Assembly (NCBI RefSeq): GCF_005473905.2
Contig: NZ_CP061336.1
Span: 3,588,501-3,652,500, forward strand
DNA: 64,000 bases
Origin: Ruminiclostridium herbifermentans
Lineage (GTDB): Bacteria; Bacillota; Clostridia; Acetivibrionales; DSM-1351
Direction: 5' to 3'
Position numbers and translations under genes: made by a program
The notes under the pieces: generated by a model
Database searches by the model: none
The model's input: only the letters and a program-made list of their open reading frames with translations
What the model was told of the DNA's origin: nothing
Part shown: piece after piece, positions 1 through 64,000 of the stretch
Position numbering within the stretch: position 1 is the stretch's first letter
Layout: every line of letters begins with the position of its first letter

Positions 1-2
1 AT

Positions 3-1178
3 AGCGCAGAAACCGATAACCAAGGTCACAATTACCCACTTTGGTTTAAAGGAGCTATAACAGAAAAAGTTTTCAAAGATGCTTGGGTATGGGTAGCTAA
101 TCATTACAAAAATGATGATACAATTATAGGTTTTGACCTTAAAAATGAACCTCATACAAATTCCGGTGATTTAAAAATAATGTCTGAAAGTGCTATTTGG
201 GATAACTCTAACAGACCAACTAACTGGAAAAGAGTTGCTCAAGAAACTGCATTGGCAATATTAGAAGTACACCCAAATGCATTAATATTTGTTGAAGGTG
301 TAGAAATATATCCTAAAGACGGAATATGGGATGATGAAACAACTAACACAAGTCCATGGACAGGAAATGATGACTATTACGGCAACTGGTGGGGCGGTAA
401 CTTAAGAGGTGTGAAAGATTATCCTATTGATTTAGGAAAGCATCAAAAACAGTTGGTTTACTCACCACATGATTATGGTCCATTGGTATTTGAGCAATCA
501 TGGTTCAAAGGCGAATTCGTTACCGCAGATGATGCTAAAGCTAAAAAAATATTATATGAACAGTGTTGGAGAGACAATTGGGCTTATATTATGGAAGATG
601 GTATTTCCCCATTACTACTTGGTGAATGGGGTGGCTTAACAGAAGGAAATGATAAGCTACTTGACCTAAACCTTAAATATCTTAGATCTATGAGAGACTA
701 TATTTTAGAAAACAAATATAAGCTGCATCACACTTTATGGTGCATCAATATTGATTCAGCCGATACTGGCGGATTATTCACTCGTGGTGAAGGAACACCT
801 TTTGAAGGCGGAAGAGACCTAAAGTGGAATGACAATAAGTATGATAATTATTTGTTGCCTGTACTTTGGAAAAATGCTGATGGAAAATTCCAAGGTCTCG
901 ACCATAAAATTCCTTTAGGCAGAAATGGTGTGCCATTAGGTACAACTCCTATTGATGATGAAGATGATGATGAAGATACTGTTAAATATGGAGACGTAAA
1001 CAACGATGGAGATATCAACGCTTTAGATATAGCAGCTTTAAAAATGTATTTATTAGGCGTTAACCAGAGTATTGATTTAAAGGCTGCAGATGTAAATGTT
1101 GATAATTCAGTCGATGCAATTGATTTTGCACTCTTAAAGAAATATCTCTTAGGCGCAGCTACACTACCTGTAAAATAG
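3..1178 (+). CDS. GH5 cellulase-like enzyme with C-terminal dockerin (5' end outside window)
   Basis: The reading frame is open from base 3, so the signal peptide and first part of the catalytic domain lie upstream of the window; the first internal ATG at 180 is not the start. The domain is a glycoside hydrolase family 5 TIM barrel. The proton donor is visible in FDLKNEPH (bases about 136-159) and the nucleophile in LLLGEWGG (about 616-639). An acidic linker (DDEDDDEDT) leads to a type I dockerin of two calcium-binding repeats (DVNNDGDINALD and DVNVDNSVDAID). The enzyme should be secreted and docked on a scaffoldin to cleave beta-1,4-glucan or related glycans. The exact GH5 subfamily and substrate cannot be fixed without the missing N-terminus. 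A hairpin terminator follows. Confidence 0.88.
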   Translation, partial: SAETDNQGHNYPLWFKGAITEKVFKDAWVWVANHYKNDDTIIGFDLKNEPHTNSGDLKIMSESAIWDNSNRPTNWKRVAQETALAILEVHPNALIFVEGVEIYPKDGIWDDETTNTSPWTGNDDYYGNWWGGNLRGVKDYPIDLGKHQKQLVYSPHDYGPLVFEQSWFKGEFVTADDAKAKKILYEQCWRDNWAYIMEDGISPLLLGEWGGLTEGNDKLLDLNLKYLRSMRDYILENKYKLHHTLWCINIDSADTGGLFTRGEGTPFEGGRDLKWNDNKYDNYLLPVLWKNADGKFQGLDHKIPLGRNGVPLGTTPIDDEDDDEDTVKYGDVNNDGDINALDIAALKMYLLGVNQSIDLKAADVNVDNSVDAIDFALLKKYLLGAATLPVK

Positions 1179-1239
1179 AAATATTAATTTAAAATGATGA
1201 CATTCCATGTTTTATATTGGATTGTCCACTATAAACAAT

Positions 1240-1288
1240 AAGGGCGTGCTATTATATAACTAATCAGGTTATTTTATAACACGCCCTT
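1240..1288 (+). terminator. Hairpin terminator after the first GH5 gene
   Basis: The arms AAGGGCGTG and CACGCCCTT close a long AT-rich stem, followed by a short T-containing stretch. It lies 60 bases after the GH5 stop codon. The rest of 1179-1618 is AT-rich leader sequence for the GH26 gene with no other recognisable element. Confidence 0.75.
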
Positions 1289-1618
1289 CTACATCATTGA
1301 TACACTTGTATTCCCTCTATATCTTAAAGAAATGAAATTCTATAAACCAAATTAGCTTACTCAACAAACTGACAAAAGTCAATTCACTTCACAACATGGT
1401 TAAAAGTTTTTTATAAAATACCTTATGAAAATTAACATATAAAACAAAATGACTTTATTCATAAAATTAATTCAATTCTTAGCAACAAATGACAAATAAA
1501 TCAATTGTAACATAAGACGAAATGTCATAAAATATAAATAGGTGTATCTATTTTATTACATTTTGCAAGTTAAAATAATAAAATGGATTTGCTAAATTTC
1601 CGAAAGGAGGGGGGATTC

Positions 1619-3349
1619 TTGTATAAGAAAACAATGAAAAAAGTTTTCTTAGTAATGGCATTAGTAACATTACTTCCACTAATGTCATCCATTAATGCAT
1701 CAGCGAGCACCGCATCGGAAGGAGTTAAGTATGAATTTGAGTCTGGTATTCAAGATGGCGCTAAAATTTATACTGACTACCTCGGGGAAACCGATGATGG
1801 AAAGATAATCGACCTTACAGGTGCTTCCTGCAGCTTTATTGGGCAAAAAGGAACAAGCACTTCTGTTAATGTTCAGGTTGAGAAAGCAGGTCTTTATGAA
1901 TTAATTGTCCGTTATGCTCAGCCATTTGATCCGGTTAAAAAAGTTCAGTATCTCAATGTAAACTCTGTAAATCAAGGTGAGGTAAGCTTTGCATACTCTC
2001 TGGGTTGGAGAGAATTCTCTGCTGGCATTATAAAACTTAGCGAAGGTGTAAATAATATTGAATTTGATGCCTATTGGGGATATACCTTCTTTGATTATTT
2101 GATTGTAAAGCCAGCCGATGAAAGTATTGCAAATCTTAAGGTTGATAAAACCTTAGTAAATCCAAATGCAACAAAAGAAGCAAAATCATTAATGAGTTAT
2201 CTGGTAGATGTTTACGGAAAGCACATAATATCAGGTCAGCAAGAGCTTTGTGGTTCCCATAACTATGAAGGTTCTGAAGCTGAGTTTACTTACATAAAAG
2301 AGAAAACCGGTAAAATGCCAGCATTAAGAGGTTTTGACTTTATGAATTACAGAGGAAGCGTTGAAAGTTGGAATGATTACTGTGCTGAACGTGTTATTGA
2401 ATGGTACAACGAGAAAAACGGCATACCAACTGTTTGCTGGCATTGGTTCTCACCTGGAGACATAGGTAAAAGTGCCGATAACAGTTTTTATACAGCAAGT
2501 ACAACCTTTAGTATATCAAAAGCATTGACTCCTGGTACTGCAGAAAACACTGCACTTCTCAAAGATATTGAATTTATGGCAGGAAAATTCAAGCAGCTTC
2601 AAGATGCTGGAGTTCCTGTTCTATTCAGACCTCTACACGAAGCAGAAGGCGGTTGGTTCTGGTGGGGTGCTGAAGGCCCTGAGCCTTGCGTAAAACTTTA
2701 CAGACTTCTCTATGAAAAGTTCACAAATGAATACAAGCTTAATAATATTATTTGGGTATGGACTTCCTATACTTACGATACATCATCAAAATGGTATCCT
2801 GGTAATGATGTTGTTGATATCGTTGGATATGATAAGTATAATGCTATGGATGGTAAGCCAAACGGAAGTGCAATTGCTTCTACCTTCTATAGTCTAGTGA
2901 AGCTTACAGATGGTAAAAAACTTGTTGCAATGAGTGAAAACGATACTATTCCCCAAGTATCAAACCTAGAAAATGAATTAGCAAGATGGTTATATTTCTG
3001 TCCATGGTACGGCTGGCATTTAACAGGTGAGCAAAATAATCCTGTTGAATGGCTTAGAGAAATGTACAATAGTGACTATTGTATAACCTTAGATGAACTT
3101 CCAAATCTTAAAACCTATCCGTACACTGATTCAACAATATTATATGGCGACTTAAATGGAGATAAAAGTATTGATTCTATTGATTTTGCATTAATGAAAA
3201 GCTATCTGCTTGGAAGTATAAAAGAATTTTCTGTTTCAAGCAAGGCTGCAGACTTAAATGCTGATGATTCAATAGATGCACTGGATTTCTCTTATCTTAA
3301 GCGATATTTACTTGGTGATATAACTGCATTCCCTGCAAGTATAAAATAA
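1619..3349 (+). CDS. Secreted CBM35-GH26 beta-mannanase with dockerin
   Basis: I place the start at the TTG at 1619, because AAAGGAGG (ending at 1610) is 8 bases upstream; the ATG at 1634 is too far from it. After a signal peptide ending near NASA, a CBM35-type beta-sandwich (roughly residues 35-165) opens with YEFESG and ends with FFDYLIVKP. The GH26 barrel follows. It has HIISGQQ at its start, the acid/base glutamate in FRPLHEAEGGWFWW and the probable nucleophile in VAMSENDTIP. A two-repeat dockerin ends the protein (DLNGDKSIDSID, DLNADDSIDALD). GH26 enzymes with this layout are endo-beta-1,4-mannanases; CBM35 binds decorated mannans or uronates. It lies 105 bases before the next GH9 gene and may be co-transcribed with it. 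Confidence 0.9.
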   Translation: MYKKTMKKVFLVMALVTLLPLMSSINASASTASEGVKYEFESGIQDGAKIYTDYLGETDDGKIIDLTGASCSFIGQKGTSTSVNVQVEKAGLYELIVRYAQPFDPVKKVQYLNVNSVNQGEVSFAYSLGWREFSAGIIKLSEGVNNIEFDAYWGYTFFDYLIVKPADESIANLKVDKTLVNPNATKEAKSLMSYLVDVYGKHIISGQQELCGSHNYEGSEAEFTYIKEKTGKMPALRGFDFMNYRGSVESWNDYCAERVIEWYNEKNGIPTVCWHWFSPGDIGKSADNSFYTASTTFSISKALTPGTAENTALLKDIEFMAGKFKQLQDAGVPVLFRPLHEAEGGWFWWGAEGPEPCVKLYRLLYEKFTNEYKLNNIIWVWTSYTYDTSSKWYPGNDVVDIVGYDKYNAMDGKPNGSAIASTFYSLVKLTDGKKLVAMSENDTIPQVSNLENELARWLYFCPWYGWHLTGEQNNPVEWLREMYNSDYCITLDELPNLKTYPYTDSTILYGDLNGDKSIDSIDFALMKSYLLGSIKEFSVSSKAADLNADDSIDALDFSYLKRYLLGDITAFPASIK

Positions 3350-3454
3350 AATCATCACCAATAAATGTTTATTATTTTAATTGTTATTTAGAAGTGCCCA
3401 ATCATAAATTTAAAACATATCTATAAATTATTAATTATAGAAAAGGAGACAAAA

Positions 3455-5275
3455 ATGAAAAAAGAAAAAATTCTTGCAAAAATAGCTAAAACTTCAATGG
3501 TTAGTGCTATAACATTAAGTATGTTAATAAGTCCAATGAGCGCTATTAACGTTGATGCTGCGGTTTTAGAATACAACTATGCAAAGGCGTTGCAGCTTTC
3601 ACAATTCTTCTATGATGCTAACATGTGTGGTACAGGTGTTGATGAAAATGGTCTTTACGAATGGAGAACTGATTGTCATACTTATGATGCAAAAGTAAAA
3701 CTAAATAGTACTGATACAAATATGTCAGATAGCTTCATCAATTCCAACAGAAGTGTGCTTGATCCAGATGGAGATGGCACTGTAGATGTTTCCGGCGGCT
3801 TCCACGATGCAGGTGACCACGTAAAATTCGGTATGCCTGAAGCATATTCTGCCTCCACATTAGGATGGGGCTATTATGAATTCAAAGATCAATACAAAGC
3901 TACAGGTCAAGATACCCATGCAAAAACTATATTAAGATACTTCAATGACTATTTTATGAAATGTACTTTTTTAAATAGTTCAGGTAAAGCAATAGCTTTC
4001 TGTTATCAGGTTGGTGACGGAGACATTGACCATGCTTACTGGCAGGCTCCTGAAAAAGATACAATGTTCAGAAGAGCATGGTTTGCTACTGATGCACTCC
4101 CTTCTACTGACTGTGTGTCAGCAACAGCAGCTTCACTGGCAGTTAACTATTTAAATTTCAAAGATGAAGACCCTACATATGCAGAAAAAAGTTTAAAATA
4201 TGCAAAAGCACTATTTGAATTTGCAGAAAGATGTTCAAATAAATCAGTTAATAACGATGGACCTAAAGGCTATTATGGTTCATCAAAATGGCAGGATGAC
4301 TACTGCTGGGCAGCAGCATGGCTTTATTTAGCTACAAAGGATGACCATTATTTAACAGAAGCTTTTAAATATTTTGATTACTATGCTGCACCTTGCTGGA
4401 CTCATTGCTGGAACGATGTTTGGGCAGGTACTGCATGTATCTTAGCTGAAATAGATGATTTATATGATAAAAACAGCCAAGTATTTGAAGATAGATATAA
4501 AAAAGCAACTGGAAAGAATCAATATGAAACAATAGACTTCTGGAGTCAGGTTGCAAAATTAGTTGATAATTGGATGAATGGTTCATTAGGAAAAATTACA
4601 CCAGGCGGATATGCATTCCTTGACAAATGGGGTTCTGCTAGATATAACACAGCTACTCAATTTGTAGCTACTGTTTATGACAAGCACCACGGAGACAAAC
4701 CTTCAAAGTATAGTGAGTGGGCAAAGAAACAAACGAACTATCTTTTAGGTAATAACCCATTAAACAGAAACTATATTGTTGGCTATAACTCTGTATCTGC
4801 TAAATACCCACATCACAGAGCATCTTCAGGTTTCTCAAGATGTGAAGAAACTGGTCCGCAAAAATATGTTCTTTATGGTGCATTAGTTGGAGGTCCTGAC
4901 GGAAATGACCAACACATTGATAGCACTGCAGACTATATCTATAACGAAGTAACAATCGACTACAATGCTGCATTTGTTGGTGCTTGTGCAGGTCTATACA
5001 GATTTTTCGGAGATTCTTCAATGAAAACTGTTACTGACCTTCCAGTAAAAGCTAAATACTATGATAATACTCCAGTAGTTACTCCAGAAATACTCATAGG
5101 TGATTTGAATATGGATAAAAGCATAGATGCTTTGGATTTAGCAGCTATGAAAATGCATCTATTAGGTTCTAAGCTCCTATCAGGTGACGCTTTAAAAGCA
5201 GCTGATATGAATTCAGATGGTTTTGTAGACGCAATAGATTTTGCAAAGCTGAAGATGTATATGTTGTCATTATAA
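3455..5275 (+). CDS. Secreted GH9 endoglucanase with dockerin
   Basis: The ATG at 3455 is preceded by AAAAGGAGAC. A signal peptide covers about residues 1-35 (hydrophobic core SAITLSMLISP). The family 9 (alpha/alpha)6 barrel begins at YNYAKALQLSQFFYDA. It has the catalytic base region DVSGGFHDAGDHVKFGMP, the substrate histidine in PHHRASSG, and the acid glutamate in YNEVTIDYNAAF. The catalytic domain is followed directly by a dockerin (DLNMDKSIDALD, DMNSDGFVDAID) with no CBM3c, so it should behave as an ordinary endoglucanase. The next gene encodes a very similar catalytic domain, which suggests tandem duplication. Confidence 0.93.
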   Translation: MKKEKILAKIAKTSMVSAITLSMLISPMSAINVDAAVLEYNYAKALQLSQFFYDANMCGTGVDENGLYEWRTDCHTYDAKVKLNSTDTNMSDSFINSNRSVLDPDGDGTVDVSGGFHDAGDHVKFGMPEAYSASTLGWGYYEFKDQYKATGQDTHAKTILRYFNDYFMKCTFLNSSGKAIAFCYQVGDGDIDHAYWQAPEKDTMFRRAWFATDALPSTDCVSATAASLAVNYLNFKDEDPTYAEKSLKYAKALFEFAERCSNKSVNNDGPKGYYGSSKWQDDYCWAAAWLYLATKDDHYLTEAFKYFDYYAAPCWTHCWNDVWAGTACILAEIDDLYDKNSQVFEDRYKKATGKNQYETIDFWSQVAKLVDNWMNGSLGKITPGGYAFLDKWGSARYNTATQFVATVYDKHHGDKPSKYSEWAKKQTNYLLGNNPLNRNYIVGYNSVSAKYPHHRASSGFSRCEETGPQKYVLYGALVGGPDGNDQHIDSTADYIYNEVTIDYNAAFVGACAGLYRFFGDSSMKTVTDLPVKAKYYDNTPVVTPEILIGDLNMDKSIDALDLAAMKMHLLGSKLLSGDALKAADMNSDGFVDAIDFAKLKMYMLSL

Positions 5276-5400
5276 TTAGGCAATGCCTCATTGAAATACC
5301 GCCGATGTAATAAATATTTTTGCAATAGAAAAATTCTAGTTGTTAAAATAAGGCAATAAAATGTACTCTACTTCTATGATTGGTTGGTACAATTTTGGAT

Positions 5401-5435
5401 TTCAAAGAGGTGAGAATATTTCTCGCCTCTTTGAA
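5401..5435 (+). terminator. Long intercistronic hairpin between the two GH9 genes
   Basis: A 16-base inverted repeat (TTCAAAGAGGTGAGAA and its near-perfect complement) encloses a 3-base loop. No T-tract follows, so it may stabilise or process the mRNA rather than terminate it. Confidence 0.55.
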
Positions 5436-5556
5436 ACGCCGTTTATGTAATGAAGCTAGAATTCCAATAAATCTAACAAGAACTTATTAGTACTCGGCTA
5501 TATTTTAAATGAAATATAGAAATGAAATAAAGAAAATTAAGAAAGGAAGGAAATTT

Positions 5557-7923
5557 ATGAAAATGAGAAAGATCTTATCCAAACTTACAAGCACTTCTAT
5601 TATAAGTGCTATTGTCTTAGGTTTGCTAATTAGCCCAGCTGGGACAATAGATGTAAGTGCTGCTGATTTGGAATTTAACTATGCAAAAGCATTACAGTAC
5701 TCACAATTCTTCTATGATGCTAATATGTGTGGTACTGGTGTTGATGAAAATAATCTATATGTATGGAGAAAAGACTGTCATACATACGACGCGAAGCTCA
5801 AGTTAGATCCTACAAATACAAATATGTCAGCAAGCTTTATCGCTGCAAACAAAGATGTTCTTGACCCTGACGGAGATGGTACTGTAGACGTTTCAGGCGG
5901 TTTTCACGATGCTGGTGACCATGTAAAATTTGGTATGCCAGAAGCATATTCTGGTTCCACATTAGGATGGGGCTTTTATGAATTCAGAGAACAGTATGAA
6001 GCTACAGAGCAGGATGCACATGCTAAAACAATATTAAGATATTTCAATGATTATTTTATGAGATGTACTTTCTTAGACAAATCAGGTAAAGTTGTAGCCT
6101 TCTGCTATCAGGTAGGTGACGGTGACGTTGACCACGCTTATTGGCAGGCTCCTGAAATTGATAAAATGTTCAGAAGAGGCTGGTTTGCAACTTCGGAATT
6201 ACCTTCAACTGACGTTGTTACTGCAGCAGCAGCTTCTCTTGCTGTAAACTACATGAATTTTAAGGATGAAGACCCTGAGTATGCAGCACAAAACCTTAAA
6301 TATGCAAAAGCTTTATTTGATTTTGCAGAGAGCAGCCCTGTTAAGGAATGTAATGCAGATGGACCAAAAGGTTATTATGGTTCATTAAAATGGCAGGATG
6401 ATTATTGCTGGGCAGCTGTATGGCTATATTTAGCTACACAAGATGATCATTATCTTGACGAAACTTTTAAATATTATGATTATTATGCACCTTCTTGCTG
6501 GACACACTGCTGGAATGATGTTTGGGCTGGTACAGCATGTATTTTAGCTGAAATAAACGATTTATATGACAAAGACAGTCAGACATTTGAAGACAGATAT
6601 AGAAAAGCTTCTAATAAGAGTCCATATGAAACTATAGATTTCTGGGCTGAAATAGCAAAAACTGTTGATAATTGGATGACAGGCAGAACTCCTCAAATAA
6701 CACCAGCTGGGTACTCCTTCCTCAATCAATGGGGTTCAGCTAGATATAACACTGCTACTCAGCTAATAGCTTTAGTATATGACAAGCACCATGGCGATAA
6801 ACCTTCTAAATATAGTGAATGGGCAAAATCTCAAATGAATTATCTGATGGGTGATAACCCAATGAATCGTTGTTATATAGTAGGATATAGTGATATTTCA
6901 GCTAAGTATCCTCATCACAGAGCAGCTTCCGGCTTATCAAGATGTGAAGATCCTGATCCACACAAGTATGTACTTTACGGTGCATTAGTTGGTGGTCCTG
7001 GTCCAAATGACGAACATATAGATGTTACATCAGATTATATCTACAACGAGGTAACTATTGACTATAATGCTGCATTTGTTGGTGCTTGTGCAGGTCTTTA
7101 CCGTTACTTTGCAGACCCATCAATGCAAATCACTCCTGATTTCCCTCCACTACCTGGAAATGGAGATCCTGAACACCCATTAGTTCCTGAATATTGGGTA
7201 GAAGGTTTCTGTAAGGATATTGTACAGGATGATGGTCCAAAAGCCACTGAAATAACTATATATGTAAAATCTAAAAATGTAAGCGAAGCTTCAGAAAAAA
7301 TTTCTGTAAGATATTTCTTTGATGCTACAGGAATGACATCTCTTCATCCTAACCAAATGGAATTGAGAGAACTATATGACCAAGCATATGTAGAAGGCGG
7401 CGAAGGTGTTGATGGCGTTCTTACAGGTCCATTTAAATATGAAAGTTCAAAATTAGGCGAAAACAATATCTACTATATCGAAGTAACATGGGATGGATAC
7501 CCAATTGCTGGTTCCAATAAAAAATATCAGCTTGCACTTGGTACCTATGCTTGGCAGAACTACTGGAATCCTGATGATGACTGGAGCCATCAGGATCTGA
7601 ATACTACTGATGATAACTGGAAAGGTGTACCTGCAAGAACAGATTACATCTGTGTTTATGATAATGGTGTTCTTGTTGGAGGTATCGAACCAGACGGAAG
7701 TAGGCCTGAAACTAGTATCCCTCCTACTGATCCAGAAATCTTAAAGGGTGACTTAAATGGTGATAAAGAAGTAAATGCTTTAGATTATGCAGCACTAAAA
7801 ATGCACCTTTTAGGTACAAAGCTACTAACTGGAGATTTATTAAAGGCAGCAGACATGAATGATGATGGTTCTGTTGATGCAATAGATTTCGCGTTGTTAA
7901 AGAAGCAATTGTTAGGTGTATAA
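5557..7923 (+). CDS. Secreted GH9-CBM3c processive-type cellulase with dockerin
   Basis: The start at 5557 is set by AAAGGAAGG 6 bases upstream; an earlier in-frame ATG at 5509 has no such site. A signal peptide is followed by a GH9 domain (about residues 35-470). It shares nearly every motif with the upstream GH9 protein, including DVSGGFHDAGDHVKFGMP and the acid in YNEVTIDYNAAF. A proline-rich joint leads to a CBM3 of the c subtype (from PEYWVEGF to WNPDDDWSHQDL). This subtype is rigidly packed against GH9 domains in enzymes such as Cel9G and confers processivity. A dockerin ends the protein (DLNGDKEVNALD, DMNDDGSVDAID). A strong terminator follows at 7943. Confidence 0.94.
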   Translation: MKMRKILSKLTSTSIISAIVLGLLISPAGTIDVSAADLEFNYAKALQYSQFFYDANMCGTGVDENNLYVWRKDCHTYDAKLKLDPTNTNMSASFIAANKDVLDPDGDGTVDVSGGFHDAGDHVKFGMPEAYSGSTLGWGFYEFREQYEATEQDAHAKTILRYFNDYFMRCTFLDKSGKVVAFCYQVGDGDVDHAYWQAPEIDKMFRRGWFATSELPSTDVVTAAAASLAVNYMNFKDEDPEYAAQNLKYAKALFDFAESSPVKECNADGPKGYYGSLKWQDDYCWAAVWLYLATQDDHYLDETFKYYDYYAPSCWTHCWNDVWAGTACILAEINDLYDKDSQTFEDRYRKASNKSPYETIDFWAEIAKTVDNWMTGRTPQITPAGYSFLNQWGSARYNTATQLIALVYDKHHGDKPSKYSEWAKSQMNYLMGDNPMNRCYIVGYSDISAKYPHHRAASGLSRCEDPDPHKYVLYGALVGGPGPNDEHIDVTSDYIYNEVTIDYNAAFVGACAGLYRYFADPSMQITPDFPPLPGNGDPEHPLVPEYWVEGFCKDIVQDDGPKATEITIYVKSKNVSEASEKISVRYFFDATGMTSLHPNQMELRELYDQAYVEGGEGVDGVLTGPFKYESSKLGENNIYYIEVTWDGYPIAGSNKKYQLALGTYAWQNYWNPDDDWSHQDLNTTDDNWKGVPARTDYICVYDNGVLVGGIEPDGSRPETSIPPTDPEILKGDLNGDKEVNALDYAALKMHLLGTKLLTGDLLKAADMNDDGSVDAIDFALLKKQLLGV

Positions 7924-7942
7924 ATTAGGCACACCTTAGCAA

Positions 7943-7974
7943 AGGCCAATAACCGGATTTACGGTTATTGGCCT
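7943..7974 (+). terminator. Rho-independent terminator after GH9-CBM3c gene
   Basis: A perfect 12-base inverted repeat (AGGCCAATAACC and its complement) with an 8-base loop is followed by TTATTATA. It ends the left cellulosomal gene run. Confidence 0.85.
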
Positions 7975-8568
7975 TTATTATATAAATATCTGCTTTTGAT
8001 ATGTGTTCATAATGGCATTTCATCTATTAACTCATATGTCTTATTAATTCTTCTAAATATTTCTTCTTAATAATTCTTCATATTCAATAAAAACAAGTTC
8101 AAAGTATTATTTATAAATTTTGAATTTTAATAATATTTTAAACTACTTTTAACTTGTCCATAATTAAATATTTACAATTTTAAGGAATTATTTTCTAAAT
8201 ATAATGTTTCAATTTAATTGAATTTTAAGCCTTTCAAATTTTTGGAGATATCTATACTTTCATTTTTACAACTTTTAGTATATTATTAATAGTAAATAAA
8301 CAACTTAAAAACTCATAATATCTATTATCTATACAAATAACATTAAATGTTATGAGTTTAGCTTTATCTTGTTATAGATAAAATTAAAATGTTTGATTAA
8401 TTAATGTTAGCCAAAACATAATATTCTGCTTTATTGAATGTTACCAAAGAGGTATAAAAATAATTGTATTTTATCAAGTAGAGATAAATCTATGTGTTAA
8501 TAAACAGCGCAAGTTGGCAGAACACCCAACTCTGCTATGTTAATAAAATAAGATAAGGATGAGTACAA
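7975..8568. other. AT-rich intergenic region upstream of the branching enzyme
   Basis: No gene is visible. Two inverted repeats occur: AAACTCATAA near 8308 pairing with TTATGAGTTT near 8350, and AGTTGG/CCAACT near 8510-8535 in the leader of the branching enzyme gene. Neither matches a riboswitch class I know. Confidence 0.4.
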
Positions 8569-10542
8569 ATGACTAAAGAATACGGGATTTTGAAAATTGA
8601 CCCCTTTCTAGGACCTTTTGCCAGTGACATTGAGCTGCGTATGGATCGTTACAAGAAAGTCAGATACAAGTTAGTTGAAGACAATAAATCACTTTCGTCT
8701 TTTGCTAATGGTCATCTTTATTATGGTTTTCACCCAACAGAAAATGGCTGGGTTTATAGGGAGTGGGCTCCAAATGCACAAGAGATATCATTAATAGGAG
8801 ATTTCAATGATTGGAATGAAAAATCACACAAGATGAAAAAGCTTCCAAATGGTAATTGGGAATTGATTGTTAAAGGCAAAATTCCACACCAATCTAGAGT
8901 TCGTTTGAAATTAAAGGCCAACAATACTACATATGATCGCATACCACTTTATTGCAAACGAATTATTCAGCATCCCCAATCAAGAAATTTTGATGGAGTG
9001 ATATGGTATCCTCCCGAAAAGTTTGAATGGCATGATGCAGGCTTTAGACCCCAGCAGCCCCTATACATCTATGAATGTCATATTGGTATGTCTGGAGAAA
9101 AAGAAGATGTATCTACTTTTTCTGAGTTTGTAGAAAATGTTTTACCTCGTATAAAAAAACTTGGCTATACTGCAATTCAGATTATGGCTATTATGGAACA
9201 CCCATATTATGGTTCTTTTGGATATCAGGTATCAAACTTTTTCGCTGTTTCCTCCCGCTTTGGAACGCCTGAAGACTTCAAGGCTCTTGTAGATGCAGCA
9301 CATAGCTTAGGTATAGCGGTAATTATGGATTTAGTTCATTCTCATACTGTAAGAAATACAGTTGAAGGATTATCCGAATTTGACGGAACTGATTATCAAT
9401 TTTGCCATCATGGCAGTAAAGGTGATCACCCTGATTGGAATACTCGCCTATTTAACTATGGAAAACCAGAGGTTCAGCATTTTCTGCTGTCCAATATCAA
9501 ATATTGGTTAGAAGAATATCATTTGGACGGTTTTCGTTTTGATGGTGTTACCTCTATGCTATACCATCATCACGGCAGAGGAACTGCTTTTGATAATTAC
9601 GAAAAGTACTTTTCAATGAGTACCGATCTTGAAGCCATAACATACCTTCAGCTAGCTACAGAAGTTGCTAAAGAAGTAAATCCTAATTGTATACTTATTG
9701 CTGAGGACATGAGCGGAATGCCTGGTATGTGCTTGCCTATTGCAGTAGGCGGAATAGGCTTTGATTACAGATTGGGTATGGGGCTGCCTGATTATATCAT
9801 TAAAATGATGAAGACTCCGGATGACTATTGGCATATGGGAACATTGTGGTATGAGTTAACAACACGCAGACCTCAAGAAAAAGTAATCGGTTATACAGAA
9901 TCTCATGACCAGGCTCTCGTGGGAGATAAAACTATAATATTTTGGCTGGCTGATAAAGAAATGTATTTTCATATGGATAAAGCCTCAATTAACGAAGGTA
10001 TTGACAGAGCTATCGCCTTACACAAAATGCTTCGCTTTATTACATGTACCATTGGTGGGGACGGCTATTTAAATTTTATGGGTAATGAATTCGGACATCC
10101 TGAATGGATTGATTTCCCACGTGAAGGCAATGGCTGGAGCTATAAATATGCAAGGCGTCAATGGAGTTTAGTAGATAACCCATTTTTGAAATATGAATAT
10201 CTAAATAATTTTGACAAAGCAATGCTAAGTTTCATAGCAGACAATGAAATATACCTTGAGCCTGTTCGCTTGTTATATGTAAATGAATTCAGTAAAATAA
10301 TAGCATTTACTAAAGGATATTTTACGTTTATATTTAATTTCCATCCTCAGAACAGCTATGTCCATGAATTAAAGGACACTTCTTTATTTAAAATTGTATT
10401 CCATAGCGCATGGAAGCAGTTTGGAGGCTTTGTGGAAGAATCTTTGAATGAAGGTCTGCTTATAGAAAATGGTGTTGTTGTAGACCGAAGAACAGCAGTT
10501 GTAATTGAATATTTAAAAAAGGACTTCCATCCTGAAATTTAG
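8569..10542 (+). CDS. glgB: 1,4-alpha-glucan (glycogen) branching enzyme, GH13_8-like
   Basis: This cytoplasmic enzyme cuts alpha-1,4 glucan chains and re-attaches them as alpha-1,6 branches during glycogen synthesis. An N-terminal CBM48-like domain is seen (GWVYREWAPNAQEISLIGDFNDW). The GH13 barrel has GFRFDGVTSM (nucleophile Asp), ILIAEDMSGMP (acid/base Glu) and GYTESHDQALVGDKT (third Asp). The sequence style (ADWEYHL-free N-terminus, LYYGFHPTENGWVYREWAPNA, GNEFGHPEWIDFPREGN) is closer to the eukaryotic and minor bacterial GH13_8 type than to the GH13_9 type of most bacteria. There is no signal peptide and no other glycogen gene nearby. It stands alone with its own terminator. Confidence 0.93.
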   Translation: MTKEYGILKIDPFLGPFASDIELRMDRYKKVRYKLVEDNKSLSSFANGHLYYGFHPTENGWVYREWAPNAQEISLIGDFNDWNEKSHKMKKLPNGNWELIVKGKIPHQSRVRLKLKANNTTYDRIPLYCKRIIQHPQSRNFDGVIWYPPEKFEWHDAGFRPQQPLYIYECHIGMSGEKEDVSTFSEFVENVLPRIKKLGYTAIQIMAIMEHPYYGSFGYQVSNFFAVSSRFGTPEDFKALVDAAHSLGIAVIMDLVHSHTVRNTVEGLSEFDGTDYQFCHHGSKGDHPDWNTRLFNYGKPEVQHFLLSNIKYWLEEYHLDGFRFDGVTSMLYHHHGRGTAFDNYEKYFSMSTDLEAITYLQLATEVAKEVNPNCILIAEDMSGMPGMCLPIAVGGIGFDYRLGMGLPDYIIKMMKTPDDYWHMGTLWYELTTRRPQEKVIGYTESHDQALVGDKTIIFWLADKEMYFHMDKASINEGIDRAIALHKMLRFITCTIGGDGYLNFMGNEFGHPEWIDFPREGNGWSYKYARRQWSLVDNPFLKYEYLNNFDKAMLSFIADNEIYLEPVRLLYVNEFSKIIAFTKGYFTFIFNFHPQNSYVHELKDTSLFKIVFHSAWKQFGGFVEESLNEGLLIENGVVVDRRTAVVIEYLKKDFHPEI

Positions 10543-10580
10543 ACTGAATTTTAGACCAAAATATTGTTTTTGCAAAGTTA

Positions 10581-10624
10581 AATTCCCCCTAAAATATGCT
10601 TTATGTGTATTTATAGGGGGATTC
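10581..10624 (+). terminator. Terminator after branching enzyme gene
   Basis: The arms AATTCCCCCTA and TAGGGGGATT flank an AT-rich loop, followed by TCTTATATT. It starts about 40 bases after the stop codon. Confidence 0.75.
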
Positions 10625-10726
10625 TTATATTATTATCTATTATTATTATCTATTTTAATTTAAGTTTACACGTTTTGTTTATTATTTTATAAATCTTGCA
10701 TGTTAAATTATAATCCTAGTTTACTG

Positions 10727-10777
10727 GTACTCCCGCACTATCTTATGTAAATAGGCTACTTACAATATATTTGTTGA
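10727..10777 (+). repeat. Dispersed ~50-bp intergenic repeat, copy 1
   Basis: The segment beginning GTACTCCCGCACTATCTTAT recurs at 10946-10996 with about three differences over 51 bases. More diverged relatives lie near 62677-62725 (reverse) and 62833-62875 (forward). It is not inside a gene. Confidence 0.75.
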
Positions 10778-10945
10778 ACTTGCAGTGGTTCATCATAGTT
10801 TATTATACCACCGCTTACCTTCAGCATCCTTGCTTTATTTCTACGCGGAGCTGTTGTAAATCGACATTTAAATAGTACTACCGTGCAATATATATCTATT
10901 GCTTTCTACTGAAATTGACGCTTAAATAACTGCAGTGCAGAACAA

Positions 10946-10996
10946 GTACTCCCGCACTATCTTATCTAAATGGGCTACTTACAAGATATTTGTTGA
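10946..10996 (+). repeat. Dispersed ~50-bp intergenic repeat, copy 2
   Basis: This second copy of the element at 10727 has the same orientation, 219 bases downstream. The bases between the copies also hold two similar segments (around GACATTTAAATAGTACTACCG and GACGCTTAAATAACTGCAG), so the whole block may be an old tandem duplication. Confidence 0.75.
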
Positions 10997-11083
10997 TTTT
11001 TTATTTGCTCATTTCGTGTATAAATATAATGATGTTAACTTCCCATTAATAAGCTGAAATTTGTCAAAATAAACACATGTAAT

Positions 11084-11372
11084 AATATTACACTCAAACC
11101 TAAATAATATTACTTGTAATATGTAATAATATTACTTATAATATATAATATGATATAATATTTTAATTAATCCATAATTATGACACATTATGCAATTGAA
11201 ATTATATTAACCCCTTCACAAGTTTATTCATTTATTAATTATATTATTAGCAATTCAACTTTCCCGGTTGAATTATAGGTGCTCAACTTATCAACAGCAA
11301 GGTTTAGTTATATTTACATATAAAATTTTAAATACTCACTGCTAAAAGAAAGGAGGTTAAGTAATATTACTT
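11084..11372. promoter_or_regulatory. Cluster of GTAATATTAC-type palindromes upstream of GH5-CBM32 gene
   Basis: The core TAATATTAC occurs several times between 11084 and 11150. A perfect 14-base palindrome, AAGTAATATTACTT, lies at 11359-11372, immediately after an unused AAAGAAAGGAGG. Repeated palindromes ahead of a secreted hydrolase gene fit an operator array, but the region is so AT-rich that chance cannot be excluded. Confidence 0.35.
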
Positions 11373-11451
11373 TAAATCAACTATACTATACAAACTGATA
11401 GTTGGAACGTGAAAAAACATATTAACTTGTTAAAGAAAGGAACGAAAAGTA

Positions 11452-13386
11452 ATGAAGAAACTTTATTTTTTATTATCAGCTTTAGTATTATTTTTTATAC
11501 TGACGCCTTTATCTAATCATGCTTCCGCAGAAACTGATTCCATATATCCCGGTTTCAGAGTCAAAGGAAGATTTCTTTATGATAAAGCAGGCGAAAAAGT
11601 AATTCTTTATGGTATTAATAAAATGATTATTTGGATGGATAAAGACGGTGTTCCATCCTTCTCTGAAATAGCTAAAACTGGTGCTAATTCCGTCAGAATT
11701 GTTTGGACAACAGAAGGTACAGCAGAAGAATTGGATACTGTTATTCGCAATTGTCGTGCAGAACACATGATTCCAATGGTAGAACTTCACGATGCAACTG
11801 GAGAATGGCACAAACTGCAATACCTTGTTGATTACTGGGTAAGACCAGATATTCTTGAAGTAATAAAAAAACATCAGGAATACTTGCTAATTAACATAGG
11901 AAACGAAGTAGGAAATGATGTTTCTGCAGCTACATTTACGGCAGACTATTCTAAGCATGTAAAAACAATGAGAGCAGCAGGTATCCATGTTCCACTGATA
12001 ATTGACGCATCTAGATACGGTCAGGATATTGATATTCTTCAAAGCTGTGGTCCTGACATTATAGCTGCTGACCCTGATAAAAATGTAATGTTTTCAGTAC
12101 ATATGTGGTGGCCTTATATGTATGGCTATACAGACCAAAGGGTAAGAGATGAAATTGCACAGTCAGTACAAATGGAATTACCATTGATTGTCGGTGAGTT
12201 TGGTCACATATGGGATGAAACGGAATCAGGAAAAATTCCTTATAAGGTTATTATTGAAGAATGCTATAAAAATGAAATAGGCTATCTCCCATGGTCATGG
12301 GGTCCTGGAAATAACCCTCAGACATTTTTAGATATGACTACTGACGGCACATTTGCCACACTACAAGGCTGGGGCTTAGAAGTATGCATGACAAGTCCAT
12401 ACAGTATTAACAAAATTGCAAAAAGACCAGCATCTATGCTTGCAAACCTTCCCCCTGTATTACCTGAAGAACCTTTACCAGCAGGAAACTTAGCACTAAA
12501 TAAACCAGTTAAGGCTTCCTCTGTAGAAAGCGCTCTTTATTCTGGCAGCAATATTACTGATGGAGACAAAGGTACAAGATGGGCTTCATCCGTATCAGAC
12601 AACAATTGGGTGTATGTCGACCTTGGTAAAAAAACTGAAATTAACAAGCTAATAATCGTTTGGGAAGCTGCATACGCAACTCAGTACAAGATTCAGGTTT
12701 CAGATGATGAAACTACATGGACAGACCTATTCACACAATACAACGGAACTGGTAAGACAGAAACAATAAGCCTTAATGGTTCAGGACGTTATTTGAGAAT
12801 TTACTGTTCACAAAGATATAAATACGATTGGCCTTTCTCAATTTTCGAGATTGGTGTATATGGTCCAGAATCTGAGTTAAGTGCTTCAATATCACCTACA
12901 GTAGCAGTTTATGATAAAAATCCAGCAAACCAAGCTGCTCCTTCTATTATCATAAACCCTAAAGCCAATACTCTTATAAAAATTACAACAGGTGATTACA
13001 CCTTAGTGCCTAACATAGATTATACATTAACAGACAATACCCTTACATTTACAAATAAGTATATGTCCTCTTTACCAATAGGAACAGCAAAGTTTACTCT
13101 TGATTTTGATGGAGGAGTCGATCCTGTCTTTGCTGTTGCAATTGGAGATACAACCCCAGTAGGAAGTTCTAATTATTCATGCGGAGATTATAACAAAGAT
13201 GGCGCTGTTGATGCACTTGATTTTGCTCATTTGAAAAAGCTTCTTATGCAAGGAGATCCTATAGACCCTGCAGATATGTACATATATGATTTAAACCTTG
13301 ACAATAGTATAGATGCACTTGATTTTGCAACCCTTAAGATGTATCTATTAGGGACAATTACAAAATTACCATACTCTTCGAATTAA
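11452..13386 (+). CDS. Secreted GH5 mannanase-like enzyme with CBM32, X2 module and dockerin
   Basis: The ATG at 11452 follows AAAGAAAGGAACG. A signal peptide ends near SNHASA. The GH5 domain (about 30-335) has the acid/base in INIGNEVGND and the nucleophile in LIVGEFGHIWD; this style matches GH5_8 endo-beta-mannanases. Next comes an F5/8-type-C (CBM32) domain from NLALNKPVKASSVES to IFEIGVYGPE. An X2-type Ig-like module follows (ISPTVAVYDKNPANQ to FDGGVDPVFAVAI). A dockerin closes the protein (DYNKDGAVDALD, DLNLDNSIDALD). X2 modules are common in scaffoldins but less so in dockerin enzymes. The gene converges on the next one across a shared terminator. Confidence 0.9.
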   Translation: MKKLYFLLSALVLFFILTPLSNHASAETDSIYPGFRVKGRFLYDKAGEKVILYGINKMIIWMDKDGVPSFSEIAKTGANSVRIVWTTEGTAEELDTVIRNCRAEHMIPMVELHDATGEWHKLQYLVDYWVRPDILEVIKKHQEYLLINIGNEVGNDVSAATFTADYSKHVKTMRAAGIHVPLIIDASRYGQDIDILQSCGPDIIAADPDKNVMFSVHMWWPYMYGYTDQRVRDEIAQSVQMELPLIVGEFGHIWDETESGKIPYKVIIEECYKNEIGYLPWSWGPGNNPQTFLDMTTDGTFATLQGWGLEVCMTSPYSINKIAKRPASMLANLPPVLPEEPLPAGNLALNKPVKASSVESALYSGSNITDGDKGTRWASSVSDNNWVYVDLGKKTEINKLIIVWEAAYATQYKIQVSDDETTWTDLFTQYNGTGKTETISLNGSGRYLRIYCSQRYKYDWPFSIFEIGVYGPESELSASISPTVAVYDKNPANQAAPSIIINPKANTLIKITTGDYTLVPNIDYTLTDNTLTFTNKYMSSLPIGTAKFTLDFDGGVDPVFAVAIGDTTPVGSSNYSCGDYNKDGAVDALDFAHLKKLLMQGDPIDPADMYIYDLNLDNSIDALDFATLKMYLLGTITKLPYSSN

Positions 13387-13449
13387 TAAACAATGATAAT
13401 TACAGAATATCCGACATTTATTCTATCGGTTGTTTTGGTATTACATTAA

Positions 13450-13491
13450 AAAAACCTTTCCAACGTATTTTTAACATTTGGAAAGGTTTTT
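13450..13491. terminator. Bidirectional terminator between two convergent GH5 genes
   Basis: The arms AAAAACCTTTCCAA and TTGGAAAGGTTTTT have A- and T-tracts on both sides. It serves the gene ending at 13386 on the plus strand and the one ending at 13555 on the minus strand. Confidence 0.88.
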
Positions 13492-13554
13492 TATTTAATA
13501 GCAGTTTATATTAATCAAACTTAGCTGCATTTAAAATATTACTATTAATACTGA

Positions 13555-14994
13555 TTATTTAGTTGGAAGTGTAGATATAATTCCAAGTAAATATTGCTTC
13601 ATAACTGCAAAGTCTACTGCATCTACAGCATTATCACGATTTAGGTCTAACACTGGTTCGTAAGTATGAGCTGGATCCAATAAATACATCTTGAATCTAG
13701 CAAAGTCTATTGCATCAATATAACCGTCATTATTATAATCACCATATTTTATTACTGGATCTGGGTCTGGATCTGGATCAGGCTCATATACTGGTGGGAA
13801 AGCATATTTAACCATTCCATCAATAATTTCTTCGAATCTGAACTGACAGCTTCTTCTATCTAAGAAACCAAATAATTCTCCAGTACCTGAGAAGTTATGG
13901 TTATCCCATAATACACAAACTATACCACGTGCTCTAGCTTGTCCAACATAGTATGACATATACTCTACTCTTGTCTTAAGATTGTTCTTATCTACTGCAC
14001 CACATTCACCGATTATTGCTGGAATTCCTCTGCTAGTGTACTTGTTGTAAACGTTATCCATAAACCAAGTTACTTCACTTTGATCTTTTGAATCATATAA
14101 ATTCCAAGTACTCTTACCACCTTCTGCCATTGCTAATCCACAGAATTCCCATGGGCAATATGCATGTACAGATACTATTAACTTACCATTAGCTGAATCA
14201 TTTGGTAATCTGAAATAATCGTTTGTTGCTCCATCTGGAGATGCAACATATCCAGGAACCATTAGATATCTGTTTGCATTTTTTCCACCTGCTGCACGTA
14301 CTGTATTTACAAAATCCTGATTGAGTTGATTAATGCAATTAATAGAATCTCTAACCTCTGCATTTGTTAGTTCAGGCCACCATTCATTAGCATGTCCTAC
14401 AAGACGAGGCTCATTCATGCCTTCAAAAATAAGGTGTTCGTCGTAGTTTGCAAATCTAGCAGCAATCTGTGCCCAAACTTTAGTTATATAATTTCTTGAT
14501 CTATCCAAATATTGACTGCTTGGGAAATATCCTCTTGATTTATCACAATCGTGATGAGTGTTTAATATTACATACATTTTATTGTCTATACAATAATTAA
14601 CTACTTCTTGAACACGATTCATCCATTGTTCATTAATCTTATAGTCAGAGCCAGTTACATGTACACTCCAGCTAACTGGAATACGTACAGTATTGAAGCC
14701 TTTTGCTTTAACTGCATCGATCATTTGCTTAGTGGTTCTAATACCACTCCATGATATTTCATAATCCAAATCATTAGTAATATTTGTACCGTTAAAAGCA
14801 TCAAATGTGTTACCTAAATTCCAACCAAGTCTTAAACGCTTAACAAAGTTCATTGCATCATTATTCGGAATGTTCTTATCTTGAATTGAAAGATTAGGAA
14901 TAAGTGATGCATCGTATGCATTAGCATTCTGCAGTGGCAATAATGCTGTAAAAATTAATAGAAAACATAATAGTAAAGATGTGCATCTTTTCAT
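13555..14994 (-). CDS. Secreted GH5 endoglucanase (GH5_4-like) with dockerin
   Basis: The ATG at 14994 has GGGGAGG 10 bases upstream. A signal peptide ([16 protein letters not shown]) precedes a GH5 catalytic domain. It contains [19 protein letters not shown], the acid/base in IFEGMNEPR and the nucleophile in IIGECGAV. This set is typical of GH5_4 endoglucanases, many of which also act on xyloglucan. A repetitive [10 protein letters not shown] linker joins a dockerin ([24 protein letters not shown]). It is the only gene of the left island on the minus strand. Confidence 0.92.
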
Positions 14995-15796
14995 TTAATA
15001 ATACCTCCCCAATATTCATAGCTTTGCTATGTTGTATTAATAGTAATACTTTTACTATTAAATAATTTTTAAATAACTTTTTATTTAATTTATCTTTTGT
15101 ATAATGAAATAACACTTATCTAAAGATTCTAGATAATTAGCAAATACCAAGTTGAAGTGAAAAATTATGTAGTAAATGCAAATTTCAGAACTAACCGTAC
15201 TAATGCTAAAAACCAAGTTCTCACAAAGTAATTAGCAAAATAAATGACATAGGTAAAACCTATATTTCCCCTGGAATTTTGTAATTTAAACACAGTTTAA
15301 ATAAAAATACTTTTCATTTTGAAATGCTCTTAGAATTCAATTTAGTCTATCAGTACTTTTTTAATGTCACCTCCTCTATTCACATTTACTTGATAATTAC
15401 AAAATTATTAGTGTTACTTCCTACTAGAACTTCTGCTCACGTACGTACAAGTTTGCCGAGAATAACTTTATATAGGATTCATCAAAGATAACAAGCAAAC
15501 AGTTGTCCCAGTATTTATGTTCTATTTATATTATAGGTTTTTATGTAATAATATTCAAGTAGATAAGGTATTAAAGTAGTGAAAATTCGACTATTTAAAT
15601 AAATTTTCAAATTTAAAATACAAATTAGTATAAAAAATATTTGTTAGATATACGTACAATTCTACTCTGTTAACCTTAATGCCAAAAGTATGGCTATTGT
15701 TATAACTGCTGACACGGATATCATTTTCTACTTTGACCTTAAATATGCTCTGTCTCTGCTGTTTATTGTTGAGTTATTTATTTTTATCTAATGTGA
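14995..15796. other. Intergenic region with no supported gene
   Basis: This stretch holds the leader of the minus-strand GH5 gene and about 700 further bases without a convincing gene. A tiny minus-strand frame near 15665-15735 would encode a roughly 20-residue hydrophobic peptide (MISVSAVITIAILLALRLTE), reminiscent in size of type I toxin peptides, but its ribosome binding site is weak and I do not call it. Confidence 0.3.
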
Positions 15797-16060
15797 TTAT
15801 TTTAACGAGGTGTTCATTGTATAAAAATCCTTTAGCTGACTTTTTATTTCATCAGAAAGGTAATGCCACCTAATTCCTTGGATTGCCCCTTCTAAAGCAT
15901 ATAGTCTGTTTATGCAAGCAGTAGCATCAATTTCTCTTAATTTTAACCAGCACTGCTTACTCCCAGTTTCACGAAGCTTTTCAATAGTATCTATGCCAAC
16001 TTCCTTTAGCTGCTGCTCTAGTATTTTCCCAATGTTAGGTAATTTTGATAATTGACTCAT
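15797..16060 (-). CDS. TfoX C-terminal domain protein
   Basis: The 87-residue protein starts at an ATG preceded by AGAGGAG. It matches the stand-alone C-terminal domain of TfoX, a helix-hairpin-helix-like fold: LPNIGKILEQQLKEVGIDT followed by RLYALEGAIQGIRWHYL. TfoX regulates competence in gammaproteobacteria, but the role of isolated C-terminal domains in Firmicutes is unknown. There is no partner gene nearby. Confidence 0.8.
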   Translation of the reverse strand: MSQLSKLPNIGKILEQQLKEVGIDTIEKLRETGSKQCWLKLREIDATACINRLYALEGAIQGIRWHYLSDEIKSQLKDFYTMNTSLK

Positions 16061-16288
16061 TTAAGCGCACTCCTCTTTTAATCTTCAATTACTGTTTACT
16101 TCAAGCCCCTACTCAACATGTTCTAGGCAAAGAACACTCAATTACTGCATATCATTTTTTCCTTTTTGTTTATATAAAGGAAATATTGACCATTATTTAT
16201 ATGTATATATTATATAATATTATTTTGTTGTTAGCTGTAAATTTTTTAGGGTATATATATTAAATAATTACATATTATAAAATTCATA

Positions 16289-16310
16289 ATTGTTTACATA
16301 TGTAAACAAT
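16289..16310. promoter_or_regulatory. Perfect 22-bp palindrome upstream of ferritin
   Basis: Two 11-base arms, ATTGTTTACAT and its exact complement, meet without a loop about 106 bases before the ferritin ATG. The centre TACATATGTA fits the TACAnnTGTA core recognised by CopY/BlaI/MecI-family repressors, but no such regulator lies in the window. It is a good operator candidate for the ferritin gene. Confidence 0.5.
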
Positions 16311-16416
16311 ATAAATAACGAAGCTTAGCTTTGTAAAGCGGATTTTGCTTTGCAAGGTTTATATTAATAAAACTATATTATACAATTAGTTCCCTAATGG
16401 AACGTAGGAGGTTATT

Positions 16417-16929
16417 ATGTTAAATTCAGAAATTACAAAACTTATTAATGAACAGATTAACAAGGAACTTTATTCTGCTTACCTTTATCTTGATATGGCT
16501 GGGTATTATGCTGATAAAAGTCTTGATGGTTTTGAAAATTGGTTCTATATACAAGCTCAGGAGGAAAGAGATCACGCAATGTTATTTAGAACTTATCTTC
16601 TGAATAATGATGAAAAGGTAGTTTTAACGGCTATTGCAGCTCCAGATAGCAATTATAAGGACTATAAAGACCCTCTATTAGCAACTCTTGAGCATGAGAA
16701 GACTGTAACAGCTTCAATTAATAATATTTATGCAGTAGCTTATGCCCAGAAGGATTTCCGTACAATGCAATTCTTGGATTGGTTCGTTAAAGAGCAAGGT
16801 GAAGAAGAAAAAAATTCTTCTGACCTAATTAGCAAATTTGAATTGTTTGGAAACGATTCAAAAGGCTTATATATGTTAAATCAAGAACTTGGGGCTAGAG
16901 TTTATACTGCACCATCATTGGTTTTATAA
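16417..16929 (+). CDS. Ferritin (non-haem iron storage protein)
   Basis: The 170-residue protein has the usual four-helix ferritin length and starts at an ATG with GTAGGAGG 6 bases upstream. Ferroxidase ligands are visible: Glu in NKELYSAYLYLDMA, the Glu and His in EERDHAMLF, Glu in LEHEKTV, and the EEE cluster in VKEQGEEEKN. It stores iron as ferric oxide inside a 24-subunit shell. That fits an organism with many iron-sulfur enzymes, including the hydrogenase and radical SAM proteins here. It is monocistronic. Confidence 0.93.
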   Translation: MLNSEITKLINEQINKELYSAYLYLDMAGYYADKSLDGFENWFYIQAQEERDHAMLFRTYLLNNDEKVVLTAIAAPDSNYKDYKDPLLATLEHEKTVTASINNIYAVAYAQKDFRTMQFLDWFVKEQGEEEKNSSDLISKFELFGNDSKGLYMLNQELGARVYTAPSLVL

Positions 16930-17678
16930 GTTGTACTTTTACTGAAAATGAGGCAATATTACATTAAACAACTCCATGATAAATTGATAGTTAAACACCC
17001 TTAATTCTAAGCTTAGATAACTAATTTAAGAAGCCAATTACTTTCGGCTAAATTTTCGATGATATCGAACCAGGTAAGGTTTAGACATCAAAGGTAAAAA
17101 AGTAAAATACTCATAAAAAACCCGTCTACCGTTTTATGGCAACCGGGTAAGCAGTTGCAATTCAAAAATTGCATAAACAATTGTGTAATTAGCAATAGCC
17201 ATCTATTGACTGAATGTCGATTGATAGCTATTGCTATATTTTATTATTACATTCTCTTATTTTTGAAACAATTCTTTCAGTTACTTTCTAACCATATAAT
17301 TTTTGTATCCTTAATCTCTTCTATGCTTTTTGTTCATTATTCCTGATAACATCAGTAAAGATTATGTTCTTCCATCTAGCTATATAACACAGCAGACGAT
17401 CTTGTTAACATAATTTTACTCCTATTTAAGTTGAAAGTTTTCCTACCTGTCTAGTTAAAAGATATATATTTCTTAACGTAACAAGAAGTACATTTTGATT
17501 AACCAACTTTTTGGTATTGCATAAAATATTAGTGAATAAAAGTCAATTCGTCTATTGCAGAAATCATTCATATTCAAGTATTATTGGCAGCAGAACTCCA
17601 CAGTTTACCATCCTCAGCTTTTGTGGTGCTGGACACGATTTTCTCTAATTCCTGCTGTCATAATTCAAAGGTATCACT
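16930..17678. other. Intergenic region with structured elements
   Basis: No gene is supported. Around 17123-17150 the arms ACCCG and CGGGT with inner TGCC/GGTA pairing, followed on the minus strand by TTTTTTATG, look like a terminator. An imperfect hairpin with GCAATAGC/GCTATTGC arms lies at about 17192-17234. Together they could be a structured minus-strand RNA ending in a terminator, but I could not match a riboswitch class. Confidence 0.35.
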
Positions 17679-18461
17679 CTATACTCCTCCGCAATTGCAT
17701 TCTTTCTTACAATCCATTTTTCTAATCATTTCAAATAATACTTTTTTTAGCTTTTCGTTATTTTCCTCGAACACTCTGAATACCTCTTCTTCCGTAACAG
17801 GCTCGATGCCCTCACATCCTTCTAATCCGGCATCAAAATCTGTTATAAGTGAAATGTTAACATAACAGATATTCATTTCTTTTGCAAGATAGCATTCAGG
17901 GTATTGTGTCATATTTATAACATCACAGCCCATATTTCTATACCATTTACTTTCCGCCTTTGTCGAAAACCTAGGACCCTGAATAACAATAACAGTACCC
18001 TTTTCATGAGTCGTAATCCCTAATGACTTGCTAGTCTCGATAGCTAATTCCCTTAATTCTTTGCAGTAAGGATTTGCAGAACTAAAGTGTTTTGTTTCAG
18101 GACCATCATAATATGTGTCACTACGCCCCCATGTCCTGTCTATAAACTGGTCACATATTACAAAATCCCCTGGCTTAATATTTGCCTTAAGGCTTCCTGA
18201 AGCAGTAGGAGCTATGATTCTTGATACGCCTAGCTGCTTCATTGCATAGACGTTTGCCCTATAAGGTATTTTGTGTGGTGGGTACTGATGATTTTTCCCA
18301 TGGCGAGGTAAAAATGCTATCCTTTTACCTTCATATTCAGCAATTGCTATTTTGTCACTTGGCATTCCATAAGGGGTATTAACTTCTATTTCTTTTACAT
18401 TCTTTAAAAAAGAATAAAATCCAGAACCTCCGAACACACCTATATCAACTTTGTTTTCCAT
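17679..18461 (-). CDS. mtnP: S-methyl-5'-thioadenosine phosphorylase
   Basis: The 260-residue protein belongs to the purine nucleoside phosphorylase family. It shows IGVFGGSGFYSFL at the start, the phosphate and substrate segment RHGKNHQYPPHKIPYRANVYA, and the MTA-type motif INMTQYPECYLAKE. It splits methylthioadenosine with phosphate to adenine and methylthioribose-1-phosphate; related enzymes also take 5'-deoxyadenosine, the by-product of radical SAM enzymes. Five radical SAM genes lie just upstream, so a by-product salvage role is attractive but inferred. The start has AGGAGAG upstream. The C-terminus ends in a Cys-rich tail (CKKECNC). Confidence 0.92.
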   Translation of the reverse strand: MENKVDIGVFGGSGFYSFLKNVKEIEVNTPYGMPSDKIAIAEYEGKRIAFLPRHGKNHQYPPHKIPYRANVYAMKQLGVSRIIAPTASGSLKANIKPGDFVICDQFIDRTWGRSDTYYDGPETKHFSSANPYCKELRELAIETSKSLGITTHEKGTVIVIQGPRFSTKAESKWYRNMGCDVINMTQYPECYLAKEMNICYVNISLITDFDAGLEGCEGIEPVTEEEVFRVFEENNEKLKKVLFEMIRKMDCKKECNCGGV

Positions 18462-18506
18462 ATTTTCTCTCCTCGTATAATAAATTTTGTGAAAGTTTAA
18501 TAATTT

Positions 18507-18555
18507 CCAGTTACAAACCTCGGATTTGCTCGACTAATATCCACAAATTAACTGG
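18507..18555 (-). ncRNA. Candidate structured leader of mtnP
   Basis: In the minus-strand mRNA, CCAGTTA pairs with TAACTGG around a second hairpin CAAA-TCCGAGG-TTTG, ending about 45 bases before the mtnP start. It could be a small regulatory leader. I do not recognise it as a SAM or other known riboswitch. The rest of 18462-18834 contains nothing I can name. Confidence 0.35.
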
Positions 18556-18834
18556 GAATAATATATTGCTCTTCGATAACTAAATTCAAGCTATAGAATT
18601 TAATCAATGCTTGTGTAATAATAATCTTATGAGGATGGCTATGAACTCTAGGACATACTATGTTACTTCTGTTTAAGTCAGTTCTCCTAGCCTGAAGTTA
18701 GCTTTATACCGCTGTTAGTATATATTACTGACTGAACTTCATATCCATTAAGTTTATTTATACCGTACAAAAAAGTAATTTCAATAAAAATTATTATACC
18801 GATAACCACTCCGCCTAACTTTTCTATTTATCTT

Positions 18835-21800
18835 CTAGCCTTTGCTATCCAATATACAGTTTTTCTCATTTTCGATACCCACTACTTTATTGATGAATTC
18901 CTCTAAACTTATGTGAAGATTTTGAGACATCAATTGAAAAATATTAATTAATGTATTAATAATTTTCAATATTAAGTCCTCTGAAAATAATCTTTGTATA
19001 TAAGAAAGTTCAAATATTACTGTCTCTGCTGAAGTTACACAACTAAAGTATATTGGGGTTCCCTCCGGATTTTTCCCTAACTCAATTGTTTGAATATATC
19101 TATTATCATAAGGAATTCTTACATTATAATCTGAAGTAAAGTTAAAAATAACTTTAAACAAATCTCCTCGTACCATATCATTAATATCCATACTTGTAAA
19201 AATATCATCAATTTCCAAATCGGAGTGTTTTAGAACATCTAAAAACTCCTCACTTTGAGCAACTAAAATATCTTTTATTGTAAGCTTATTGTCAAGTTTA
19301 CACCTCATAGGAACAAGTTTAGTAAATAAACCAATTACAGATAATTCAGACATATGCTCTCTATCACAACCTATTACATTTGTACCTATGATAATGTCTC
19401 GTTTATTTTCAAAAGCACTTAAAAGAAGAATAATTGATGAACTAAAATAAATATATTCTGTAATGCCTATATCGTTACATTTGTTTCGAATTAAGTCCAA
19501 AGTTCTTTTCTCAATAATAAACTTTTTTTTCAATACCACATCATCATTATGTAGTATCAATTTCTTATCGCCCTTATCAGGTGATAAACAAACCGGATGA
19601 TCTCTTCTATACAACTTCTTTTTCCAAAATTTAATGCTTTCCTCACTCTTCTTTAAACATACTGAATTATAGTAGTGGTATACATCTCTTTTTATCTTAG
19701 GTAATTCAATGTTGTTGTAATATGCAAACACATCATTAATAAAAATACGTAAAGACATAAAATCAAAAATAGCATGATTAAAATCAAACAACATAATTTG
19801 ATTCAAATTAGTATCTTCAAATAATGTTATCTTGAATAAAGGTAGTTTCGACACATCAAAATATTGAACATATTTTTTGAGTTCTATTGTATCAACGTCT
19901 TCTTCTACTTTAATAAACTCAAAATATCCCGTGCAATTATCGTGTCGTTTCATCTTATACTTACTGCTGACCTTGAAAAAAGTTGTTCGAAGCATGGAAT
20001 GCCTTAAGACCATTTTTTTTAAAGCGTTTTCAAACAAACTTGCATTCAGATATAGAGATGATTTAACAGCATAGATCATATTACATTTATCTGCTGAAGT
20101 ATTATCTGATTCACTTTTTCTTAATTTTGCTTCATAGTCTAATACGATTTTTTGCATTGTATTAGCAAAGGCTTCATCCGCTCCTTCTATAGACAATTTT
20201 TCAATCTTTTCTCCTTTTATAGCCTCTTGCCTTATTTTATCTGCTATGTCGCCTATACTTTCGCAACTAAGTATATTTATCATACTAATCATGACATTCC
20301 AATGATTTTTAATTTGCGAATTTAATGTCATAGCAGCTAAAGAATCGCCACCCATACTAATGAAATTGTCATATAACGTTAGTTCCCTTACTTTTAATAC
20401 TTCTTTACACATTTTTAATAATTCTTCAGAATAATGATCAACAATAAATTCTTTGGATATTGTATTTGTTTTGAGTGCACATATCCTATAGTCTGGTAAT
20501 TTGCTTTTATCAAGTTTCCCATTTACTGTATATTCAAAATTTTTAACTGGAACAAAGTAATTTGGAATCATGTAGTATGGAAGATACTTTTTACAATGCG
20601 TTTTAATTGTCTCATAAGAAACATTATTTCTATCCAAATAGTAAAGTACCAAGACATCTTGCTCATTTTCTCTTACTACTATTGCTTTTGCTAAGGTGAT
20701 ACCCTTAATTTCTTTTATGATATCTTCTATCTCAGATAGTTCAATCCTAAAACCTCTTAACTTTATCTGATCGTCAACTCTTCCAAAATACTCAATATCT
20801 CCAGAGTCAGTATATTGTGCTATGTCTCCAGTTTTATAAATTCGTTTGTTCTTATCAAAGGGACTTTGAATAAAACTTCTATTTGTTAGTTCTTGTTGGT
20901 TTACATAGCCTACTGCTAATCCATCACCACCTATAAACAATTCACCTTTTACTCCTATAGGACATAATTCTAGGTTTTGATTTAAAATATACACCTGTGT
21001 ATTATAAATCGGTTTGCCAATTAGCATTCTATCCATTTCGCTCACAGAATCACCATTTATTTCCATGACTGTTGAATAGACACACGTTTCTGTTGGACCA
21101 TAATAATTAAGTAAAGTATACTGATTACCTTGAACTAATTCAAAATATCTTTTACATAACCCCAGCGGCAATGCCTCTCCACAAGAAATTAAATATCGTG
21201 GAAAGCTATGCATATTAATAGTTTCATTATAATTAAGCTGTGCTTCTAATCTGGTAGGGGTAATTTCTAAGCAGTGCAAATTTCTTTTGCTCAAATACTC
21301 ATAAAAAAGCTCACATGACATTTTAATATCATCGGGTATAATGTCTAATGTATTCCCTGTCAAAAGTGCTAAATAAATTTGACCAACAGATACATCAAAA
21401 ACAAATGGTGATAAAACACCAATAATTTTTACCTGCTGGTCATGCAATACCTTATCTTTAATAGAATTTACCAAATTAATTACACTGCTCTGTTTAATCT
21501 CAATTCCTTTTGGTTTTCCAGTAGATCCTGATGTGAATAATATGTATGCAGAACCACATTTATTATTTATTTTCTTCACTAAATTTGTATGCTTTTGTAC
21601 AACTAGTGAATTATACGAAAATGATATAGGAAGATTAAGTTTTTCCAATTCCTCTTTCTCAATCTTGTCAAAAACAATTGCTTTTGCCTGAGCTATTTGT
21701 AACATTGATATTATTCTTTCTAGTGGATATACTCTACTTAAAGGGAGATATATACAATTGCATTTAAGAATACTCAATATAGCTATAATATACTCATCAG

Positions 21801-22068
21801 ATTTCTCCATATATATTCCAATTATATCTCCACATTGAATGCCTTGACTTATCATATTTTCTGAAATAATATCTGTTAATTCATCAATTTCTTTATAAGT
21901 ATAACTCTTGTTATAGAATTTTATAGCACACCTATCAGGATATGTTTTTGCACATTTTTGAAAAATTTCTACTATATTTGTACTCTTATCATATTTATAA
22001 TCTGTTTTGTTAATCAAATCTACGATTGCATTAATATCCTTGAATTTGTCTAAAACTTTTCTACTCAT
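18835..22068 (-). CDS. Nonribosomal peptide synthetase module, A-PCP-C order, no thioesterase
   Basis: Residues 20-540 form an adenylation domain with LFTSGSTGKPKG, NYYGPTETCVYS, YKTGDIAQY and the catalytic lysine near NGKLDKS. A carrier domain follows with the phosphopantetheine serine in MGGDSLAAM (about residue 580). Residues about 640-1060 form a condensation-like domain whose usual HHxxxDG signature reads NHAIFDF, so first His and Gly are changed. Manual alignment to GrsA suggests specificity residues D-V-G-E-I-C-Y-V-Y; I do not match this to a known amino acid. There is no thioesterase. GAGG precedes the ATG. It is the last gene of the array, 47 bases after the permease. A phosphopantetheinyl transferase must be supplied from elsewhere. 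Confidence 0.92.
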   Translation of the reverse strand: MSRKVLDKFKDINAIVDLINKTDYKYDKSTNIVEIFQKCAKTYPDRCAIKFYNKSYTYKEIDELTDIISENMISQGIQCGDIIGIYMEKSDEYIIAILSILKCNCIYLPLSRVYPLERIISMLQIAQAKAIVFDKIEKEELEKLNLPISFSYNSLVVQKHTNLVKKINNKCGSAYILFTSGSTGKPKGIEIKQSSVINLVNSIKDKVLHDQQVKIIGVLSPFVFDVSVGQIYLALLTGNTLDIIPDDIKMSCELFYEYLSKRNLHCLEITPTRLEAQLNYNETINMHSFPRYLISCGEALPLGLCKRYFELVQGNQYTLLNYYGPTETCVYSTVMEINGDSVSEMDRMLIGKPIYNTQVYILNQNLELCPIGVKGELFIGGDGLAVGYVNQQELTNRSFIQSPFDKNKRIYKTGDIAQYTDSGDIEYFGRVDDQIKLRGFRIELSEIEDIIKEIKGITLAKAIVVRENEQDVLVLYYLDRNNVSYETIKTHCKKYLPYYMIPNYFVPVKNFEYTVNGKLDKSKLPDYRICALKTNTISKEFIVDHYSEELLKMCKEVLKVRELTLYDNFISMGGDSLAAMTLNSQIKNHWNVMISMINILSCESIGDIADKIRQEAIKGEKIEKLSIEGADEAFANTMQKIVLDYEAKLRKSESDNTSADKCNMIYAVKSSLYLNASLFENALKKMVLRHSMLRTTFFKVSSKYKMKRHDNCTGYFEFIKVEEDVDTIELKKYVQYFDVSKLPLFKITLFEDTNLNQIMLFDFNHAIFDFMSLRIFINDVFAYYNNIELPKIKRDVYHYYNSVCLKKSEESIKFWKKKLYRRDHPVCLSPDKGDKKLILHNDDVVLKKKFIIEKRTLDLIRNKCNDIGITEYIYFSSSIILLLSAFENKRDIIIGTNVIGCDREHMSELSVIGLFTKLVPMRCKLDNKLTIKDILVAQSEEFLDVLKHSDLEIDDIFTSMDINDMVRGDLFKVIFNFTSDYNVRIPYDNRYIQTIELGKNPEGTPIYFSCVTSAETVIFELSYIQRLFSEDLILKIINTLINIFQLMSQNLHISLEEFINKVVGIENEKNCILDSKG

Positions 22069-22115
22069 AAAGAAACCTCATTATAATTCATACTTTTCTG
22101 CATTAATATTAATTG

Positions 22116-22919
22116 TTACAAAAATAATATGTTTATTACAAATGGCAATAAAACAAATAATGCAATAATCTTCTTCTTTGATTTATCAGTAACATCAAAT
22201 CTAAACAAATAGTTAGCAACAATATACCCGATTAAACCCACCGATAATAATACTAAAATACTTAAAAGGCTGCTGTATTTTGAAGGATTTATATTATTTA
22301 ATGCTTCTAGTAAATCCATAGCATACGTCGTGGGTAACAATTCGCTAAATTTGATTAATGACTTAGGTAGTTGACTTGTTGGAATCATCAATCCTCCTAT
22401 TAACATAGAAGGTAAAAATATAATCTGAGCCAAAACCACAGTAACTGAAGTATTATCGGATATGCTTCCAATGATTAATGCTATTCCCGAACACGTTATA
22501 TACACACAAAAGAAAACAATTAACAAACTTATTAAGCTATATTTTGATTCTATATCAAACAACATAGGAGCTGTAAAGAATATAATACAAGACACTATAA
22601 AAGAATGTACTGCTGTAGAAATAGCTGGTACTAATAAAGTAGATATTTTAGAAATACCATTTATCTTATAGTTTCTATAAACACCATCATTACGTGAATT
22701 AACTATTTCATTTGGCATACCTAATAGAGTACTCACTATTACTGAAAATATTATCATTGCAGGAATAAGTGTTTCTGTAGAACCGCCATTAATTTGTGGC
22801 ATTATTCCTCCAATAAATAAGTAAAACACAATAGGGAAAAGGTAGTTCATAAGAAGTAATGTCTTTTCTCTTATCCCAAACAGAAAATTTAAAACTAAAT
22901 GTTTACCAAACGCTATCAT
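22116..22919 (-). CDS. ABC-2 type exporter permease
   Basis: The 267-residue membrane protein has about six hydrophobic segments and the ABC-2 family layout, including the segment PSMLIGGLMIPTSQLP before the last helices. Its ATG overlaps the stop codon of the ATPase gene by one base (TAATG), so the two are translationally coupled. It forms the membrane half of a BcrAB/DrrAB-style exporter. Position beside the NRPS and at the end of the biosynthetic array suggests it exports the product or gives self-protection. Confidence 0.88.
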   Translation of the reverse strand: MIAFGKHLVLNFLFGIREKTLLLMNYLFPIVFYLFIGGIMPQINGGSTETLIPAMIIFSVIVSTLLGMPNEIVNSRNDGVYRNYKINGISKISTLLVPAISTAVHSFIVSCIIFFTAPMLFDIESKYSLISLLIVFFCVYITCSGIALIIGSISDNTSVTVVLAQIIFLPSMLIGGLMIPTSQLPKSLIKFSELLPTTYAMDLLEALNNINPSKYSSLLSILVLLSVGLIGYIVANYLFRFDVTDKSKKKIIALFVLLPFVINILFL

Positions 22920-23812
22920 TATACATTTCTCCTTCCAGCTGTCAATTCAACAAATTTCTCTTCAAGGGATTCTCGCTCAATTCTCAAGTCTACTAGTGTA
23001 TCTCCATTGCTTTCAATAAGGTTTAATATTTGAGATACCTTTTCACCTGGCATATTCGAAATAAATGTATAATAATCATCCACACACTCTCCATCAGAAT
23101 TTTGCAGACTATTTCCAACAGTACGTACAAAAATCTTACTATTTTTCGATCCCATGGCGGTGATTTCCTTAGGTGTACCTTCCACTATCTTTTTGCCCTT
23201 CATCATAATAAGTATTCTACTACAAAGTTTTTCTGCTTCTGCCATATCGTGTGTGGCGAGAATGATTGATGTACCATTACAGCTAAGAGTTTTCATCACC
23301 TCGTGTAATTCTACCCTTGCTTGAACATCTAAAGCAGCGGTTGGCTCATCTAAAATAAGAACTTTAGGATTATGTATAGTTGCCAAAGCTAGAACTAATC
23401 TTCTTTTTTCTCCGCCTGAAAGGTCTTTATATTTTTTGCGGAACTTCTCATTCAATCCCAACCTTTCTACAATTTCTTGATTAGGTTTAACATTATGACA
23501 TGCTGCGAAGAAATCAATTGCTTCTTTGACAGTGATAGATGAAGGTAGTCCTGAAGACTGAAGTTGAACGCCTAAAACTTGCTTAATCTTTGCACTATCT
23601 TTGATAGGATTATATCCACATATTTCTATAGTACCACTATCGGGTATTCTTAGTCCCTCTACACATTCAAGTAAACTTGTCTTTCCTGCTCCATTTGGTC
23701 CAAGCAATCCAAATATTTCGCCTTCATTTACCTCAATACTGATATTGTCTACAGCTACATAATCTCCATAACTCTTTCGCAAATTATCAATTCTTACTCG
23801 TGCTTTCCCCAT
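22919..23812 (-). CDS. ABC transporter ATP-binding protein (drug-export type)
   Basis: The 297-residue protein has all ATPase motifs: Walker A GPNGAGKTS, Q-loop region QLQSSGLP, signature LSGGEKRR, Walker B VLILDEPTAALD and the switch histidine in LATHDM. A C-terminal extension of about 80 residues is typical of DrrA/BcrA-like exporters. It pairs with the overlapping permease gene. The start at 23812 has only a modest site (GAGGATTGG, rather distant), and the 189-base gap before it is the largest in the array, so a local promoter is possible. Confidence 0.92.
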   Translation of the reverse strand: MGKARVRIDNLRKSYGDYVAVDNISIEVNEGEIFGLLGPNGAGKTSLLECVEGLRIPDSGTIEICGYNPIKDSAKIKQVLGVQLQSSGLPSSITVKEAIDFFAACHNVKPNQEIVERLGLNEKFRKKYKDLSGGEKRRLVLALATIHNPKVLILDEPTAALDVQARVELHEVMKTLSCNGTSIILATHDMAEAEKLCSRILIMMKGKKIVEGTPKEITAMGSKNSKIFVRTVGNSLQNSDGECVDDYYTFISNMPGEKVSQILNLIESNGDTLVDLRIERESLEEKFVELTAGRRNV

Positions 23813-24001
23813 CGTTTTTTAATCACCAATCCTCATTTTTTAATTTTAACCTTCTCTTTTATACTATGTAACAGCTTGTCATTTAAACCATCTGCAATAC
23901 TGCTAGCTTACTCTGAGGTAAGCATCCTTCTTGTAACTGCCCACAATGTAAAAACTCTAAGCTCCACTTAGTAATATCCTAATTACAAGGTTATATAGAT
24001 T

Positions 24002-24211
24002 TTAACACTTTTTACAAAATTCCTCAACACTAATAAATGTATTAATGACTAATGCGATAGCAATTACGTTAATAACTTCTTTAATATCACTTGTATCAAT
24101 AACAATTAATGCTAACCCAGCAACTGAAAATGCAAATGCTACTATCCTCAATACTAACCTAAAATATTTTTCTATTTTTTTCTTCATTACTTTTTTATAG
24201 TGATTAAACAC
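24002..24211 (-). CDS. Small membrane protein, unknown
   Basis: The 69-residue product starts at a GTG with GGAGGAAGATA directly upstream, a strong site that makes it a real gene. A basic N-terminus (KKVMKKKIEKYF) is followed by two hydrophobic segments (VLRIVAFAFSVAGLALIVI and VINVIAIALVINTFISV) and a CKKC end. I do not recognise a family. Lying between the radical SAM gene and the ABC exporter, it could be an immunity or transport accessory protein; that is only inference. Confidence 0.7.
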   Translation of the reverse strand: MFNHYKKVMKKKIEKYFRLVLRIVAFAFSVAGLALIVIDTSDIKEVINVIAIALVINTFISVEEFCKKC

Positions 24212-24252
24212 TATCTTCCTCCTGTATAGATTTTTGAATCGTACTCATTTCA

Positions 24253-25953
24253 TTATTTTACTGCGCATAACATTTTAAAAAGTTTAGCAGCAGAATCGCC
24301 TTCTGGATTTTGCATTCCATTAATTATTTTAAGTTTTCTACTATTTTGTTTAACTATTTCTTCAAAACTCCTTCCGTTTATTTCATTAAACCCATATAAC
24401 TTTGAATTAGAAGTCTGAACATCCGTATGCTCATTTCTATACATTTTTAAATTGTAAATTAGCAAATCCCTATAATTAGTATTATCTTTAATCAATTCTA
24501 TCCCATATCTTTCTGGGAACCTACCAATTAAGCTATTAGGCACAACAAAATATTCATTTACCCAAAAATAATTAATATACTTTTTATTTCTTGTTATGAA
24601 ATCACTTGTTTCATTGAAATCTTCATCAAGCTCTTGCGGTAATCCGATAATAACCTCTATGTCTGACCAAATTTTCAAATCATAACACCATTTTAAAACT
24701 TGCTCTGCATGATCCAAATCAATTTGCTTATCTATCAAATTAATAATCTTTTGACTTCCTGATTCAAATCCGAAAGTCAATTTCGTACAACCAGCCTTCT
24801 TCATTAATTCAAGCCTCTCATAAGTCAGATTATTAAATCTACCACAATCAGACCAATATATTTCGAGGTTTTCATCAATTACCTTATTGCAAAACTCATC
24901 AGCAAACTTGCCTGAAAAATTAAATGCATTATTTAAGAAATAGAAATATTTGGTATTATATTTAGCTATTAATTCTTTAATATCTTTAATTACTTGATCT
25001 GGATTGCCACCTACAATACTTCCTCTTTCGTAATCACTCTGAGTACAAAAAGCACAGCTATAAGGACAATTGTAATTAAAAATATATGGTAATATTAATT
25101 TTTCGGTAACATCTTTTCTTTTCATTCTATTATATTTGCTAACGATAAGTCCTGGACTATCAAGATAAGCATCTGGCCACTTATAGTTATAAATTAAATT
25201 TTCACTAATCGCTTTCTGTTTTTTTTGTTCTGTCCCCTGCTCATCTATCATGCACCTGGTATAAAAAGACATGTCTAAGTCTCCCCAATCAGGTTTGATA
25301 ACTATTGGTTTTTCAGTTTTATTTGAAATAATTTCACCATCCACTAGGCGAACCATACCTGGAAGTTGATTAAACCAATCCTCATCCTTATTCTCATCTA
25401 AGCCCTTGATTATTGCTTCTATAACCTTTTCGCCAGGGCCATTTACTATAAACTTAAATTTACTTAATACAATTTCCCACATTTCTTGAAAAACACTTTT
25501 AAAAATGTACAGAAATGATACGTTATTTCCACCAATTTCAACAGGCTTATTATATTTTTTCTTTAAATACTTAGCTAATATAAAACCTAATTGCATTTGA
25601 ACAAATGAAAAATCGCCGCCTATAGAGACTCCAAAAAAATCATATTCACTTAAATCCATATTCTCTAAAAGAAGTGAAATAAGTCGATCCATTTCTTCAT
25701 CTTCACCTGTAAGAATATAATTCTTAAAAACATCTATATTAAATACCATTTCTAATTGCTTATGATTATACTCATCTTTAAAATTTTTAGATAATGATAT
25801 ATTTAAATCTTTAATGGTTACATTATATCCTTTTTCCTCAAGATACCCACAAATTACGCCGACGCCTAAATTAATTGTAAGTCTTGTTAAGTTCTCCGGA
25901 TACTGTAAACTATTTTCTGATGGTGACATAAGCAAACATACATTTTTTATCAT
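24253..25953 (-). CDS. Radical SAM protein with B12-binding-like N-terminal domain
   Basis: I place the start at 25953 (MIKNVCLLMSP), where GGAGG is 7 bases upstream; a longer frame would overlap the previous gene. The protein has 566 residues. An N-terminal Rossmann-like region (about 1-180) resembles cobalamin-binding domains but lacks an obvious DxHxxG, so it may not hold B12. The radical SAM core has CPYSCAFCTQ (CxxxCxxC), FYFLNNAFNFSG, and LTFGFESGSQ. Members of this class carry out methylations or rearrangements at unactivated carbons, but the substrate is unknown. It follows the hydrolase gene by 17 bases. Confidence 0.85.
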   Translation of the reverse strand: MIKNVCLLMSPSENSLQYPENLTRLTINLGVGVICGYLEEKGYNVTIKDLNISLSKNFKDEYNHKQLEMVFNIDVFKNYILTGEDEEMDRLISLLLENMDLSEYDFFGVSIGGDFSFVQMQLGFILAKYLKKKYNKPVEIGGNNVSFLYIFKSVFQEMWEIVLSKFKFIVNGPGEKVIEAIIKGLDENKDEDWFNQLPGMVRLVDGEIISNKTEKPIVIKPDWGDLDMSFYTRCMIDEQGTEQKKQKAISENLIYNYKWPDAYLDSPGLIVSKYNRMKRKDVTEKLILPYIFNYNCPYSCAFCTQSDYERGSIVGGNPDQVIKDIKELIAKYNTKYFYFLNNAFNFSGKFADEFCNKVIDENLEIYWSDCGRFNNLTYERLELMKKAGCTKLTFGFESGSQKIINLIDKQIDLDHAEQVLKWCYDLKIWSDIEVIIGLPQELDEDFNETSDFITRNKKYINYFWVNEYFVVPNSLIGRFPERYGIELIKDNTNYRDLLIYNLKMYRNEHTDVQTSNSKLYGFNEINGRSFEEIVKQNSRKLKIINGMQNPEGDSAAKLFKMLCAVK

Positions 25954-25970
25954 ATACATTCCTCCAATAA

Positions 25971-26987
25971 TTATGGTAATTTTACCAATAATTCTTTCAT
26001 AGCGTTTATCATACAATCTTGATATAATTCCATATCAGTTATTGTAAAAATATACTTATTGGTAATTTCATTTGTAAACTCCCAATCAACCTTACCATTA
26101 ATATCACATTGGGCTTGTATTTTTTCATATTTAAAAATTGCATTATCCCCAACTGTATCTGCCGCTACAATGTTGCCGCTTTTTGTCACCACTTTACCTG
26201 CGGCTGATAAAATTCCAGCTGTTGACCACATGTTTCTATAGTCATTACAAATTGTATTAAATACTTCACTGCGTTCTGCTTTACTTAAATAATTAAGCCA
26301 ATTAATATCATTACTTTTACCTAGTGCATATGTGAAATAGTTTTTAACACTCTTTGATAAATACGGTAAAATTGCCTCTTGTTTAAATTTGTAATATGTA
26401 GCATATTTTTCAACTGTATAATTATCTACAAAATTCATATGAGATGGTAGCCAATACAACGGACACGGAGCATTAAACACAATATTAAAAGATCTTGGGT
26501 CTAACGAAACGTTATATTCCGTTTTGCTCAAGCTATTGCTGACTCCAGCATTTAAATATATTGCCGCACATTTTTCCTTAAATAGTTCTGGAAACAACAT
26601 AATCGCAATAGCAACATCCTTACATGAACCTACCATCTGTATAACTACCTTTTCATTTGAATTACGCAATGTTCTTTCTATCATTTTTACTGCAGCGAAC
26701 TCATTTGCTTTCTCATTATACATTGATGAATTAACTAAACTGGGTTTAATTTTTGTACCTATCGCAACTGGTACATAACTTCCTGTTATATAATTCATCT
26801 GAGATATGGCAAATACAGCTGGATCTCCATGATTCAGTCTAATTTTAGGTACATTATCCGCTATTATACCAACTAAATTAATTTCATTAAGATAATACAA
26901 GGCAAACTGACATGCCAAATCCCAGTGATCATCTGCATCTAAATGGTGGTGGTATATGTCAGTTTGATGTATTACAATAGGTTTCAT
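25971..26987 (-). CDS. Nucleoside-hydrolase-like protein
   Basis: The 338-residue protein begins with an Asp-rich segment, TDIYHHHLDADDHWDLAC, comparable to the calcium-binding DxDxxxDD of inosine-uridine nucleoside hydrolases. It continues with the family-like VVIQMVGSCKDVAIAI. AGGAG precedes the ATG. Such enzymes split the N-glycosidic bond of ribonucleosides. In this cluster it might trim a nucleoside precursor, release a sugar, or dispose of 5'-deoxyadenosine from radical SAM reactions. The spacing of the Asp residues differs from the classic motif, so substrate and even activity are uncertain. Confidence 0.7.
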   Translation of the reverse strand: MKPIVIHQTDIYHHHLDADDHWDLACQFALYYLNEINLVGIIADNVPKIRLNHGDPAVFAISQMNYITGSYVPVAIGTKIKPSLVNSSMYNEKANEFAAVKMIERTLRNSNEKVVIQMVGSCKDVAIAIMLFPELFKEKCAAIYLNAGVSNSLSKTEYNVSLDPRSFNIVFNAPCPLYWLPSHMNFVDNYTVEKYATYYKFKQEAILPYLSKSVKNYFTYALGKSNDINWLNYLSKAERSEVFNTICNDYRNMWSTAGILSAAGKVVTKSGNIVAADTVGDNAIFKYEKIQAQCDINGKVDWEFTNEITNKYIFTITDMELYQDCMINAMKELLVKLP

Positions 26988-27021
26988 ATTCTATCTCCTA
27001 AAAAATTATTCTCTAAAATTA

Positions 27022-28260
27022 TCAATCTCTATTGTTTAACAAGCTTAGTATTTCTTCAGGCTTTTTCAAATTTTCCAGAGTCAATCTATACTGCATTGCT
27101 TTCTCTTTTATTTCCGCTCTATAACCTGCATCATTTGTCATTTTATCAATGCTTTTTAGCACCTTATCAAAATCAAATACTTCCTCCTCTATTACAAGTT
27201 CAAAATAAGGATTATTTTTATGTATTGGTTCCAAAAAGCTATACCAACCTACAGGAAACATTCTATAAGGGTATAAATCATCTATTTTTTCTAATTCTTT
27301 TTTCATCTCATTCGTTATTTCAGAGTTTGAGCTTAAAACAACTCCATTTTTTATATGTAATGAATTAGTCAAAACCATTGCTGGAATCCCTGAACAAGCA
27401 ACCTTTGCTAATGTTGTTGATGTAATATTACGGCTCAAAAACACATCACATGCAATACAATACTTATCAAATAATTTGGGCGAAAGGTTATCAAGGTAAA
27501 TAATGTTCTTATTTTCATTTTTAAATTTTATACTACTGTTTTTACCAACATGAACAATAGTCACCTTCTCCGACATTTTATCTATTAGCCTTGCATACAC
27601 ATTATTGAATATTTCTACGCATTTAATAATTTGGGGATAACTTTTATATGTATCTTGCCATGTTGCTGACGTTACGAGTATAATCGGTTTTTTTTGGGGA
27701 AGATTTAATTCTTCCCTCATCTTTATTTTTTTTTCTTCATCATATTCTAAATATTCGTCAATTAATGAGTAATAAAATTTATCGTCCTCATTTTGCTCAT
27801 TAACATTTGTGATAGGACATGGAACTAATTTAAATCCATATTTATTAATATCAACCTTTGAAGCAATACTCGCCGCAAAGCCATACGTGTCCATTTTTCG
27901 CAGCTTAATAGTCCAATCAAAGTTATCAAAAGTACCTATTCTTCCACTAAATATTTCTAAATCCTTCACAGATAGTCCATAATCTTTTTCGCAAAAATTA
28001 TAGTTTAAAAAGTCAGAAAGAATTACATACTCAGGATGACATCTATTCTCATAATCCTGAAATAAAATGCGATTGATACTCCCTATATTGGGGATCAGTA
28101 CACAATAATTGATGTTTTCTTGCTGAAGTATATTTTTATGGGAAGGAGGTATAAAAAAATATGGATTATAGCCAAACTTTTTTATTCTTTTTGCAAATTG
28201 CAACGCAATTAACAATTCGCCATATGCCCAATAACTAGTAACTATTATTCCAACATTCAT
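27022..28260 (-). CDS. GT-B-like glycosyltransferase, paralogue of the one at 33756 (possibly DUF6365-like)
   Basis: I place the start at 28260 (MNVGIIVTSYWAYGE), preceded by GGAGGAG. The 412-residue protein has two Rossmann-like halves: an N-terminal half with YGELLIALQFAKRIKKFGYNP and a C-terminal half with ILVTSATWQ, VTIVHVGKNSS, SPKLFDKYCIACDVFLSRN and GIPAMVL. This is the plan of GT-B glycosyltransferases that take NDP-sugars. It aligns along its length with the product of 33756-35015. I recall similar proteins grouped as DUF6365 but cannot verify that. With the nucleotidyltransferase gene in the same array, sugar transfer to the peptide product is a reasonable inference. Confidence 0.65.
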   Translation of the reverse strand: MNVGIIVTSYWAYGELLIALQFAKRIKKFGYNPYFFIPPSHKNILQQENINYCVLIPNIGSINRILFQDYENRCHPEYVILSDFLNYNFCEKDYGLSVKDLEIFSGRIGTFDNFDWTIKLRKMDTYGFAASIASKVDINKYGFKLVPCPITNVNEQNEDDKFYYSLIDEYLEYDEEKKIKMREELNLPQKKPIILVTSATWQDTYKSYPQIIKCVEIFNNVYARLIDKMSEKVTIVHVGKNSSIKFKNENKNIIYLDNLSPKLFDKYCIACDVFLSRNITSTTLAKVACSGIPAMVLTNSLHIKNGVVLSSNSEITNEMKKELEKIDDLYPYRMFPVGWYSFLEPIHKNNPYFELVIEEEVFDFDKVLKSIDKMTNDAGYRAEIKEKAMQYRLTLENLKKPEEILSLLNNRD

Positions 28261-28279
28261 ATTAAGAGTATTTCTCCTC

Positions 28280-29176
28280 CTACTTGGTAATACTTGAGAA
28301 TTCATCCCAATTATTGAACAACAAGTACTCCTTATAAACGCCGCCACATTTATCAGCTTCTATACAACTCTTACATGGTTTCCCAAGCTTCCTTTCTTGA
28401 CCACGCATAAAAGTATCATAATCTTCGATAATAGTAGTTCTAAAGAGTAATTTATACTGTTCTTCCTCCCAATTAATACAGTACTTTGTATATTCACCAA
28501 GTACACAATATGGAAATCCTTCAAGAGTACAAACCACTCCTCTTTTTGCAACATCGTCTACGGCTGCTTTTACTTGTGTCATTATTTCATTATATCTAGG
28601 TGTTACGACTTCATAATTAGTAAGTGCTTTTCCTGTTGGATGCATGCCTGAAATATTTATATGGTATACTCCTAAGTCCATACAATTATTTACTATTTCT
28701 ATCAAATCATCTTTGTTTTGTTTACATACAACTGTATTGGTTCTAACTCTAGCACCTAAACTTAATACATTTTTTATTCCTTGAACTGCTTCATCATAAC
28801 TACCTTCAATAGAAGTCAAATAATCATGTTGTTTCGCATCTTTCCCATGCATTGATACTACAAAAAGAGAGACTCCTAGATCCACAACTTTTTTTGCAAA
28901 TTCCATATCGCTTAACAGCCTAGCATTTGTTTGAAGAGAGACTTCTGGATAATTAAACTCTTTAACGTCATTTAAAAATTCAAAAAACTCAGGTATACAG
29001 GTTGGTTCTCCTCCATGTATATTAACCCTTTGAAATCCTTTATTTGCATTTGATTTTAAATAGTTATATACAACCTTCCTATTCACTCTTTCTTTTGCTT
29101 CTTGGTGTGAGTTAACCACACAAAACTTACATGAGTTATTACATTGATCCGTCAAATGAATACTTAAATTTTTCAA
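28280..29176 (-). CDS. Radical SAM protein with Cys-rich C-terminus
   Basis: The start is a TTG at 29176 with AAAGGGA 9 bases upstream. The radical SAM motif is CNNSCKFC near residue 12, followed by VNIHGGEPTC and VSMHGKD. The C-terminal part holds further cysteines (FPYCVLGE, YCINWEE, PCKSCIEADKC) that could bind an auxiliary iron-sulfur cluster, as in SPASM/twitch enzymes that modify peptides. It differs from the three other SPASM-like paralogues of this array and is more like sulfatase- or peptide-modifying enzymes in general form. The next gene starts 19 bases after its stop. Confidence 0.85.
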   Translation of the reverse strand: MKNLSIHLTDQCNNSCKFCVVNSHQEAKERVNRKVVYNYLKSNANKGFQRVNIHGGEPTCIPEFFEFLNDVKEFNYPEVSLQTNARLLSDMEFAKKVVDLGVSLFVVSMHGKDAKQHDYLTSIEGSYDEAVQGIKNVLSLGARVRTNTVVCKQNKDDLIEIVNNCMDLGVYHINISGMHPTGKALTNYEVVTPRYNEIMTQVKAAVDDVAKRGVVCTLEGFPYCVLGEYTKYCINWEEEQYKLLFRTTIIEDYDTFMRGQERKLGKPCKSCIEADKCGGVYKEYLLFNNWDEFSSITK

Positions 29177-29228
29177 TTCAATTCGTCCCTTTCTTTCAAA
29201 GCTTCAAATAATCACATATTTTTATTTG

Positions 29229-30131
29229 TTATGGATTGTTAGATACTTCGTATTTTTTTAAATTTTTATATAGCTTACACTTATAGCAAAAGTCACATGT
29301 TTTAAATTCATTGTAACGTTCACCATTCCATATTTCTTCAAATGTACTCTCAAATATATTACCTAAATAAAATTCCTCTTTTAAACCAATACAACATGGA
29401 TAAACTTTACCCTCAAGAGTAATATAAGGTAATATTCGATCCCAACTAGTACATTTTAATGAATTGGTTGAAGATGTAATCATAAGTTTTCCGCTTAAAC
29501 TTATATCATTTGTGTAACTCAAATAATGTTCAAGTTCTTCAGAATTTACATCTTTCATATCCTCTTCGTTAATATCAAGTGTAAAATTAATTGACATAAC
29601 CTTATTTCTTTTAGCAAATTCTATCATTTCAGGGATATTACGATAATTGTATTTATTTACTGTACAGTTAATAACGATTACAGGAATACTAGCTTTCCTT
29701 GCATTTACTAAATTGCTTATCATATTGTTCCAATTATAGTTTTCAGCAATTTTTTTCATGCCCTCTTCTGTTGGTTCATCAACAGAAAATACTATTACTT
29801 TTAAATTTCCAGCTTTATTTAGTTCCTTAAAATTGATTGCAACAGTTCCGCTTGTTATTAATAAAACATTTTTGTCTAGTAGCGAAATTACATCATATAT
29901 GTATGGGTATACCATTGGCTCCCCAATTCCACAAATAACAACATTCTCAAATTCCTTGATTTTTTCCTTTATAATATTAAAGTCCTCTAATTCAAGATTT
30001 TTGTTTTTTCTATCTACTTTTTCTCTTGTACAATATATACAATTCAAAGGACAATATGTAGTCAACTCAAGAGCGATTGCATTAGACTTCAGTCTAACCA
30101 ATTCATGAATATAGTTTTCCTTTTCATTCAT
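29229..30131 (-). CDS. Radical SAM/SPASM-like protein, paralogue C
   Basis: The 300-residue protein has CPLNCIYC (radical SAM cluster), VICGIGEPMVYP, and a C-terminal auxiliary-cluster region with PYITLEGKVYPCCIGL, a downstream LGNIFESTFEEIW, and CDFCYKCKLY. The SPASM-type ending is typical of enzymes that modify ribosomal peptides or other bound substrates. It aligns with the products of 30136-31083 and 31959-32816. AAGAAGGTGA precedes the ATG, only 4 bases after the stop of the upstream gene. Confidence 0.87.
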   Translation of the reverse strand: MNEKENYIHELVRLKSNAIALELTTYCPLNCIYCTREKVDRKNKNLELEDFNIIKEKIKEFENVVICGIGEPMVYPYIYDVISLLDKNVLLITSGTVAINFKELNKAGNLKVIVFSVDEPTEEGMKKIAENYNWNNMISNLVNARKASIPVIVINCTVNKYNYRNIPEMIEFAKRNKVMSINFTLDINEEDMKDVNSEELEHYLSYTNDISLSGKLMITSSTNSLKCTSWDRILPYITLEGKVYPCCIGLKEEFYLGNIFESTFEEIWNGERYNEFKTCDFCYKCKLYKNLKKYEVSNNP

Positions 30132-30135
30132 ACAA

Positions 30136-31083
30136 TCACCTTCTTTCTAAATTACAAAACTCAGTCATATCACATATCTTACACTTATCACCAGAGATGT
30201 AGTCTAAATAAATTGGATTTGTTTTCATATCATCAAATGCATCCACTTTAATATTTCCTAAAACCTCTTTTTTGTTTAATCCATATGCACAATAGTACAT
30301 ATTTCCATTTACATCTATATACGGCATAATATGATCATGAGTAATGCAACAGTATGAATTAAAAGGATTTTCCATAACAATACCATATCTTTTTGCTTTA
30401 TCCATTGCCTTGTTAAACTGTTCAACTAAAATCTGATGCTGCTCTTTTACTAACTCGTAATTACCCCACGGCAAAGAGAAATGAATACCACTAAATCCAT
30501 ATTTAAAAGCAAAATCAACCATGTTAACGATATCTTCAATATTAGATTTATTGATAGTACAATTAATAATTGATGTTACAAATTTACGTTTCCTTAATGC
30601 TTGCTTACAATATTTCTTAAGGTTCTCTAGATTTGTTAACAAATTATCATAATTATAATTTTCACCGCAGATATCAACTACTTTTTCTCTTGAAACTGAA
30701 TCAATGGAAAAAATAAGAATATCTACATTTTCCATCTCACTTAACTTATCAAAATCAACTAGTATCGTTCCACTGGTTATTATAGTTATCTTATAATCAC
30801 TTAAATGTTGTAACATCCTATAAAAGTCTTTATGCAGAAAGGCTTCTCCTATTCCACAAAACGTAATCCTATTAATAAGCGGTTGCTGTTTTATTATACT
30901 TTTAAGGTATAAGAACTCATCAAATGATAATGTTTTGTTGTGTATCTTTCTTTCACAATATACACAATTAAGAGGGCAACAGGTGGTTATCTCAATCGAG
31001 ACAGATTTCGTACTATTTTTTAATAAACTAACTGGATTCATTTCTTTTATTTGTACACACTTATATGTATACAACCTCCCCAT
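30136..31083 (-). CDS. Radical SAM/SPASM-like protein, paralogue B
   Basis: Up to 315 residues long, it has CPLNCVYC, TFCGIGEAFLHK and a SPASM-type end with PYIDVNGNMYYCAYGL, LGNI and CKICDMTEFC. The start is uncertain: the first ATG at 31083 itself overlaps GGGGAGG, and the next in-frame ATG is 14 codons later at 31041 with a poor site. It is one of three clearly related radical SAM genes in this array, interrupted by the nucleotidyltransferase gene. The peptide or carrier it modifies is not known. Confidence 0.85.
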   Translation of the reverse strand: MGRLYTYKCVQIKEMNPVSLLKNSTKSVSIEITTCCPLNCVYCERKIHNKTLSFDEFLYLKSIIKQQPLINRITFCGIGEAFLHKDFYRMLQHLSDYKITIITSGTILVDFDKLSEMENVDILIFSIDSVSREKVVDICGENYNYDNLLTNLENLKKYCKQALRKRKFVTSIINCTINKSNIEDIVNMVDFAFKYGFSGIHFSLPWGNYELVKEQHQILVEQFNKAMDKAKRYGIVMENPFNSYCCITHDHIMPYIDVNGNMYYCAYGLNKKEVLGNIKVDAFDDMKTNPIYLDYISGDKCKICDMTEFCNLERR

Positions 31084-31120
31084 ACTATAATTGGAGTACT
31101 TTTATAAATTACAAAAGGAT

Positions 31121-31942
31121 TTATACTACACTATTGCGATATAATAATGAACTATTTTCAACCATTAACTTTGTTGAATTATATTCTTTAATATTACCTA
31201 AATCAAAACATTGTCCTTCTGCAAAGAAATGGCAAAAAACCTCAAAATTCCGATGAATTGCTAAATTAAAAATATCGCTCAAAATTATTTCTTTTTTATC
31301 TTGAACTTTACTTAACTCTTCACAATAATACTCATGAATAAGTTCTGTAAACCTCTTACTCCAAATAGCAATATTCCAAGTATTATTAATGTCTATTTCC
31401 TTAGGTTTATCATATATTTTTAGAACTCTTTTCGTTTTTAAATCATATTCAACTGGCGCTAAACTCTGTGGATTGTCTGTTGGAAATACCCCTAAAGTTA
31501 AATCTGATTTGTTTTCCTTATGTACATCATATAACACTTCGAAGCATTCAAATGGTAATACAATTGTATCTGGCATTCCCATAAAAACAGTTTTATTGCG
31601 AATCCAAGGATACGCTTCTTCAAAAGCCACCGGCATACCATATAAATCGGAGTCCATATCTTGGCACGCATAAACAATATTAGTTTTATACTGGCTTCCA
31701 TTACCATAGAATCTCAGCAGCTCACTCTTGTTTTCATTAATAACAATAACCAGATTACTGACACCCGCTCTTACCATATTTTCAATTGTATATTCACCCA
31801 GAACCTTTGGTATCTCTCGCATTTCACCATTACTTTCATATATTCTGCTTCCAACAGTCGTAAGTTCTTTAAAGGCACGAAATGGCTTCATTCTCTTACC
31901 TAAACCACCAGATGGAATAATGCCAATAATATCATCATCCAT
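31121..31942 (-). CDS. Sugar-1-phosphate nucleotidyltransferase-like protein
   Basis: I place the start at 31942 (MDDDIIGIIPSGG), with GGAGG 7 bases upstream; a longer frame would run into the preceding gene. The nucleotide-binding signature reads PSGGLGKRMKP, close to the GxGxR of NTP transferases, and a second acidic site is seen in GMPDTIVLPF. Related enzymes (such as RmlA) make dTDP- or UDP-sugars. It would supply activated sugar to the two GT-B-like proteins of the array. The sugar cannot be named, since no dehydratase or epimerase gene is present. Confidence 0.83.
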   Translation of the reverse strand: MDDDIIGIIPSGGLGKRMKPFRAFKELTTVGSRIYESNGEMREIPKVLGEYTIENMVRAGVSNLVIVINENKSELLRFYGNGSQYKTNIVYACQDMDSDLYGMPVAFEEAYPWIRNKTVFMGMPDTIVLPFECFEVLYDVHKENKSDLTLGVFPTDNPQSLAPVEYDLKTKRVLKIYDKPKEIDINNTWNIAIWSKRFTELIHEYYCEELSKVQDKKEIILSDIFNLAIHRNFEVFCHFFAEGQCFDLGNIKEYNSTKLMVENSSLLYRNSVV

Positions 31943-31958
31943 TTTTATCCTCCTTTCC

Positions 31959-32816
31959 TTACTCATTAACCATTGAGCTATACATACTACAGGTTTTACA
32001 GTATTCTCCCGAGTTAAATCGACTATATCTTTTACTCTCAAACAGCTCTTTAAACTCATTAGTCACTAAATTCCCAATTCGGGGTATTCTATTATAATGA
32101 TCACAGCAAGCTCTAATATTTCCACTTAGAGACACAAAAGGAATCGGCGCTCCCTTATAAAAACAATACTTTTCATAAGGACTTGAATATATTATTTTCT
32201 TCTCTTTTGCTTCTTCTTGTATCATATTAAGAATATTTTTAATTTGAACTGAATTTTCTTTAACCCAATCGGTACTATAAGTTGGCAATAACATATTCAG
32301 TTTACTGATTCCAAACTTACTGCAAAGACCTACTATATTAATAACATCTTCGATATTTGATTCAGTCATAACGCAGTTAATTTCTTTACTAATCTGAGGG
32401 TATTCCATTCCCGTTATTAAATTATCTTGTAATTTATTAAAATCATATTGTGAACACACCCTTCGAATAACTTCTTCATCCGCGCCATCAACAGAAAATG
32501 TCACAGATTCTACATTACCACTTTTTAATAACCGTTCATAATTAATTTTGACCGTGCCATTTGTAATTACAGCCACCTTTTTTTGGTATATTGCCAAATA
32601 TTCAACAACTTCATAAAATTGTGGATAAATAAGTTGTTCGCCCATCCCGCAAAGTGCAAACACTTCAACAAAGGGTAACTTTTGTACTATAGTAGTAAAA
32701 TCATCCCATTTTATGAAAGTTCCTTTTGATTTTGAACTACTTCTAAAGCAATATTCACAATTTAAATTGCATCGATCAGTAAGTTCCAGCATTATCTCTT
32801 TAGGTAATGTGAACAT
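31959..32816 (-). CDS. Radical SAM/SPASM-like protein, paralogue A
   Basis: The 285-residue protein starts at an ATG with CCGGAGGCG upstream. It shows CNLNCEYC, FALCGMGEQLIYP and a C-terminal PFVSLSGNIRACCDHY, IGNL and CKTC. These give the radical SAM cluster plus a SPASM/twitch-type auxiliary cluster. It is the first radical SAM gene of the array and the closest to the putative precursor. Its C-terminal half aligns with paralogues B and C, but the sequences have diverged enough to suggest different sites or reactions. Confidence 0.87.
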   Translation of the reverse strand: MFTLPKEIMLELTDRCNLNCEYCFRSSSKSKGTFIKWDDFTTIVQKLPFVEVFALCGMGEQLIYPQFYEVVEYLAIYQKKVAVITNGTVKINYERLLKSGNVESVTFSVDGADEEVIRRVCSQYDFNKLQDNLITGMEYPQISKEINCVMTESNIEDVINIVGLCSKFGISKLNMLLPTYSTDWVKENSVQIKNILNMIQEEAKEKKIIYSSPYEKYCFYKGAPIPFVSLSGNIRACCDHYNRIPRIGNLVTNEFKELFESKRYSRFNSGEYCKTCSMYSSMVNE

Positions 32817-32830
32817 ATATCGCCTCCGGA

Positions 32831-33715
32831 TTAATTATCTTCAACTAAATGCATATGAATCTCTCTTCTAACATTAACATTATCCTTTTTTTGCCTTGCA
32901 ATATAATTTTCAATCATGCTCCCATGAACAGGCACAAATGTTTTCAAGTCTAAAAGTAATGTTCCAGAGTAATAAGAATTTCCTTCCCTAACACCATTGA
33001 TTTGAGCATCTTCCATTTTTACTTTAGATTTATCACATATGTAATTAAAAACAGCACATTCACGATTCTTATAAAGAGAAACTCCCAAATAGACGGCTTT
33101 AAATTTACCATTTTTAAACAATGAATCATCCGAATATAATCCAAGCCCTATCTGTGCTTTTGATGATGAAAGCATCTCTACTTCAACATACTCTCCTATT
33201 TTTTCCGTACTTAAATCAATACATGAGAAGTATGTTGCAAAATTCTCAAAAGCTATCATATCATAGAGTTGCATGATATACAGATATACCGATGGCAATT
33301 TTGGAAATCTATCAAATGATTTATTGAATTTATCAACTTGATTTGCTACCTTTTCAAACACTTCAGCCTGAGAAATAAACTCGGCCTTCTCTTCAGTATC
33401 GGCACTAAGCAGAAAATATGGTATAGAATGTCCGGCCGCAAAACTCCAATTCATTGGACTACGTTCTGATGACTCAAATGTAGCTTTTTCTACATTAAGT
33501 CTGGTCAAAACACAAAAACTAGAGATTTGTTCCTCTATTACTCTTTTATATTCTGTACTTAATTTCTGCCACTTTAAAATCTCTCCGTGCGCGTCTAAAT
33601 ACATGTTCTGCATTCTTATTATGTATTTATCCTTAACGTCTGTATCCAAATTTATAGACCTTGGTAAAATTAAGTTATTAAAATATTCTTTAATTCCCAA
33701 ATTTTCATAATTCAT
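32831..33715 (-). CDS. Unknown protein of the biosynthetic array
   Basis: The 294-residue protein has no signal peptide, no membrane segment and no motif I recognise. Notable stretches are MNWSFAAGHSIPYFLLSAD near residue 90 and a beta-rich second half (GTLLLDLKTFVPVHGS). The first half is helical with several aromatic residues. It is tightly flanked by the GT-B gene (40 bases) and radical SAM A (14 bases), so it must belong to the same pathway. It could be a tailoring enzyme or a substrate-binding partner. Confidence 0.75.
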   Translation of the reverse strand: MNYENLGIKEYFNNLILPRSINLDTDVKDKYIIRMQNMYLDAHGEILKWQKLSTEYKRVIEEQISSFCVLTRLNVEKATFESSERSPMNWSFAAGHSIPYFLLSADTEEKAEFISQAEVFEKVANQVDKFNKSFDRFPKLPSVYLYIMQLYDMIAFENFATYFSCIDLSTEKIGEYVEVEMLSSSKAQIGLGLYSDDSLFKNGKFKAVYLGVSLYKNRECAVFNYICDKSKVKMEDAQINGVREGNSYYSGTLLLDLKTFVPVHGSMIENYIARQKKDNVNVRREIHMHLVEDN

Positions 33716-33755
33716 ATATTTAACACTCTACTTTCCAAATATTACTTAATGAAGC

Positions 33756-35015
33756 CTATTTATTATGTCTTTCTTGTTCAATCTCATCAATAATTTGTTG
33801 TGGCGTTGTTAATTTAAGAACCTTGCTGATATATTCTTTCTGTTTTTCTTTAAGAACAGTAACTTTGTCTTCATTAAATAAATATTCTTGTAGTTTTTCT
33901 AAAACCTCATCATACTTAAATAATTGAACTACTTCATATGTATCTGTATATTCATTATCTGATAACACTGCTTCAAGCAATCGAAACCACCCAAAAAAAC
34001 CTGCCCTAAAAGGGAATACACACTTTATGTCTTTGGCCATTTTCTGGTACCACTCTGGACGCTTTAAAAGAGTTTTTTGGAGCTTTGCAAAATCAATATT
34101 CTTATAATTTTGAAATACAATACATGGAATACTGCCGAAAATCGCTTTTGATAAAGTAACAGACACAACATTTGTAGTAATAAATAAATCAGATGACAAT
34201 AAACACTCATCAAATTCAGTAGGGTTTAAATAACCGAAATTCATATATGTAACTTTACCACATTGATTTATATCTATATCCCACTTATTGGGACCAACAT
34301 GAACTAATGTAATTGGAACGTTTAAATCTTTTAAATAATTATGCAAAATAGTTGGCAACCATTTCATAAGCATACCCAGAGATGGCATATCATGAAAATT
34401 TATACTTTCCCATGAAGAAGATGAGTACATTATCATTTTATTGCATTCTGAAACGCCTAACTTCTTTCTTACTTCTAACTTACGTTCGATTGATAACTCT
34501 AAATCTCTGTCATATAAACTAAAACATTTCACTTTTTGATCTTGGCTAGTTCTATTAATATTTAAAGGACAATTTCTTATAACGTAATCGCAGTCATCAA
34601 GCAATGGCGGTAATATTTCGAAATTTCCTCCATAATAGTCTGGTTTACATTTAGTTGACAAATATTCATATTCATCAATTCCAAGAATAGGTATTGCATA
34701 TTGTTTCAACATTTGCATACTTACACCAGACCACAACCTAGAATATTCAATTGTATATATATCTGAAAGCAATATATAATCTGGTTTATATGAATTAATT
34801 AAATTGTCTACAATAGTTTTGTTTATAAATGCTCCATCATTAATGTTTAGTGATATATAATCTTGTCCTCTTTCTTGCAAATAAGAAACAAATTTTGATG
34901 GAACTAAAAACTTAACTTGACATTTATTTTTATCCAGCCTACTTCCAAATTCATATCCAATTGTTAACTCTCCAGCAGATATCTCACTTAGTACGATAAT
35001 TAAGACTTTATTCAT
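33756..35015 (-). CDS. GT-B-like glycosyltransferase (possibly DUF6365-like)
   Basis: The 419-residue protein has the same plan as the product of 27022-28260. The N-terminal SEISAGELTIGYEFGSRL matches YGELLIALQFAKR there. The C-terminal half has MIMYSSSSW, ITLVHVGPNKW, NPTEFDECLLSSDLFITTN, SIPCIVF and FPFRAGFFGWFRLLE in the same order. These fit the donor-binding half of a GT-B fold. AAGGAT precedes the ATG, 10 bases after the upstream stop. Two related transferases suggest two sugars or two sites on the product. Confidence 0.68.
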   Translation of the reverse strand: MNKVLIIVLSEISAGELTIGYEFGSRLDKNKCQVKFLVPSKFVSYLQERGQDYISLNINDGAFINKTIVDNLINSYKPDYILLSDIYTIEYSRLWSGVSMQMLKQYAIPILGIDEYEYLSTKCKPDYYGGNFEILPPLLDDCDYVIRNCPLNINRTSQDQKVKCFSLYDRDLELSIERKLEVRKKLGVSECNKMIMYSSSSWESINFHDMPSLGMLMKWLPTILHNYLKDLNVPITLVHVGPNKWDIDINQCGKVTYMNFGYLNPTEFDECLLSSDLFITTNVVSVTLSKAIFGSIPCIVFQNYKNIDFAKLQKTLLKRPEWYQKMAKDIKCVFPFRAGFFGWFRLLEAVLSDNEYTDTYEVVQLFKYDEVLEKLQEYLFNEDKVTVLKEKQKEYISKVLKLTTPQQIIDEIEQERHNK

Positions 35016-35025
35016 AAAATAATCC

Positions 35026-35664
35026 TTACATTTTAAAATATTTATTCTTCAATTCTAAAACATCATTTGCTGATTCATGTTCGCCAGAGGATCTCAATTT
35101 TGTTTCCAAATCATCAAATATAAGAATTAAGAAGTCTGAAATTACAGTAATCGGAGATGCCTCAAGTTTCTTTGCTTCAGCAATATACTCTTTTGCTTTC
35201 TCAGATTCTCCAAATGACCAATACAATCCTGAAATTAACAAATAAGGAATAACATAATATGGCCTGAACTCTCCTTTTTTCTGTTGTTCAATCATATCCA
35301 TTATTTCCTCAATTATTTCATCCTCATCCCTAAAACTATTAGGTAACATTAATTGAATTCTTATTTTATACATTTTTGCTAGCCAGTAATTAGGCTGTTC
35401 CTCTATTATCTGTTCAAACATATCAAGAGCATCTTCTACATTTGTTTTGCTTTCCAATACATCACTAGCATTATTAGCAACTAAGTTAAACAAGCCAAAC
35501 ATCAATTTTGAACTATTGTCAGCTCCAGCCTTCTCGGCTTCTTTTCTTAGTGTTTCTCTCAAAGTTTCTATTCTCTCAGTCATTCTTGAAAGTAACGCAA
35601 CCGTTCTAAATGCTTCGCAGTCGGACTGGCTAATTGGCAAAAATTCACCCACAAGCGTACTCAT
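35026..35664 (-). CDS. Helical (TPR-like) protein coupled to the putative precursor
   Basis: The 212-residue protein is almost entirely amphipathic helix. Paired-helix units such as NVEDALDMFEQIIEEQPNYW and GESEKAKEYIAEAKKLEAS have the spacing and aromatic/alanine pattern of tetratricopeptide repeats. Its ATG overlaps the stop of the preceding 94-residue protein by one base (TAATG), and its ribosome binding site lies inside that gene's last codons. Such tight coupling suggests a stoichiometric partner, perhaps a recognition or scaffold protein for the precursor. Confidence 0.72.
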   Translation of the reverse strand: MSTLVGEFLPISQSDCEAFRTVALLSRMTERIETLRETLRKEAEKAGADNSSKLMFGLFNLVANNASDVLESKTNVEDALDMFEQIIEEQPNYWLAKMYKIRIQLMLPNSFRDEDEIIEEIMDMIEQQKKGEFRPYYVIPYLLISGLYWSFGESEKAKEYIAEAKKLEASPITVISDFLILIFDDLETKLRSSGEHESANDVLELKNKYFKM

Positions 35665-35948
35665 TATATGTCCTCCTCGTCTGCCTCTTCTGCATTAAGT
35701 TCTTCTTCAGCATCAGGTGTATACACTGCAGAATCCGCTGAAAAATACTCTTCAAGATTTTCTGGAGTAAGTTTTTCTAAGTCTTCCCTTCGAAGTGATT
35801 TTACTAACAATTGCTGTACTTCAGTTAATTTAAAATTTTTCATTGCCTCGTCCGGATCTTCAATTAATAATGTTTTGAATTCTTGATCCAATACCGCTTT
35901 CTCAATAAGTTCCTTAATTTGCGTTTCATCATTACTAAAATTGTTCAT
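35664..35948 (-). CDS. Putative RiPP precursor or carrier peptide with leader-like N-terminus and acidic tail
   Basis: I choose the second Met (35948), because AGAGG is 8 bases upstream; this gives 94 residues. The middle segment FKTLLIEDPDEAMKNFKL resembles the nitrile-hydratase-like or Nif11-like leader pattern (FRxxLLxDPxxALxxxGL) used by RiPP precursors. After a second helix (SLRREDLEKLTPENLEEYF) comes a short YFSADSAVYTPDAEEEL stretch and a strongly acidic end rich in Glu and Asp. It is the first gene of a 16-gene array with five radical SAM genes. A processed core might be within the last 25-30 residues, or the protein may stay intact as a carrier. The call is inference. Confidence 0.55.
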   Translation of the reverse strand: MNNFSNDETQIKELIEKAVLDQEFKTLLIEDPDEAMKNFKLTEVQQLLVKSLRREDLEKLTPENLEEYFSADSAVYTPDAEEELNAEEADEEDI

Positions 35949-36272
35949 AAATTTCGCCTCTTTCATTTTTTATTAATAGTTTCAATTACAAAAATAGACT
36001 ATTATTTACCAAGCAATTCATATTTTCCTTCATAAAAATATAATCTATATAAATCTAAATAAATGTATTTATGGTTATATGATTTTATATTTCTATAATA
36101 CACGTACATTATAAAACAAAATAATAAATACACATTGCTTTTCACCCATAATAAAGCAACCCTAACAAAACAAACCCTTTTATTTATTAATTATACATGA
36201 ATCACCATTATTAATCAATATCTTACATAACATATTATATTTAGAATGTATAATATATTTTTCAAATAAACG

Positions 36273-36692
36273 TAAGCGTCAAAAATAGTCAAACCTTGAC
36301 AATCCCTAATGAGCAGAGTCTTTCATGATTCTGGTTTTTTAGATGGAAGCAAAAGTTCGAGTGCAATAATATTATTGTAAACATTCCAATTAGTGTTATT
36401 TTTTTGAAAATATACACCTAGTAAACGTAAGGATTTAGACCGTTCTCTTTTGTGGTCTCTATGATACTGAAAATTACAGCACTTGCCTTGGCTCCACGCG
36501 GTGTATTTGCAAAAAAAAGTTTTTACTGTCTATCACAAACGGCTTGATTGTTTGCTCTGCACGGTTATTACTGATTTCCAGTCTGCCGTCAAGAAGATAA
36601 CGCTCTAGAAATCTGCGTTGTTTACTCATATAATGAACTGCCTGACCCAAACTGGTTTTGGGCGCAGGATTTAAAGATTTTAGCCACGCAAA
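36273..36692 (-). mobile_element. Decayed IS66-family element remnant
   Basis: The minus strand translates, with a frameshift at a run of T, to the C-terminal end of an IS66 transposase. It includes DGRLEISNNRAEQTIKPFV and then PRGAKASAVIFSIIETTKENGLNPY. Premature stops follow. GTAAGCGTC at 36273 matches the typical IS66 terminal repeat start. The N-terminal two thirds are missing. It sits between the biosynthetic array and proS. The 324 bases between the precursor start and the element are AT-rich and should hold the array promoter, but I could not choose a -35/-10 pair. Confidence 0.8.
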
Positions 36693-36754
36693 AAAAAACT
36701 ACTTCTGCATTAATATTTCAATTAATACTCTATGTAAATTATCCTATAAAAAAT

Positions 36755-36808
36755 GAACTACACTTTCTATATATCAGACGTAAAATCTAATATCAGAAAG
36801 TGTAGTTC
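36755..36808 (-). terminator. Terminator of proS
   Basis: A perfect 14-base inverted repeat (GAACTACACTTTCT and its complement) is followed on the minus strand by ATTTTTTAT. It lies 27 bases after the proS stop codon. Confidence 0.88.
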
Positions 36809-36834
36809 TCATTTAACCGCATACATTAATCTTT

Positions 36835-38568
36835 CTATTTAACTGCTTGGTTAATTTCATCATATAATTGCTTTATTAATCGCTTAATTTCATTAACTAC
36901 ATCATCTTTATTAACCTTTAAAGATATCTTTTTGTCTCTGCTGCTAATTTCCACTAAGTTTTCCTTCATATTTCTTGGACTTATAACAACTCTTAGCGGA
37001 ACTCCAAGTAAATCTGCATCTGCGAACATTGCACCAGCGCGCATATCTCTATCATCATATAATACTTCTATGTGTTCACTAAGAAGCTGCTCATATAAAG
37101 AATCACTGAATTTTTTTGTTTCTTCATCATCTGCTCTAATACAGCAAATCTGTACTTCCCAAGGAGCAATTGTAATAGGCCAAATAGGTCCATATTCATC
37201 ATGATGAACTTCACATATTGAAGCAGCTGTTCTTCCTACTCCTATACCATAGCATCCCATAATAGGATACTGACTCTCTCCATTTGCGTCTAGATACTGC
37301 ATATTCATAGACTTTGTATATTTTGTTCCTAATTGGAATATATTCCCCACTTCAATTCCTCTAGAAATTGTTATTGAATTCTTTCCGCATTTAGGACATA
37401 TCCCACCATCAATAATTTTAGTAATATCCTTATAATCAACGTCTCCACAATCACGTTTAATATTGAAGCCCTTAACATGCTTATCAACTTTATTTGCACC
37501 TGTTACGAGATATTCAATGCCCTTTAGTGAGGAATCAAAGATAACCTCTACATCTGTTGGCAAGCCTATTGGTCCGATAAACCCAGCAACAATTCCGCTT
37601 TGCTCTGTAATAACTGCAGCATGCACTTTTTCACCAATTACTTTTGTCAATTTGGCTTCATTTACTTCTAAGTCTCCTCTTAAGAACACAATAACATATT
37701 TGTCATCTCTATTTTTCTGATACACTACTGCCTTACACATATTTGTAATAGGTAGATTCACAAAGTTTACTACTTCTTCAATTGTGCTTGCATTAGGTGT
37801 ATCTATTTCTTCCAAATCACCCATTTGAATATCAGCATTATTTACTATAATGCTCTCTGCAGCTTCCATATTTGCTTTATAATCACATTCTCCGCAAATA
37901 GCAATGGAATCTTCACCTGCTGGTGTAAGCAGCATATATTCATGAGAAACACTTCCTCCCATCATTCCAGAATCAGAAGCAACCGCAACCACCTCAGGTA
38001 TACCGCATCTAGCATATATTCTATTGTACGCTTCATAACATCTTGCATAGTATTCTTCTAAATCTTCCTGTGATGTATGGAAGGAATAAGCATCCTTCAT
38101 GGTAAACTCACGTACTCGTATAAGTCCAGCTCTAGGCCTTGCTTCATCACGGAATTTCGTTTGAATCTGGTAAATCATAAATGGATACTTTGCATAGCTT
38201 TGAGCATATTCACGCACTAAATGAACAGCAGCTTCTTCATGTGTCATACCCAACACCATTTTGCTGTCATTACGATCAGTGAACCTTAATAATTCTTCAC
38301 CAACGCTTTCATATCTGCCTGACTCTTCCCATAAGCTTCCAGGCAATACTACTGGGAATAAAACTTCTTGCCCATCAATTCTATCCATTTCTTCTCTAAT
38401 AATATTTTCTATTTTTTTAAGTATTCTTTTTGTAGGTGGGAATAAAGAATATATTCCATTTGCCACATTCTTAATATATCCACCTTTTATCATAAACATA
38501 TGACTGTCAATAACACAGTCTGATGGACGTTCTTTAAATCTTTCACCAATAAGATTTCTTACTTTCAT
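36835..38568 (-). CDS. proS: Prolyl-tRNA synthetase, bacterial type with editing domain
   Basis: The 577-residue length and domain order fit bacterial ProRS. They include class II motif 2 (TKFRDEARPRAGLIRVREF), the INS editing domain (about residues 230-400, with YVIVFLRGDLEVNEAKL), motif 3 (GCYGIGVGRTAA) and an anticodon-binding domain (LYDDRDMRAGAMFADADLLGVP). It charges tRNA-Pro with proline and hydrolyses Ala-tRNA-Pro. Some positions differ from the usual bacterial consensus, for example GLIRVREF rather than GLMRGREF. No T-box leader is visible, and the ribosome site is weak. Whether it is the only copy in the genome is not known. A duplicate here could be a self-resistance copy for the adjacent cluster. 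Confidence 0.93.
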   Translation of the reverse strand: MKVRNLIGERFKERPSDCVIDSHMFMIKGGYIKNVANGIYSLFPPTKRILKKIENIIREEMDRIDGQEVLFPVVLPGSLWEESGRYESVGEELLRFTDRNDSKMVLGMTHEEAAVHLVREYAQSYAKYPFMIYQIQTKFRDEARPRAGLIRVREFTMKDAYSFHTSQEDLEEYYARCYEAYNRIYARCGIPEVVAVASDSGMMGGSVSHEYMLLTPAGEDSIAICGECDYKANMEAAESIIVNNADIQMGDLEEIDTPNASTIEEVVNFVNLPITNMCKAVVYQKNRDDKYVIVFLRGDLEVNEAKLTKVIGEKVHAAVITEQSGIVAGFIGPIGLPTDVEVIFDSSLKGIEYLVTGANKVDKHVKGFNIKRDCGDVDYKDITKIIDGGICPKCGKNSITISRGIEVGNIFQLGTKYTKSMNMQYLDANGESQYPIMGCYGIGVGRTAASICEVHHDEYGPIWPITIAPWEVQICCIRADDEETKKFSDSLYEQLLSEHIEVLYDDRDMRAGAMFADADLLGVPLRVVISPRNMKENLVEISSRDKKISLKVNKDDVVNEIKRLIKQLYDEINQAVK

Positions 38569-38762
38569 TTTTTTATCAACATCAATTAAATTACATTATT
38601 AATGTAATTATTTTAATGTTTTCTCCTTTCATAAAATATCCATGTCTCTTATTTTACCATACAACTACTTAACCAACCAATAAAAAATCTTTAATTTTTC
38701 TAATAACAGCATTTGTAATATTCGTTATCATAGCGTTATTATTACTCATTTCAGTATAAAAT

Positions 38763-39110
38763 TCAGCCTTTTTCATTATTACCTGATAAAGTACCTTCTA
38801 AAAGCCCATCTGTTATTTTTGAACTTACCTTGTCAGCTACTGCAGCTTCGTATGCACTTGGATTGCTATCACGTACATTTACTACAAGTACATCATCTAA
38901 ACTTAATTTTTCAACCATATCACTAAGCTCTTGATTCGCATTAGCATACTTTATGTTAAATTTCTCTATAATATCATCTATTAATGAAAAACTCTTCTTA
39001 TTGATAGAAACATCTGTTGACAGCTTTTCAAGCGCTATGTCTTCTTCTTTTAATAGGATAGCTGCATTCTCATTTGCATGCTTTATAGAGAAGGCATTAA
39101 AAAAACCGTC
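38763..39110 (-). pseudogene. 3' remnant of an unidentified gene, faintly like a chain-length determinant
   Basis: An open minus-strand frame of about 115 codons without a start runs from a TGA near 39111 to the stop at 38763. It encodes a helical stretch (LKEEDIALEKLSTDVSINKK) and a VLVVNVRDSNPSAYEAA segment. The latter resembles the conserved end of Wzz/YveK periplasmic domains. The 5' portion is gone, replaced by the symporter terminator. Confidence 0.4.
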
Positions 39111-39142
39111 TCAATAGTTATTATAACCAAAACGGTTTTTTA
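39098..39142. terminator. Terminator of the symporter gene
   Basis: AAAAAACCGT and ACGGTTTTTT arms enclose an AT-rich loop. It lies directly after the symporter stop on the minus strand and has T-tracts in both directions. Confidence 0.85.
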
Positions 39143-39149
39143 GTTACTA

Positions 39150-40568
39150 CTAAAGCTTTCTCTCATTCACCTTTTCAAAATATTTTTTAGTCTCTGCTAC
39201 TACTACACCACTGAGGGCCAGTAGAGCTAAAAGATTAGGAAATGCCATTAATCCATTAAAAATATCTGCAATCTCCCAAACAGCATTGATTGCTAAAAAT
39301 GGTCCCATAAATATAGCTAATATATAAAGCCAACGGTATACAAGTACGAACTTCATATTTCCGTTAGTTAAATACTCCATGCAACGCTCACTATAATAAT
39401 TCCATCCTAAGATTGTTGTAAATGCAAAGAAAGCAAGGCTAAGCATAAGTATAAATACACCTAAAGAAGGAGCAAATGGAAAACCAGACTGGAATGCCTT
39501 CTGTGTTACAGCTGCACCCTCTAGCCCTATATTCCATGCACCAGTTGTTATAATACATAGACCTGTCATAGTACAGATAATAATTGTATCTATAAAGGTT
39601 CCTGTCATGGATACAAGTCCTTGACGAACAGGTTCGTGCGTTTTTGCAGCCGCGGCCGCAATTGGTGCACTACCTAAACCTGATTCATTTGAGAAAATAC
39701 CACGAGCAATACCTTTTTGCATCGCAACCATCATAGCACCTAAAGCACCGCCGCCTACAGCTCTAAGACCAAATGCACCTTCAAATACCTGTACAAGAGC
39801 ATTTGGAATTGCTTTGTAATTTACACATATAACAATAATTGCAGCAATAACATAAAATATTGCCATAAATGGTACTACAACTTGAGAAACAGAAGCAATT
39901 CTTTTTAGTCCACCAATAATAACAAGTCCAGCACACAAAGTTACTACTACTGCTGTTATTACCACAGTCCAAGAATAGCTTTTACCCAGCAAAGAAACAG
40001 TCCATTCATTATTAGCATCAAAGAAATTGCGAACCGAATCAGATATTCCATTAATTTGAGTCATAGTTCCTATACCTAAAAGTCCTGCACATGCTCCAAA
40101 AAATGCAAATGCCTTAGCAAGCCACTTCCAATTTTTGCCCATACCATTTTCTATGTAATAGAATGGTCCACCTAAAACATGACCATCTGCATCGATTTTA
40201 CGATATTTAATTGCTAAAAGACCTTCAGCATATTTAGTAGCCATACCAAAGAAAGCTGCTATCCACATCCAAAAAAGTGCACCTGGTCCACCTGCTACAA
40301 TTGCCGTTGCAACACCTACAATATTTCCTGTACCAATAGTGGCCGACAGCGCTGTACAAAGTGCTCCAAAGCTTGAAACCTCTCCCTTTCCACCTTCTTC
40401 ATTTTTAACCATATAGTAAAGTGCTCTAGGAAGATGCCTAACCTGTAATAAGCCCATGCGTATTGTGAATTGGATACCTACTAATAAAACCAATGCTATT
40501 AGCGGAATACCCCACACAATCCCATCAAACCATGAAATAAAACTACTAACCTGTTCTAACATTAACAT
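39150..40568 (-). CDS. Sodium:alanine/glycine symporter (AGCS family)
   Basis: The start at 40568 (MLMLEQVSSFISW) is placed by AAGAAGGG with suitable spacing. The 472-residue membrane protein has many transmembrane helices and the AGCS hallmarks SATIGTGNIVGVATAI, GALFWMWIAAFFGMATKYAEG, GGPFYYIENG and GIARGIFSNESGLGSAPIAAAA. It imports alanine or glycine with Na+. The glycine riboswitch in its leader argues for glycine as the physiological substrate. Confidence 0.94.
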   Translation of the reverse strand: MLMLEQVSSFISWFDGIVWGIPLIALVLLVGIQFTIRMGLLQVRHLPRALYYMVKNEEGGKGEVSSFGALCTALSATIGTGNIVGVATAIVAGGPGALFWMWIAAFFGMATKYAEGLLAIKYRKIDADGHVLGGPFYYIENGMGKNWKWLAKAFAFFGACAGLLGIGTMTQINGISDSVRNFFDANNEWTVSLLGKSYSWTVVITAVVVTLCAGLVIIGGLKRIASVSQVVVPFMAIFYVIAAIIVICVNYKAIPNALVQVFEGAFGLRAVGGGALGAMMVAMQKGIARGIFSNESGLGSAPIAAAAAKTHEPVRQGLVSMTGTFIDTIIICTMTGLCIITTGAWNIGLEGAAVTQKAFQSGFPFAPSLGVFILMLSLAFFAFTTILGWNYYSERCMEYLTNGNMKFVLVYRWLYILAIFMGPFLAINAVWEIADIFNGLMAFPNLLALLALSGVVVAETKKYFEKVNERKL

Positions 40569-40629
40569 TACCATTCCCTTCTTGATATTTTGAATCAAAA
40601 ACAAAGCAATTTAACAAGTTACATTGCTC

Positions 40630-40660
40630 TGAACTAAAAAAAGCCAAAACATAAATGTTC
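40630..40660 (-). terminator. Expression-platform hairpin of the glycine riboswitch
   Basis: In the minus-strand leader, CAGAACAT pairs with ATGTTTTG across a two-base loop and is followed by GGCTTTTTTTAG. It lies between the aptamer and the symporter start, as expected for a riboswitch-controlled terminator. Confidence 0.6.
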
Positions 40661-40687
40661 TGACCTCCAAAAGAGAAAGGATTAAGC

Positions 40688-40785
40688 TATAAGCTCTGTC
40701 CTTTTGCCTGAGAGACTGGTAAATAAATAATTATCTACCTTGCACCTTCGGCGCCCAAACGGGACTCTCCAGAGAACGATTCTCT
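40688..40785 (-). promoter_or_regulatory. Glycine riboswitch (single aptamer visible)
   Basis: The minus-strand leader of the symporter shows TCTGGAGAGTCCCG, then GCGCCGAAGGTGCAA and CTCTCAGGCAAAAGGACAGAG, the conserved core of gcvT-type glycine aptamers. Only one aptamer could be seen. Upstream, 40800-41421 contains no gene and nothing else I recognise. Confidence 0.92.
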
Positions 40786-41421
40786 ATCATATAATCGGAA
40801 AAAGAAAATTTATGTAGAATCGCATACATAATTTATCATAATTAGTGCTATAATGCAAAAGATTTTTATAATTTATTATAATTATTTTAATTTTAATGTT
40901 CTATGCCGAACACAGATAAAAATGTCATCATAATATAACGATGGAAACTCACAAATATTAGCATCATAGTATGGAGTAGAAATTGACACTGTCTGATTTA
41001 GATTTTTGAAAACTAAAACTTACTAAATTGTTAGAAATGACTATGCCTTACTAAAATATTATCTTTTAAATTCAAACTTTCTAGGATATTTAGCTAGCGC
41101 TGCGGACATTAAGCAAAGCAGTACTGTTTTGCAGCTTCAATTGATTTTGCTATATTAAAATCATATTTATTAAGCAATACAAACAGCCTGAATATAATTA
41201 GGTAACTGATTAGACACAGTAATATTAATACCGCGTTATTTATCAATAAAAAGTCAGCTTAAATTATTCTGCATACTCTGCAAATACAAAAAGCCAATCC
41301 CTCGTTAAAAGCAATCAGCCCTTCAAAAATTTCAGTTCACAGTCTACCTTAGCTATTGACATAGAATAATTTTTTATATAAAGCTAACCTTTTATTATTA
41401 CAAGATTACAGGACGTATCAT

Positions 41422-42102
41422 TCATAATTTAACCTGCACCACTTGATCCAATTTAAGCGTGTCCGGTGTTACTATACAATCAAATGCTAGAATTTTAACT
41501 CCTGCCGCTGCCGCCTCCCTTAGTGCATTACCAAATTGGAGGTGAGTTACATCATTAGGTATAAGATACTTAACAGGCTTAAACTGAATAACAAATATAA
41601 TATACGCCTCATATCCCTCTTGCACAGCATCAATTAAATGATATAAATGCTTCACTCCTCGTTCTGTTGGTGCATCTGGAAAAGCTGCCACACCGTTATC
41701 TTCCAGGGTTACTCCCTTCACTTCAATAAATGCTTTACGTTTTTTTGCTTCAACATAGAAATCCACTCTAGAATTTCCATGCTTCTTCTCAGAATATATC
41801 AAGGTAGGATTAGGAAATAGCCCTCCTGCTTCTAGCCACTCCTTCACAACTGTATTAGGCGCCTGAGAATCAAGATTTATAAGTAACTTACCCTTTTCTG
41901 CTGCTACTAAATCGTATTTAGTTTTTCTGCTTGCATTGCTGCTTTCTTCTAAATAAACTGTGCACCCCTGCGTAAGCAGTTCTCTGCATCGTCCAGTATT
42001 TTTTACATGACAGATTTGAATGGTTCCATCAATTTCAACATAAGCAATGAATCTATTTGGACGCTCAATAAATTTTGCTTTGTGTATGTTTTTATATTTC
42101 AT
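41422..42102 (-). CDS. sfsA: SfsA family DNA/RNA nuclease
   Basis: The 226-residue protein has the normal SfsA length and motifs: RPNRFIAYVEIDG at the start, HVKNTGRCRELLTQG (OB-fold part), and a PD-(D/E)xK-like nuclease core with SRVDFYVEAKKRKAFIEVKGVTLE. TAGGAG precedes the ATG. The family was named for sugar fermentation stimulation in E. coli; the biochemical role is probably nucleic-acid cleavage. It is monocistronic. Confidence 0.93.
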   Translation of the reverse strand: MKYKNIHKAKFIERPNRFIAYVEIDGTIQICHVKNTGRCRELLTQGCTVYLEESSNASRKTKYDLVAAEKGKLLINLDSQAPNTVVKEWLEAGGLFPNPTLIYSEKKHGNSRVDFYVEAKKRKAFIEVKGVTLEDNGVAAFPDAPTERGVKHLYHLIDAVQEGYEAYIIFVIQFKPVKYLIPNDVTHLQFGNALREAAAAGVKILAFDCIVTPDTLKLDQVVQVKL

Positions 42103-42139
42103 CTAATGTAATCTCCTATTAATAACAATCCAGCCCTTA

Positions 42140-42612
42140 CAATAAAATACCGCATATGCTTACTCTATACTTGTGCTGTTTCCATTTAAGCACATCAAAC
42201 TTTCCAGTCATATCACCTATGACTTCTCTATGCTTGCACGATTTACAAGTTAGCACATCAAACTCTATAGTAATATACCTCATATGCTTTCTCTGGACTT
42301 GTGCTGTTTCCAATCATGCACATCAAACTTTCCAGTAATATCACCTATGACTTCTCTATACATGCACGATTTACAAGTTAGCACATCAAACTCTATAGTA
42401 AAATACCGCATATGCTTTCTCTATACTTGTTCTGTTTCCAAGCATGCACATCAAACTTTTCGGTAATATCACCCATGACTTCTCTGGACTTGCACGATTT
42501 ACAAGTTAGCACATCAAACTCTATAGTAATATACCGCATATGCTTTCTCAGAACTTGTGCTGTTTTCATTTAAGCACATCAAACTTTATAGTAATATCCC
42601 GCACGTGCTTCA
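42140..42612 (+). repeat. Tandem array of 128-bp units built from two ~64-bp halves
   Basis: CATATGC recurs at 42153, 42281, 42409 and 42537, exactly 128 bases apart. A half unit follows, with CACGTGC at 42602. Within each unit GCACATCAAACT appears twice, about 64 bases apart, so the unit is itself an old duplication. Roughly three and a half units are present between sfsA and the membrane protein gene. The period is not a multiple of three, so the overlapping short frames are not genes. Confidence 0.9.
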
Positions 42613-42788
42613 CAAAATTTATAATTTAAATACTCTATGTTTTAGCGCACTTTTATAGAGTCTAGAATCAAAACTTGAACAGTTCTTGTCTTTCCATCCT
42701 AAAGTTGAGTTAGTTATCCATATTATGAGGCTGAACTATAAACCCTATTTGTCCAGCAAAAAATTTTAATCAAAAAGCTTGCTGCCTT

Positions 42789-43316
42789 TTATATTAGCCC
42801 ATAAGCTCCTGTACTAAAATCCTTAAATAGAGCAATATGAGGAGGTGAAAAAGTAAATATTATAACTATAAAAATTAAAAATACCAGACCTATCCACCCC
42901 AATATATCAGCCTTTTTTGACCCAAAATATTGTGACTGAAGCATTTTATAGCTAGCCCAGTATGCCACAAGCGTTCCCAAAACAAAAGTTCCAATGTCTG
43001 CGACAAGATATTTACTACCTATAATACCCGAATAAGTATAGTATGAAACAATAATTACAAGCATACCTATAATAATTGATAAAACTCTTACGGGAACAAA
43101 ATTAGCTGTTTTTTTGCCATAAGTAAAATATTCAATAACAAAATAAAAAAGCATTGGTGTAACTAATATCTTTAAATGCTCCCATACACTTTCGTTGATA
43201 GGTGCAAGCATTGCAACTATTAGATTATTGCCTGACCATTCATATGCAAAATGCAGAATTGCGCCGGCTACTAAGGTAAACAGGACTCCGACAATATGTT
43301 TTTTTATAAAGCTCAT
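42789..43316 (-). CDS. Membrane protein of unknown function (DUF6512-like)
   Basis: The 175-residue protein has about five transmembrane segments. It carries the stretch AGAILHFAYEWSGNNLIVAMLAPINESVWEHLK (residues about 17-50), a pattern I associate with a Firmicutes integral membrane family, possibly DUF6512. AAGGGGGAG lies upstream of the ATG. There is no informative neighbour and no function can be given. Confidence 0.75.
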   Translation of the reverse strand: MSFIKKHIVGVLFTLVAGAILHFAYEWSGNNLIVAMLAPINESVWEHLKILVTPMLFYFVIEYFTYGKKTANFVPVRVLSIIIGMLVIIVSYYTYSGIIGSKYLVADIGTFVLGTLVAYWASYKMLQSQYFGSKKADILGWIGLVFLIFIVIIFTFSPPHIALFKDFSTGAYGLI

Positions 43317-43489
43317 TAATTACTCCCCCTTAAATTATTTTTAAACTATCTGCTCAACTATCCATTTATAGGTTTACATTATTGGTTTACACCAACAATT
43401 TTCACATAGAAAAGTTAACTTCAAGTATTCCCTTAAATTCCTATGATAATACTAATTGGGTCATGCAAGAATTTTAAAAATCAACCATC

Positions 43490-43532
43490 TAAAATTCAAA
43501 AAATCGAAAATTCAAAAAATCGAAAATTCAAA
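43490..43532 (+). repeat. Short 16-bp tandem repeat
   Basis: The unit AAAATTCAAAAAATCG occurs about two and a half times in a row, directly beside the asnS terminator. It may be a slippage product in an AT-rich spacer. Confidence 0.7.
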
Positions 43533-43569
43533 AAAAAAGGCCAATAACACATTTGAGTGTATTATTGGT
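43529..43569 (-). terminator. Terminator of asnS
   Basis: On the minus strand GACCAATAATACA pairs with TGTGTTATTGGCC and is followed by a run of eight T. The asnS stop is about 110 bases upstream. Confidence 0.88.
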
Positions 43570-43677
43570 CTTTATGTTATTATAATGTCCACGAGTATAA
43601 TTGAATTAAAATATGAAGTTTTATTTTATACAGTCCTAAAATATATTAATATTGTCCAATACAGGCTAAAACAAATT

Positions 43678-45030
43678 CTAAAACTCACAATAGCCTGGTG
43701 TTCTAGGATATGGAATTACATCACGTATATTATCAACACCAGTTACATAAATTAAGAATCTCTCAAAGCCCATTCCAAATCCAGCATGGTCACAAGAACC
43801 AAATTTACGTAGATTCAAATACCAATACATTTCCTCGGTGTTGATTCCTAATTTCTCCATCTTGTCACGAAGCAAGTCATATCTTACTTCTCTTTGGCTT
43901 CCGCCCATCAATTCCCCTGCATCTGGAACCAATAAATCTACAGCAGCTACTGTCTCATTATCATCATTCTGATACATATAAAATGCTTTAATATCTTTTG
44001 GCCAATTGTATACAAATACAGGTCCATTAAAGTACTCTTCAGTTAAATATTTTTCATGCTCACGAGCTAAGTCTTTGCCAAACTCAGGTGTAAATACAAA
44101 CTGGTTTGGTGCCTTTTTTAATATTTCTATTGCCTCTTTATGTGTAACTCTTGCAATTTTTGATTCCTTTAACTTTTCCAAACGCTTAAACAAGTCAATT
44201 TTCGTGAAGCCCTGCAAGAATTCCAATTCATCCTTTGCCTTGTCCAATATATATGAAACTATGCTCTTTAAGAAATCTTCTTCAATATCCATTAATTGAT
44301 TTAAATCACAAAATGCTATTTCAGGCTCAATCATCCAAAATTCAGCTGCATGTGTCTTTGTGTTTGAGTTTTCAGCCCTGAAGGTAGGTCCAAAGGTGTA
44401 TATCTTACCAAACGCCATTGCAAAGGTTTCTCCTTCAAGCTGACCAGTTACCGCCAACGATGCTTTCTTACCAAAGAAATCTTCTTCGTAATTATTGTTT
44501 TCCAAGCAAGTAACAGTAAATGTATTACCTGCACCCTCAGCATCATTTCCTGTTATTATTGGAGTGTGCACATAAACATAACCTTTATTATGAAAATATT
44601 CATGAATAGCCATTGAAGCTAAGCTTCTTATTCTAAACACAGCTTGAAATACTCTTGTACGCGGACGCAAATACGCTATTTCACGTAAAAATTCAATTGA
44701 GTGCTTTTTAGGCTGTAAAGGGTAATCCTCTGGTGCATCACCTACTAAAATAATATTACTAGCATTAATCTCAATATTGTCAGCATTAACAGCACTAACT
44801 ACTACCGTTCCTTCTATGCTAATAGCAGCACCTATATGAATGCTCTGTATTTCATCAAAATTAGCTAAAGTATCTTCATATACAATTTGAATTGATTTAA
44901 AACATGAACCATCAAAGAAATCAATAAAGCCCATTTTTTTCTGCTTTCTATGATTTCTTATCCAACCATTAAGTTTTACTTCCTTGCCAATACTCGCTTT
45001 CTGATCACCGTACAAATCATTAATATACAT
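43678..45030 (-). CDS. asnS: Asparaginyl-tRNA synthetase
   Basis: At 450 residues it fits AsnRS: an N-terminal OB-fold anticodon-binding domain (VKLNGWIRNHRKQKKMGFIDF) and a class II core with motif 2 (TFGPTFRAENSNTKTHAAEFWMIEPE) and motif 3 (GFGMGFERFLIYVTG). The THAAEFWM wording separates it from AspRS. It charges tRNA-Asn directly. GGAAAG precedes the ATG. It lies 177 bases downstream of alaS in the same direction, so the two may be co-transcribed, although a hairpin intervenes. Confidence 0.94.
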   Translation of the reverse strand: MYINDLYGDQKASIGKEVKLNGWIRNHRKQKKMGFIDFFDGSCFKSIQIVYEDTLANFDEIQSIHIGAAISIEGTVVVSAVNADNIEINASNIILVGDAPEDYPLQPKKHSIEFLREIAYLRPRTRVFQAVFRIRSLASMAIHEYFHNKGYVYVHTPIITGNDAEGAGNTFTVTCLENNNYEEDFFGKKASLAVTGQLEGETFAMAFGKIYTFGPTFRAENSNTKTHAAEFWMIEPEIAFCDLNQLMDIEEDFLKSIVSYILDKAKDELEFLQGFTKIDLFKRLEKLKESKIARVTHKEAIEILKKAPNQFVFTPEFGKDLAREHEKYLTEEYFNGPVFVYNWPKDIKAFYMYQNDDNETVAAVDLLVPDAGELMGGSQREVRYDLLRDKMEKLGINTEEMYWYLNLRKFGSCDHAGFGMGFERFLIYVTGVDNIRDVIPYPRTPGYCEF

Positions 45031-45089
45031 TTTTTACTTTCCTTTCTAACTAATATTAGGTGTTCTATATTAAATCATATATTCTAAAT

Positions 45090-45155
45090 AAACAAAGCAA
45101 GTTGGCAAGCCTGCACATCTTTTTTTATAAGATGGAGGCAAACCAACATTACAAT
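45090..45155 (-). other. Long imperfect hairpin between alaS and asnS
   Basis: On the minus strand GTTGGTTTGCC and CATCTT pair with AAGATG and GGCTTGCCAAC, across an A-rich loop. There is no T-tract directly after, so it could be a processing site, an attenuator or a leader structure for asnS. It is not a recognisable T-box, because no TGGNACCGCG-like element is present. Confidence 0.45.
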
Positions 45156-45207
45156 GTAATCAAACTAATTTAATTCAACAATAATTACCAATAATTATCA
45201 AACCTAC

Positions 45208-47820
45208 TTAAAAAAATGTTTTGAAGTTTTCAAGCATATCTTTTAAGCCATTAGCATTATTTCCGCTGCCTCGTGCTAGATAAGCAGAACCTCCACCCTT
45301 ACCATCAAGATATGCTAATGCCTTTTTGATAACACCATTTGCATTGCAAGTTTTGGATAATTCTTTATCAATAGCAATCGTTAATTGAACCTTGCCATCA
45401 GCAATACTGTAGAAGCAAACTACTCCTTTAATAATCTCTGCTACTCGAATTGCTTCATCACGAACCTCATCAGTCATTGCAGCGTACTCGTTTGTCATAT
45501 AAGAAATTCCGTTTGCGCCCTGCATTGTTTTCTTGCTTATCTGTTCCTTAGTCATAACAGAAAATTCTACATTAATAGGTTGTTCCTTTTTCGTACCCAA
45601 TGTATCTAATTTAGAGAGAATTTGCTTTTTAGGTACTCTCAATTTTGCAGAAATATCATTTAATAGTTTCAGTTCTTCCTGAACATAAGCCACAGCTTCC
45701 TTTCTAGTCAGTGCAACTATTCTTCTAATGCCTCTTCCCGCACTTTCCTCGGAAATTATTTTACAAAAACCAATTCTACCAGTTGACGATATATGAGTTC
45801 CTCCACATAGTTCCTTTGATACATCTCCAAAAGAAACCATTCTAACTAAGTCGGAATACTTATCGCTAAAGAAAGCCAAAGCACCTTCTTTTACAGCTTG
45901 TTCATATGTGGTTTCCTTTACATCTCTGGTATAATTCTCACTGATAAACTGATTTACAGTTGCTTCAATTGCATCTAAAACATCACTTTCTAACTTCTTG
46001 TCACAATGGAAATCAAATCTCAGCCTATCATCTGTAACAAGTGAACCTGCTTGCTTTACACTGTCTCCTAAATGAATTCTTAATGCCTTTTGCAGTAAAT
46101 GAACTGCTGAGTGATTTGCTTCTATTTTTGTTCTGCGTTCAGCATCAACCTTCATATTAACAGTTTGGTCAATTCTAGCTTGTCCATTTAATATATTTAC
46201 AAAATGGAAGAATATATCATCAACTTTTTTCACGTCAGTTACTTGAAGCTGCATGTCACCGCTATCCATCACACCAGTATCGGCAATCTGTCCACCGCTC
46301 TCAGCATAAAAGCAGCTCTTGTCTGTTACAATAATTGCCTGTTCATTTGCCAAAGCAGCTTCTACTTCTTCATTATCCTTAATAATACCAATTACATGAC
46401 CAGTACATGATAATTCCTCATATCCAACAAAAACTGTTTTGGTGAAATTAGCAGCCATACCTTTCAGTGCTTCCAAGCTGTTTCCACTTCCACCCTCTTC
46501 ATTATTACCTAATTTGGATATTTCTTTGTGATGCTTGATTTCATTATCGTACTCTTCCTTATCAATTGTCATTCCATGCTCAGCAGCATAATCTTGTATA
46601 AAGTCAAATGGCAAGCCATAAGAAGTTACTAAGACAAAAGCATCCTTTCCAGAGATAGTTGTTTTGCCTTCACACATTTTCTCGATTCTAGCAGTTCCAT
46701 CCTTTAAAACAGCAGAATAGCTTTCTACCTCTTTATTGAATACATCATGTATCTGTTTCCTGTTAGTCTCGAAATGGCTGTAATACTTCTTATAGTGTTC
46801 AATAACTCTGTCTAATACTTCTTGGAAATTGAAGTTGTCCATCTTATATTTTGCAAGAATAGTACAGCATTTGCGAATAAGCTTACGTGGTACATATCCC
46901 CTTCCTGTATTACTTGGGACAGCTCCAGCAGCCAATAATATAGTAACTGTTCTTAAATGATCTGATAGAATATTAATTTTTTGCTCAGGTATATCGGAAT
47001 CTGGATTTAAGCTTGCACACTGCTTCTTTATAATCTCTACTATTGGGCGAAGTGAATCTATCTCATATACAGAATTAAGCTTATTTAGTGTCATAGTAAG
47101 TCTCTCTAAGCCTGCACCTGTATCAACACTTTTAAACTTCAGTGGTTCATAGGTTCCATCAGCTAATTTATTTAACTGCATAAATACTCCAGCATTCCAT
47201 ATTTCAATGTAACGCTTTTTAGTATCAAATACTCCGCCTTCTACATAAGCCTCTCCAAACTCTTCTCCTGTATCATAAAACACTTCTGTACAAGGTCCGC
47301 ATGGGCCAGTTTCAGCAGTTGGCCCCCAAAAATTATCTTCAAAGGGCTGAGGAACAATATGGCTTCTATCCATACCAACTTTTTGCCATATTTCAATAGA
47401 TTCAGTATCAGGCTCTAGATTCAATTCCTTCGAACCCATAAATACAGTAGCGTACAATTTTTCTTTTGGAATTTTAAAGCCTTCTGTAAGTAATTCAAAG
47501 GCAAGCTTAATTGCATCTTCTTTAAAATAGTTGTTAAAGGACCAGCTGCCTAACATTTCAAAGCTAGTAAGATGATGTCTGTCACCTATATCATCAATAT
47601 CGATTGTTCTAATACAAGGTTGAATATTGCAAAGATTGCTGGCAGGTGGAACCTCTTCTCCAGTAAAATAATTCTTTAATGGAGCCATTCCGGAATTAAT
47701 GAATAATAATGTAGGATCGTTTTCAGGAATTACAGAAGACTCTGATATCTTTTTATGATTATGTTTTTGGAAATACTCCAAAAATATTGTTCTGATTTCA
47801 TCACTTGTAATCTTATACAT
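45208..47820 (-). CDS. alaS: Alanyl-tRNA synthetase, divergent form
   Basis: The start at 47820 (MYKITSDEIRTIF) has GGAGGAG upstream. The 870 residues cover the whole AlaRS: catalytic core with RHHLTSFEMLGSWSFNNYFKEDA, GPCGPCTEVFYDTGEE and GAGLERL; the middle tRNA-recognition domain; the editing domain (HSAVHLLQKALRIHLGD and CGGTHISSTGRIG); and a C-terminal DHHA1-type domain with GKGGGSAYLARGSG. Compared with the usual bacterial enzyme, several core motifs are altered, for example INSGMAPLKNYFTG, DIDDIGDRHHLTS and GYVPRKLIRK. This matches a divergent AlaRS lineage seen as an additional copy in some Firmicutes. No T-box precedes it. Confidence 0.93.
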   Translation of the reverse strand: MYKITSDEIRTIFLEYFQKHNHKKISESSVIPENDPTLLFINSGMAPLKNYFTGEEVPPASNLCNIQPCIRTIDIDDIGDRHHLTSFEMLGSWSFNNYFKEDAIKLAFELLTEGFKIPKEKLYATVFMGSKELNLEPDTESIEIWQKVGMDRSHIVPQPFEDNFWGPTAETGPCGPCTEVFYDTGEEFGEAYVEGGVFDTKKRYIEIWNAGVFMQLNKLADGTYEPLKFKSVDTGAGLERLTMTLNKLNSVYEIDSLRPIVEIIKKQCASLNPDSDIPEQKINILSDHLRTVTILLAAGAVPSNTGRGYVPRKLIRKCCTILAKYKMDNFNFQEVLDRVIEHYKKYYSHFETNRKQIHDVFNKEVESYSAVLKDGTARIEKMCEGKTTISGKDAFVLVTSYGLPFDFIQDYAAEHGMTIDKEEYDNEIKHHKEISKLGNNEEGGSGNSLEALKGMAANFTKTVFVGYEELSCTGHVIGIIKDNEEVEAALANEQAIIVTDKSCFYAESGGQIADTGVMDSGDMQLQVTDVKKVDDIFFHFVNILNGQARIDQTVNMKVDAERRTKIEANHSAVHLLQKALRIHLGDSVKQAGSLVTDDRLRFDFHCDKKLESDVLDAIEATVNQFISENYTRDVKETTYEQAVKEGALAFFSDKYSDLVRMVSFGDVSKELCGGTHISSTGRIGFCKIISEESAGRGIRRIVALTRKEAVAYVQEELKLLNDISAKLRVPKKQILSKLDTLGTKKEQPINVEFSVMTKEQISKKTMQGANGISYMTNEYAAMTDEVRDEAIRVAEIIKGVVCFYSIADGKVQLTIAIDKELSKTCNANGVIKKALAYLDGKGGGSAYLARGSGNNANGLKDMLENFKTFF

Positions 47821-48026
47821 ATTGCTCCTCCAAATCAAAATAAATCTTCCCAATTAGCTATGAATTATATCATATACTGCGCTTAATATCAATAAACAAT
47901 GCATATTGTATCCTGTTTTGACAAATTATTTACTCTTAAAAACAGCCTTTTATTTTCGTGGATGTTGTAATTGTTCCCTAATTTTCTCCATATGAAGCAT
48001 GGACCTCATATTATACTTAATTTATA

Positions 48027-49280
48027 TCACTTTGCATTTATATTTATAAATTCAGTCTTCAATTTTGAATATATTATTTTTTGGCTTCTGTATAAACTAT
48101 AGTATCCTGACAGCATGTAACTCACGCTTGATGCAATAGCAAATAGCAGCAGTCCTTCTGAGCCAAATACTTCTACACTTAAAACAATAGCAGCTATTGG
48201 TACATTTAATACACCACAAAACAGTGAAATAAGACCTATTGCAGCACAAAAGCCAGGGTTAATTCCAAAAATAATTCCAAATGTACAGCCAAATGTTGAA
48301 CCAATAAAAAATGTAGGTACAATTTCTCCTCCCTTATAGCCTGCACCAATAGTTAAAGCTGTAAATATAATCTTAAGTAAAAATGCTTCTGGATTTGCAT
48401 TACCAATCATTGCATTCTCTATTATATCCATACCAATTCCATTATAATCCCTTATACCAACAATAAGAGTAAGTAAAACTACTAAAATACCACCTGTGAA
48501 AATACGTAAGTATTTATTCTTTATTTTTTCAAATATGACTTCTGTTTTTCTCATTGTTACACAAAATACTATACTCAGCAATGCACAAAGTGCAGCAAGT
48601 AAGACAGTATAACCTATGGAATTAAGTGAAAGGTCAGGTACAGAACTCAATACATACCTAATAGGTTTTATACCAAAATATATTGAGATCAGATATGAGA
48701 CAATTGATGCAACAAGACAAGGTAAAAATGTAGAGTAATACGTAATACCTATACTTATTACTCCCATTGCAAATATGGCAGCCGTCAATGGAGTTCCGAA
48801 CAATGCTGAAAAAACACTGCTCATTCCACACATTACAATAACATTTGTGTCCTTATCATCTAAATGAAAAATTCGTCCTATTTGAGAACCAATTCCACCT
48901 CCTAGCTGTAAGGCAGCCCCTTCCCTTCCTGCCGAGCCTCCAAACAAATGAGTTATTACTGTGCTTACAAATATCAAAGGTGCTATTCTAACAGGTACTT
49001 TATCATCTGTTCGCATAGATTCGATTATATAATTTGTACCGGTGTTATCGCTTATATTACATTTTTTATAAAGTATTGCTATTAAAAGTCCTCCTAATGG
49101 CAGCAAAAATATCATAAATCCATCTGATAATCTTATCTCTGTAACCAATTCAACACTTTTATGAAATACCGTTCCTATAATTCCACCTACACAGCCTGTA
49201 ATGCTAGCAAGCACAACCCATCTTAAAAATGTTAAGATATAATTTAGTGCAGATTTAATCTTTATTTTTATTACGTCCAT
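48027..49280 (-). CDS. CLC-family antiporter, fluoride-type (CLC-F-like)
   Basis: The 417-residue membrane protein has CLC hallmarks with non-canonical filters. GSGIP is replaced by TGTNYI near residue 75, GREGP by GREGA in GSAGREGAALQLGG, and GxFxP by YKGGEIVP. CLC-F fluoride/proton exchangers carry comparable substitutions, so fluoride export is more likely than chloride transport, though this is by motif comparison only. No fluoride riboswitch is visible upstream. The remnant of an RCC1-like gene lies directly upstream. Confidence 0.82.
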   Translation of the reverse strand: MDVIKIKIKSALNYILTFLRWVVLASITGCVGGIIGTVFHKSVELVTEIRLSDGFMIFLLPLGGLLIAILYKKCNISDNTGTNYIIESMRTDDKVPVRIAPLIFVSTVITHLFGGSAGREGAALQLGGGIGSQIGRIFHLDDKDTNVIVMCGMSSVFSALFGTPLTAAIFAMGVISIGITYYSTFLPCLVASIVSYLISIYFGIKPIRYVLSSVPDLSLNSIGYTVLLAALCALLSIVFCVTMRKTEVIFEKIKNKYLRIFTGGILVVLLTLIVGIRDYNGIGMDIIENAMIGNANPEAFLLKIIFTALTIGAGYKGGEIVPTFFIGSTFGCTFGIIFGINPGFCAAIGLISLFCGVLNVPIAAIVLSVEVFGSEGLLLFAIASSVSYMLSGYYSLYRSQKIIYSKLKTEFININAK

Positions 49281-49318
49281 CTTTTATCCAACCTTCAATT
49301 TTGCTATATATAGCGTAA

Positions 49319-49484
49319 TCAATTATAACTTTCACTCTTTAGTGCAATTGTAAACCTGTTACCAACATCCACTGATTCAAATTTTACAGTCTTTGTATCA
49401 ATAGCAAATGATTAATCTGATATTGTACTGGTCAATATTAAAGTTAAAACTAATAATGATATAATCTTCTTGAATCTAGTAATC
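49319..49484 (-). pseudogene. Decayed secreted RCC1-repeat-like gene
   Basis: After AAAGGAGAC the frame begins at ATT instead of ATG. It encodes a signal-peptide-like stretch (KKIISLLVLTLILTSTIS), meets an in-frame TAA, and continues with VKFESVDVGNRFTIALKSE, the typical wording of an RCC1 repeat, before stopping. At least two inactivating changes and a 3' truncation are visible. The remaining 49485-50002 is AT-rich hydrogenase leader without other features. Confidence 0.6.
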
Positions 49485-50002
49485 TAACTAGTCTCCTTTT
49501 GTTAACTATTTTAAAATTTCTAACCACTCAATTTTCGCCCATAAAATCTATTGATGCTTTATATTATCACCGGTTTATTGACAATATAACAAAAATAATC
49601 AGAAAGTATATGGCTTACGTGGTAAACTTTCGAGTCTCATAATAACGAAAGCAATTTTTACCAATATTAGTTTACTGTCACTCCTGATGTTATTAAGCTT
49701 TAAGCTGTATTCTCAACTGGGAGTTTTGAGATAATTATATTTACTAATTATTATATCATTTTACAATTAATTTCTACTATCTTTTACAATTATAATTTGC
49801 TGTAATAGGTCTCTTAAGCCTAAATTCTTTGAATTTTTCAAACCACATTTTATTTTCTCCGTAAATTATACTTTCTCTTATAAAATAGTTTATTAATTCG
49901 AAAATATTTGTTATACTTTGTATATTGATAAATTTTAAACAATGGTATTCATAATACCTTTTTTCATAATATCTTAAATAAAATAAACATTATGGAGGAA
50001 AC

Positions 50003-53000
50003 ATGAAATCACTTGCAAATCACAAACGAATTAAAGTTACTGTAAATGACCGAGAAGTAGAAGTATATGACAATCTTACTATTCTACAAGCACTGCTTCA
50101 AGAAGATATTCATATTCCACATCTTTGCTACGATATAAGAGTTGAAAGATCAAATGGTAACTGTGGATTATGTGTCGTTGAAGTTGAAGACAAAGATGCA
50201 AGAAAAGAAGTAAAAGCTTGTCAGACCCCTATAAAAGAAGGTATGGTCATATTTACAAACACCCAAAAATTGCAAAATTACAGAAAGATACGCTTAGAGC
50301 AAATGCTATCTGACCACAATGCAGACTGTGTTGCACCATGTGTAATGACATGTCCTGCTAATATAGATATCCAAGCATATCTTCGCCACGCTAGAATTGG
50401 TAATTTTGAAGAAGCCCTTAAGGTTATTAAAGACAGAAATCCATTCCCTGTAGTATGCGGCCGTGTATGTCCTCATCCATGTGAAGCACAATGCAGACGT
50501 AATCTTGTTGATTCTCCTGTTGCAATCAATTATGTTAAGCGTTTTGTTGCCGATTTGGATATGAATACTGGCAATCCTTGGCTACCAGAGAAAAAAACAA
50601 GCACAGGTAAAAGAATAGCAATAGTAGGCGCAGGACCATCAGGTCTTTCTGCAGCATATTATAGTGCTATTAACGGTCATGATGTTACAGTTTTTGAGCG
50701 TCAGCCACATGCTGGTGGTATGATGAGATACGGTATTCCTGAATATCGTCTTCCAAAGGCTACTCTAGATAAAGAAATTGATATAATGAAAAAATTAGGC
50801 GTTAAAATAATGACAGGAAAAGCTCTTGGAACACATATACACCTTGAAGACCTACATAAGGACTTCGATGCTGTATATCTTGCTATTGGTTCATGGCGTG
50901 CTACTCCAATGAGCATAGAAGGTGAAAATTTAGAAGGAGTATGGCTTGGTATTAATTATCTCGAACAAGAAACAAAAGGTGCAGATATAAAGCTAGGTGA
51001 TACTATTGTTGTCGGTGGTGGTAACACAGCAATTGACTGTGCTCGTGTAGCTCTTCGTAAAGGTGCTAAATCTGTAAAACTTATTTATCGTCGTACTCAA
51101 GAAGAAATGCCTGCTGAGCCATATGAAGTTGAAGAAGCACTTCACGAAGGTGTTGAAATGCTATTCTTGATGGCACCTACTGGCATTTATATGGAAAACG
51201 GCAGAAAAATGCTCAAATGTATCAAAATGACTTTAGGTGAGCCTGACCGTTCAGGTCGTCGTCGTCCTGTTCCAATTGAAGGCAGCGAGACATCTATTCC
51301 AGCAGATACTATTATAGGTGCAATTGGTCAAAGTACAAATACACAGTTCTTATATAACGACCTTCCTGTTAAACTCAATAAATGGGGAGATATTGAAGTT
51401 AACGGGAAAACATCCCAAACTTCAGAAATTAACATATTTGCAGGCGGAGACTGCGTAACAGGTCCTGCAACAGTTATACAAGCAGTTGGAGCTGGTCGTC
51501 GTGCTGCTGAAGCTATGGACAATTTCTTGATGCATGGATATATCAAGGAATCTCAAATAGACTACAGTTGCAGCCGTGGCTCAATGGAAGACCTTCCAAA
51601 ATGGGAATTTGAAAGTATGCCAAAAGTTGAGCGTGCAAAAATGCCTTCACTCTCACTTGAAGAGCGTAAAAACAACTTTAAAGAGGTTGAATTAGGTTTA
51701 TCTGAAGAAACTGCAAAGGAAGAGGCTATGCGTTGCTTACAATGCGGCTGTAGTGAGCGTTATGGTTGCAGCTTGAGAAACGAAGCAACTACTCATGGTA
51801 TAGAATTTGCAAAACCAATTCATGAAAGACCATTAATTCCAATAGTAAAGGATCATCCATTTATTGTACGTGACCACAACAAATGTATATCCTGTGGACG
51901 CTGTATAGCTGCATGTGCTGAGGTAGAAGGCCCTGATGTATTGTCCTATTATATGAAGCAAGGACGTCAGCTAGTTGGAACAAAGAGCGGTCTTCCATTG
52001 GAAAAAACTGAGTGTGTTAGCTGTGGTCAATGCGTAAATGCTTGTCCTTGCGGTGCCCTAAGAGTACGTACAGAAAGAGGTAAGGTATTCAATGCCATCA
52101 ACGACCCAACAAAGACTGTAGTTGCCTTTGTTGCACCAGCAGTTAGAAGTATTGTATCCTCTCATTATGGTGTAACATACGATGAAGCTTCACCATATAT
52201 GGCTGGATTACTCAAAAAGCTAGGTTTTGATAAAGTATTTGATTTCACATTTGCTGCTGATTTAACAATAGTTGAAGAAACTACTGAATTTTTAACAAGA
52301 GTTGAAAATAAAGGTGTTATGCCTCAGTTTACTTCCTGTTGTCCTGGATGGGTGAATTATGTTGAAAGAAAATATCCTGAGATTATACCTCATCTTTCAA
52401 CCTGTAAATCTCCTCAGATGATGATGGGTGCAACAGTAAAAAATCACTATTCAAAGATTAGCGGTATAGATAAAAAGGATCTCTATGTAGTATCTATTGT
52501 ACCATGTATCGCAAAGAAATTTGAGGCTTACCGTCCAGAATTTGCGCCTGAAGGAATTCGTGACGTAGATGCTGTAATAACCTCAAGCGAAATGATAAGA
52601 ATGGCAGAATTGAAATTCATTGATACAAAAGCTATTGTTCCACAAGAGTTTGATGAACCATACAAGCAGGTTTCAGGTGCTGGTATCCTCTTTGGTGCTT
52701 CTGGCGGTGTTGCTGAAGCAGCTCTTCGTATGGCAGTTGAAAAGCTCACAGGTAATGTACTTACAGACCACCTTGATTTCGAAGAAATCAGAGGCTTTGA
52801 AGGTGTGAAAGAGGCAACTGTTGAAGCTAATGGAACAAAAGTACGTGTAGCTGTAATAAGCGGTTTAAAAAATGCAGAGCCTATAGTTGAGAGAATTATT
52901 AAAGGTGAAGAGGTTGGCTATGATTTAATAGAGGTAATGGCATGTCCAGGAGGATGTATCTGTGGTGCCGGCCATCCTGTTCCAGAAAAAATTGATTCCT

Positions 53001-53443
53001 TAGAAAAACGTCAAAATGTACTTGTGAATATTGATAAGACATCAAAATATCGTAAATCACAAGAAAATCCTGACATACTAAGGCTATATGAGGACTTCTA
53101 CGGTGAAGCTAATTCCGAACTTGCACACAAGCTGCTGCACACACATTATACACCTGTATTTGGCACTTGTGGCTGTGATAATACGCTAAAGAAAGCAGAT
53201 TCTGCTTTTAAAACACATGATTTAACTGTATGTATGTGTGATAAGTGTACTTCAAAAGGTGCAAAGGAACTCTATGAGAATTTAACAAATGTAGTCAAAG
53301 ATCAAAAAATGGATTCATTTATAGCAGTTAAGACAATCCGCTTAAAGGAATCTCACACTGGCGAAGGTGTTTATGTTTCACTTGATGGAGAACAAATTGA
53401 AGTACCATCAATAAATAATTTATATGATATAGTTAAAGCGTAA
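50003..53443 (+). CDS. Fusion of NAD(P)H oxidoreductase (GltD-like) and [FeFe]-hydrogenase
   Basis: The 1,146-residue protein starts at an ATG with GGAGG 4 bases upstream. Modules in order: a [2Fe-2S] domain (Cys 42, 54, 57, 73); a GltD-like iron-sulfur plus FAD/NAD(P) unit (about 100-540) with CPANIDIQAYLRHAR, IVGAGPSGLSAAYY and VVGGGNTAIDCARVALRKGA; a Cys-rich linker; two [4Fe-4S] clusters (CISCGRCIAAC near 626 and CVSCGQCVNAC); and the H-cluster domain. That domain has TSCCPGW (777), VPCIAKKFE (833) and ACPGGCICGAGHP (980). A C-terminal thioredoxin-like Cys domain follows. The H-cluster ligands are complete. The layout fits the glutamate-synthase-linked group A2 hydrogenases. It probably exchanges electrons between NAD(P)H and protons in the cytoplasm, with or without ferredoxin. 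Maturases HydEFG are not in the window. Confidence 0.93.
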   Translation: MKSLANHKRIKVTVNDREVEVYDNLTILQALLQEDIHIPHLCYDIRVERSNGNCGLCVVEVEDKDARKEVKACQTPIKEGMVIFTNTQKLQNYRKIRLEQMLSDHNADCVAPCVMTCPANIDIQAYLRHARIGNFEEALKVIKDRNPFPVVCGRVCPHPCEAQCRRNLVDSPVAINYVKRFVADLDMNTGNPWLPEKKTSTGKRIAIVGAGPSGLSAAYYSAINGHDVTVFERQPHAGGMMRYGIPEYRLPKATLDKEIDIMKKLGVKIMTGKALGTHIHLEDLHKDFDAVYLAIGSWRATPMSIEGENLEGVWLGINYLEQETKGADIKLGDTIVVGGGNTAIDCARVALRKGAKSVKLIYRRTQEEMPAEPYEVEEALHEGVEMLFLMAPTGIYMENGRKMLKCIKMTLGEPDRSGRRRPVPIEGSETSIPADTIIGAIGQSTNTQFLYNDLPVKLNKWGDIEVNGKTSQTSEINIFAGGDCVTGPATVIQAVGAGRRAAEAMDNFLMHGYIKESQIDYSCSRGSMEDLPKWEFESMPKVERAKMPSLSLEERKNNFKEVELGLSEETAKEEAMRCLQCGCSERYGCSLRNEATTHGIEFAKPIHERPLIPIVKDHPFIVRDHNKCISCGRCIAACAEVEGPDVLSYYMKQGRQLVGTKSGLPLEKTECVSCGQCVNACPCGALRVRTERGKVFNAINDPTKTVVAFVAPAVRSIVSSHYGVTYDEASPYMAGLLKKLGFDKVFDFTFAADLTIVEETTEFLTRVENKGVMPQFTSCCPGWVNYVERKYPEIIPHLSTCKSPQMMMGATVKNHYSKISGIDKKDLYVVSIVPCIAKKFEAYRPEFAPEGIRDVDAVITSSEMIRMAELKFIDTKAIVPQEFDEPYKQVSGAGILFGASGGVAEAALRMAVEKLTGNVLTDHLDFEEIRGFEGVKEATVEANGTKVRVAVISGLKNAEPIVERIIKGEEVGYDLIEVMACPGGCICGAGHPVPEKIDSLEKRQNVLVNIDKTSKYRKSQENPDILRLYEDFYGEANSELAHKLLHTHYTPVFGTCGCDNTLKKADSAFKTHDLTVCMCDKCTSKGAKELYENLTNVVKDQKMDSFIAVKTIRLKESHTGEGVYVSLDGEQIEVPSINNLYDIVKA

Positions 53444-53486
53444 TTACAAGCAAAATTGTTAGTGATTTTTATTACAGTAAAATTAT

Positions 53487-53523
53487 TAATACCCCCATCA
53501 AAATTTATTGATGGGGGTATTAA
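53487..53523. terminator. Terminator of the hydrogenase gene
   Basis: A 16-base perfect inverted repeat (arm core ACCCCCATCA) with a 5-6-base loop lies 44 bases after the stop. It can serve both this gene and the convergent xylanase gene. Confidence 0.85.
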
Positions 53524-53596
53524 ATATAATCTATTGTTTTAGCTATTGCTTCTACTTCCGTTTTTCAGCTTTAAATTTTATTTAAACAGCCATAAA

Positions 53597-54898
53597 TTAG
53601 TTCTGTTCAAGAAGCTTCTTTTTCATCAAAGCAAAGTCAATTGCATCATATGCTCCGTCTTTGTTTAAGTCTGCAGCTTCCTTCCATTTATCATAAGTAG
53701 TCTCAATATTGCCTAATAAAATCTTTTTGAATATAGCAAAATCTATAGCGTCAAAAACCTTATCGCCATTTACATCTCCTTCAACCACTTTAGTCTGCGG
53801 ATTGTTAACAGCTTCTACCATAGCCGCCTGTATAGCATAGTATGCTGGTTTTTTCGCACCACTATCGTTAAAAATAAGTGGAGCTATGGCTCTGTCTTCT
53901 GGAGACTCAGGATTTATACGCCATGATTGAGAATCTCTTATTCCCCATACCTGAAGAGCTCTGCAGTAAGGCTGCTCTAAACATGCCTTTGTAATCCAGC
54001 CAAATATTTCTGCCTGTTTATTGAGTCCGTTTTGTGTTGAATCTGGACATCCTACATCCATTTCTGTTACGTAGCTTTCTACACCCAAATCTGCTAATCT
54101 CTGCATTTGCTCTGCAAATCTATCTGCATCAGCTTTAGTGAAGTTAGGACCTAAGTGCATTTGGAAACCTACACCATCAATAGGAATATTACGAGCCTTA
54201 AAATCCTTAACCATCTCATAAACGCCTTCAAACTTGGCTGGCCTAGTTTCTAAATCATAATCGTTATATATAAGCTTTGCATTAGGATCAACCTTACGTG
54301 CCGCTATAAATGCATCTTCTATGTACTTTTTACCTTGTCTTTGACCAAATACAGAAGCCCCATCTTGTCCATTTGTTCCAATTGCATTAATACGATAAGT
54401 ACCATCCTTGTGGAATGCTTCATTTACTACATCCCACACATATATCTCGCCTTTAAAATGTGTTCCTACAGCATTTATATAATTTTCCATCATGGTCTTT
54501 GTGCCATCTACCCACCAGGGGTTATATTTGTGCCATACAAAAGCATGACCATGAACAAGCATATTATTAGCTCTCGCAAAATTCACCAAGCTATCTCCGC
54601 CGCTATAATTATATTGACCTTGGTTTGGTGAAATTGTACCAATTTTCATGTCATTTTCACATGTAACAATATCAAATTCTCTTTTTACAATTGCTTGGTC
54701 ACTACTGCTGAAATTTGACGGAATTGCTGCTCCGATATAAAATTCTCTTCCCTGACTTCTTAATTGCTCTGCCAATACGCGAAGGGGCAAATCAGTCTGT
54801 TCTGCAGCTTTTGAAACATTTGCACCTCCTATGCAGGATATCTGCATACACATAGAGAACGCTGTTAAAAACAAAATACCTTTTCTCAATTTACTCAT
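53597..54898 (-). CDS. Secreted GH10 endo-xylanase with dockerin
   Basis: I place the start at 54898 (MSKLRKGILFLTAF), 14 bases after GGAG; the spacing is long, but earlier starts would put non-signal residues in front. A signal peptide ends near SKAAEQ. The GH10 barrel has HAFVWHKYNPWW, the acid/base in YVWDVVNEAF and the nucleophile in SYVTEMDVGCP. A dockerin follows (DVNGDKVFDAID, DLNKDGAYDAID). It cleaves internal beta-1,4 bonds of xylan when docked on the cellulosome. A good -35 sequence (TTGACA) lies near 55053-55058 on the minus strand, but no clear -10 partner was found. Confidence 0.93.
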   Translation of the reverse strand: MSKLRKGILFLTAFSMCMQISCIGGANVSKAAEQTDLPLRVLAEQLRSQGREFYIGAAIPSNFSSSDQAIVKREFDIVTCENDMKIGTISPNQGQYNYSGGDSLVNFARANNMLVHGHAFVWHKYNPWWVDGTKTMMENYINAVGTHFKGEIYVWDVVNEAFHKDGTYRINAIGTNGQDGASVFGQRQGKKYIEDAFIAARKVDPNAKLIYNDYDLETRPAKFEGVYEMVKDFKARNIPIDGVGFQMHLGPNFTKADADRFAEQMQRLADLGVESYVTEMDVGCPDSTQNGLNKQAEIFGWITKACLEQPYCRALQVWGIRDSQSWRINPESPEDRAIAPLIFNDSGAKKPAYYAIQAAMVEAVNNPQTKVVEGDVNGDKVFDAIDFAIFKKILLGNIETTYDKWKEAADLNKDGAYDAIDFALMKKKLLEQN

Positions 54899-55167
54899 TT
54901 TAGTTACTTTCACTCCTTCTCTTCGCTCAAAGCATAAATGAAAAAATATCTGCACTGAGCTAGTTGTTTTTTAATAAATATGATTTCTTCAAAAAATTTT
55001 TAGGCGTCAAAATCCGCATTATATTATGTGGAATAAAGAACACCTAACTATTAAATTGTCAAGGTTCAAAAAATTATAATTTATGATATAATTATACCAT
55101 TTTATGTATATACATTCCACTATATCTATATATAACCAACTCAAAATTATAGTTTGTACATACATAG

Positions 55168-55431
55168 TGCTCTTTCGAGTTTCAAAAAACGCAAGCGTTT
55201 TTTATGTGGATGCTGCTTACATACCTGCTCTTTTGAGGCTTAAGATTCGCATGCGTTTTTTGCTAATATGGGTGATGCGCCTACATGGTGCTCTTTTGTG
55301 TCTCAAGATACGCATGCGGTTTTGTCAATGTGGATGCTGCTTACATGATGCTCTTTTAAGTCTTAAGATACACATGCGTTTTTTGCTAATATGGATGATG
55401 CACTTACACGCTGCTCTTTTGAGTCTAGAGA
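55168..55431 (+). repeat. Tandem array of ~60-bp units
   Basis: TGCTCTTT recurs at 55168, 55226, 55289, 55349 and 55412, i.e. every 58-63 bases. Each unit also holds a CGCATGCG-like palindrome followed by a T-run and a TGGATGCTGCTTACAT-like end. A frame of 113 codons crosses it and repeats roughly ALLxLKIRMRFLLIW, but it lacks a ribosome site and runs through simple repeats, so I treat it as non-coding. The array lies upstream of the xylanase gene. The rest of 54899-55792 holds only AT-rich sequence. Confidence 0.85.
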
Positions 55432-55792
55432 ACATTATTCTTTGAACTGCCTTTACCATTCACCATCCATGATTAATAACATAATGAAATAAACACTGTA
55501 AAACTTATGTAATTATATAGTTCAGCCGTTTTCCAATGTAAATGCTATTTACTTATTACACCTAAACAATATTTACACTATAGAAAAGAGCCTACTAAAA
55601 ATATAGTAAGCCCTAATATAATTTGTATTTATTTAGTTTAGAAAGTTGTTATTAAATAATTAGGTATTATTTAAACAAAATCAAATACTAACATATATGG
55701 TATTCACAAATTTATTTCTCTTTTTTATAGCTTATTTAGCATTTTTTTTAACTACCACACATTAATTTTGAAACAAGCATCATCATCCATCA

Positions 55793-56449
55793 CTAAATAG
55801 TAAAGTTATACCATGTTCCCAGCAATTCAAATGTGTAGTTACCCTTACCACTTAATGTGTACACAATTCTTTTTGTTGTCATAACTGTAAGAGAAGGACC
55901 TAAATATTTCCAGAAAATAGGTCCATTTATTGGGCGAAGAGAAATCAACGTCCCTCCATCTGGCAATGTTCCAAGAGCTACCGCTAATTCGTCAGTATAC
56001 TCAATCATATAACCAGAAGACGGGAAGAGAACTTCAAACACAATCTGATACCTTCCATCAGAAGTCTCTTCTATGTGATATGTTATGTCCTCTTTCTTTG
56101 GAGTATATAGAACCCACATTTTCATTTTTTCTGCAGGGAAAATTACAATTGTTCCAAGAAGATATTGTTTTATAAGTGACATATCAAGACTATCTACTCC
56201 TTCATCCCCATTTACATCTGCTGCTATAAAGTTGTCTGATGATTTAAAATCTACCTTCCCCAAAAGATAATTCTTAATATATACTATGTCTAATACATCT
56301 ACATATTTGTCACCATTGGCATCCCCATAAACAATTTCACTTTCAGACTCTGCCACCACAGGTAAATCTGAAGCAAATACCATGGTGCTTCCTAACAGTA
56401 GCGAGCAAATAACCGTTATTACAACCAAAATCTTTGCCTTTTTGAACAT
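55793..56449 (-). CDS. Secreted protein with N-terminal dockerin and unassigned C-terminal domain
   Basis: The start at 56449 (MFKKAKILVVITV) follows a G-run 6 bases upstream. A signal peptide ends near MVFAS. A complete dockerin comes first (DANGDKYVDVLD and DVNGDEGVDSLD, about residues 40-105). It is followed by about 105 residues of beta-rich sequence with RYQIVFEVLFPSSGYMIEY and SLTVMTTKRIVYTLSGKGNYTFELLG. I see no glycosidase motif. Its size and beta-rich ending with an FEL motif recall small protease-inhibitor folds (BsuPI or chagasin types), which do occur with dockerins in clostridia. That link is speculative. Confidence 0.8.
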   Translation of the reverse strand: MFKKAKILVVITVICSLLLGSTMVFASDLPVVAESESEIVYGDANGDKYVDVLDIVYIKNYLLGKVDFKSSDNFIAADVNGDEGVDSLDMSLIKQYLLGTIVIFPAEKMKMWVLYTPKKEDITYHIEETSDGRYQIVFEVLFPSSGYMIEYTDELAVALGTLPDGGTLISLRPINGPIFWKYLGPSLTVMTTKRIVYTLSGKGNYTFELLGTWYNFTI

Positions 56450-56668
56450 TATCATCCCCCCCAAACTTATTTTGTTAATTACATTATACCTTATTTTGGT
56501 TTATTTGTCATTATTAGGTTTTAATATCGCTTTTTTTATTACATTATTTGTTTGTCAATATATTTTTGCTAATTTTATTATAGAATGATTAATTATCAAC
56601 AATAAACTGTTAAAAATAGAAATTTTCATTTCCATTAGAAAATAGTATCAATAGATTTAAATTTGAAG

Positions 56669-57724
56669 CTATTTCTGTACAATGCCCTCAATCTCAACAA
56701 GCAAATCATTTCTACACACATCTGCTTTCAAATAAGCAATTGACCTATTTTTAGAAAACGCATTGCTGCAAATATCTTTTATTACTTCAAAATCCTCATT
56801 ATTTTTTATATAGACCTTTATACAATCTATATTGTCAAGCGTAAAGTTCTCTTTTATCCCATAGTTACTTAAATTTGAACTAGAAATTAAAACCCTTATA
56901 TTTTCTAGTGTAGTCTCACATTGTTTTCCAACATTTCCCACGTGTACTGTATCAGAGCCTAAAATACTAGCCGTTCCAGAAATATATAATCTTGAAATTA
57001 AGGAATTGTAATTGGTATATGTAGCTCTTGCAAAGCTAGGAGACTTTATCCCATATTTCGGAGGATATTTATAGGCTGGAGTCTGATTGGGGTTTTCAAT
57101 GTATTTCTGTATGTTTTGTACCGTAGATAGCATATAAATACATAAGCTGTCACCCCTACATCCTATTCCAGTTGCTGCAGGATAAATATTCCCGTTTACT
57201 TCAAAGGATTCAGCCCTTCCGTGACAAAACTTAGTGTACCTCTCCTTCGCATCTGAAAATTCATTTATATTTGGAATATGATTCCATACTCTTGATATAT
57301 TTGAATAGTTATTTCTTTTAAGAATTTCAAATATGGAGTCATATGCCAGCCTTCCAATCTCACGCAAGTCCCTGTTTTGTTCTTTAATATTTACTGTTAA
57401 AAAATGATGATATCCATCACACGCAAATTTCAATATTTCATTATTTCCATAGTTGATGGGCTGATCTGATGTCCAAATTTCATAAAATGCATTTTCCATA
57501 AATGGCTTCATCTTTATATTCATTGTAGGTAAATCTTCACCTAGAATTTTAAGATCTTCGTGTTCATTTAAATCACTGAATTTTATTACTCCAAGAATAT
57601 TTTCCTTTTTTTGAATCTCCTTCAGTCTAATCAAATCCGCTGGAATTAAATGTACATTAACTTTTGGAAATTCTTCATTTGAAATAGTACCCTTACTAAT
57701 CTCTTCTTTTGATACATTAAACAT
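56669..57724 (-). CDS. Chorismatase-like protein (FkbO/Hyg5/XanB2 family)
   Basis: The start at 57724 (MFNVSKEEISKG) is chosen because GGGGGG lies 10 bases upstream. The 351-residue protein has the two-half YjgF/RutC-like layout of chorismatases. Conserved-looking segments are YSNISRVWNHIPNINEF, ATGIGCRGDSLCIYML, SPSFARA, YISGTASILGSDTVHVG and GKQCETTLENIRVLI. These enzymes hydrolyse chorismate to pyruvate plus a dihydro- or hydroxybenzoate. Which product is made depends on a few active-site residues that I cannot settle here. It stands alone between a dockerin gene and a GH43 gene, so its pathway partners must be elsewhere. Confidence 0.8.
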   Translation of the reverse strand: MFNVSKEEISKGTISNEEFPKVNVHLIPADLIRLKEIQKKENILGVIKFSDLNEHEDLKILGEDLPTMNIKMKPFMENAFYEIWTSDQPINYGNNEILKFACDGYHHFLTVNIKEQNRDLREIGRLAYDSIFEILKRNNYSNISRVWNHIPNINEFSDAKERYTKFCHGRAESFEVNGNIYPAATGIGCRGDSLCIYMLSTVQNIQKYIENPNQTPAYKYPPKYGIKSPSFARATYTNYNSLISRLYISGTASILGSDTVHVGNVGKQCETTLENIRVLISSSNLSNYGIKENFTLDNIDCIKVYIKNNEDFEVIKDICSNAFSKNRSIAYLKADVCRNDLLVEIEGIVQK

Positions 57725-58405
57725 TATACATATACCCCCCACTATAATTTTAAAGCTTTTAATTATTTACTCAATCTTACATATAAAATGGCTATCGTTT
57801 CTGACCACTTACAAATGTTTATTAGATAAATTTTCTATATAGTAAGTTTTTCAGGAGCTAGCAATTGTTCATTCTCAGCATCTTGGGGTATTTTGCATAT
57901 ATTCACCATACATTAACCATATCAGCGAAAATTGATAAACTAGTAAATTTACATATTAATTACATGATAAATTCGGCTTAATAACCTTGTTAAATACCCA
58001 AATACATGAAGGAAGATTAATTAAAATAGCCTTTCCATAGGTATTAAGATTAAGAATAGCTTTTTCAAATATCAACTATTGATTTTATTCAAGTAGTTAC
58101 AAATTTATCCATGCTATCCAAATCCAATTTTACAATATATTATTTAATATTGAAATGATAAATGTAAATAAATGCGCAAAACAAGACAAAATATGTAAAG
58201 TATAGAAAGATTATTCGTGATAAACTAATATGAAGATACTTAAAACAACTCTTTTTATGCTAATATCAGTTGTCTTATAAGTGTTTTTTATCAATATGAA
58301 GGTTTTAAGTCAAAAAGCAAAAATTTTTCAAATTAATGTGCATATACATCAGTGTTCTCCACTGATATTATAATAATAATTTGCCATAGAGGCATGGAGG
58401 TAACT
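57725..58405. other. Intergenic region, divergent promoters expected
   Basis: The leftward chorismatase gene and the rightward GH43 gene diverge from this AT-rich stretch. It must contain both promoters, but I could not pick convincing -35/-10 pairs and saw no repeat or structured RNA. Confidence 0.3.
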
Positions 58406-59389
58406 ATGAGTAATAATAGCAATCAAAATAAGCCTTTAGTAACCCATATCTTTACTGCTGATCCTTCAGCACATGTTTTCGAGGATAAAATTTATATTTA
58501 TCCTTCTCATGATCTAGATCATGATGGGCCTGATAATGACAATGGTGACCAGTATAGAATGGAGGATTATCATATTTTATCAATGGATGATATAGATGCT
58601 CCTTGCATTGACCATGGTGAAGCACTTCACATGAAGGATGTGCCATGGGTAAGCCAGCAAATGTGGGCACCTGATGCCGCTTTCAAAAATGGTACTTATT
58701 ATTTGTACTTCCCCGCAAGAGACAAAGAGGGTATTTTCCGTATAGGCGTTGCAACCAGTAAAAATCCTGCAGGTCCATTCAAGGCAGAGCCTAATTACAT
58801 ACCAGGCAGCTTCAGTATAGATCCTGCTGTATATGTTGATGATGATGGTAAATCATATATTTATTTTGGGGGTCTTTGGGGAGGACAATTAGAAAGATGG
58901 CAAACTGGCACTTTCATTCCTGATGCAGCTGGCCCCGCAGATAATGAACCAGCTTTGGGCCCTATGGTGGCAGAATTAAGCGATGACATGCTTACTTTTA
59001 AAGAGAAGCCTCAAGAAATTACTATTCTTGACGAAGACGGTAATCCTCTTACTGCAAGTCAGCGTGACAAAAGATACTTTGAGGGACCATGGATGCATAA
59101 GTATAATGGATATTACTATTTATCCTATTCTACAGGAGATACCCATTATTTAGTTTATGCTATAGGTAAAAGCCCTAAAGGGCCTTTTACCTATAAAGGA
59201 AGAATTTTAGAGCCTGTTATTGGTTGGACAACTCATCATTCTATTGTCCAATTTAAAGATAAATGGTATTTATTCTATCATGACAGCTCATACTCAGGCG
59301 GAGTTAACCATAAGCGTTGTGTTAAATTTACAGAATTAAAGTACAATGAAGATGGTACAATTCAAACTATTAAACCTTATGAAGATTAA
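58406..59389 (+). CDS. Cytoplasmic GH43 beta-xylosidase/alpha-arabinofuranosidase
   Basis: The start at 58406 follows GGAGG with a 5-base gap; an upstream in-frame ATG has no such site. The 327-residue protein is a single five-bladed GH43 domain without signal peptide or dockerin. The catalytic base aspartate is in IFTADPSAHVF, the pKa modulator in FSIDPAVYVDDDG, and the acid glutamate in RYFEGPWMHKYNG. It probably releases xylose or arabinose from imported xylo-oligosaccharides, downstream of the secreted GH10 xylanase. The subfamily and exact specificity are not certain. Confidence 0.9.
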   Translation: MSNNSNQNKPLVTHIFTADPSAHVFEDKIYIYPSHDLDHDGPDNDNGDQYRMEDYHILSMDDIDAPCIDHGEALHMKDVPWVSQQMWAPDAAFKNGTYYLYFPARDKEGIFRIGVATSKNPAGPFKAEPNYIPGSFSIDPAVYVDDDGKSYIYFGGLWGGQLERWQTGTFIPDAAGPADNEPALGPMVAELSDDMLTFKEKPQEITILDEDGNPLTASQRDKRYFEGPWMHKYNGYYYLSYSTGDTHYLVYAIGKSPKGPFTYKGRILEPVIGWTTHHSIVQFKDKWYLFYHDSSYSGGVNHKRCVKFTELKYNEDGTIQTIKPYED

Positions 59390-59592
59390 TTACCAACCAA
59401 AGCCATACATTAAATAAAAAATTAAAAAATATTTCAACTTTTACATTTTAAATTTATAGATGTGAGAAACTTATTTTATGAAAGTTAATAATTTTCAAAA
59501 ACAAGTTGGTTTAGTAGGCAGCAAACCAGTGATACTTCTCTCACAACAATAGATTTTTATATGTGAAAGTTGTTTTAACACCCCCCAATATA

Positions 59593-59638
59593 AACTAAAG
59601 CCCCTATTCCAAGTTATATTAGAATAAGGGCTTTAGTT
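59593..59638. terminator. Bidirectional terminator between GH43 and the chitinase gene
   Basis: AACTAAAGCCC and GGGCTTTAGTT arms extend into a longer AT stem, followed by ATTTT. The genes on each side converge on it. Confidence 0.85.
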
Positions 59639-59689
59639 ATTTTAGATTACTTTCACAAAAACAAATAAACTCTAACTAAATAAATTCAT

Positions 59690-62407
59690 TCAAGGCTTTT
59701 GCCATTTCCCGCTTGCTGTAATGAGTGTAAGCATTTTTATACTGTCTCCATAATAATCATAGGCTTCAATATCAGAAGAAGCCGCCCAAAGGGAATCCAC
59801 CCATTTCTGGGCACCTGGTACTGAACTATCTTGGCACATTGCCGCTAAAAAGAAAGGCAATGTGAAGCATGTATCATTATAATTAACAAGGGGATTTCCT
59901 TTAAGGTCATAGCTTCCCATTATTTTATAAGGATTACCGCCAGTAGACTTCATAATCCAGCTGTTTTGCATATCAAGAATTTCTTTTGCCCTTTTATCGC
60001 CTGTCATAATATAATCTGTTGCAAATCTCCAAGGAGTACGGCATGAATTATATGCATAATCGTCATCAGTCACATCTTCTAAGAAATATTCGTAAGCAGG
60101 CCCATAAGAACCATCAGTATATTTAATTACAAAATCAGGTAACAAGCCTGTGTTATATCCATTCCTTTTTATAATATCTAATGCAATAGAATAGGATTTA
60201 TCTATTACCTTATTCCAGTCATTATTACCTGTTACTTGGGCAAATGCTTTAAGCTGCTGCATAATAAAATCTGAACATCTTGTTGCTGTATAATAGTCGT
60301 CATTATAGCTGCTTGTGCTGCACCAGGAACCTAATTGAAGTGTCCAGTCCTTTTTGTTGACTTCATATGTCATTATTTCATTTATAATGGCTAGTGCAGT
60401 CTTCTTATAATTAATTTCACCACTACTTCCCCACTTTGCATCTGCAAGCAGCAGAGCATATGCAATGTCTATATCTCCGTCTGTTGCAGAATCAGGAGTA
60501 TTTGTGGCATAGTACCCGTCATTTTCACAGTCAAAAATCTTTTTGCCGTTATCTGCTTGCTGCCATGCCATAAGGTTAGTGCCTATAGAACTTGGGTGAG
60601 CTTTATAGAAACGGTAAAGCCCGTCAAAAATGCTCTTCGCATCTTTATCATAGTCTGACATTAAGGCTGTAATAAGCATCCCATATCCATGAGCTTCTGA
60701 AACAGTAACAGCCACACCTGCTCCTGCTGGAGGGTTGTTAGGATTGTATTTCTGTCCGCTATACCATACATAATACTGAACATCCTGAGTATACGGATTT
60801 CTTACTAGATAGGCTTTCTTCCATACATCATAGAATTTCTTAGTTACCTCAGTCATTGCATTTATTCCTACACTTGGCAATAAAACTGTATTTTTAGGCT
60901 CAATGGGCTGAGGTGTACGATTTTCCAATAATATTAGCTTTAGGTTTGCTAAATCAATAGCATCTATACTTCCATCAGCATTGATGTCTGCAGCTTCCAT
61001 ACTTATGGAGCTTTCTTTGCCTAAAAGATATGACTTCAGCAATGCGAAATCAATTGAATCTACAAAACCATCTTCATTTAAGTCACCATAGTACTTAACG
61101 TCTACAGGCGGTGTTTCAGGCTCATCTACAATTTCACCATTATTTATTCCAAGCCTATCAGCAACAAATTCTTGCAGTACTAAATTCTTGTCGCAGGAAA
61201 ATTCCCAGAACATTGCACCTCCAAGTCCCATTTCCATTAAGTAATCAATTTTATATCCCAATGACTCTTTATCATCATATGAAATAAATGTGCTGCCGTT
61301 ATATAAATAAGGCATTTTTGCAGTATCATCCCAATAACGAACATAGTTGTTTTTGCCAACATAATTTTCTTCAATATCCCAATAGTCAAAAGATGCGCCT
61401 TCCCAAGTACCGTATCCATAACCAGCTGATGTTGCCGCAGAGCCGTTTTTGAATAATCCTGAACCATTAGGATCCTTTACATTTATCCAACCCTTACCAT
61501 AAAACACTAAACCTAAATTCAAATCAGCTGGTTTTACTCCTGCTTTTATGTATTCTTCAATTGTGTCCGCAACGCATAACGAACTTGTAGAAGAACCGTC
61601 ATACAGCGGTGTAACATGATTTGTTGTTGTATCCCAAGCACCATGATAATCATAGGTCATTACATTTATGTAATCCAAATACTGCATCATGCTTGCCACC
61701 TTACAATTTGCAACAAACTGCGGGCTAGCAGCTCCTGCAATACTTAACAAATACTTCTTGCCGTCCTTTTTCCCCTGTGCATCAAGAGCCATTCGAATTT
61801 CTTTTAGAAGCAATATATAGTTATCTCCATCATCTGGTCTATGAGGGATGTTATCCCCACCAGCAACAGGGTATTCCCAGTCAAGATCCACACCATCAAA
61901 GTCATATTTTACAACAAAATCTACAGCTGATTGTGCACATGCTTTTCTTAATGCTTCATCGGCTGCTACTCCTGAAAAGTTCTTTGACCATGTCCATCCC
62001 CCAACCGATATCAATGTTTTTATATGAGGATATTGCGCTTTTAATTTTTTCAATTGTCCAAAGTGTCCTCTTAGTTCAGTCTGCCATGTATCATCTCCAT
62101 AGGGCTTTTGAGTATCGATCCACGGGTCCCCAACCGTAACAGTACCATCTGCTGATAAATTAGCAAAAGCAAAATTAATATGTGTCAACAGATTAGGATT
62201 TATATTGCCCACCTCAACTTCTCTTGCGTAACCGCACCATGAAGTAAAATATGCAACATTTCTGTATTGCCTTTCAGTACTAGCCCCTGCCATTTCCGAA
62301 TTATTTGCTGCAAAGCTTGGAATACCCATAAAACTTATAAGCATTGAAATTACCAGTAAAATTGTTACAGACAGATGCCTTTTCTTCCTTCTACTTTCTA
62401 AATTCAT
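59690..62407 (-). CDS. Secreted GH18 chitinase-dockerin-GH8 double enzyme
   Basis: The ATG at 62407 has AAGGGGG upstream. The 905 residues contain a signal peptide (to about 34), a GH18 barrel (about 45-425) with the catalytic [10 protein letters not shown], a central dockerin (about 440-500; [12 protein letters not shown] and [12 protein letters not shown]), and a C-terminal GH8 domain (about 510-905). The GH8 proton donor lies in [11 protein letters not shown] and a conserved aspartate in [16 protein letters not shown]8 members are chitosanases, endoglucanases, lichenases or xylanases. Chitosanase would complement the chitinase half, but that is inference. An internal dockerin between two catalytic domains is uncommon. 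Confidence 0.9.
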
Positions 62408-62676
62408 TCTACATTATCCCCCTTCTAAAATTTTTCAACCCCGCTTTTTTGATTAGAAATAAAACATGGATAATGGAATTCTTTTAGATATACGATAATT
62501 ACTATCAGCAAAAATATTTCTTGTCGATAGTTTTTTTTGATAACATCAACTCTGAATTTCGGCGCAGCAAAATATTGAAAAATATAGCACTAAATCTCTT
62601 CCATTATCTTCCCATATTATATCATATTATCCCTATTTTTGCATAATAGTGCCCAAATTCAACACATTTTTCGTTA

Positions 62677-62725
62677 GAAGTAGCCCATTTAGATAAGTTT
62701 GTACGGAAGTACCAGTAAAATAAAT
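62677..62725 (-). repeat. Dispersed ~50-bp intergenic repeat, diverged copy 3
   Basis: The minus strand reads ACTGGTACTTCCGTACAAAC, then TTATCTAAATGGGCTACTT, matching the elements at 10727 and 10946 with several differences. A fourth, weaker copy follows in the opposite direction. Confidence 0.6.
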
Positions 62726-62758
62726 CAGTACTTTATGATTATCTGAATAGTAAAAAAA

Positions 62759-62793
62759 TTAGCACAACGGTTTCATTTCCCACATTGTGCTAA
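62759..62793. terminator. Terminator near the right edge
   Basis: TTAGCACAA and TTGTGCTAA arms with A- and T-rich flanks lie between the chitinase leader and the truncated dehydratase gene. It probably ends leftward transcription of the latter. Confidence 0.7.
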
Positions 62794-62832
62794 CTTATTT
62801 TGAAGTAAATTTCAGATAACCTGCTTTTTATT

Positions 62833-62875
62833 CTGCTGGTACACGAGTACAACTTAGATAAATAGGATGCTTAGC
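62833..62875 (+). repeat. Dispersed ~50-bp intergenic repeat, diverged copy 4
   Basis: CTGGTACACGAGTACAACTT, then AGATAAATAGGATGCTTAG, aligns with the elements at 10727 and 10946. With copy 3 it forms an inverted pair around the terminator at 62759. Confidence 0.45.
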
Positions 62876-62904
62876 TAAAAAATTTAGTCGCTTAAGCCTT
62901 CCCA

Positions 62905-63534
62905 TCATGTTCTATTCTCCAAATACCAGGTAATTGTGTCGGCAATACCTTTATCAAAGGTATATTCAGGCTCCCATCCAAGCTCCTTTCGAATTTTTGA
63001 TGAATCAACGGCATACCTTTTGTCATGCCCCAATCTGTCCTCCACATATTTTATAAGAGAATCTGGCTTGCCTAATCGGTTAAGGATCAATTTTGCAATC
63101 TCAATATTTTTCTTCTCATTACCTCCACCTATATTATAGACCTCTCCTGCTTTACCATTATGCAAAATTAAATCCAGGGCTTTACAGTGGTCCTCCACAT
63201 AAATCCAATCACGTATATTAAGCCCATCACCATAGATTGGAAGTTTCCTATCTCTCAAAGTGTTCAGAATCATTAAAGGAATAAATTTCTCGGGAAACTG
63301 ATAGGGTCCATAATTATTTGAGCATCTTGTTATATTTACAGGTAAACCATAGGTCTTAAAATATGCTCTTGTCAGCAGGTCTGCCGATGCTTTGCTAGCT
63401 GAATATGGACTATTAGGCGCAATTGAGGTTTCCTCACTAAAATAGCCTGTTTGTCCTAAAGACCCATATACCTCATCTGTAGAAATCTGCAAAAAATCTT
63501 TGAAGACCATTTTATCTGGCAGCATCAAGCACAA
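62905..63534 (-). pseudogene. dTDP-glucose 4,6-dehydratase, 5'-truncated
   Basis: The frame encodes only the last two thirds of an RmlB-type protein. It includes [11 protein letters not shown], the catalytic [29 protein letters not shown] and [14 protein letters not shown]. About 120 N-terminal residues, including the GxxGxxG NAD-binding motif, are missing. No good start is present: the frame opens at a TTG without a ribosome site, only 33 bases after the stop of the ATPase gene upstream. It therefore looks like a gene cut by a deletion and is probably non-functional. Confidence 0.85.
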
Positions 63535-63567
63535 CCTGAGTTCCTAGCATTTTAACCTACATGCTTC

Positions 63568-64000
63568 TTAATTCTGCTTGCTGAGGCAATAATTAATAAA
63601 CTGCTGAGCTGTCCTGCCAGATAAGCCTCCATGCCTCATTTCCCATTTGCTTGCCTCTGCACAGAGTTCCTCTTCCTTCATCAGAACTCCATTTCTCCTT
63701 GCTAGTTCCATCACAATGTTAAAAAATTCATTACGTGAGGGCTTGAAATAGTTGATTATGCAGCCAAACCTGTTAACCAGAGACAGCTTTTCCTCCATTG
63801 TATCCGACCTATGAATTTCGTTATTACTTTCCATATCATTTCTGTCATTCCAGGTTTCTTTAATAAGATGCCTTCTGTTTGATGTGGCATATATCAAAAC
63901 GTTATCAGGCTTGGTTTCTACACCGCCTTCAATAACTGCTTTCAAAAACTTATATTCACTTTCAAATTCCTCAAAGGACAAATCATCCATGTATATAATA
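63568..64000 (-). CDS. DUF815-type AAA-like ATPase, C-terminal part
   Basis: The frame stays open to the window edge; the ATG at 63990 is internal, since IIY precedes it in the same frame. The visible part has the Walker B-like [18 protein letters not shown]-like [15 protein letters not shown], the conserved [12 protein letters not shown] and a C-terminal helical lid ending in [13 protein letters not shown]815 proteins are P-loop ATPases of unknown role. The N-terminal part with Walker A lies outside the window. Confidence 0.85.

Follow-up and report, generated by a model that had tools for sequence, protein, structure and literature searches.

There is a run of 16 open reading frames, all on the minus strand from position 35948 to 18835 of the window (the whole 64,000-nucleotide stretch of Ruminiclostridium herbifermentans DNA that was analysed), and it constitutes a recurrent biosynthetic system that is rare and common to clostridia-like bacteria and soil actinobacteria. 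We lean equally for and against the proposal that this array is one unit making an exported glyco-peptide or peptide-derived glycoside, of a RiPP-like kind with a conserved, Cys-free core. As the preliminary description of this DNA had supposed, no described pathway with this composition was found in literature searches.

The intergenic gaps are 52 bases or shorter at 14 of the 15 junctions, and the remaining one, before the ABC ATPase gene, is 189 bases long. Two TAATG sequences form one-base overlaps, one within the precursor/TPR pair and the other within the ABC ATPase/permease pair, and 97% of the array span is coding. The compact same-strand layout described earlier is thus borne out, and the RmlA-like nucleotidyltransferase, PF01156 hydrolase, ABC-2 exporter and A-PCP-C protein named at that time are all present (Table 1). 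The start codons of GTB2 (28260) and of the B12-type radical SAM enzyme (25959) were corrected. There are 10 terminator-like sites, of which two are on the minus strand and both of these are intragenic; the terminator scan placed no minus-strand site in any gap of the array. The terminator-free gaps are weak evidence because the scan also found no site where the array is expected to end. Promoter-like sites were not above background (120 versus 111.2 in shuffles) and were left unused.

Table 1. Genes of the array, from its 35948 end to its 18835 end
Product	Coordinates	Strand	Remarks
Precursor peptide, 94 aa	35664..35948	-	Alternative ATG at 35966; Os1348/NHLP-clan leader aa 10-67, EEYFSADSAVYTP aa 66-78, acidic tail
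TPR-like protein, 212 aa	35026..35664	-	TPR_8 23.9 bits, below cut-off 25.7; TAATG overlap with precursor
GTB1, DUF6365, 419 aa, glycosyltransferase-like, GT-B fold	33756..35015	-	PF19892 248 bits; structure model
unk294, 294 aa, no family, core gene	32831..33715	-	Predicted beta-rich barrel or curved sheet
rSAM_A, radical SAM/SPASM	31959..32816	-	CNLNCEYC motif
NTPtr, sugar-1-phosphate nucleotidyltransferase-like (RmlA-like)	31121..31942	-	Family profiles
rSAM_B, radical SAM, SPASM-like end	30136..31083	-	Profile and motif
rSAM_C, radical SAM/SPASM	29229..30131	-	Profile and motif
rSAM_D, HxsC/MoaA-like radical SAM, core gene	28280..29176	-	Homologue in 18/19 genomes
GTB2, second DUF6365 protein, old paralogue of GTB1	27022..28260	-	PF19892 234 bits; separate clade
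Nucleoside-hydrolase-like protein	25971..26987	-	PF01156; 1/19 genomes (window's cluster only)
B12-type radical SAM enzyme	24253..25959	-	Type by similarity
Small 69-aa protein, probable membrane protein (by eye)	24002..24211	-	No family above cut-off
ABC exporter ATPase, DrrA-like	22919..23812	-	18/19 genomes
ABC-2 type permease	22116..22919	-	Profile match
NRPS protein A-PCP-C, accessory	18835..22068	-	No thioesterase domain found; 3/19 genomes

The comparison set comprises 19 genomes of Bacillota and Micromonosporaceae that were located via the precursor or unk294. Gene presence was counted with hand-set thresholds, and the precursor count is for most genomes a product of this selection. 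An Os1348/NHLP-type precursor, a TPR protein, unk294 and two DUF6365 proteins are present in all 19 genomes. These are followed by rSAM_D and the ABC ATPase (18 each), NTPtr (15) and the B12-type enzyme (14). SPASM radical SAM proteins are found in only 10, and there are swappable, sugar-type tailoring genes for a pyruvyltransferase-like protein (4), an aminotransferase III (4) and a carbamoyltransferase (2).

A strong precursor match and a DUF6365 protein above cut-off go together: 4 of 391 Clostridia genomes and 6 of 200 Micromonosporaceae genomes have both, and none has just one of the two, such that the two markers pick an identical 10 of 591 genomes and the distribution is sporadic. These counts leave out weak precursor matches (E 1e-6 to 1e-3, partial leader only) in genomes lacking a strong match, which number 2 of 391 and 26 of 200, respectively, as well as a DUF6365 match below cut-off in genome G389. 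Among 250 genomes of the L. phytofermentans family there are two matches, both at loci already found. Genome contigs searched with the precursor alignment gave 12 loci among 352 stretches, and a scan of such contigs with the single unk294 protein gave 12 stretches, none of which was confirmed. Neither the precursor nor unk294 was found in plasmids, and no precursor was confirmed among 58 stretches of viral contigs. As a check for horizontal insertion, proS and phosphorylase were searched in 12 genomes, and no shared neighbourhood was seen beyond the window's own. The preliminary description had raised the question of whether the gene set recurs elsewhere, and its co-conservation in the 19 genomes and in both surveys is, by informal judgement of these sequence comparisons, too regular for chance.

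The encoded precursor has a leader-type domain and adjoins modification enzymes, as expected for a RiPP system. All 15 aligned precursors, including that of the window, match the Os1348 NHLP-clan model NF038399 at E<=0.01 (best 3.3e-13), which agrees with the earlier view that the peptide is leader-like; the window precursor scores 38.9 bits, just below the cut-off of 40. A sequence search of the PDB returned weak precursor matches only, to nitrile hydratase and NHLP entries (best E 0.0026). The leader has invariant columns of its own.

The best-conserved region of the precursor is EEYFSADSAVYTP, in the core position, wherein seven residues are identical in 19 of 19 genomes and the terminal Tyr-Thr-Pro is invariant. 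Conservation across the 19 genomes is 87% for this segment, whose bounds were set after the alignment was inspected, compared with 64% for the leader and 46% for the tail. A variable core behind a conserved leader is common in RiPPs, but not obligatory, and it is not the pattern of these 19 precursors. The preliminary description had suggested testing for a conserved leader with a variable tail, and the reverse holds for the core-position segment. It is therefore quite unlikely that the product is an ordinary RiPP antibiotic with a variable core, sugars and one nonribosomal residue, as first modelled, even though a leader-like peptide, glycosyltransferase-like proteins and an A-PCP-C protein share the array. 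The segment is the least variable part and, among precursor parts, variation is confined to the acidic tail. In addition, the NRPS protein is present in only 3 of the 19 genomes, and thus it does not define the system.

Glycocins and other glycosylated RiPPs carry a sugar on a ribosomal peptide, as is proposed here, but the window system differs by its two DUF6365 GT-B proteins, its radical SAM set and its Cys-free segment and tail. Sactipeptides and ranthipeptides need core cysteines for their thioethers, whereas there is no Cys in the segment or tail of any of the 19 precursors. NHLP/Os1348-clan RiPP precursors, including that of the Pseudomonas Os17 cluster OS3, share the leader-like domain, and a small precursor is likewise followed by modification genes and a transporter. 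OS3 encodes a peptidase-like protein as well as an acetyltransferase; neither 'glycosyl' nor 'radical' occurs in the text of PMC7726476. The system described here has the Cys-free conserved segment F-x-x-D-x-A-V-Y-T-P, and family profile searches matched no peptidase family among the window's 16 proteins. Pearlins and other scaffold-peptide products (ammosamide) involve small-molecule construction on a reusable peptide, according to the portion of PMC12715798 consulted. Building on a peptide is a possible likeness, but pearlin additions are C-terminal and the conserved segment here is internal, and PF04738, the family of PEARL-type enzymes, gave no match at E<=0.1 to any of the window's 16 proteins.

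Another possibility is that the conserved Val-Tyr gives rise to a glycosylated redox cofactor, as in mycofactocin, which also has an invariant Val-Tyr and a glycosyltransferase (PMC3023750, in part). There is a V-Y in 18 of the 19 precursors and an I-Y in the remaining one, and radical SAM and glycosyltransferase-like genes adjoin. However, we find this very unlikely. The V-Y is internal here, being followed by T-P and the acidic tail with no Cys there, and the C-terminal Cys-Gly-Val-Tyr of mycofactocin is absent. The best radical SAM score against mycofactocin TIGR03962 is 58.1, where the cut-off is 265, and the mycofactocin glycosyltransferase belongs to group 2 (PF00535) rather than DUF6365. 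Mycofactocin is said to be without transporters in the consulted part of PMC3023750, whereas an exporter (ATPase in 18 of 19 genomes) and a B12-type radical SAM enzyme are found here, and the sporadic distribution noted above better fits a secondary metabolite.

By their scores, GTB1 and GTB2 are members of DUF6365 (PF19892), and they are probably glycosyltransferase-like, with sugar transfer predicted. The GTB1 structure model has the GT-B fold (mean pLDDT 91.3), which was assigned to GTB2 by homology, and the earlier call of two GT-B-like proteins is upheld on this basis. The best structural match of the GTB1 model is HepE with UDP-glucose (Z 24.0, 321 residues, rmsd 3.8), followed by antibiotic glycosyltransferases and UDP-GlcNAc 2-epimerases (Z 21-23). 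A sequence search of the PDB with DUF6365 gave weak matches only (best E 0.027), and a literature search found no paper using the term DUF6365. In a quick tree, the GTB1 and GTB2 sequences fall into separate clades (SH-aLRT 99 each), each spanning both phyla, and thus a pair of such enzymes looks ancestral.

Epimerases and glycosyltransferases that act on free acceptors also have GT-B folds, and therefore the peptide as acceptor is a proposal. Three DUF6365 proteins of genome G513 (loci L104 and L105) score higher and sit in polyketide-like loci, at which no precursor of this type was seen, indicating that DUF6365 need not act on peptides. These loci lend some credence to a scheme in which the peptide is not a substrate, and is instead a small carrier or docking subunit that organises enzymes for a free modified oligosaccharide or glycoside. 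In the NHLP-like part, conservation resembles that of a folded domain, and Os1348 itself is apparently a folded dimer by X-ray analysis, according to the consulted part of PMC7726476. Nevertheless, we consider a carrier role unlikely, since conservation peaks at and just beyond the leader domain's end, in the core position with its invariant Y-T-P, and several of the weakly matched radical SAM families are peptide maturases. Instead of being a modified core, the conserved segment might serve for docking.

All five radical SAM proteins carry CxxxCxxC, and their types are as previously described. SPASM-type ends are present in rSAM_A, rSAM_B and rSAM_C, of which A and C pass the Pfam SPASM cut-off and B falls below it; the others are the HxsC/MoaA-like rSAM_D and the enzyme that is B12-type by similarity. 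The best solved relative of rSAM_D by sequence is cytosylglucuronate decarboxylase, and the profile search behind this match is slightly weakened by a wrong paralogue in alignment A7 (row L025:19176-20090). The B12-type enzyme has two solved relatives by sequence, a tryptophan methyltransferase (best match) and the apramycin enzyme AprD4. Four of the 13 aligned members gave a PF02310 B12-binding match (E<=1), with the window's own protein not among them. Counting against the one-unit proposal, the radical SAM proteins score far under the cut-offs of the families that they resemble, and the matches include the peptide-acting SkfB and PqqE.

If the array is a single unit with an exported glyco-peptide or peptide-derived glycoside as its product, translation would yield the 94-aa precursor, and its NHLP-type leader would dock the enzymes, perhaps via the TPR protein as an adaptor. 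The RmlA-like NTPtr would make an NDP-sugar, and GTB1 and GTB2 would add sugars sequentially to the Cys-free segment, with Tyr76 or Thr77 of EEYFSADSAVYTP as the likeliest site. Then rSAM_D, the B12-type enzyme and, in part of the Bacillota, the SPASM enzymes would modify either the sugar or the peptide by chemistry other than thioether formation. Decoration of the product would fall to a finisher that differs between strains: here the A-PCP-C protein, which would attach an amino acid, and in other clusters enzymes that might add pyruvyl, carbamoyl or amino groups. Export would be the task of the ABC pair. We infer the sugar attachment, its site, the order of steps, the substrates and the role of each finisher. 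Thus, the original reading of a glycosylated, radically modified peptide with a nonribosomal residue survives in its leader-like peptide, GT-B-like proteins and co-conserved gene set, and fails in its variable core and defining NRPS; peptide glycosylation is a part that we infer.

Tentatively, the system may even represent a new natural-product class, wherein a conserved ribosomal segment primes a sugar chain made by two GT-B enzymes, which is remodelled by radical SAM enzymes and given interchangeable finishing groups (nonribosomal amino acid, pyruvyl, carbamoyl, amino), and which is ancient enough that Bacillota and Micromonosporaceae both have it. Through this system, one conserved Cys-free peptide site is connected with DUF6365, with a beta-rich protein outside known families and with several radical SAM enzymes, and this makes the chemistry directly testable. 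If sugars are built on the peptide, then ribosomal peptides would be primers for radical-tailored saccharides, uniting RiPP and saccharide-antibiotic biosynthesis. The gene set is also a marker for mining more clusters.

NTPtr scores under every NCBIfam cut-off, and sequence searches of the PDB gave no match for NTPtr or unk294. The window's unk294 has no Pfam family and a single NCBIfam match (E 0.047, far under cut-off). Its model shows a weak lipovitellin/LolA-like resemblance (lipovitellin/ApoB barrels, Z 13.2, 212 residues, rmsd 4.2). No function is assigned to it, as outer-membrane barrels also match (Z 10-12) and Foldseek TM-scores are about 0.37.

The NRPS protein has A, PCP (GGDSL at 573) and C domains with active-site motifs. 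The consensus C-domain motif is HHxxxDG, of which the second His and the Asp are retained in NHAIFDF. Its pocket code, placed by eye and alignment, is DVGEICYVYK, and the first five letters are shared with an ornithine code; no substrate is claimed. Perhaps the NRPS and ABC genes form an independent unit, making a small free aminoacylated metabolite and simply adjoining a peptide-glycosyltransferase unit, given that the sole long gap lies just before the ABC genes and that the NRPS is missing in 16 of the 19 genomes. This is highly improbable, however, in that the ABC ATPase is kept in 18 of 19 clusters, and in another cluster of the system (L032) the nucleotidyltransferase is followed by an A-PCP-C protein that is related and has a similar pocket code.

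There are 16 genes in the array, all on the minus strand, and its extent and two TAATG overlaps agree with the preliminary description. Coding sequence makes up 97% of this region, and the gaps between genes are 52 bases or fewer, apart from a 189-base gap that precedes the ABC genes. The flanking genes (see table) look unrelated to the array. Promoter-like sites occur in the window at an overall frequency close to chance. The genome containing the window (G000) is a single contig of 4.8 Mb with 66 radical SAM matches (63 above the cut-off), five of which are in the array, and it carries several other dense groups.

A search of 197 relatives with unk294, a predicted beta-rich protein of 294 amino acids, returned five genomes including that of the window, and the other four have similar neighbours. 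The precursor alignment identified 12 loci in genome contigs and gave six strong matches among 200 Micromonosporaceae, with Catellatospora and M. sonchi already among the 12. Merging duplicate records left 19 genomes, that of the window among them, and profile HMMs built from the same loci, with manually set thresholds, were used to compare them. On this basis, the precursor (by selection for most), a TPR protein, at least two DUF6365 (PF19892) proteins and unk294 are present in all 19, if the A. straminisolvens unk294 copy split over two frames is counted. The HxsC/MoaA-like radical SAM protein rSAM_D and the ABC ATPase are each found in 18. The lower counts are minima because several loci, such as those of A. 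straminisolvens and bin105, run off the end of a contig or of the fetched sequence: 15 for the RmlA-like nucleotidyltransferase NTPtr, 14 for the B12-type radical SAM enzyme, ten (all Bacillota) for SPASM radical SAM enzymes, three for NRPS proteins and one for the nucleoside hydrolase.

Among 391 Clostridia, strong precursor matches and DUF6365 proteins above the cut-off are found in exactly the same genomes (G000, G005, G007 and G354), and they coincide again among 200 Micromonosporaceae (G431, G432, G493, G500, G509 and G513). Judging from the identifiers listed, both searches of each pair covered one genome set. Thus, there are ten concordant positives and no discordant genomes among 591, a total uncorrected for kinship in which three of the four Clostridia positives belong to one genus. 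Three additional DUF6365 proteins of G513, with higher scores of 402 to 445 bits, are encoded in polyketide-like loci.

Each of the 15 aligned precursors matches the Os1348 NHLP-clan model, and in the window precursor this match stops at amino acid 67, where the segment EEYFSADSAVYTP has its second Glu. Mean conservation across the 19 genomes is 87% in this segment, whose bounds were set after the alignment was seen, compared with 64% for the leader and 46% for the tail. Seven positions are invariant across the 19 (one E, F, D, one A, Y, T and P), and V is shared by 18. The tails are acidic, and Cys is absent from segment and tail in every genome. These features argue against radical SAM products of the thioether type on the core, and also against an antibiotic with a variable core.

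The AlphaFold2 model of the DUF6365 protein GTB1 (mean pLDDT 91.3) was compared by using Foldseek and VIA-align, and almost all matches are GT-B-fold enzymes. The best is HepE (Z 24.0), and others include BshA, PimA, MshA, CalG, SpnG and GtfA as well as UDP-GlcNAc 2-epimerases. A quick tree was built from 44 rows, with fragments shorter than 330 amino acids omitted. In it, GTB1 and the second DUF6365 protein, GTB2, form separate clades (SH-aLRT 99 each), both including Bacillota and Micromonosporaceae. Four actinobacteria have an additional GTB1-type copy. Since each clade spans both phyla, the pair of glycosyltransferase-like proteins looks ancestral to the system.

Genes beside the core vary among the 19 genomes. 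There are pyruvyltransferase-like genes in four clusters, class III aminotransferase genes in four, carbamoyltransferase genes in two and, in six, homologues of a radical SAM protein whose closest relatives are YydG epimerases. Pfam or NCBIfam was used to check one or two members of each kind, and the remainder were assigned by BLAST. At this accessory position, the window encodes the A-PCP-C protein together with the nucleoside hydrolase-like protein. A related A-PCP-C protein (37% identity) lies after the nucleotidyltransferase gene in locus L032, with pocket letters DVGDVAYVYK versus DVGEICYVYK in the window; its C domain is cut at the fetched end and falls under the cut-off. The G513 NRPS protein seems to be A-PCP-C-A-PCP, an order partly inferred, and may be part of a neighbouring pathway.

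What the data show is gene content, conservation and folds. In the simplest model, where substrates, site and release are inferred, the peptide would be bound by its leader and the TPR protein. Meanwhile, NTPtr, GTB1 and GTB2 would add sugars to the conserved segment. This segment might then be altered by rSAM_D together with the B12-type enzyme, joined in ten Bacillota clusters by the SPASM enzymes, after which a finisher enzyme might decorate the product and the ABC pair export it. In PDB sequence searches, rSAM_D is closest to cytosylglucuronate decarboxylase and then to the peptide enzymes SkfB and PqqE, and the B12-type enzyme is closest to a tryptophan methyltransferase and AprD4. These mixed relatives make both sugar and peptide possible substrates. 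The predicted unk294 structure appears barrel-like and points to no particular function. The features tested set the system apart from mycofactocin, pearlins and thioether RiPPs. The titles and abstract openings obtained by searching (DUF6365, Os1348, radical SAM/RiPP/glycosyltransferase/NHLP/NRPS and hosts) contain no description of it, and no paper with the term DUF6365 was found, in literature whose scope excluded subscription papers and most preprints.

There is a second, different RiPP-like locus in G000 with two more NHLP-like precursors, one of which has a His/Ser/Asn/Tyr-rich tail (YHSNDSYHSNDSHHNSYGNHN). They adjoin several radical SAM-like genes, one resembling rSAM_D.

Coordinates of the array, its surroundings and additional loci
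Feature	Location	Remark
Array	window 35948-18835	precursor first, NRPS A-PCP-C protein last
Class II tRNA synthetase with editing domain	886 bases upstream of array	
Phosphorylase-family gene	373 bases downstream of array	
Ferritin-like gene and dockerin-bearing cellulases	downstream flank of array	
Glycine riboswitch	window 40686-40782	upstream of sodium:alanine symporter gene
Sigma-70-like match	window 22945-22918	12/12, 16-base spacer; end of ABC ATPase gene, before permease
Probable membrane protein, 69 aa	window 24002-24211	inside array; no family match above cut-off
unk294 homologue, A. straminisolvens	L018:7041-7957	in two frames that overlap, from either a frameshift or an assembly error
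Three extra tandem radical SAM-like genes, R. papyrosolvens	L030:2247-5161	first has YydG peptide epimerases as best match (94.9 bits, cut-off 300)
Extra DUF6365 genes, G513	L104:7269-9836; L105:10111-11376	adjoin genes that by eye resemble an antibiotic-type glycosyltransferase and FAD monooxygenases
Second RiPP-like locus, G000	L106:18533-19255	G000:C1 about 3,776,500-3,777,300
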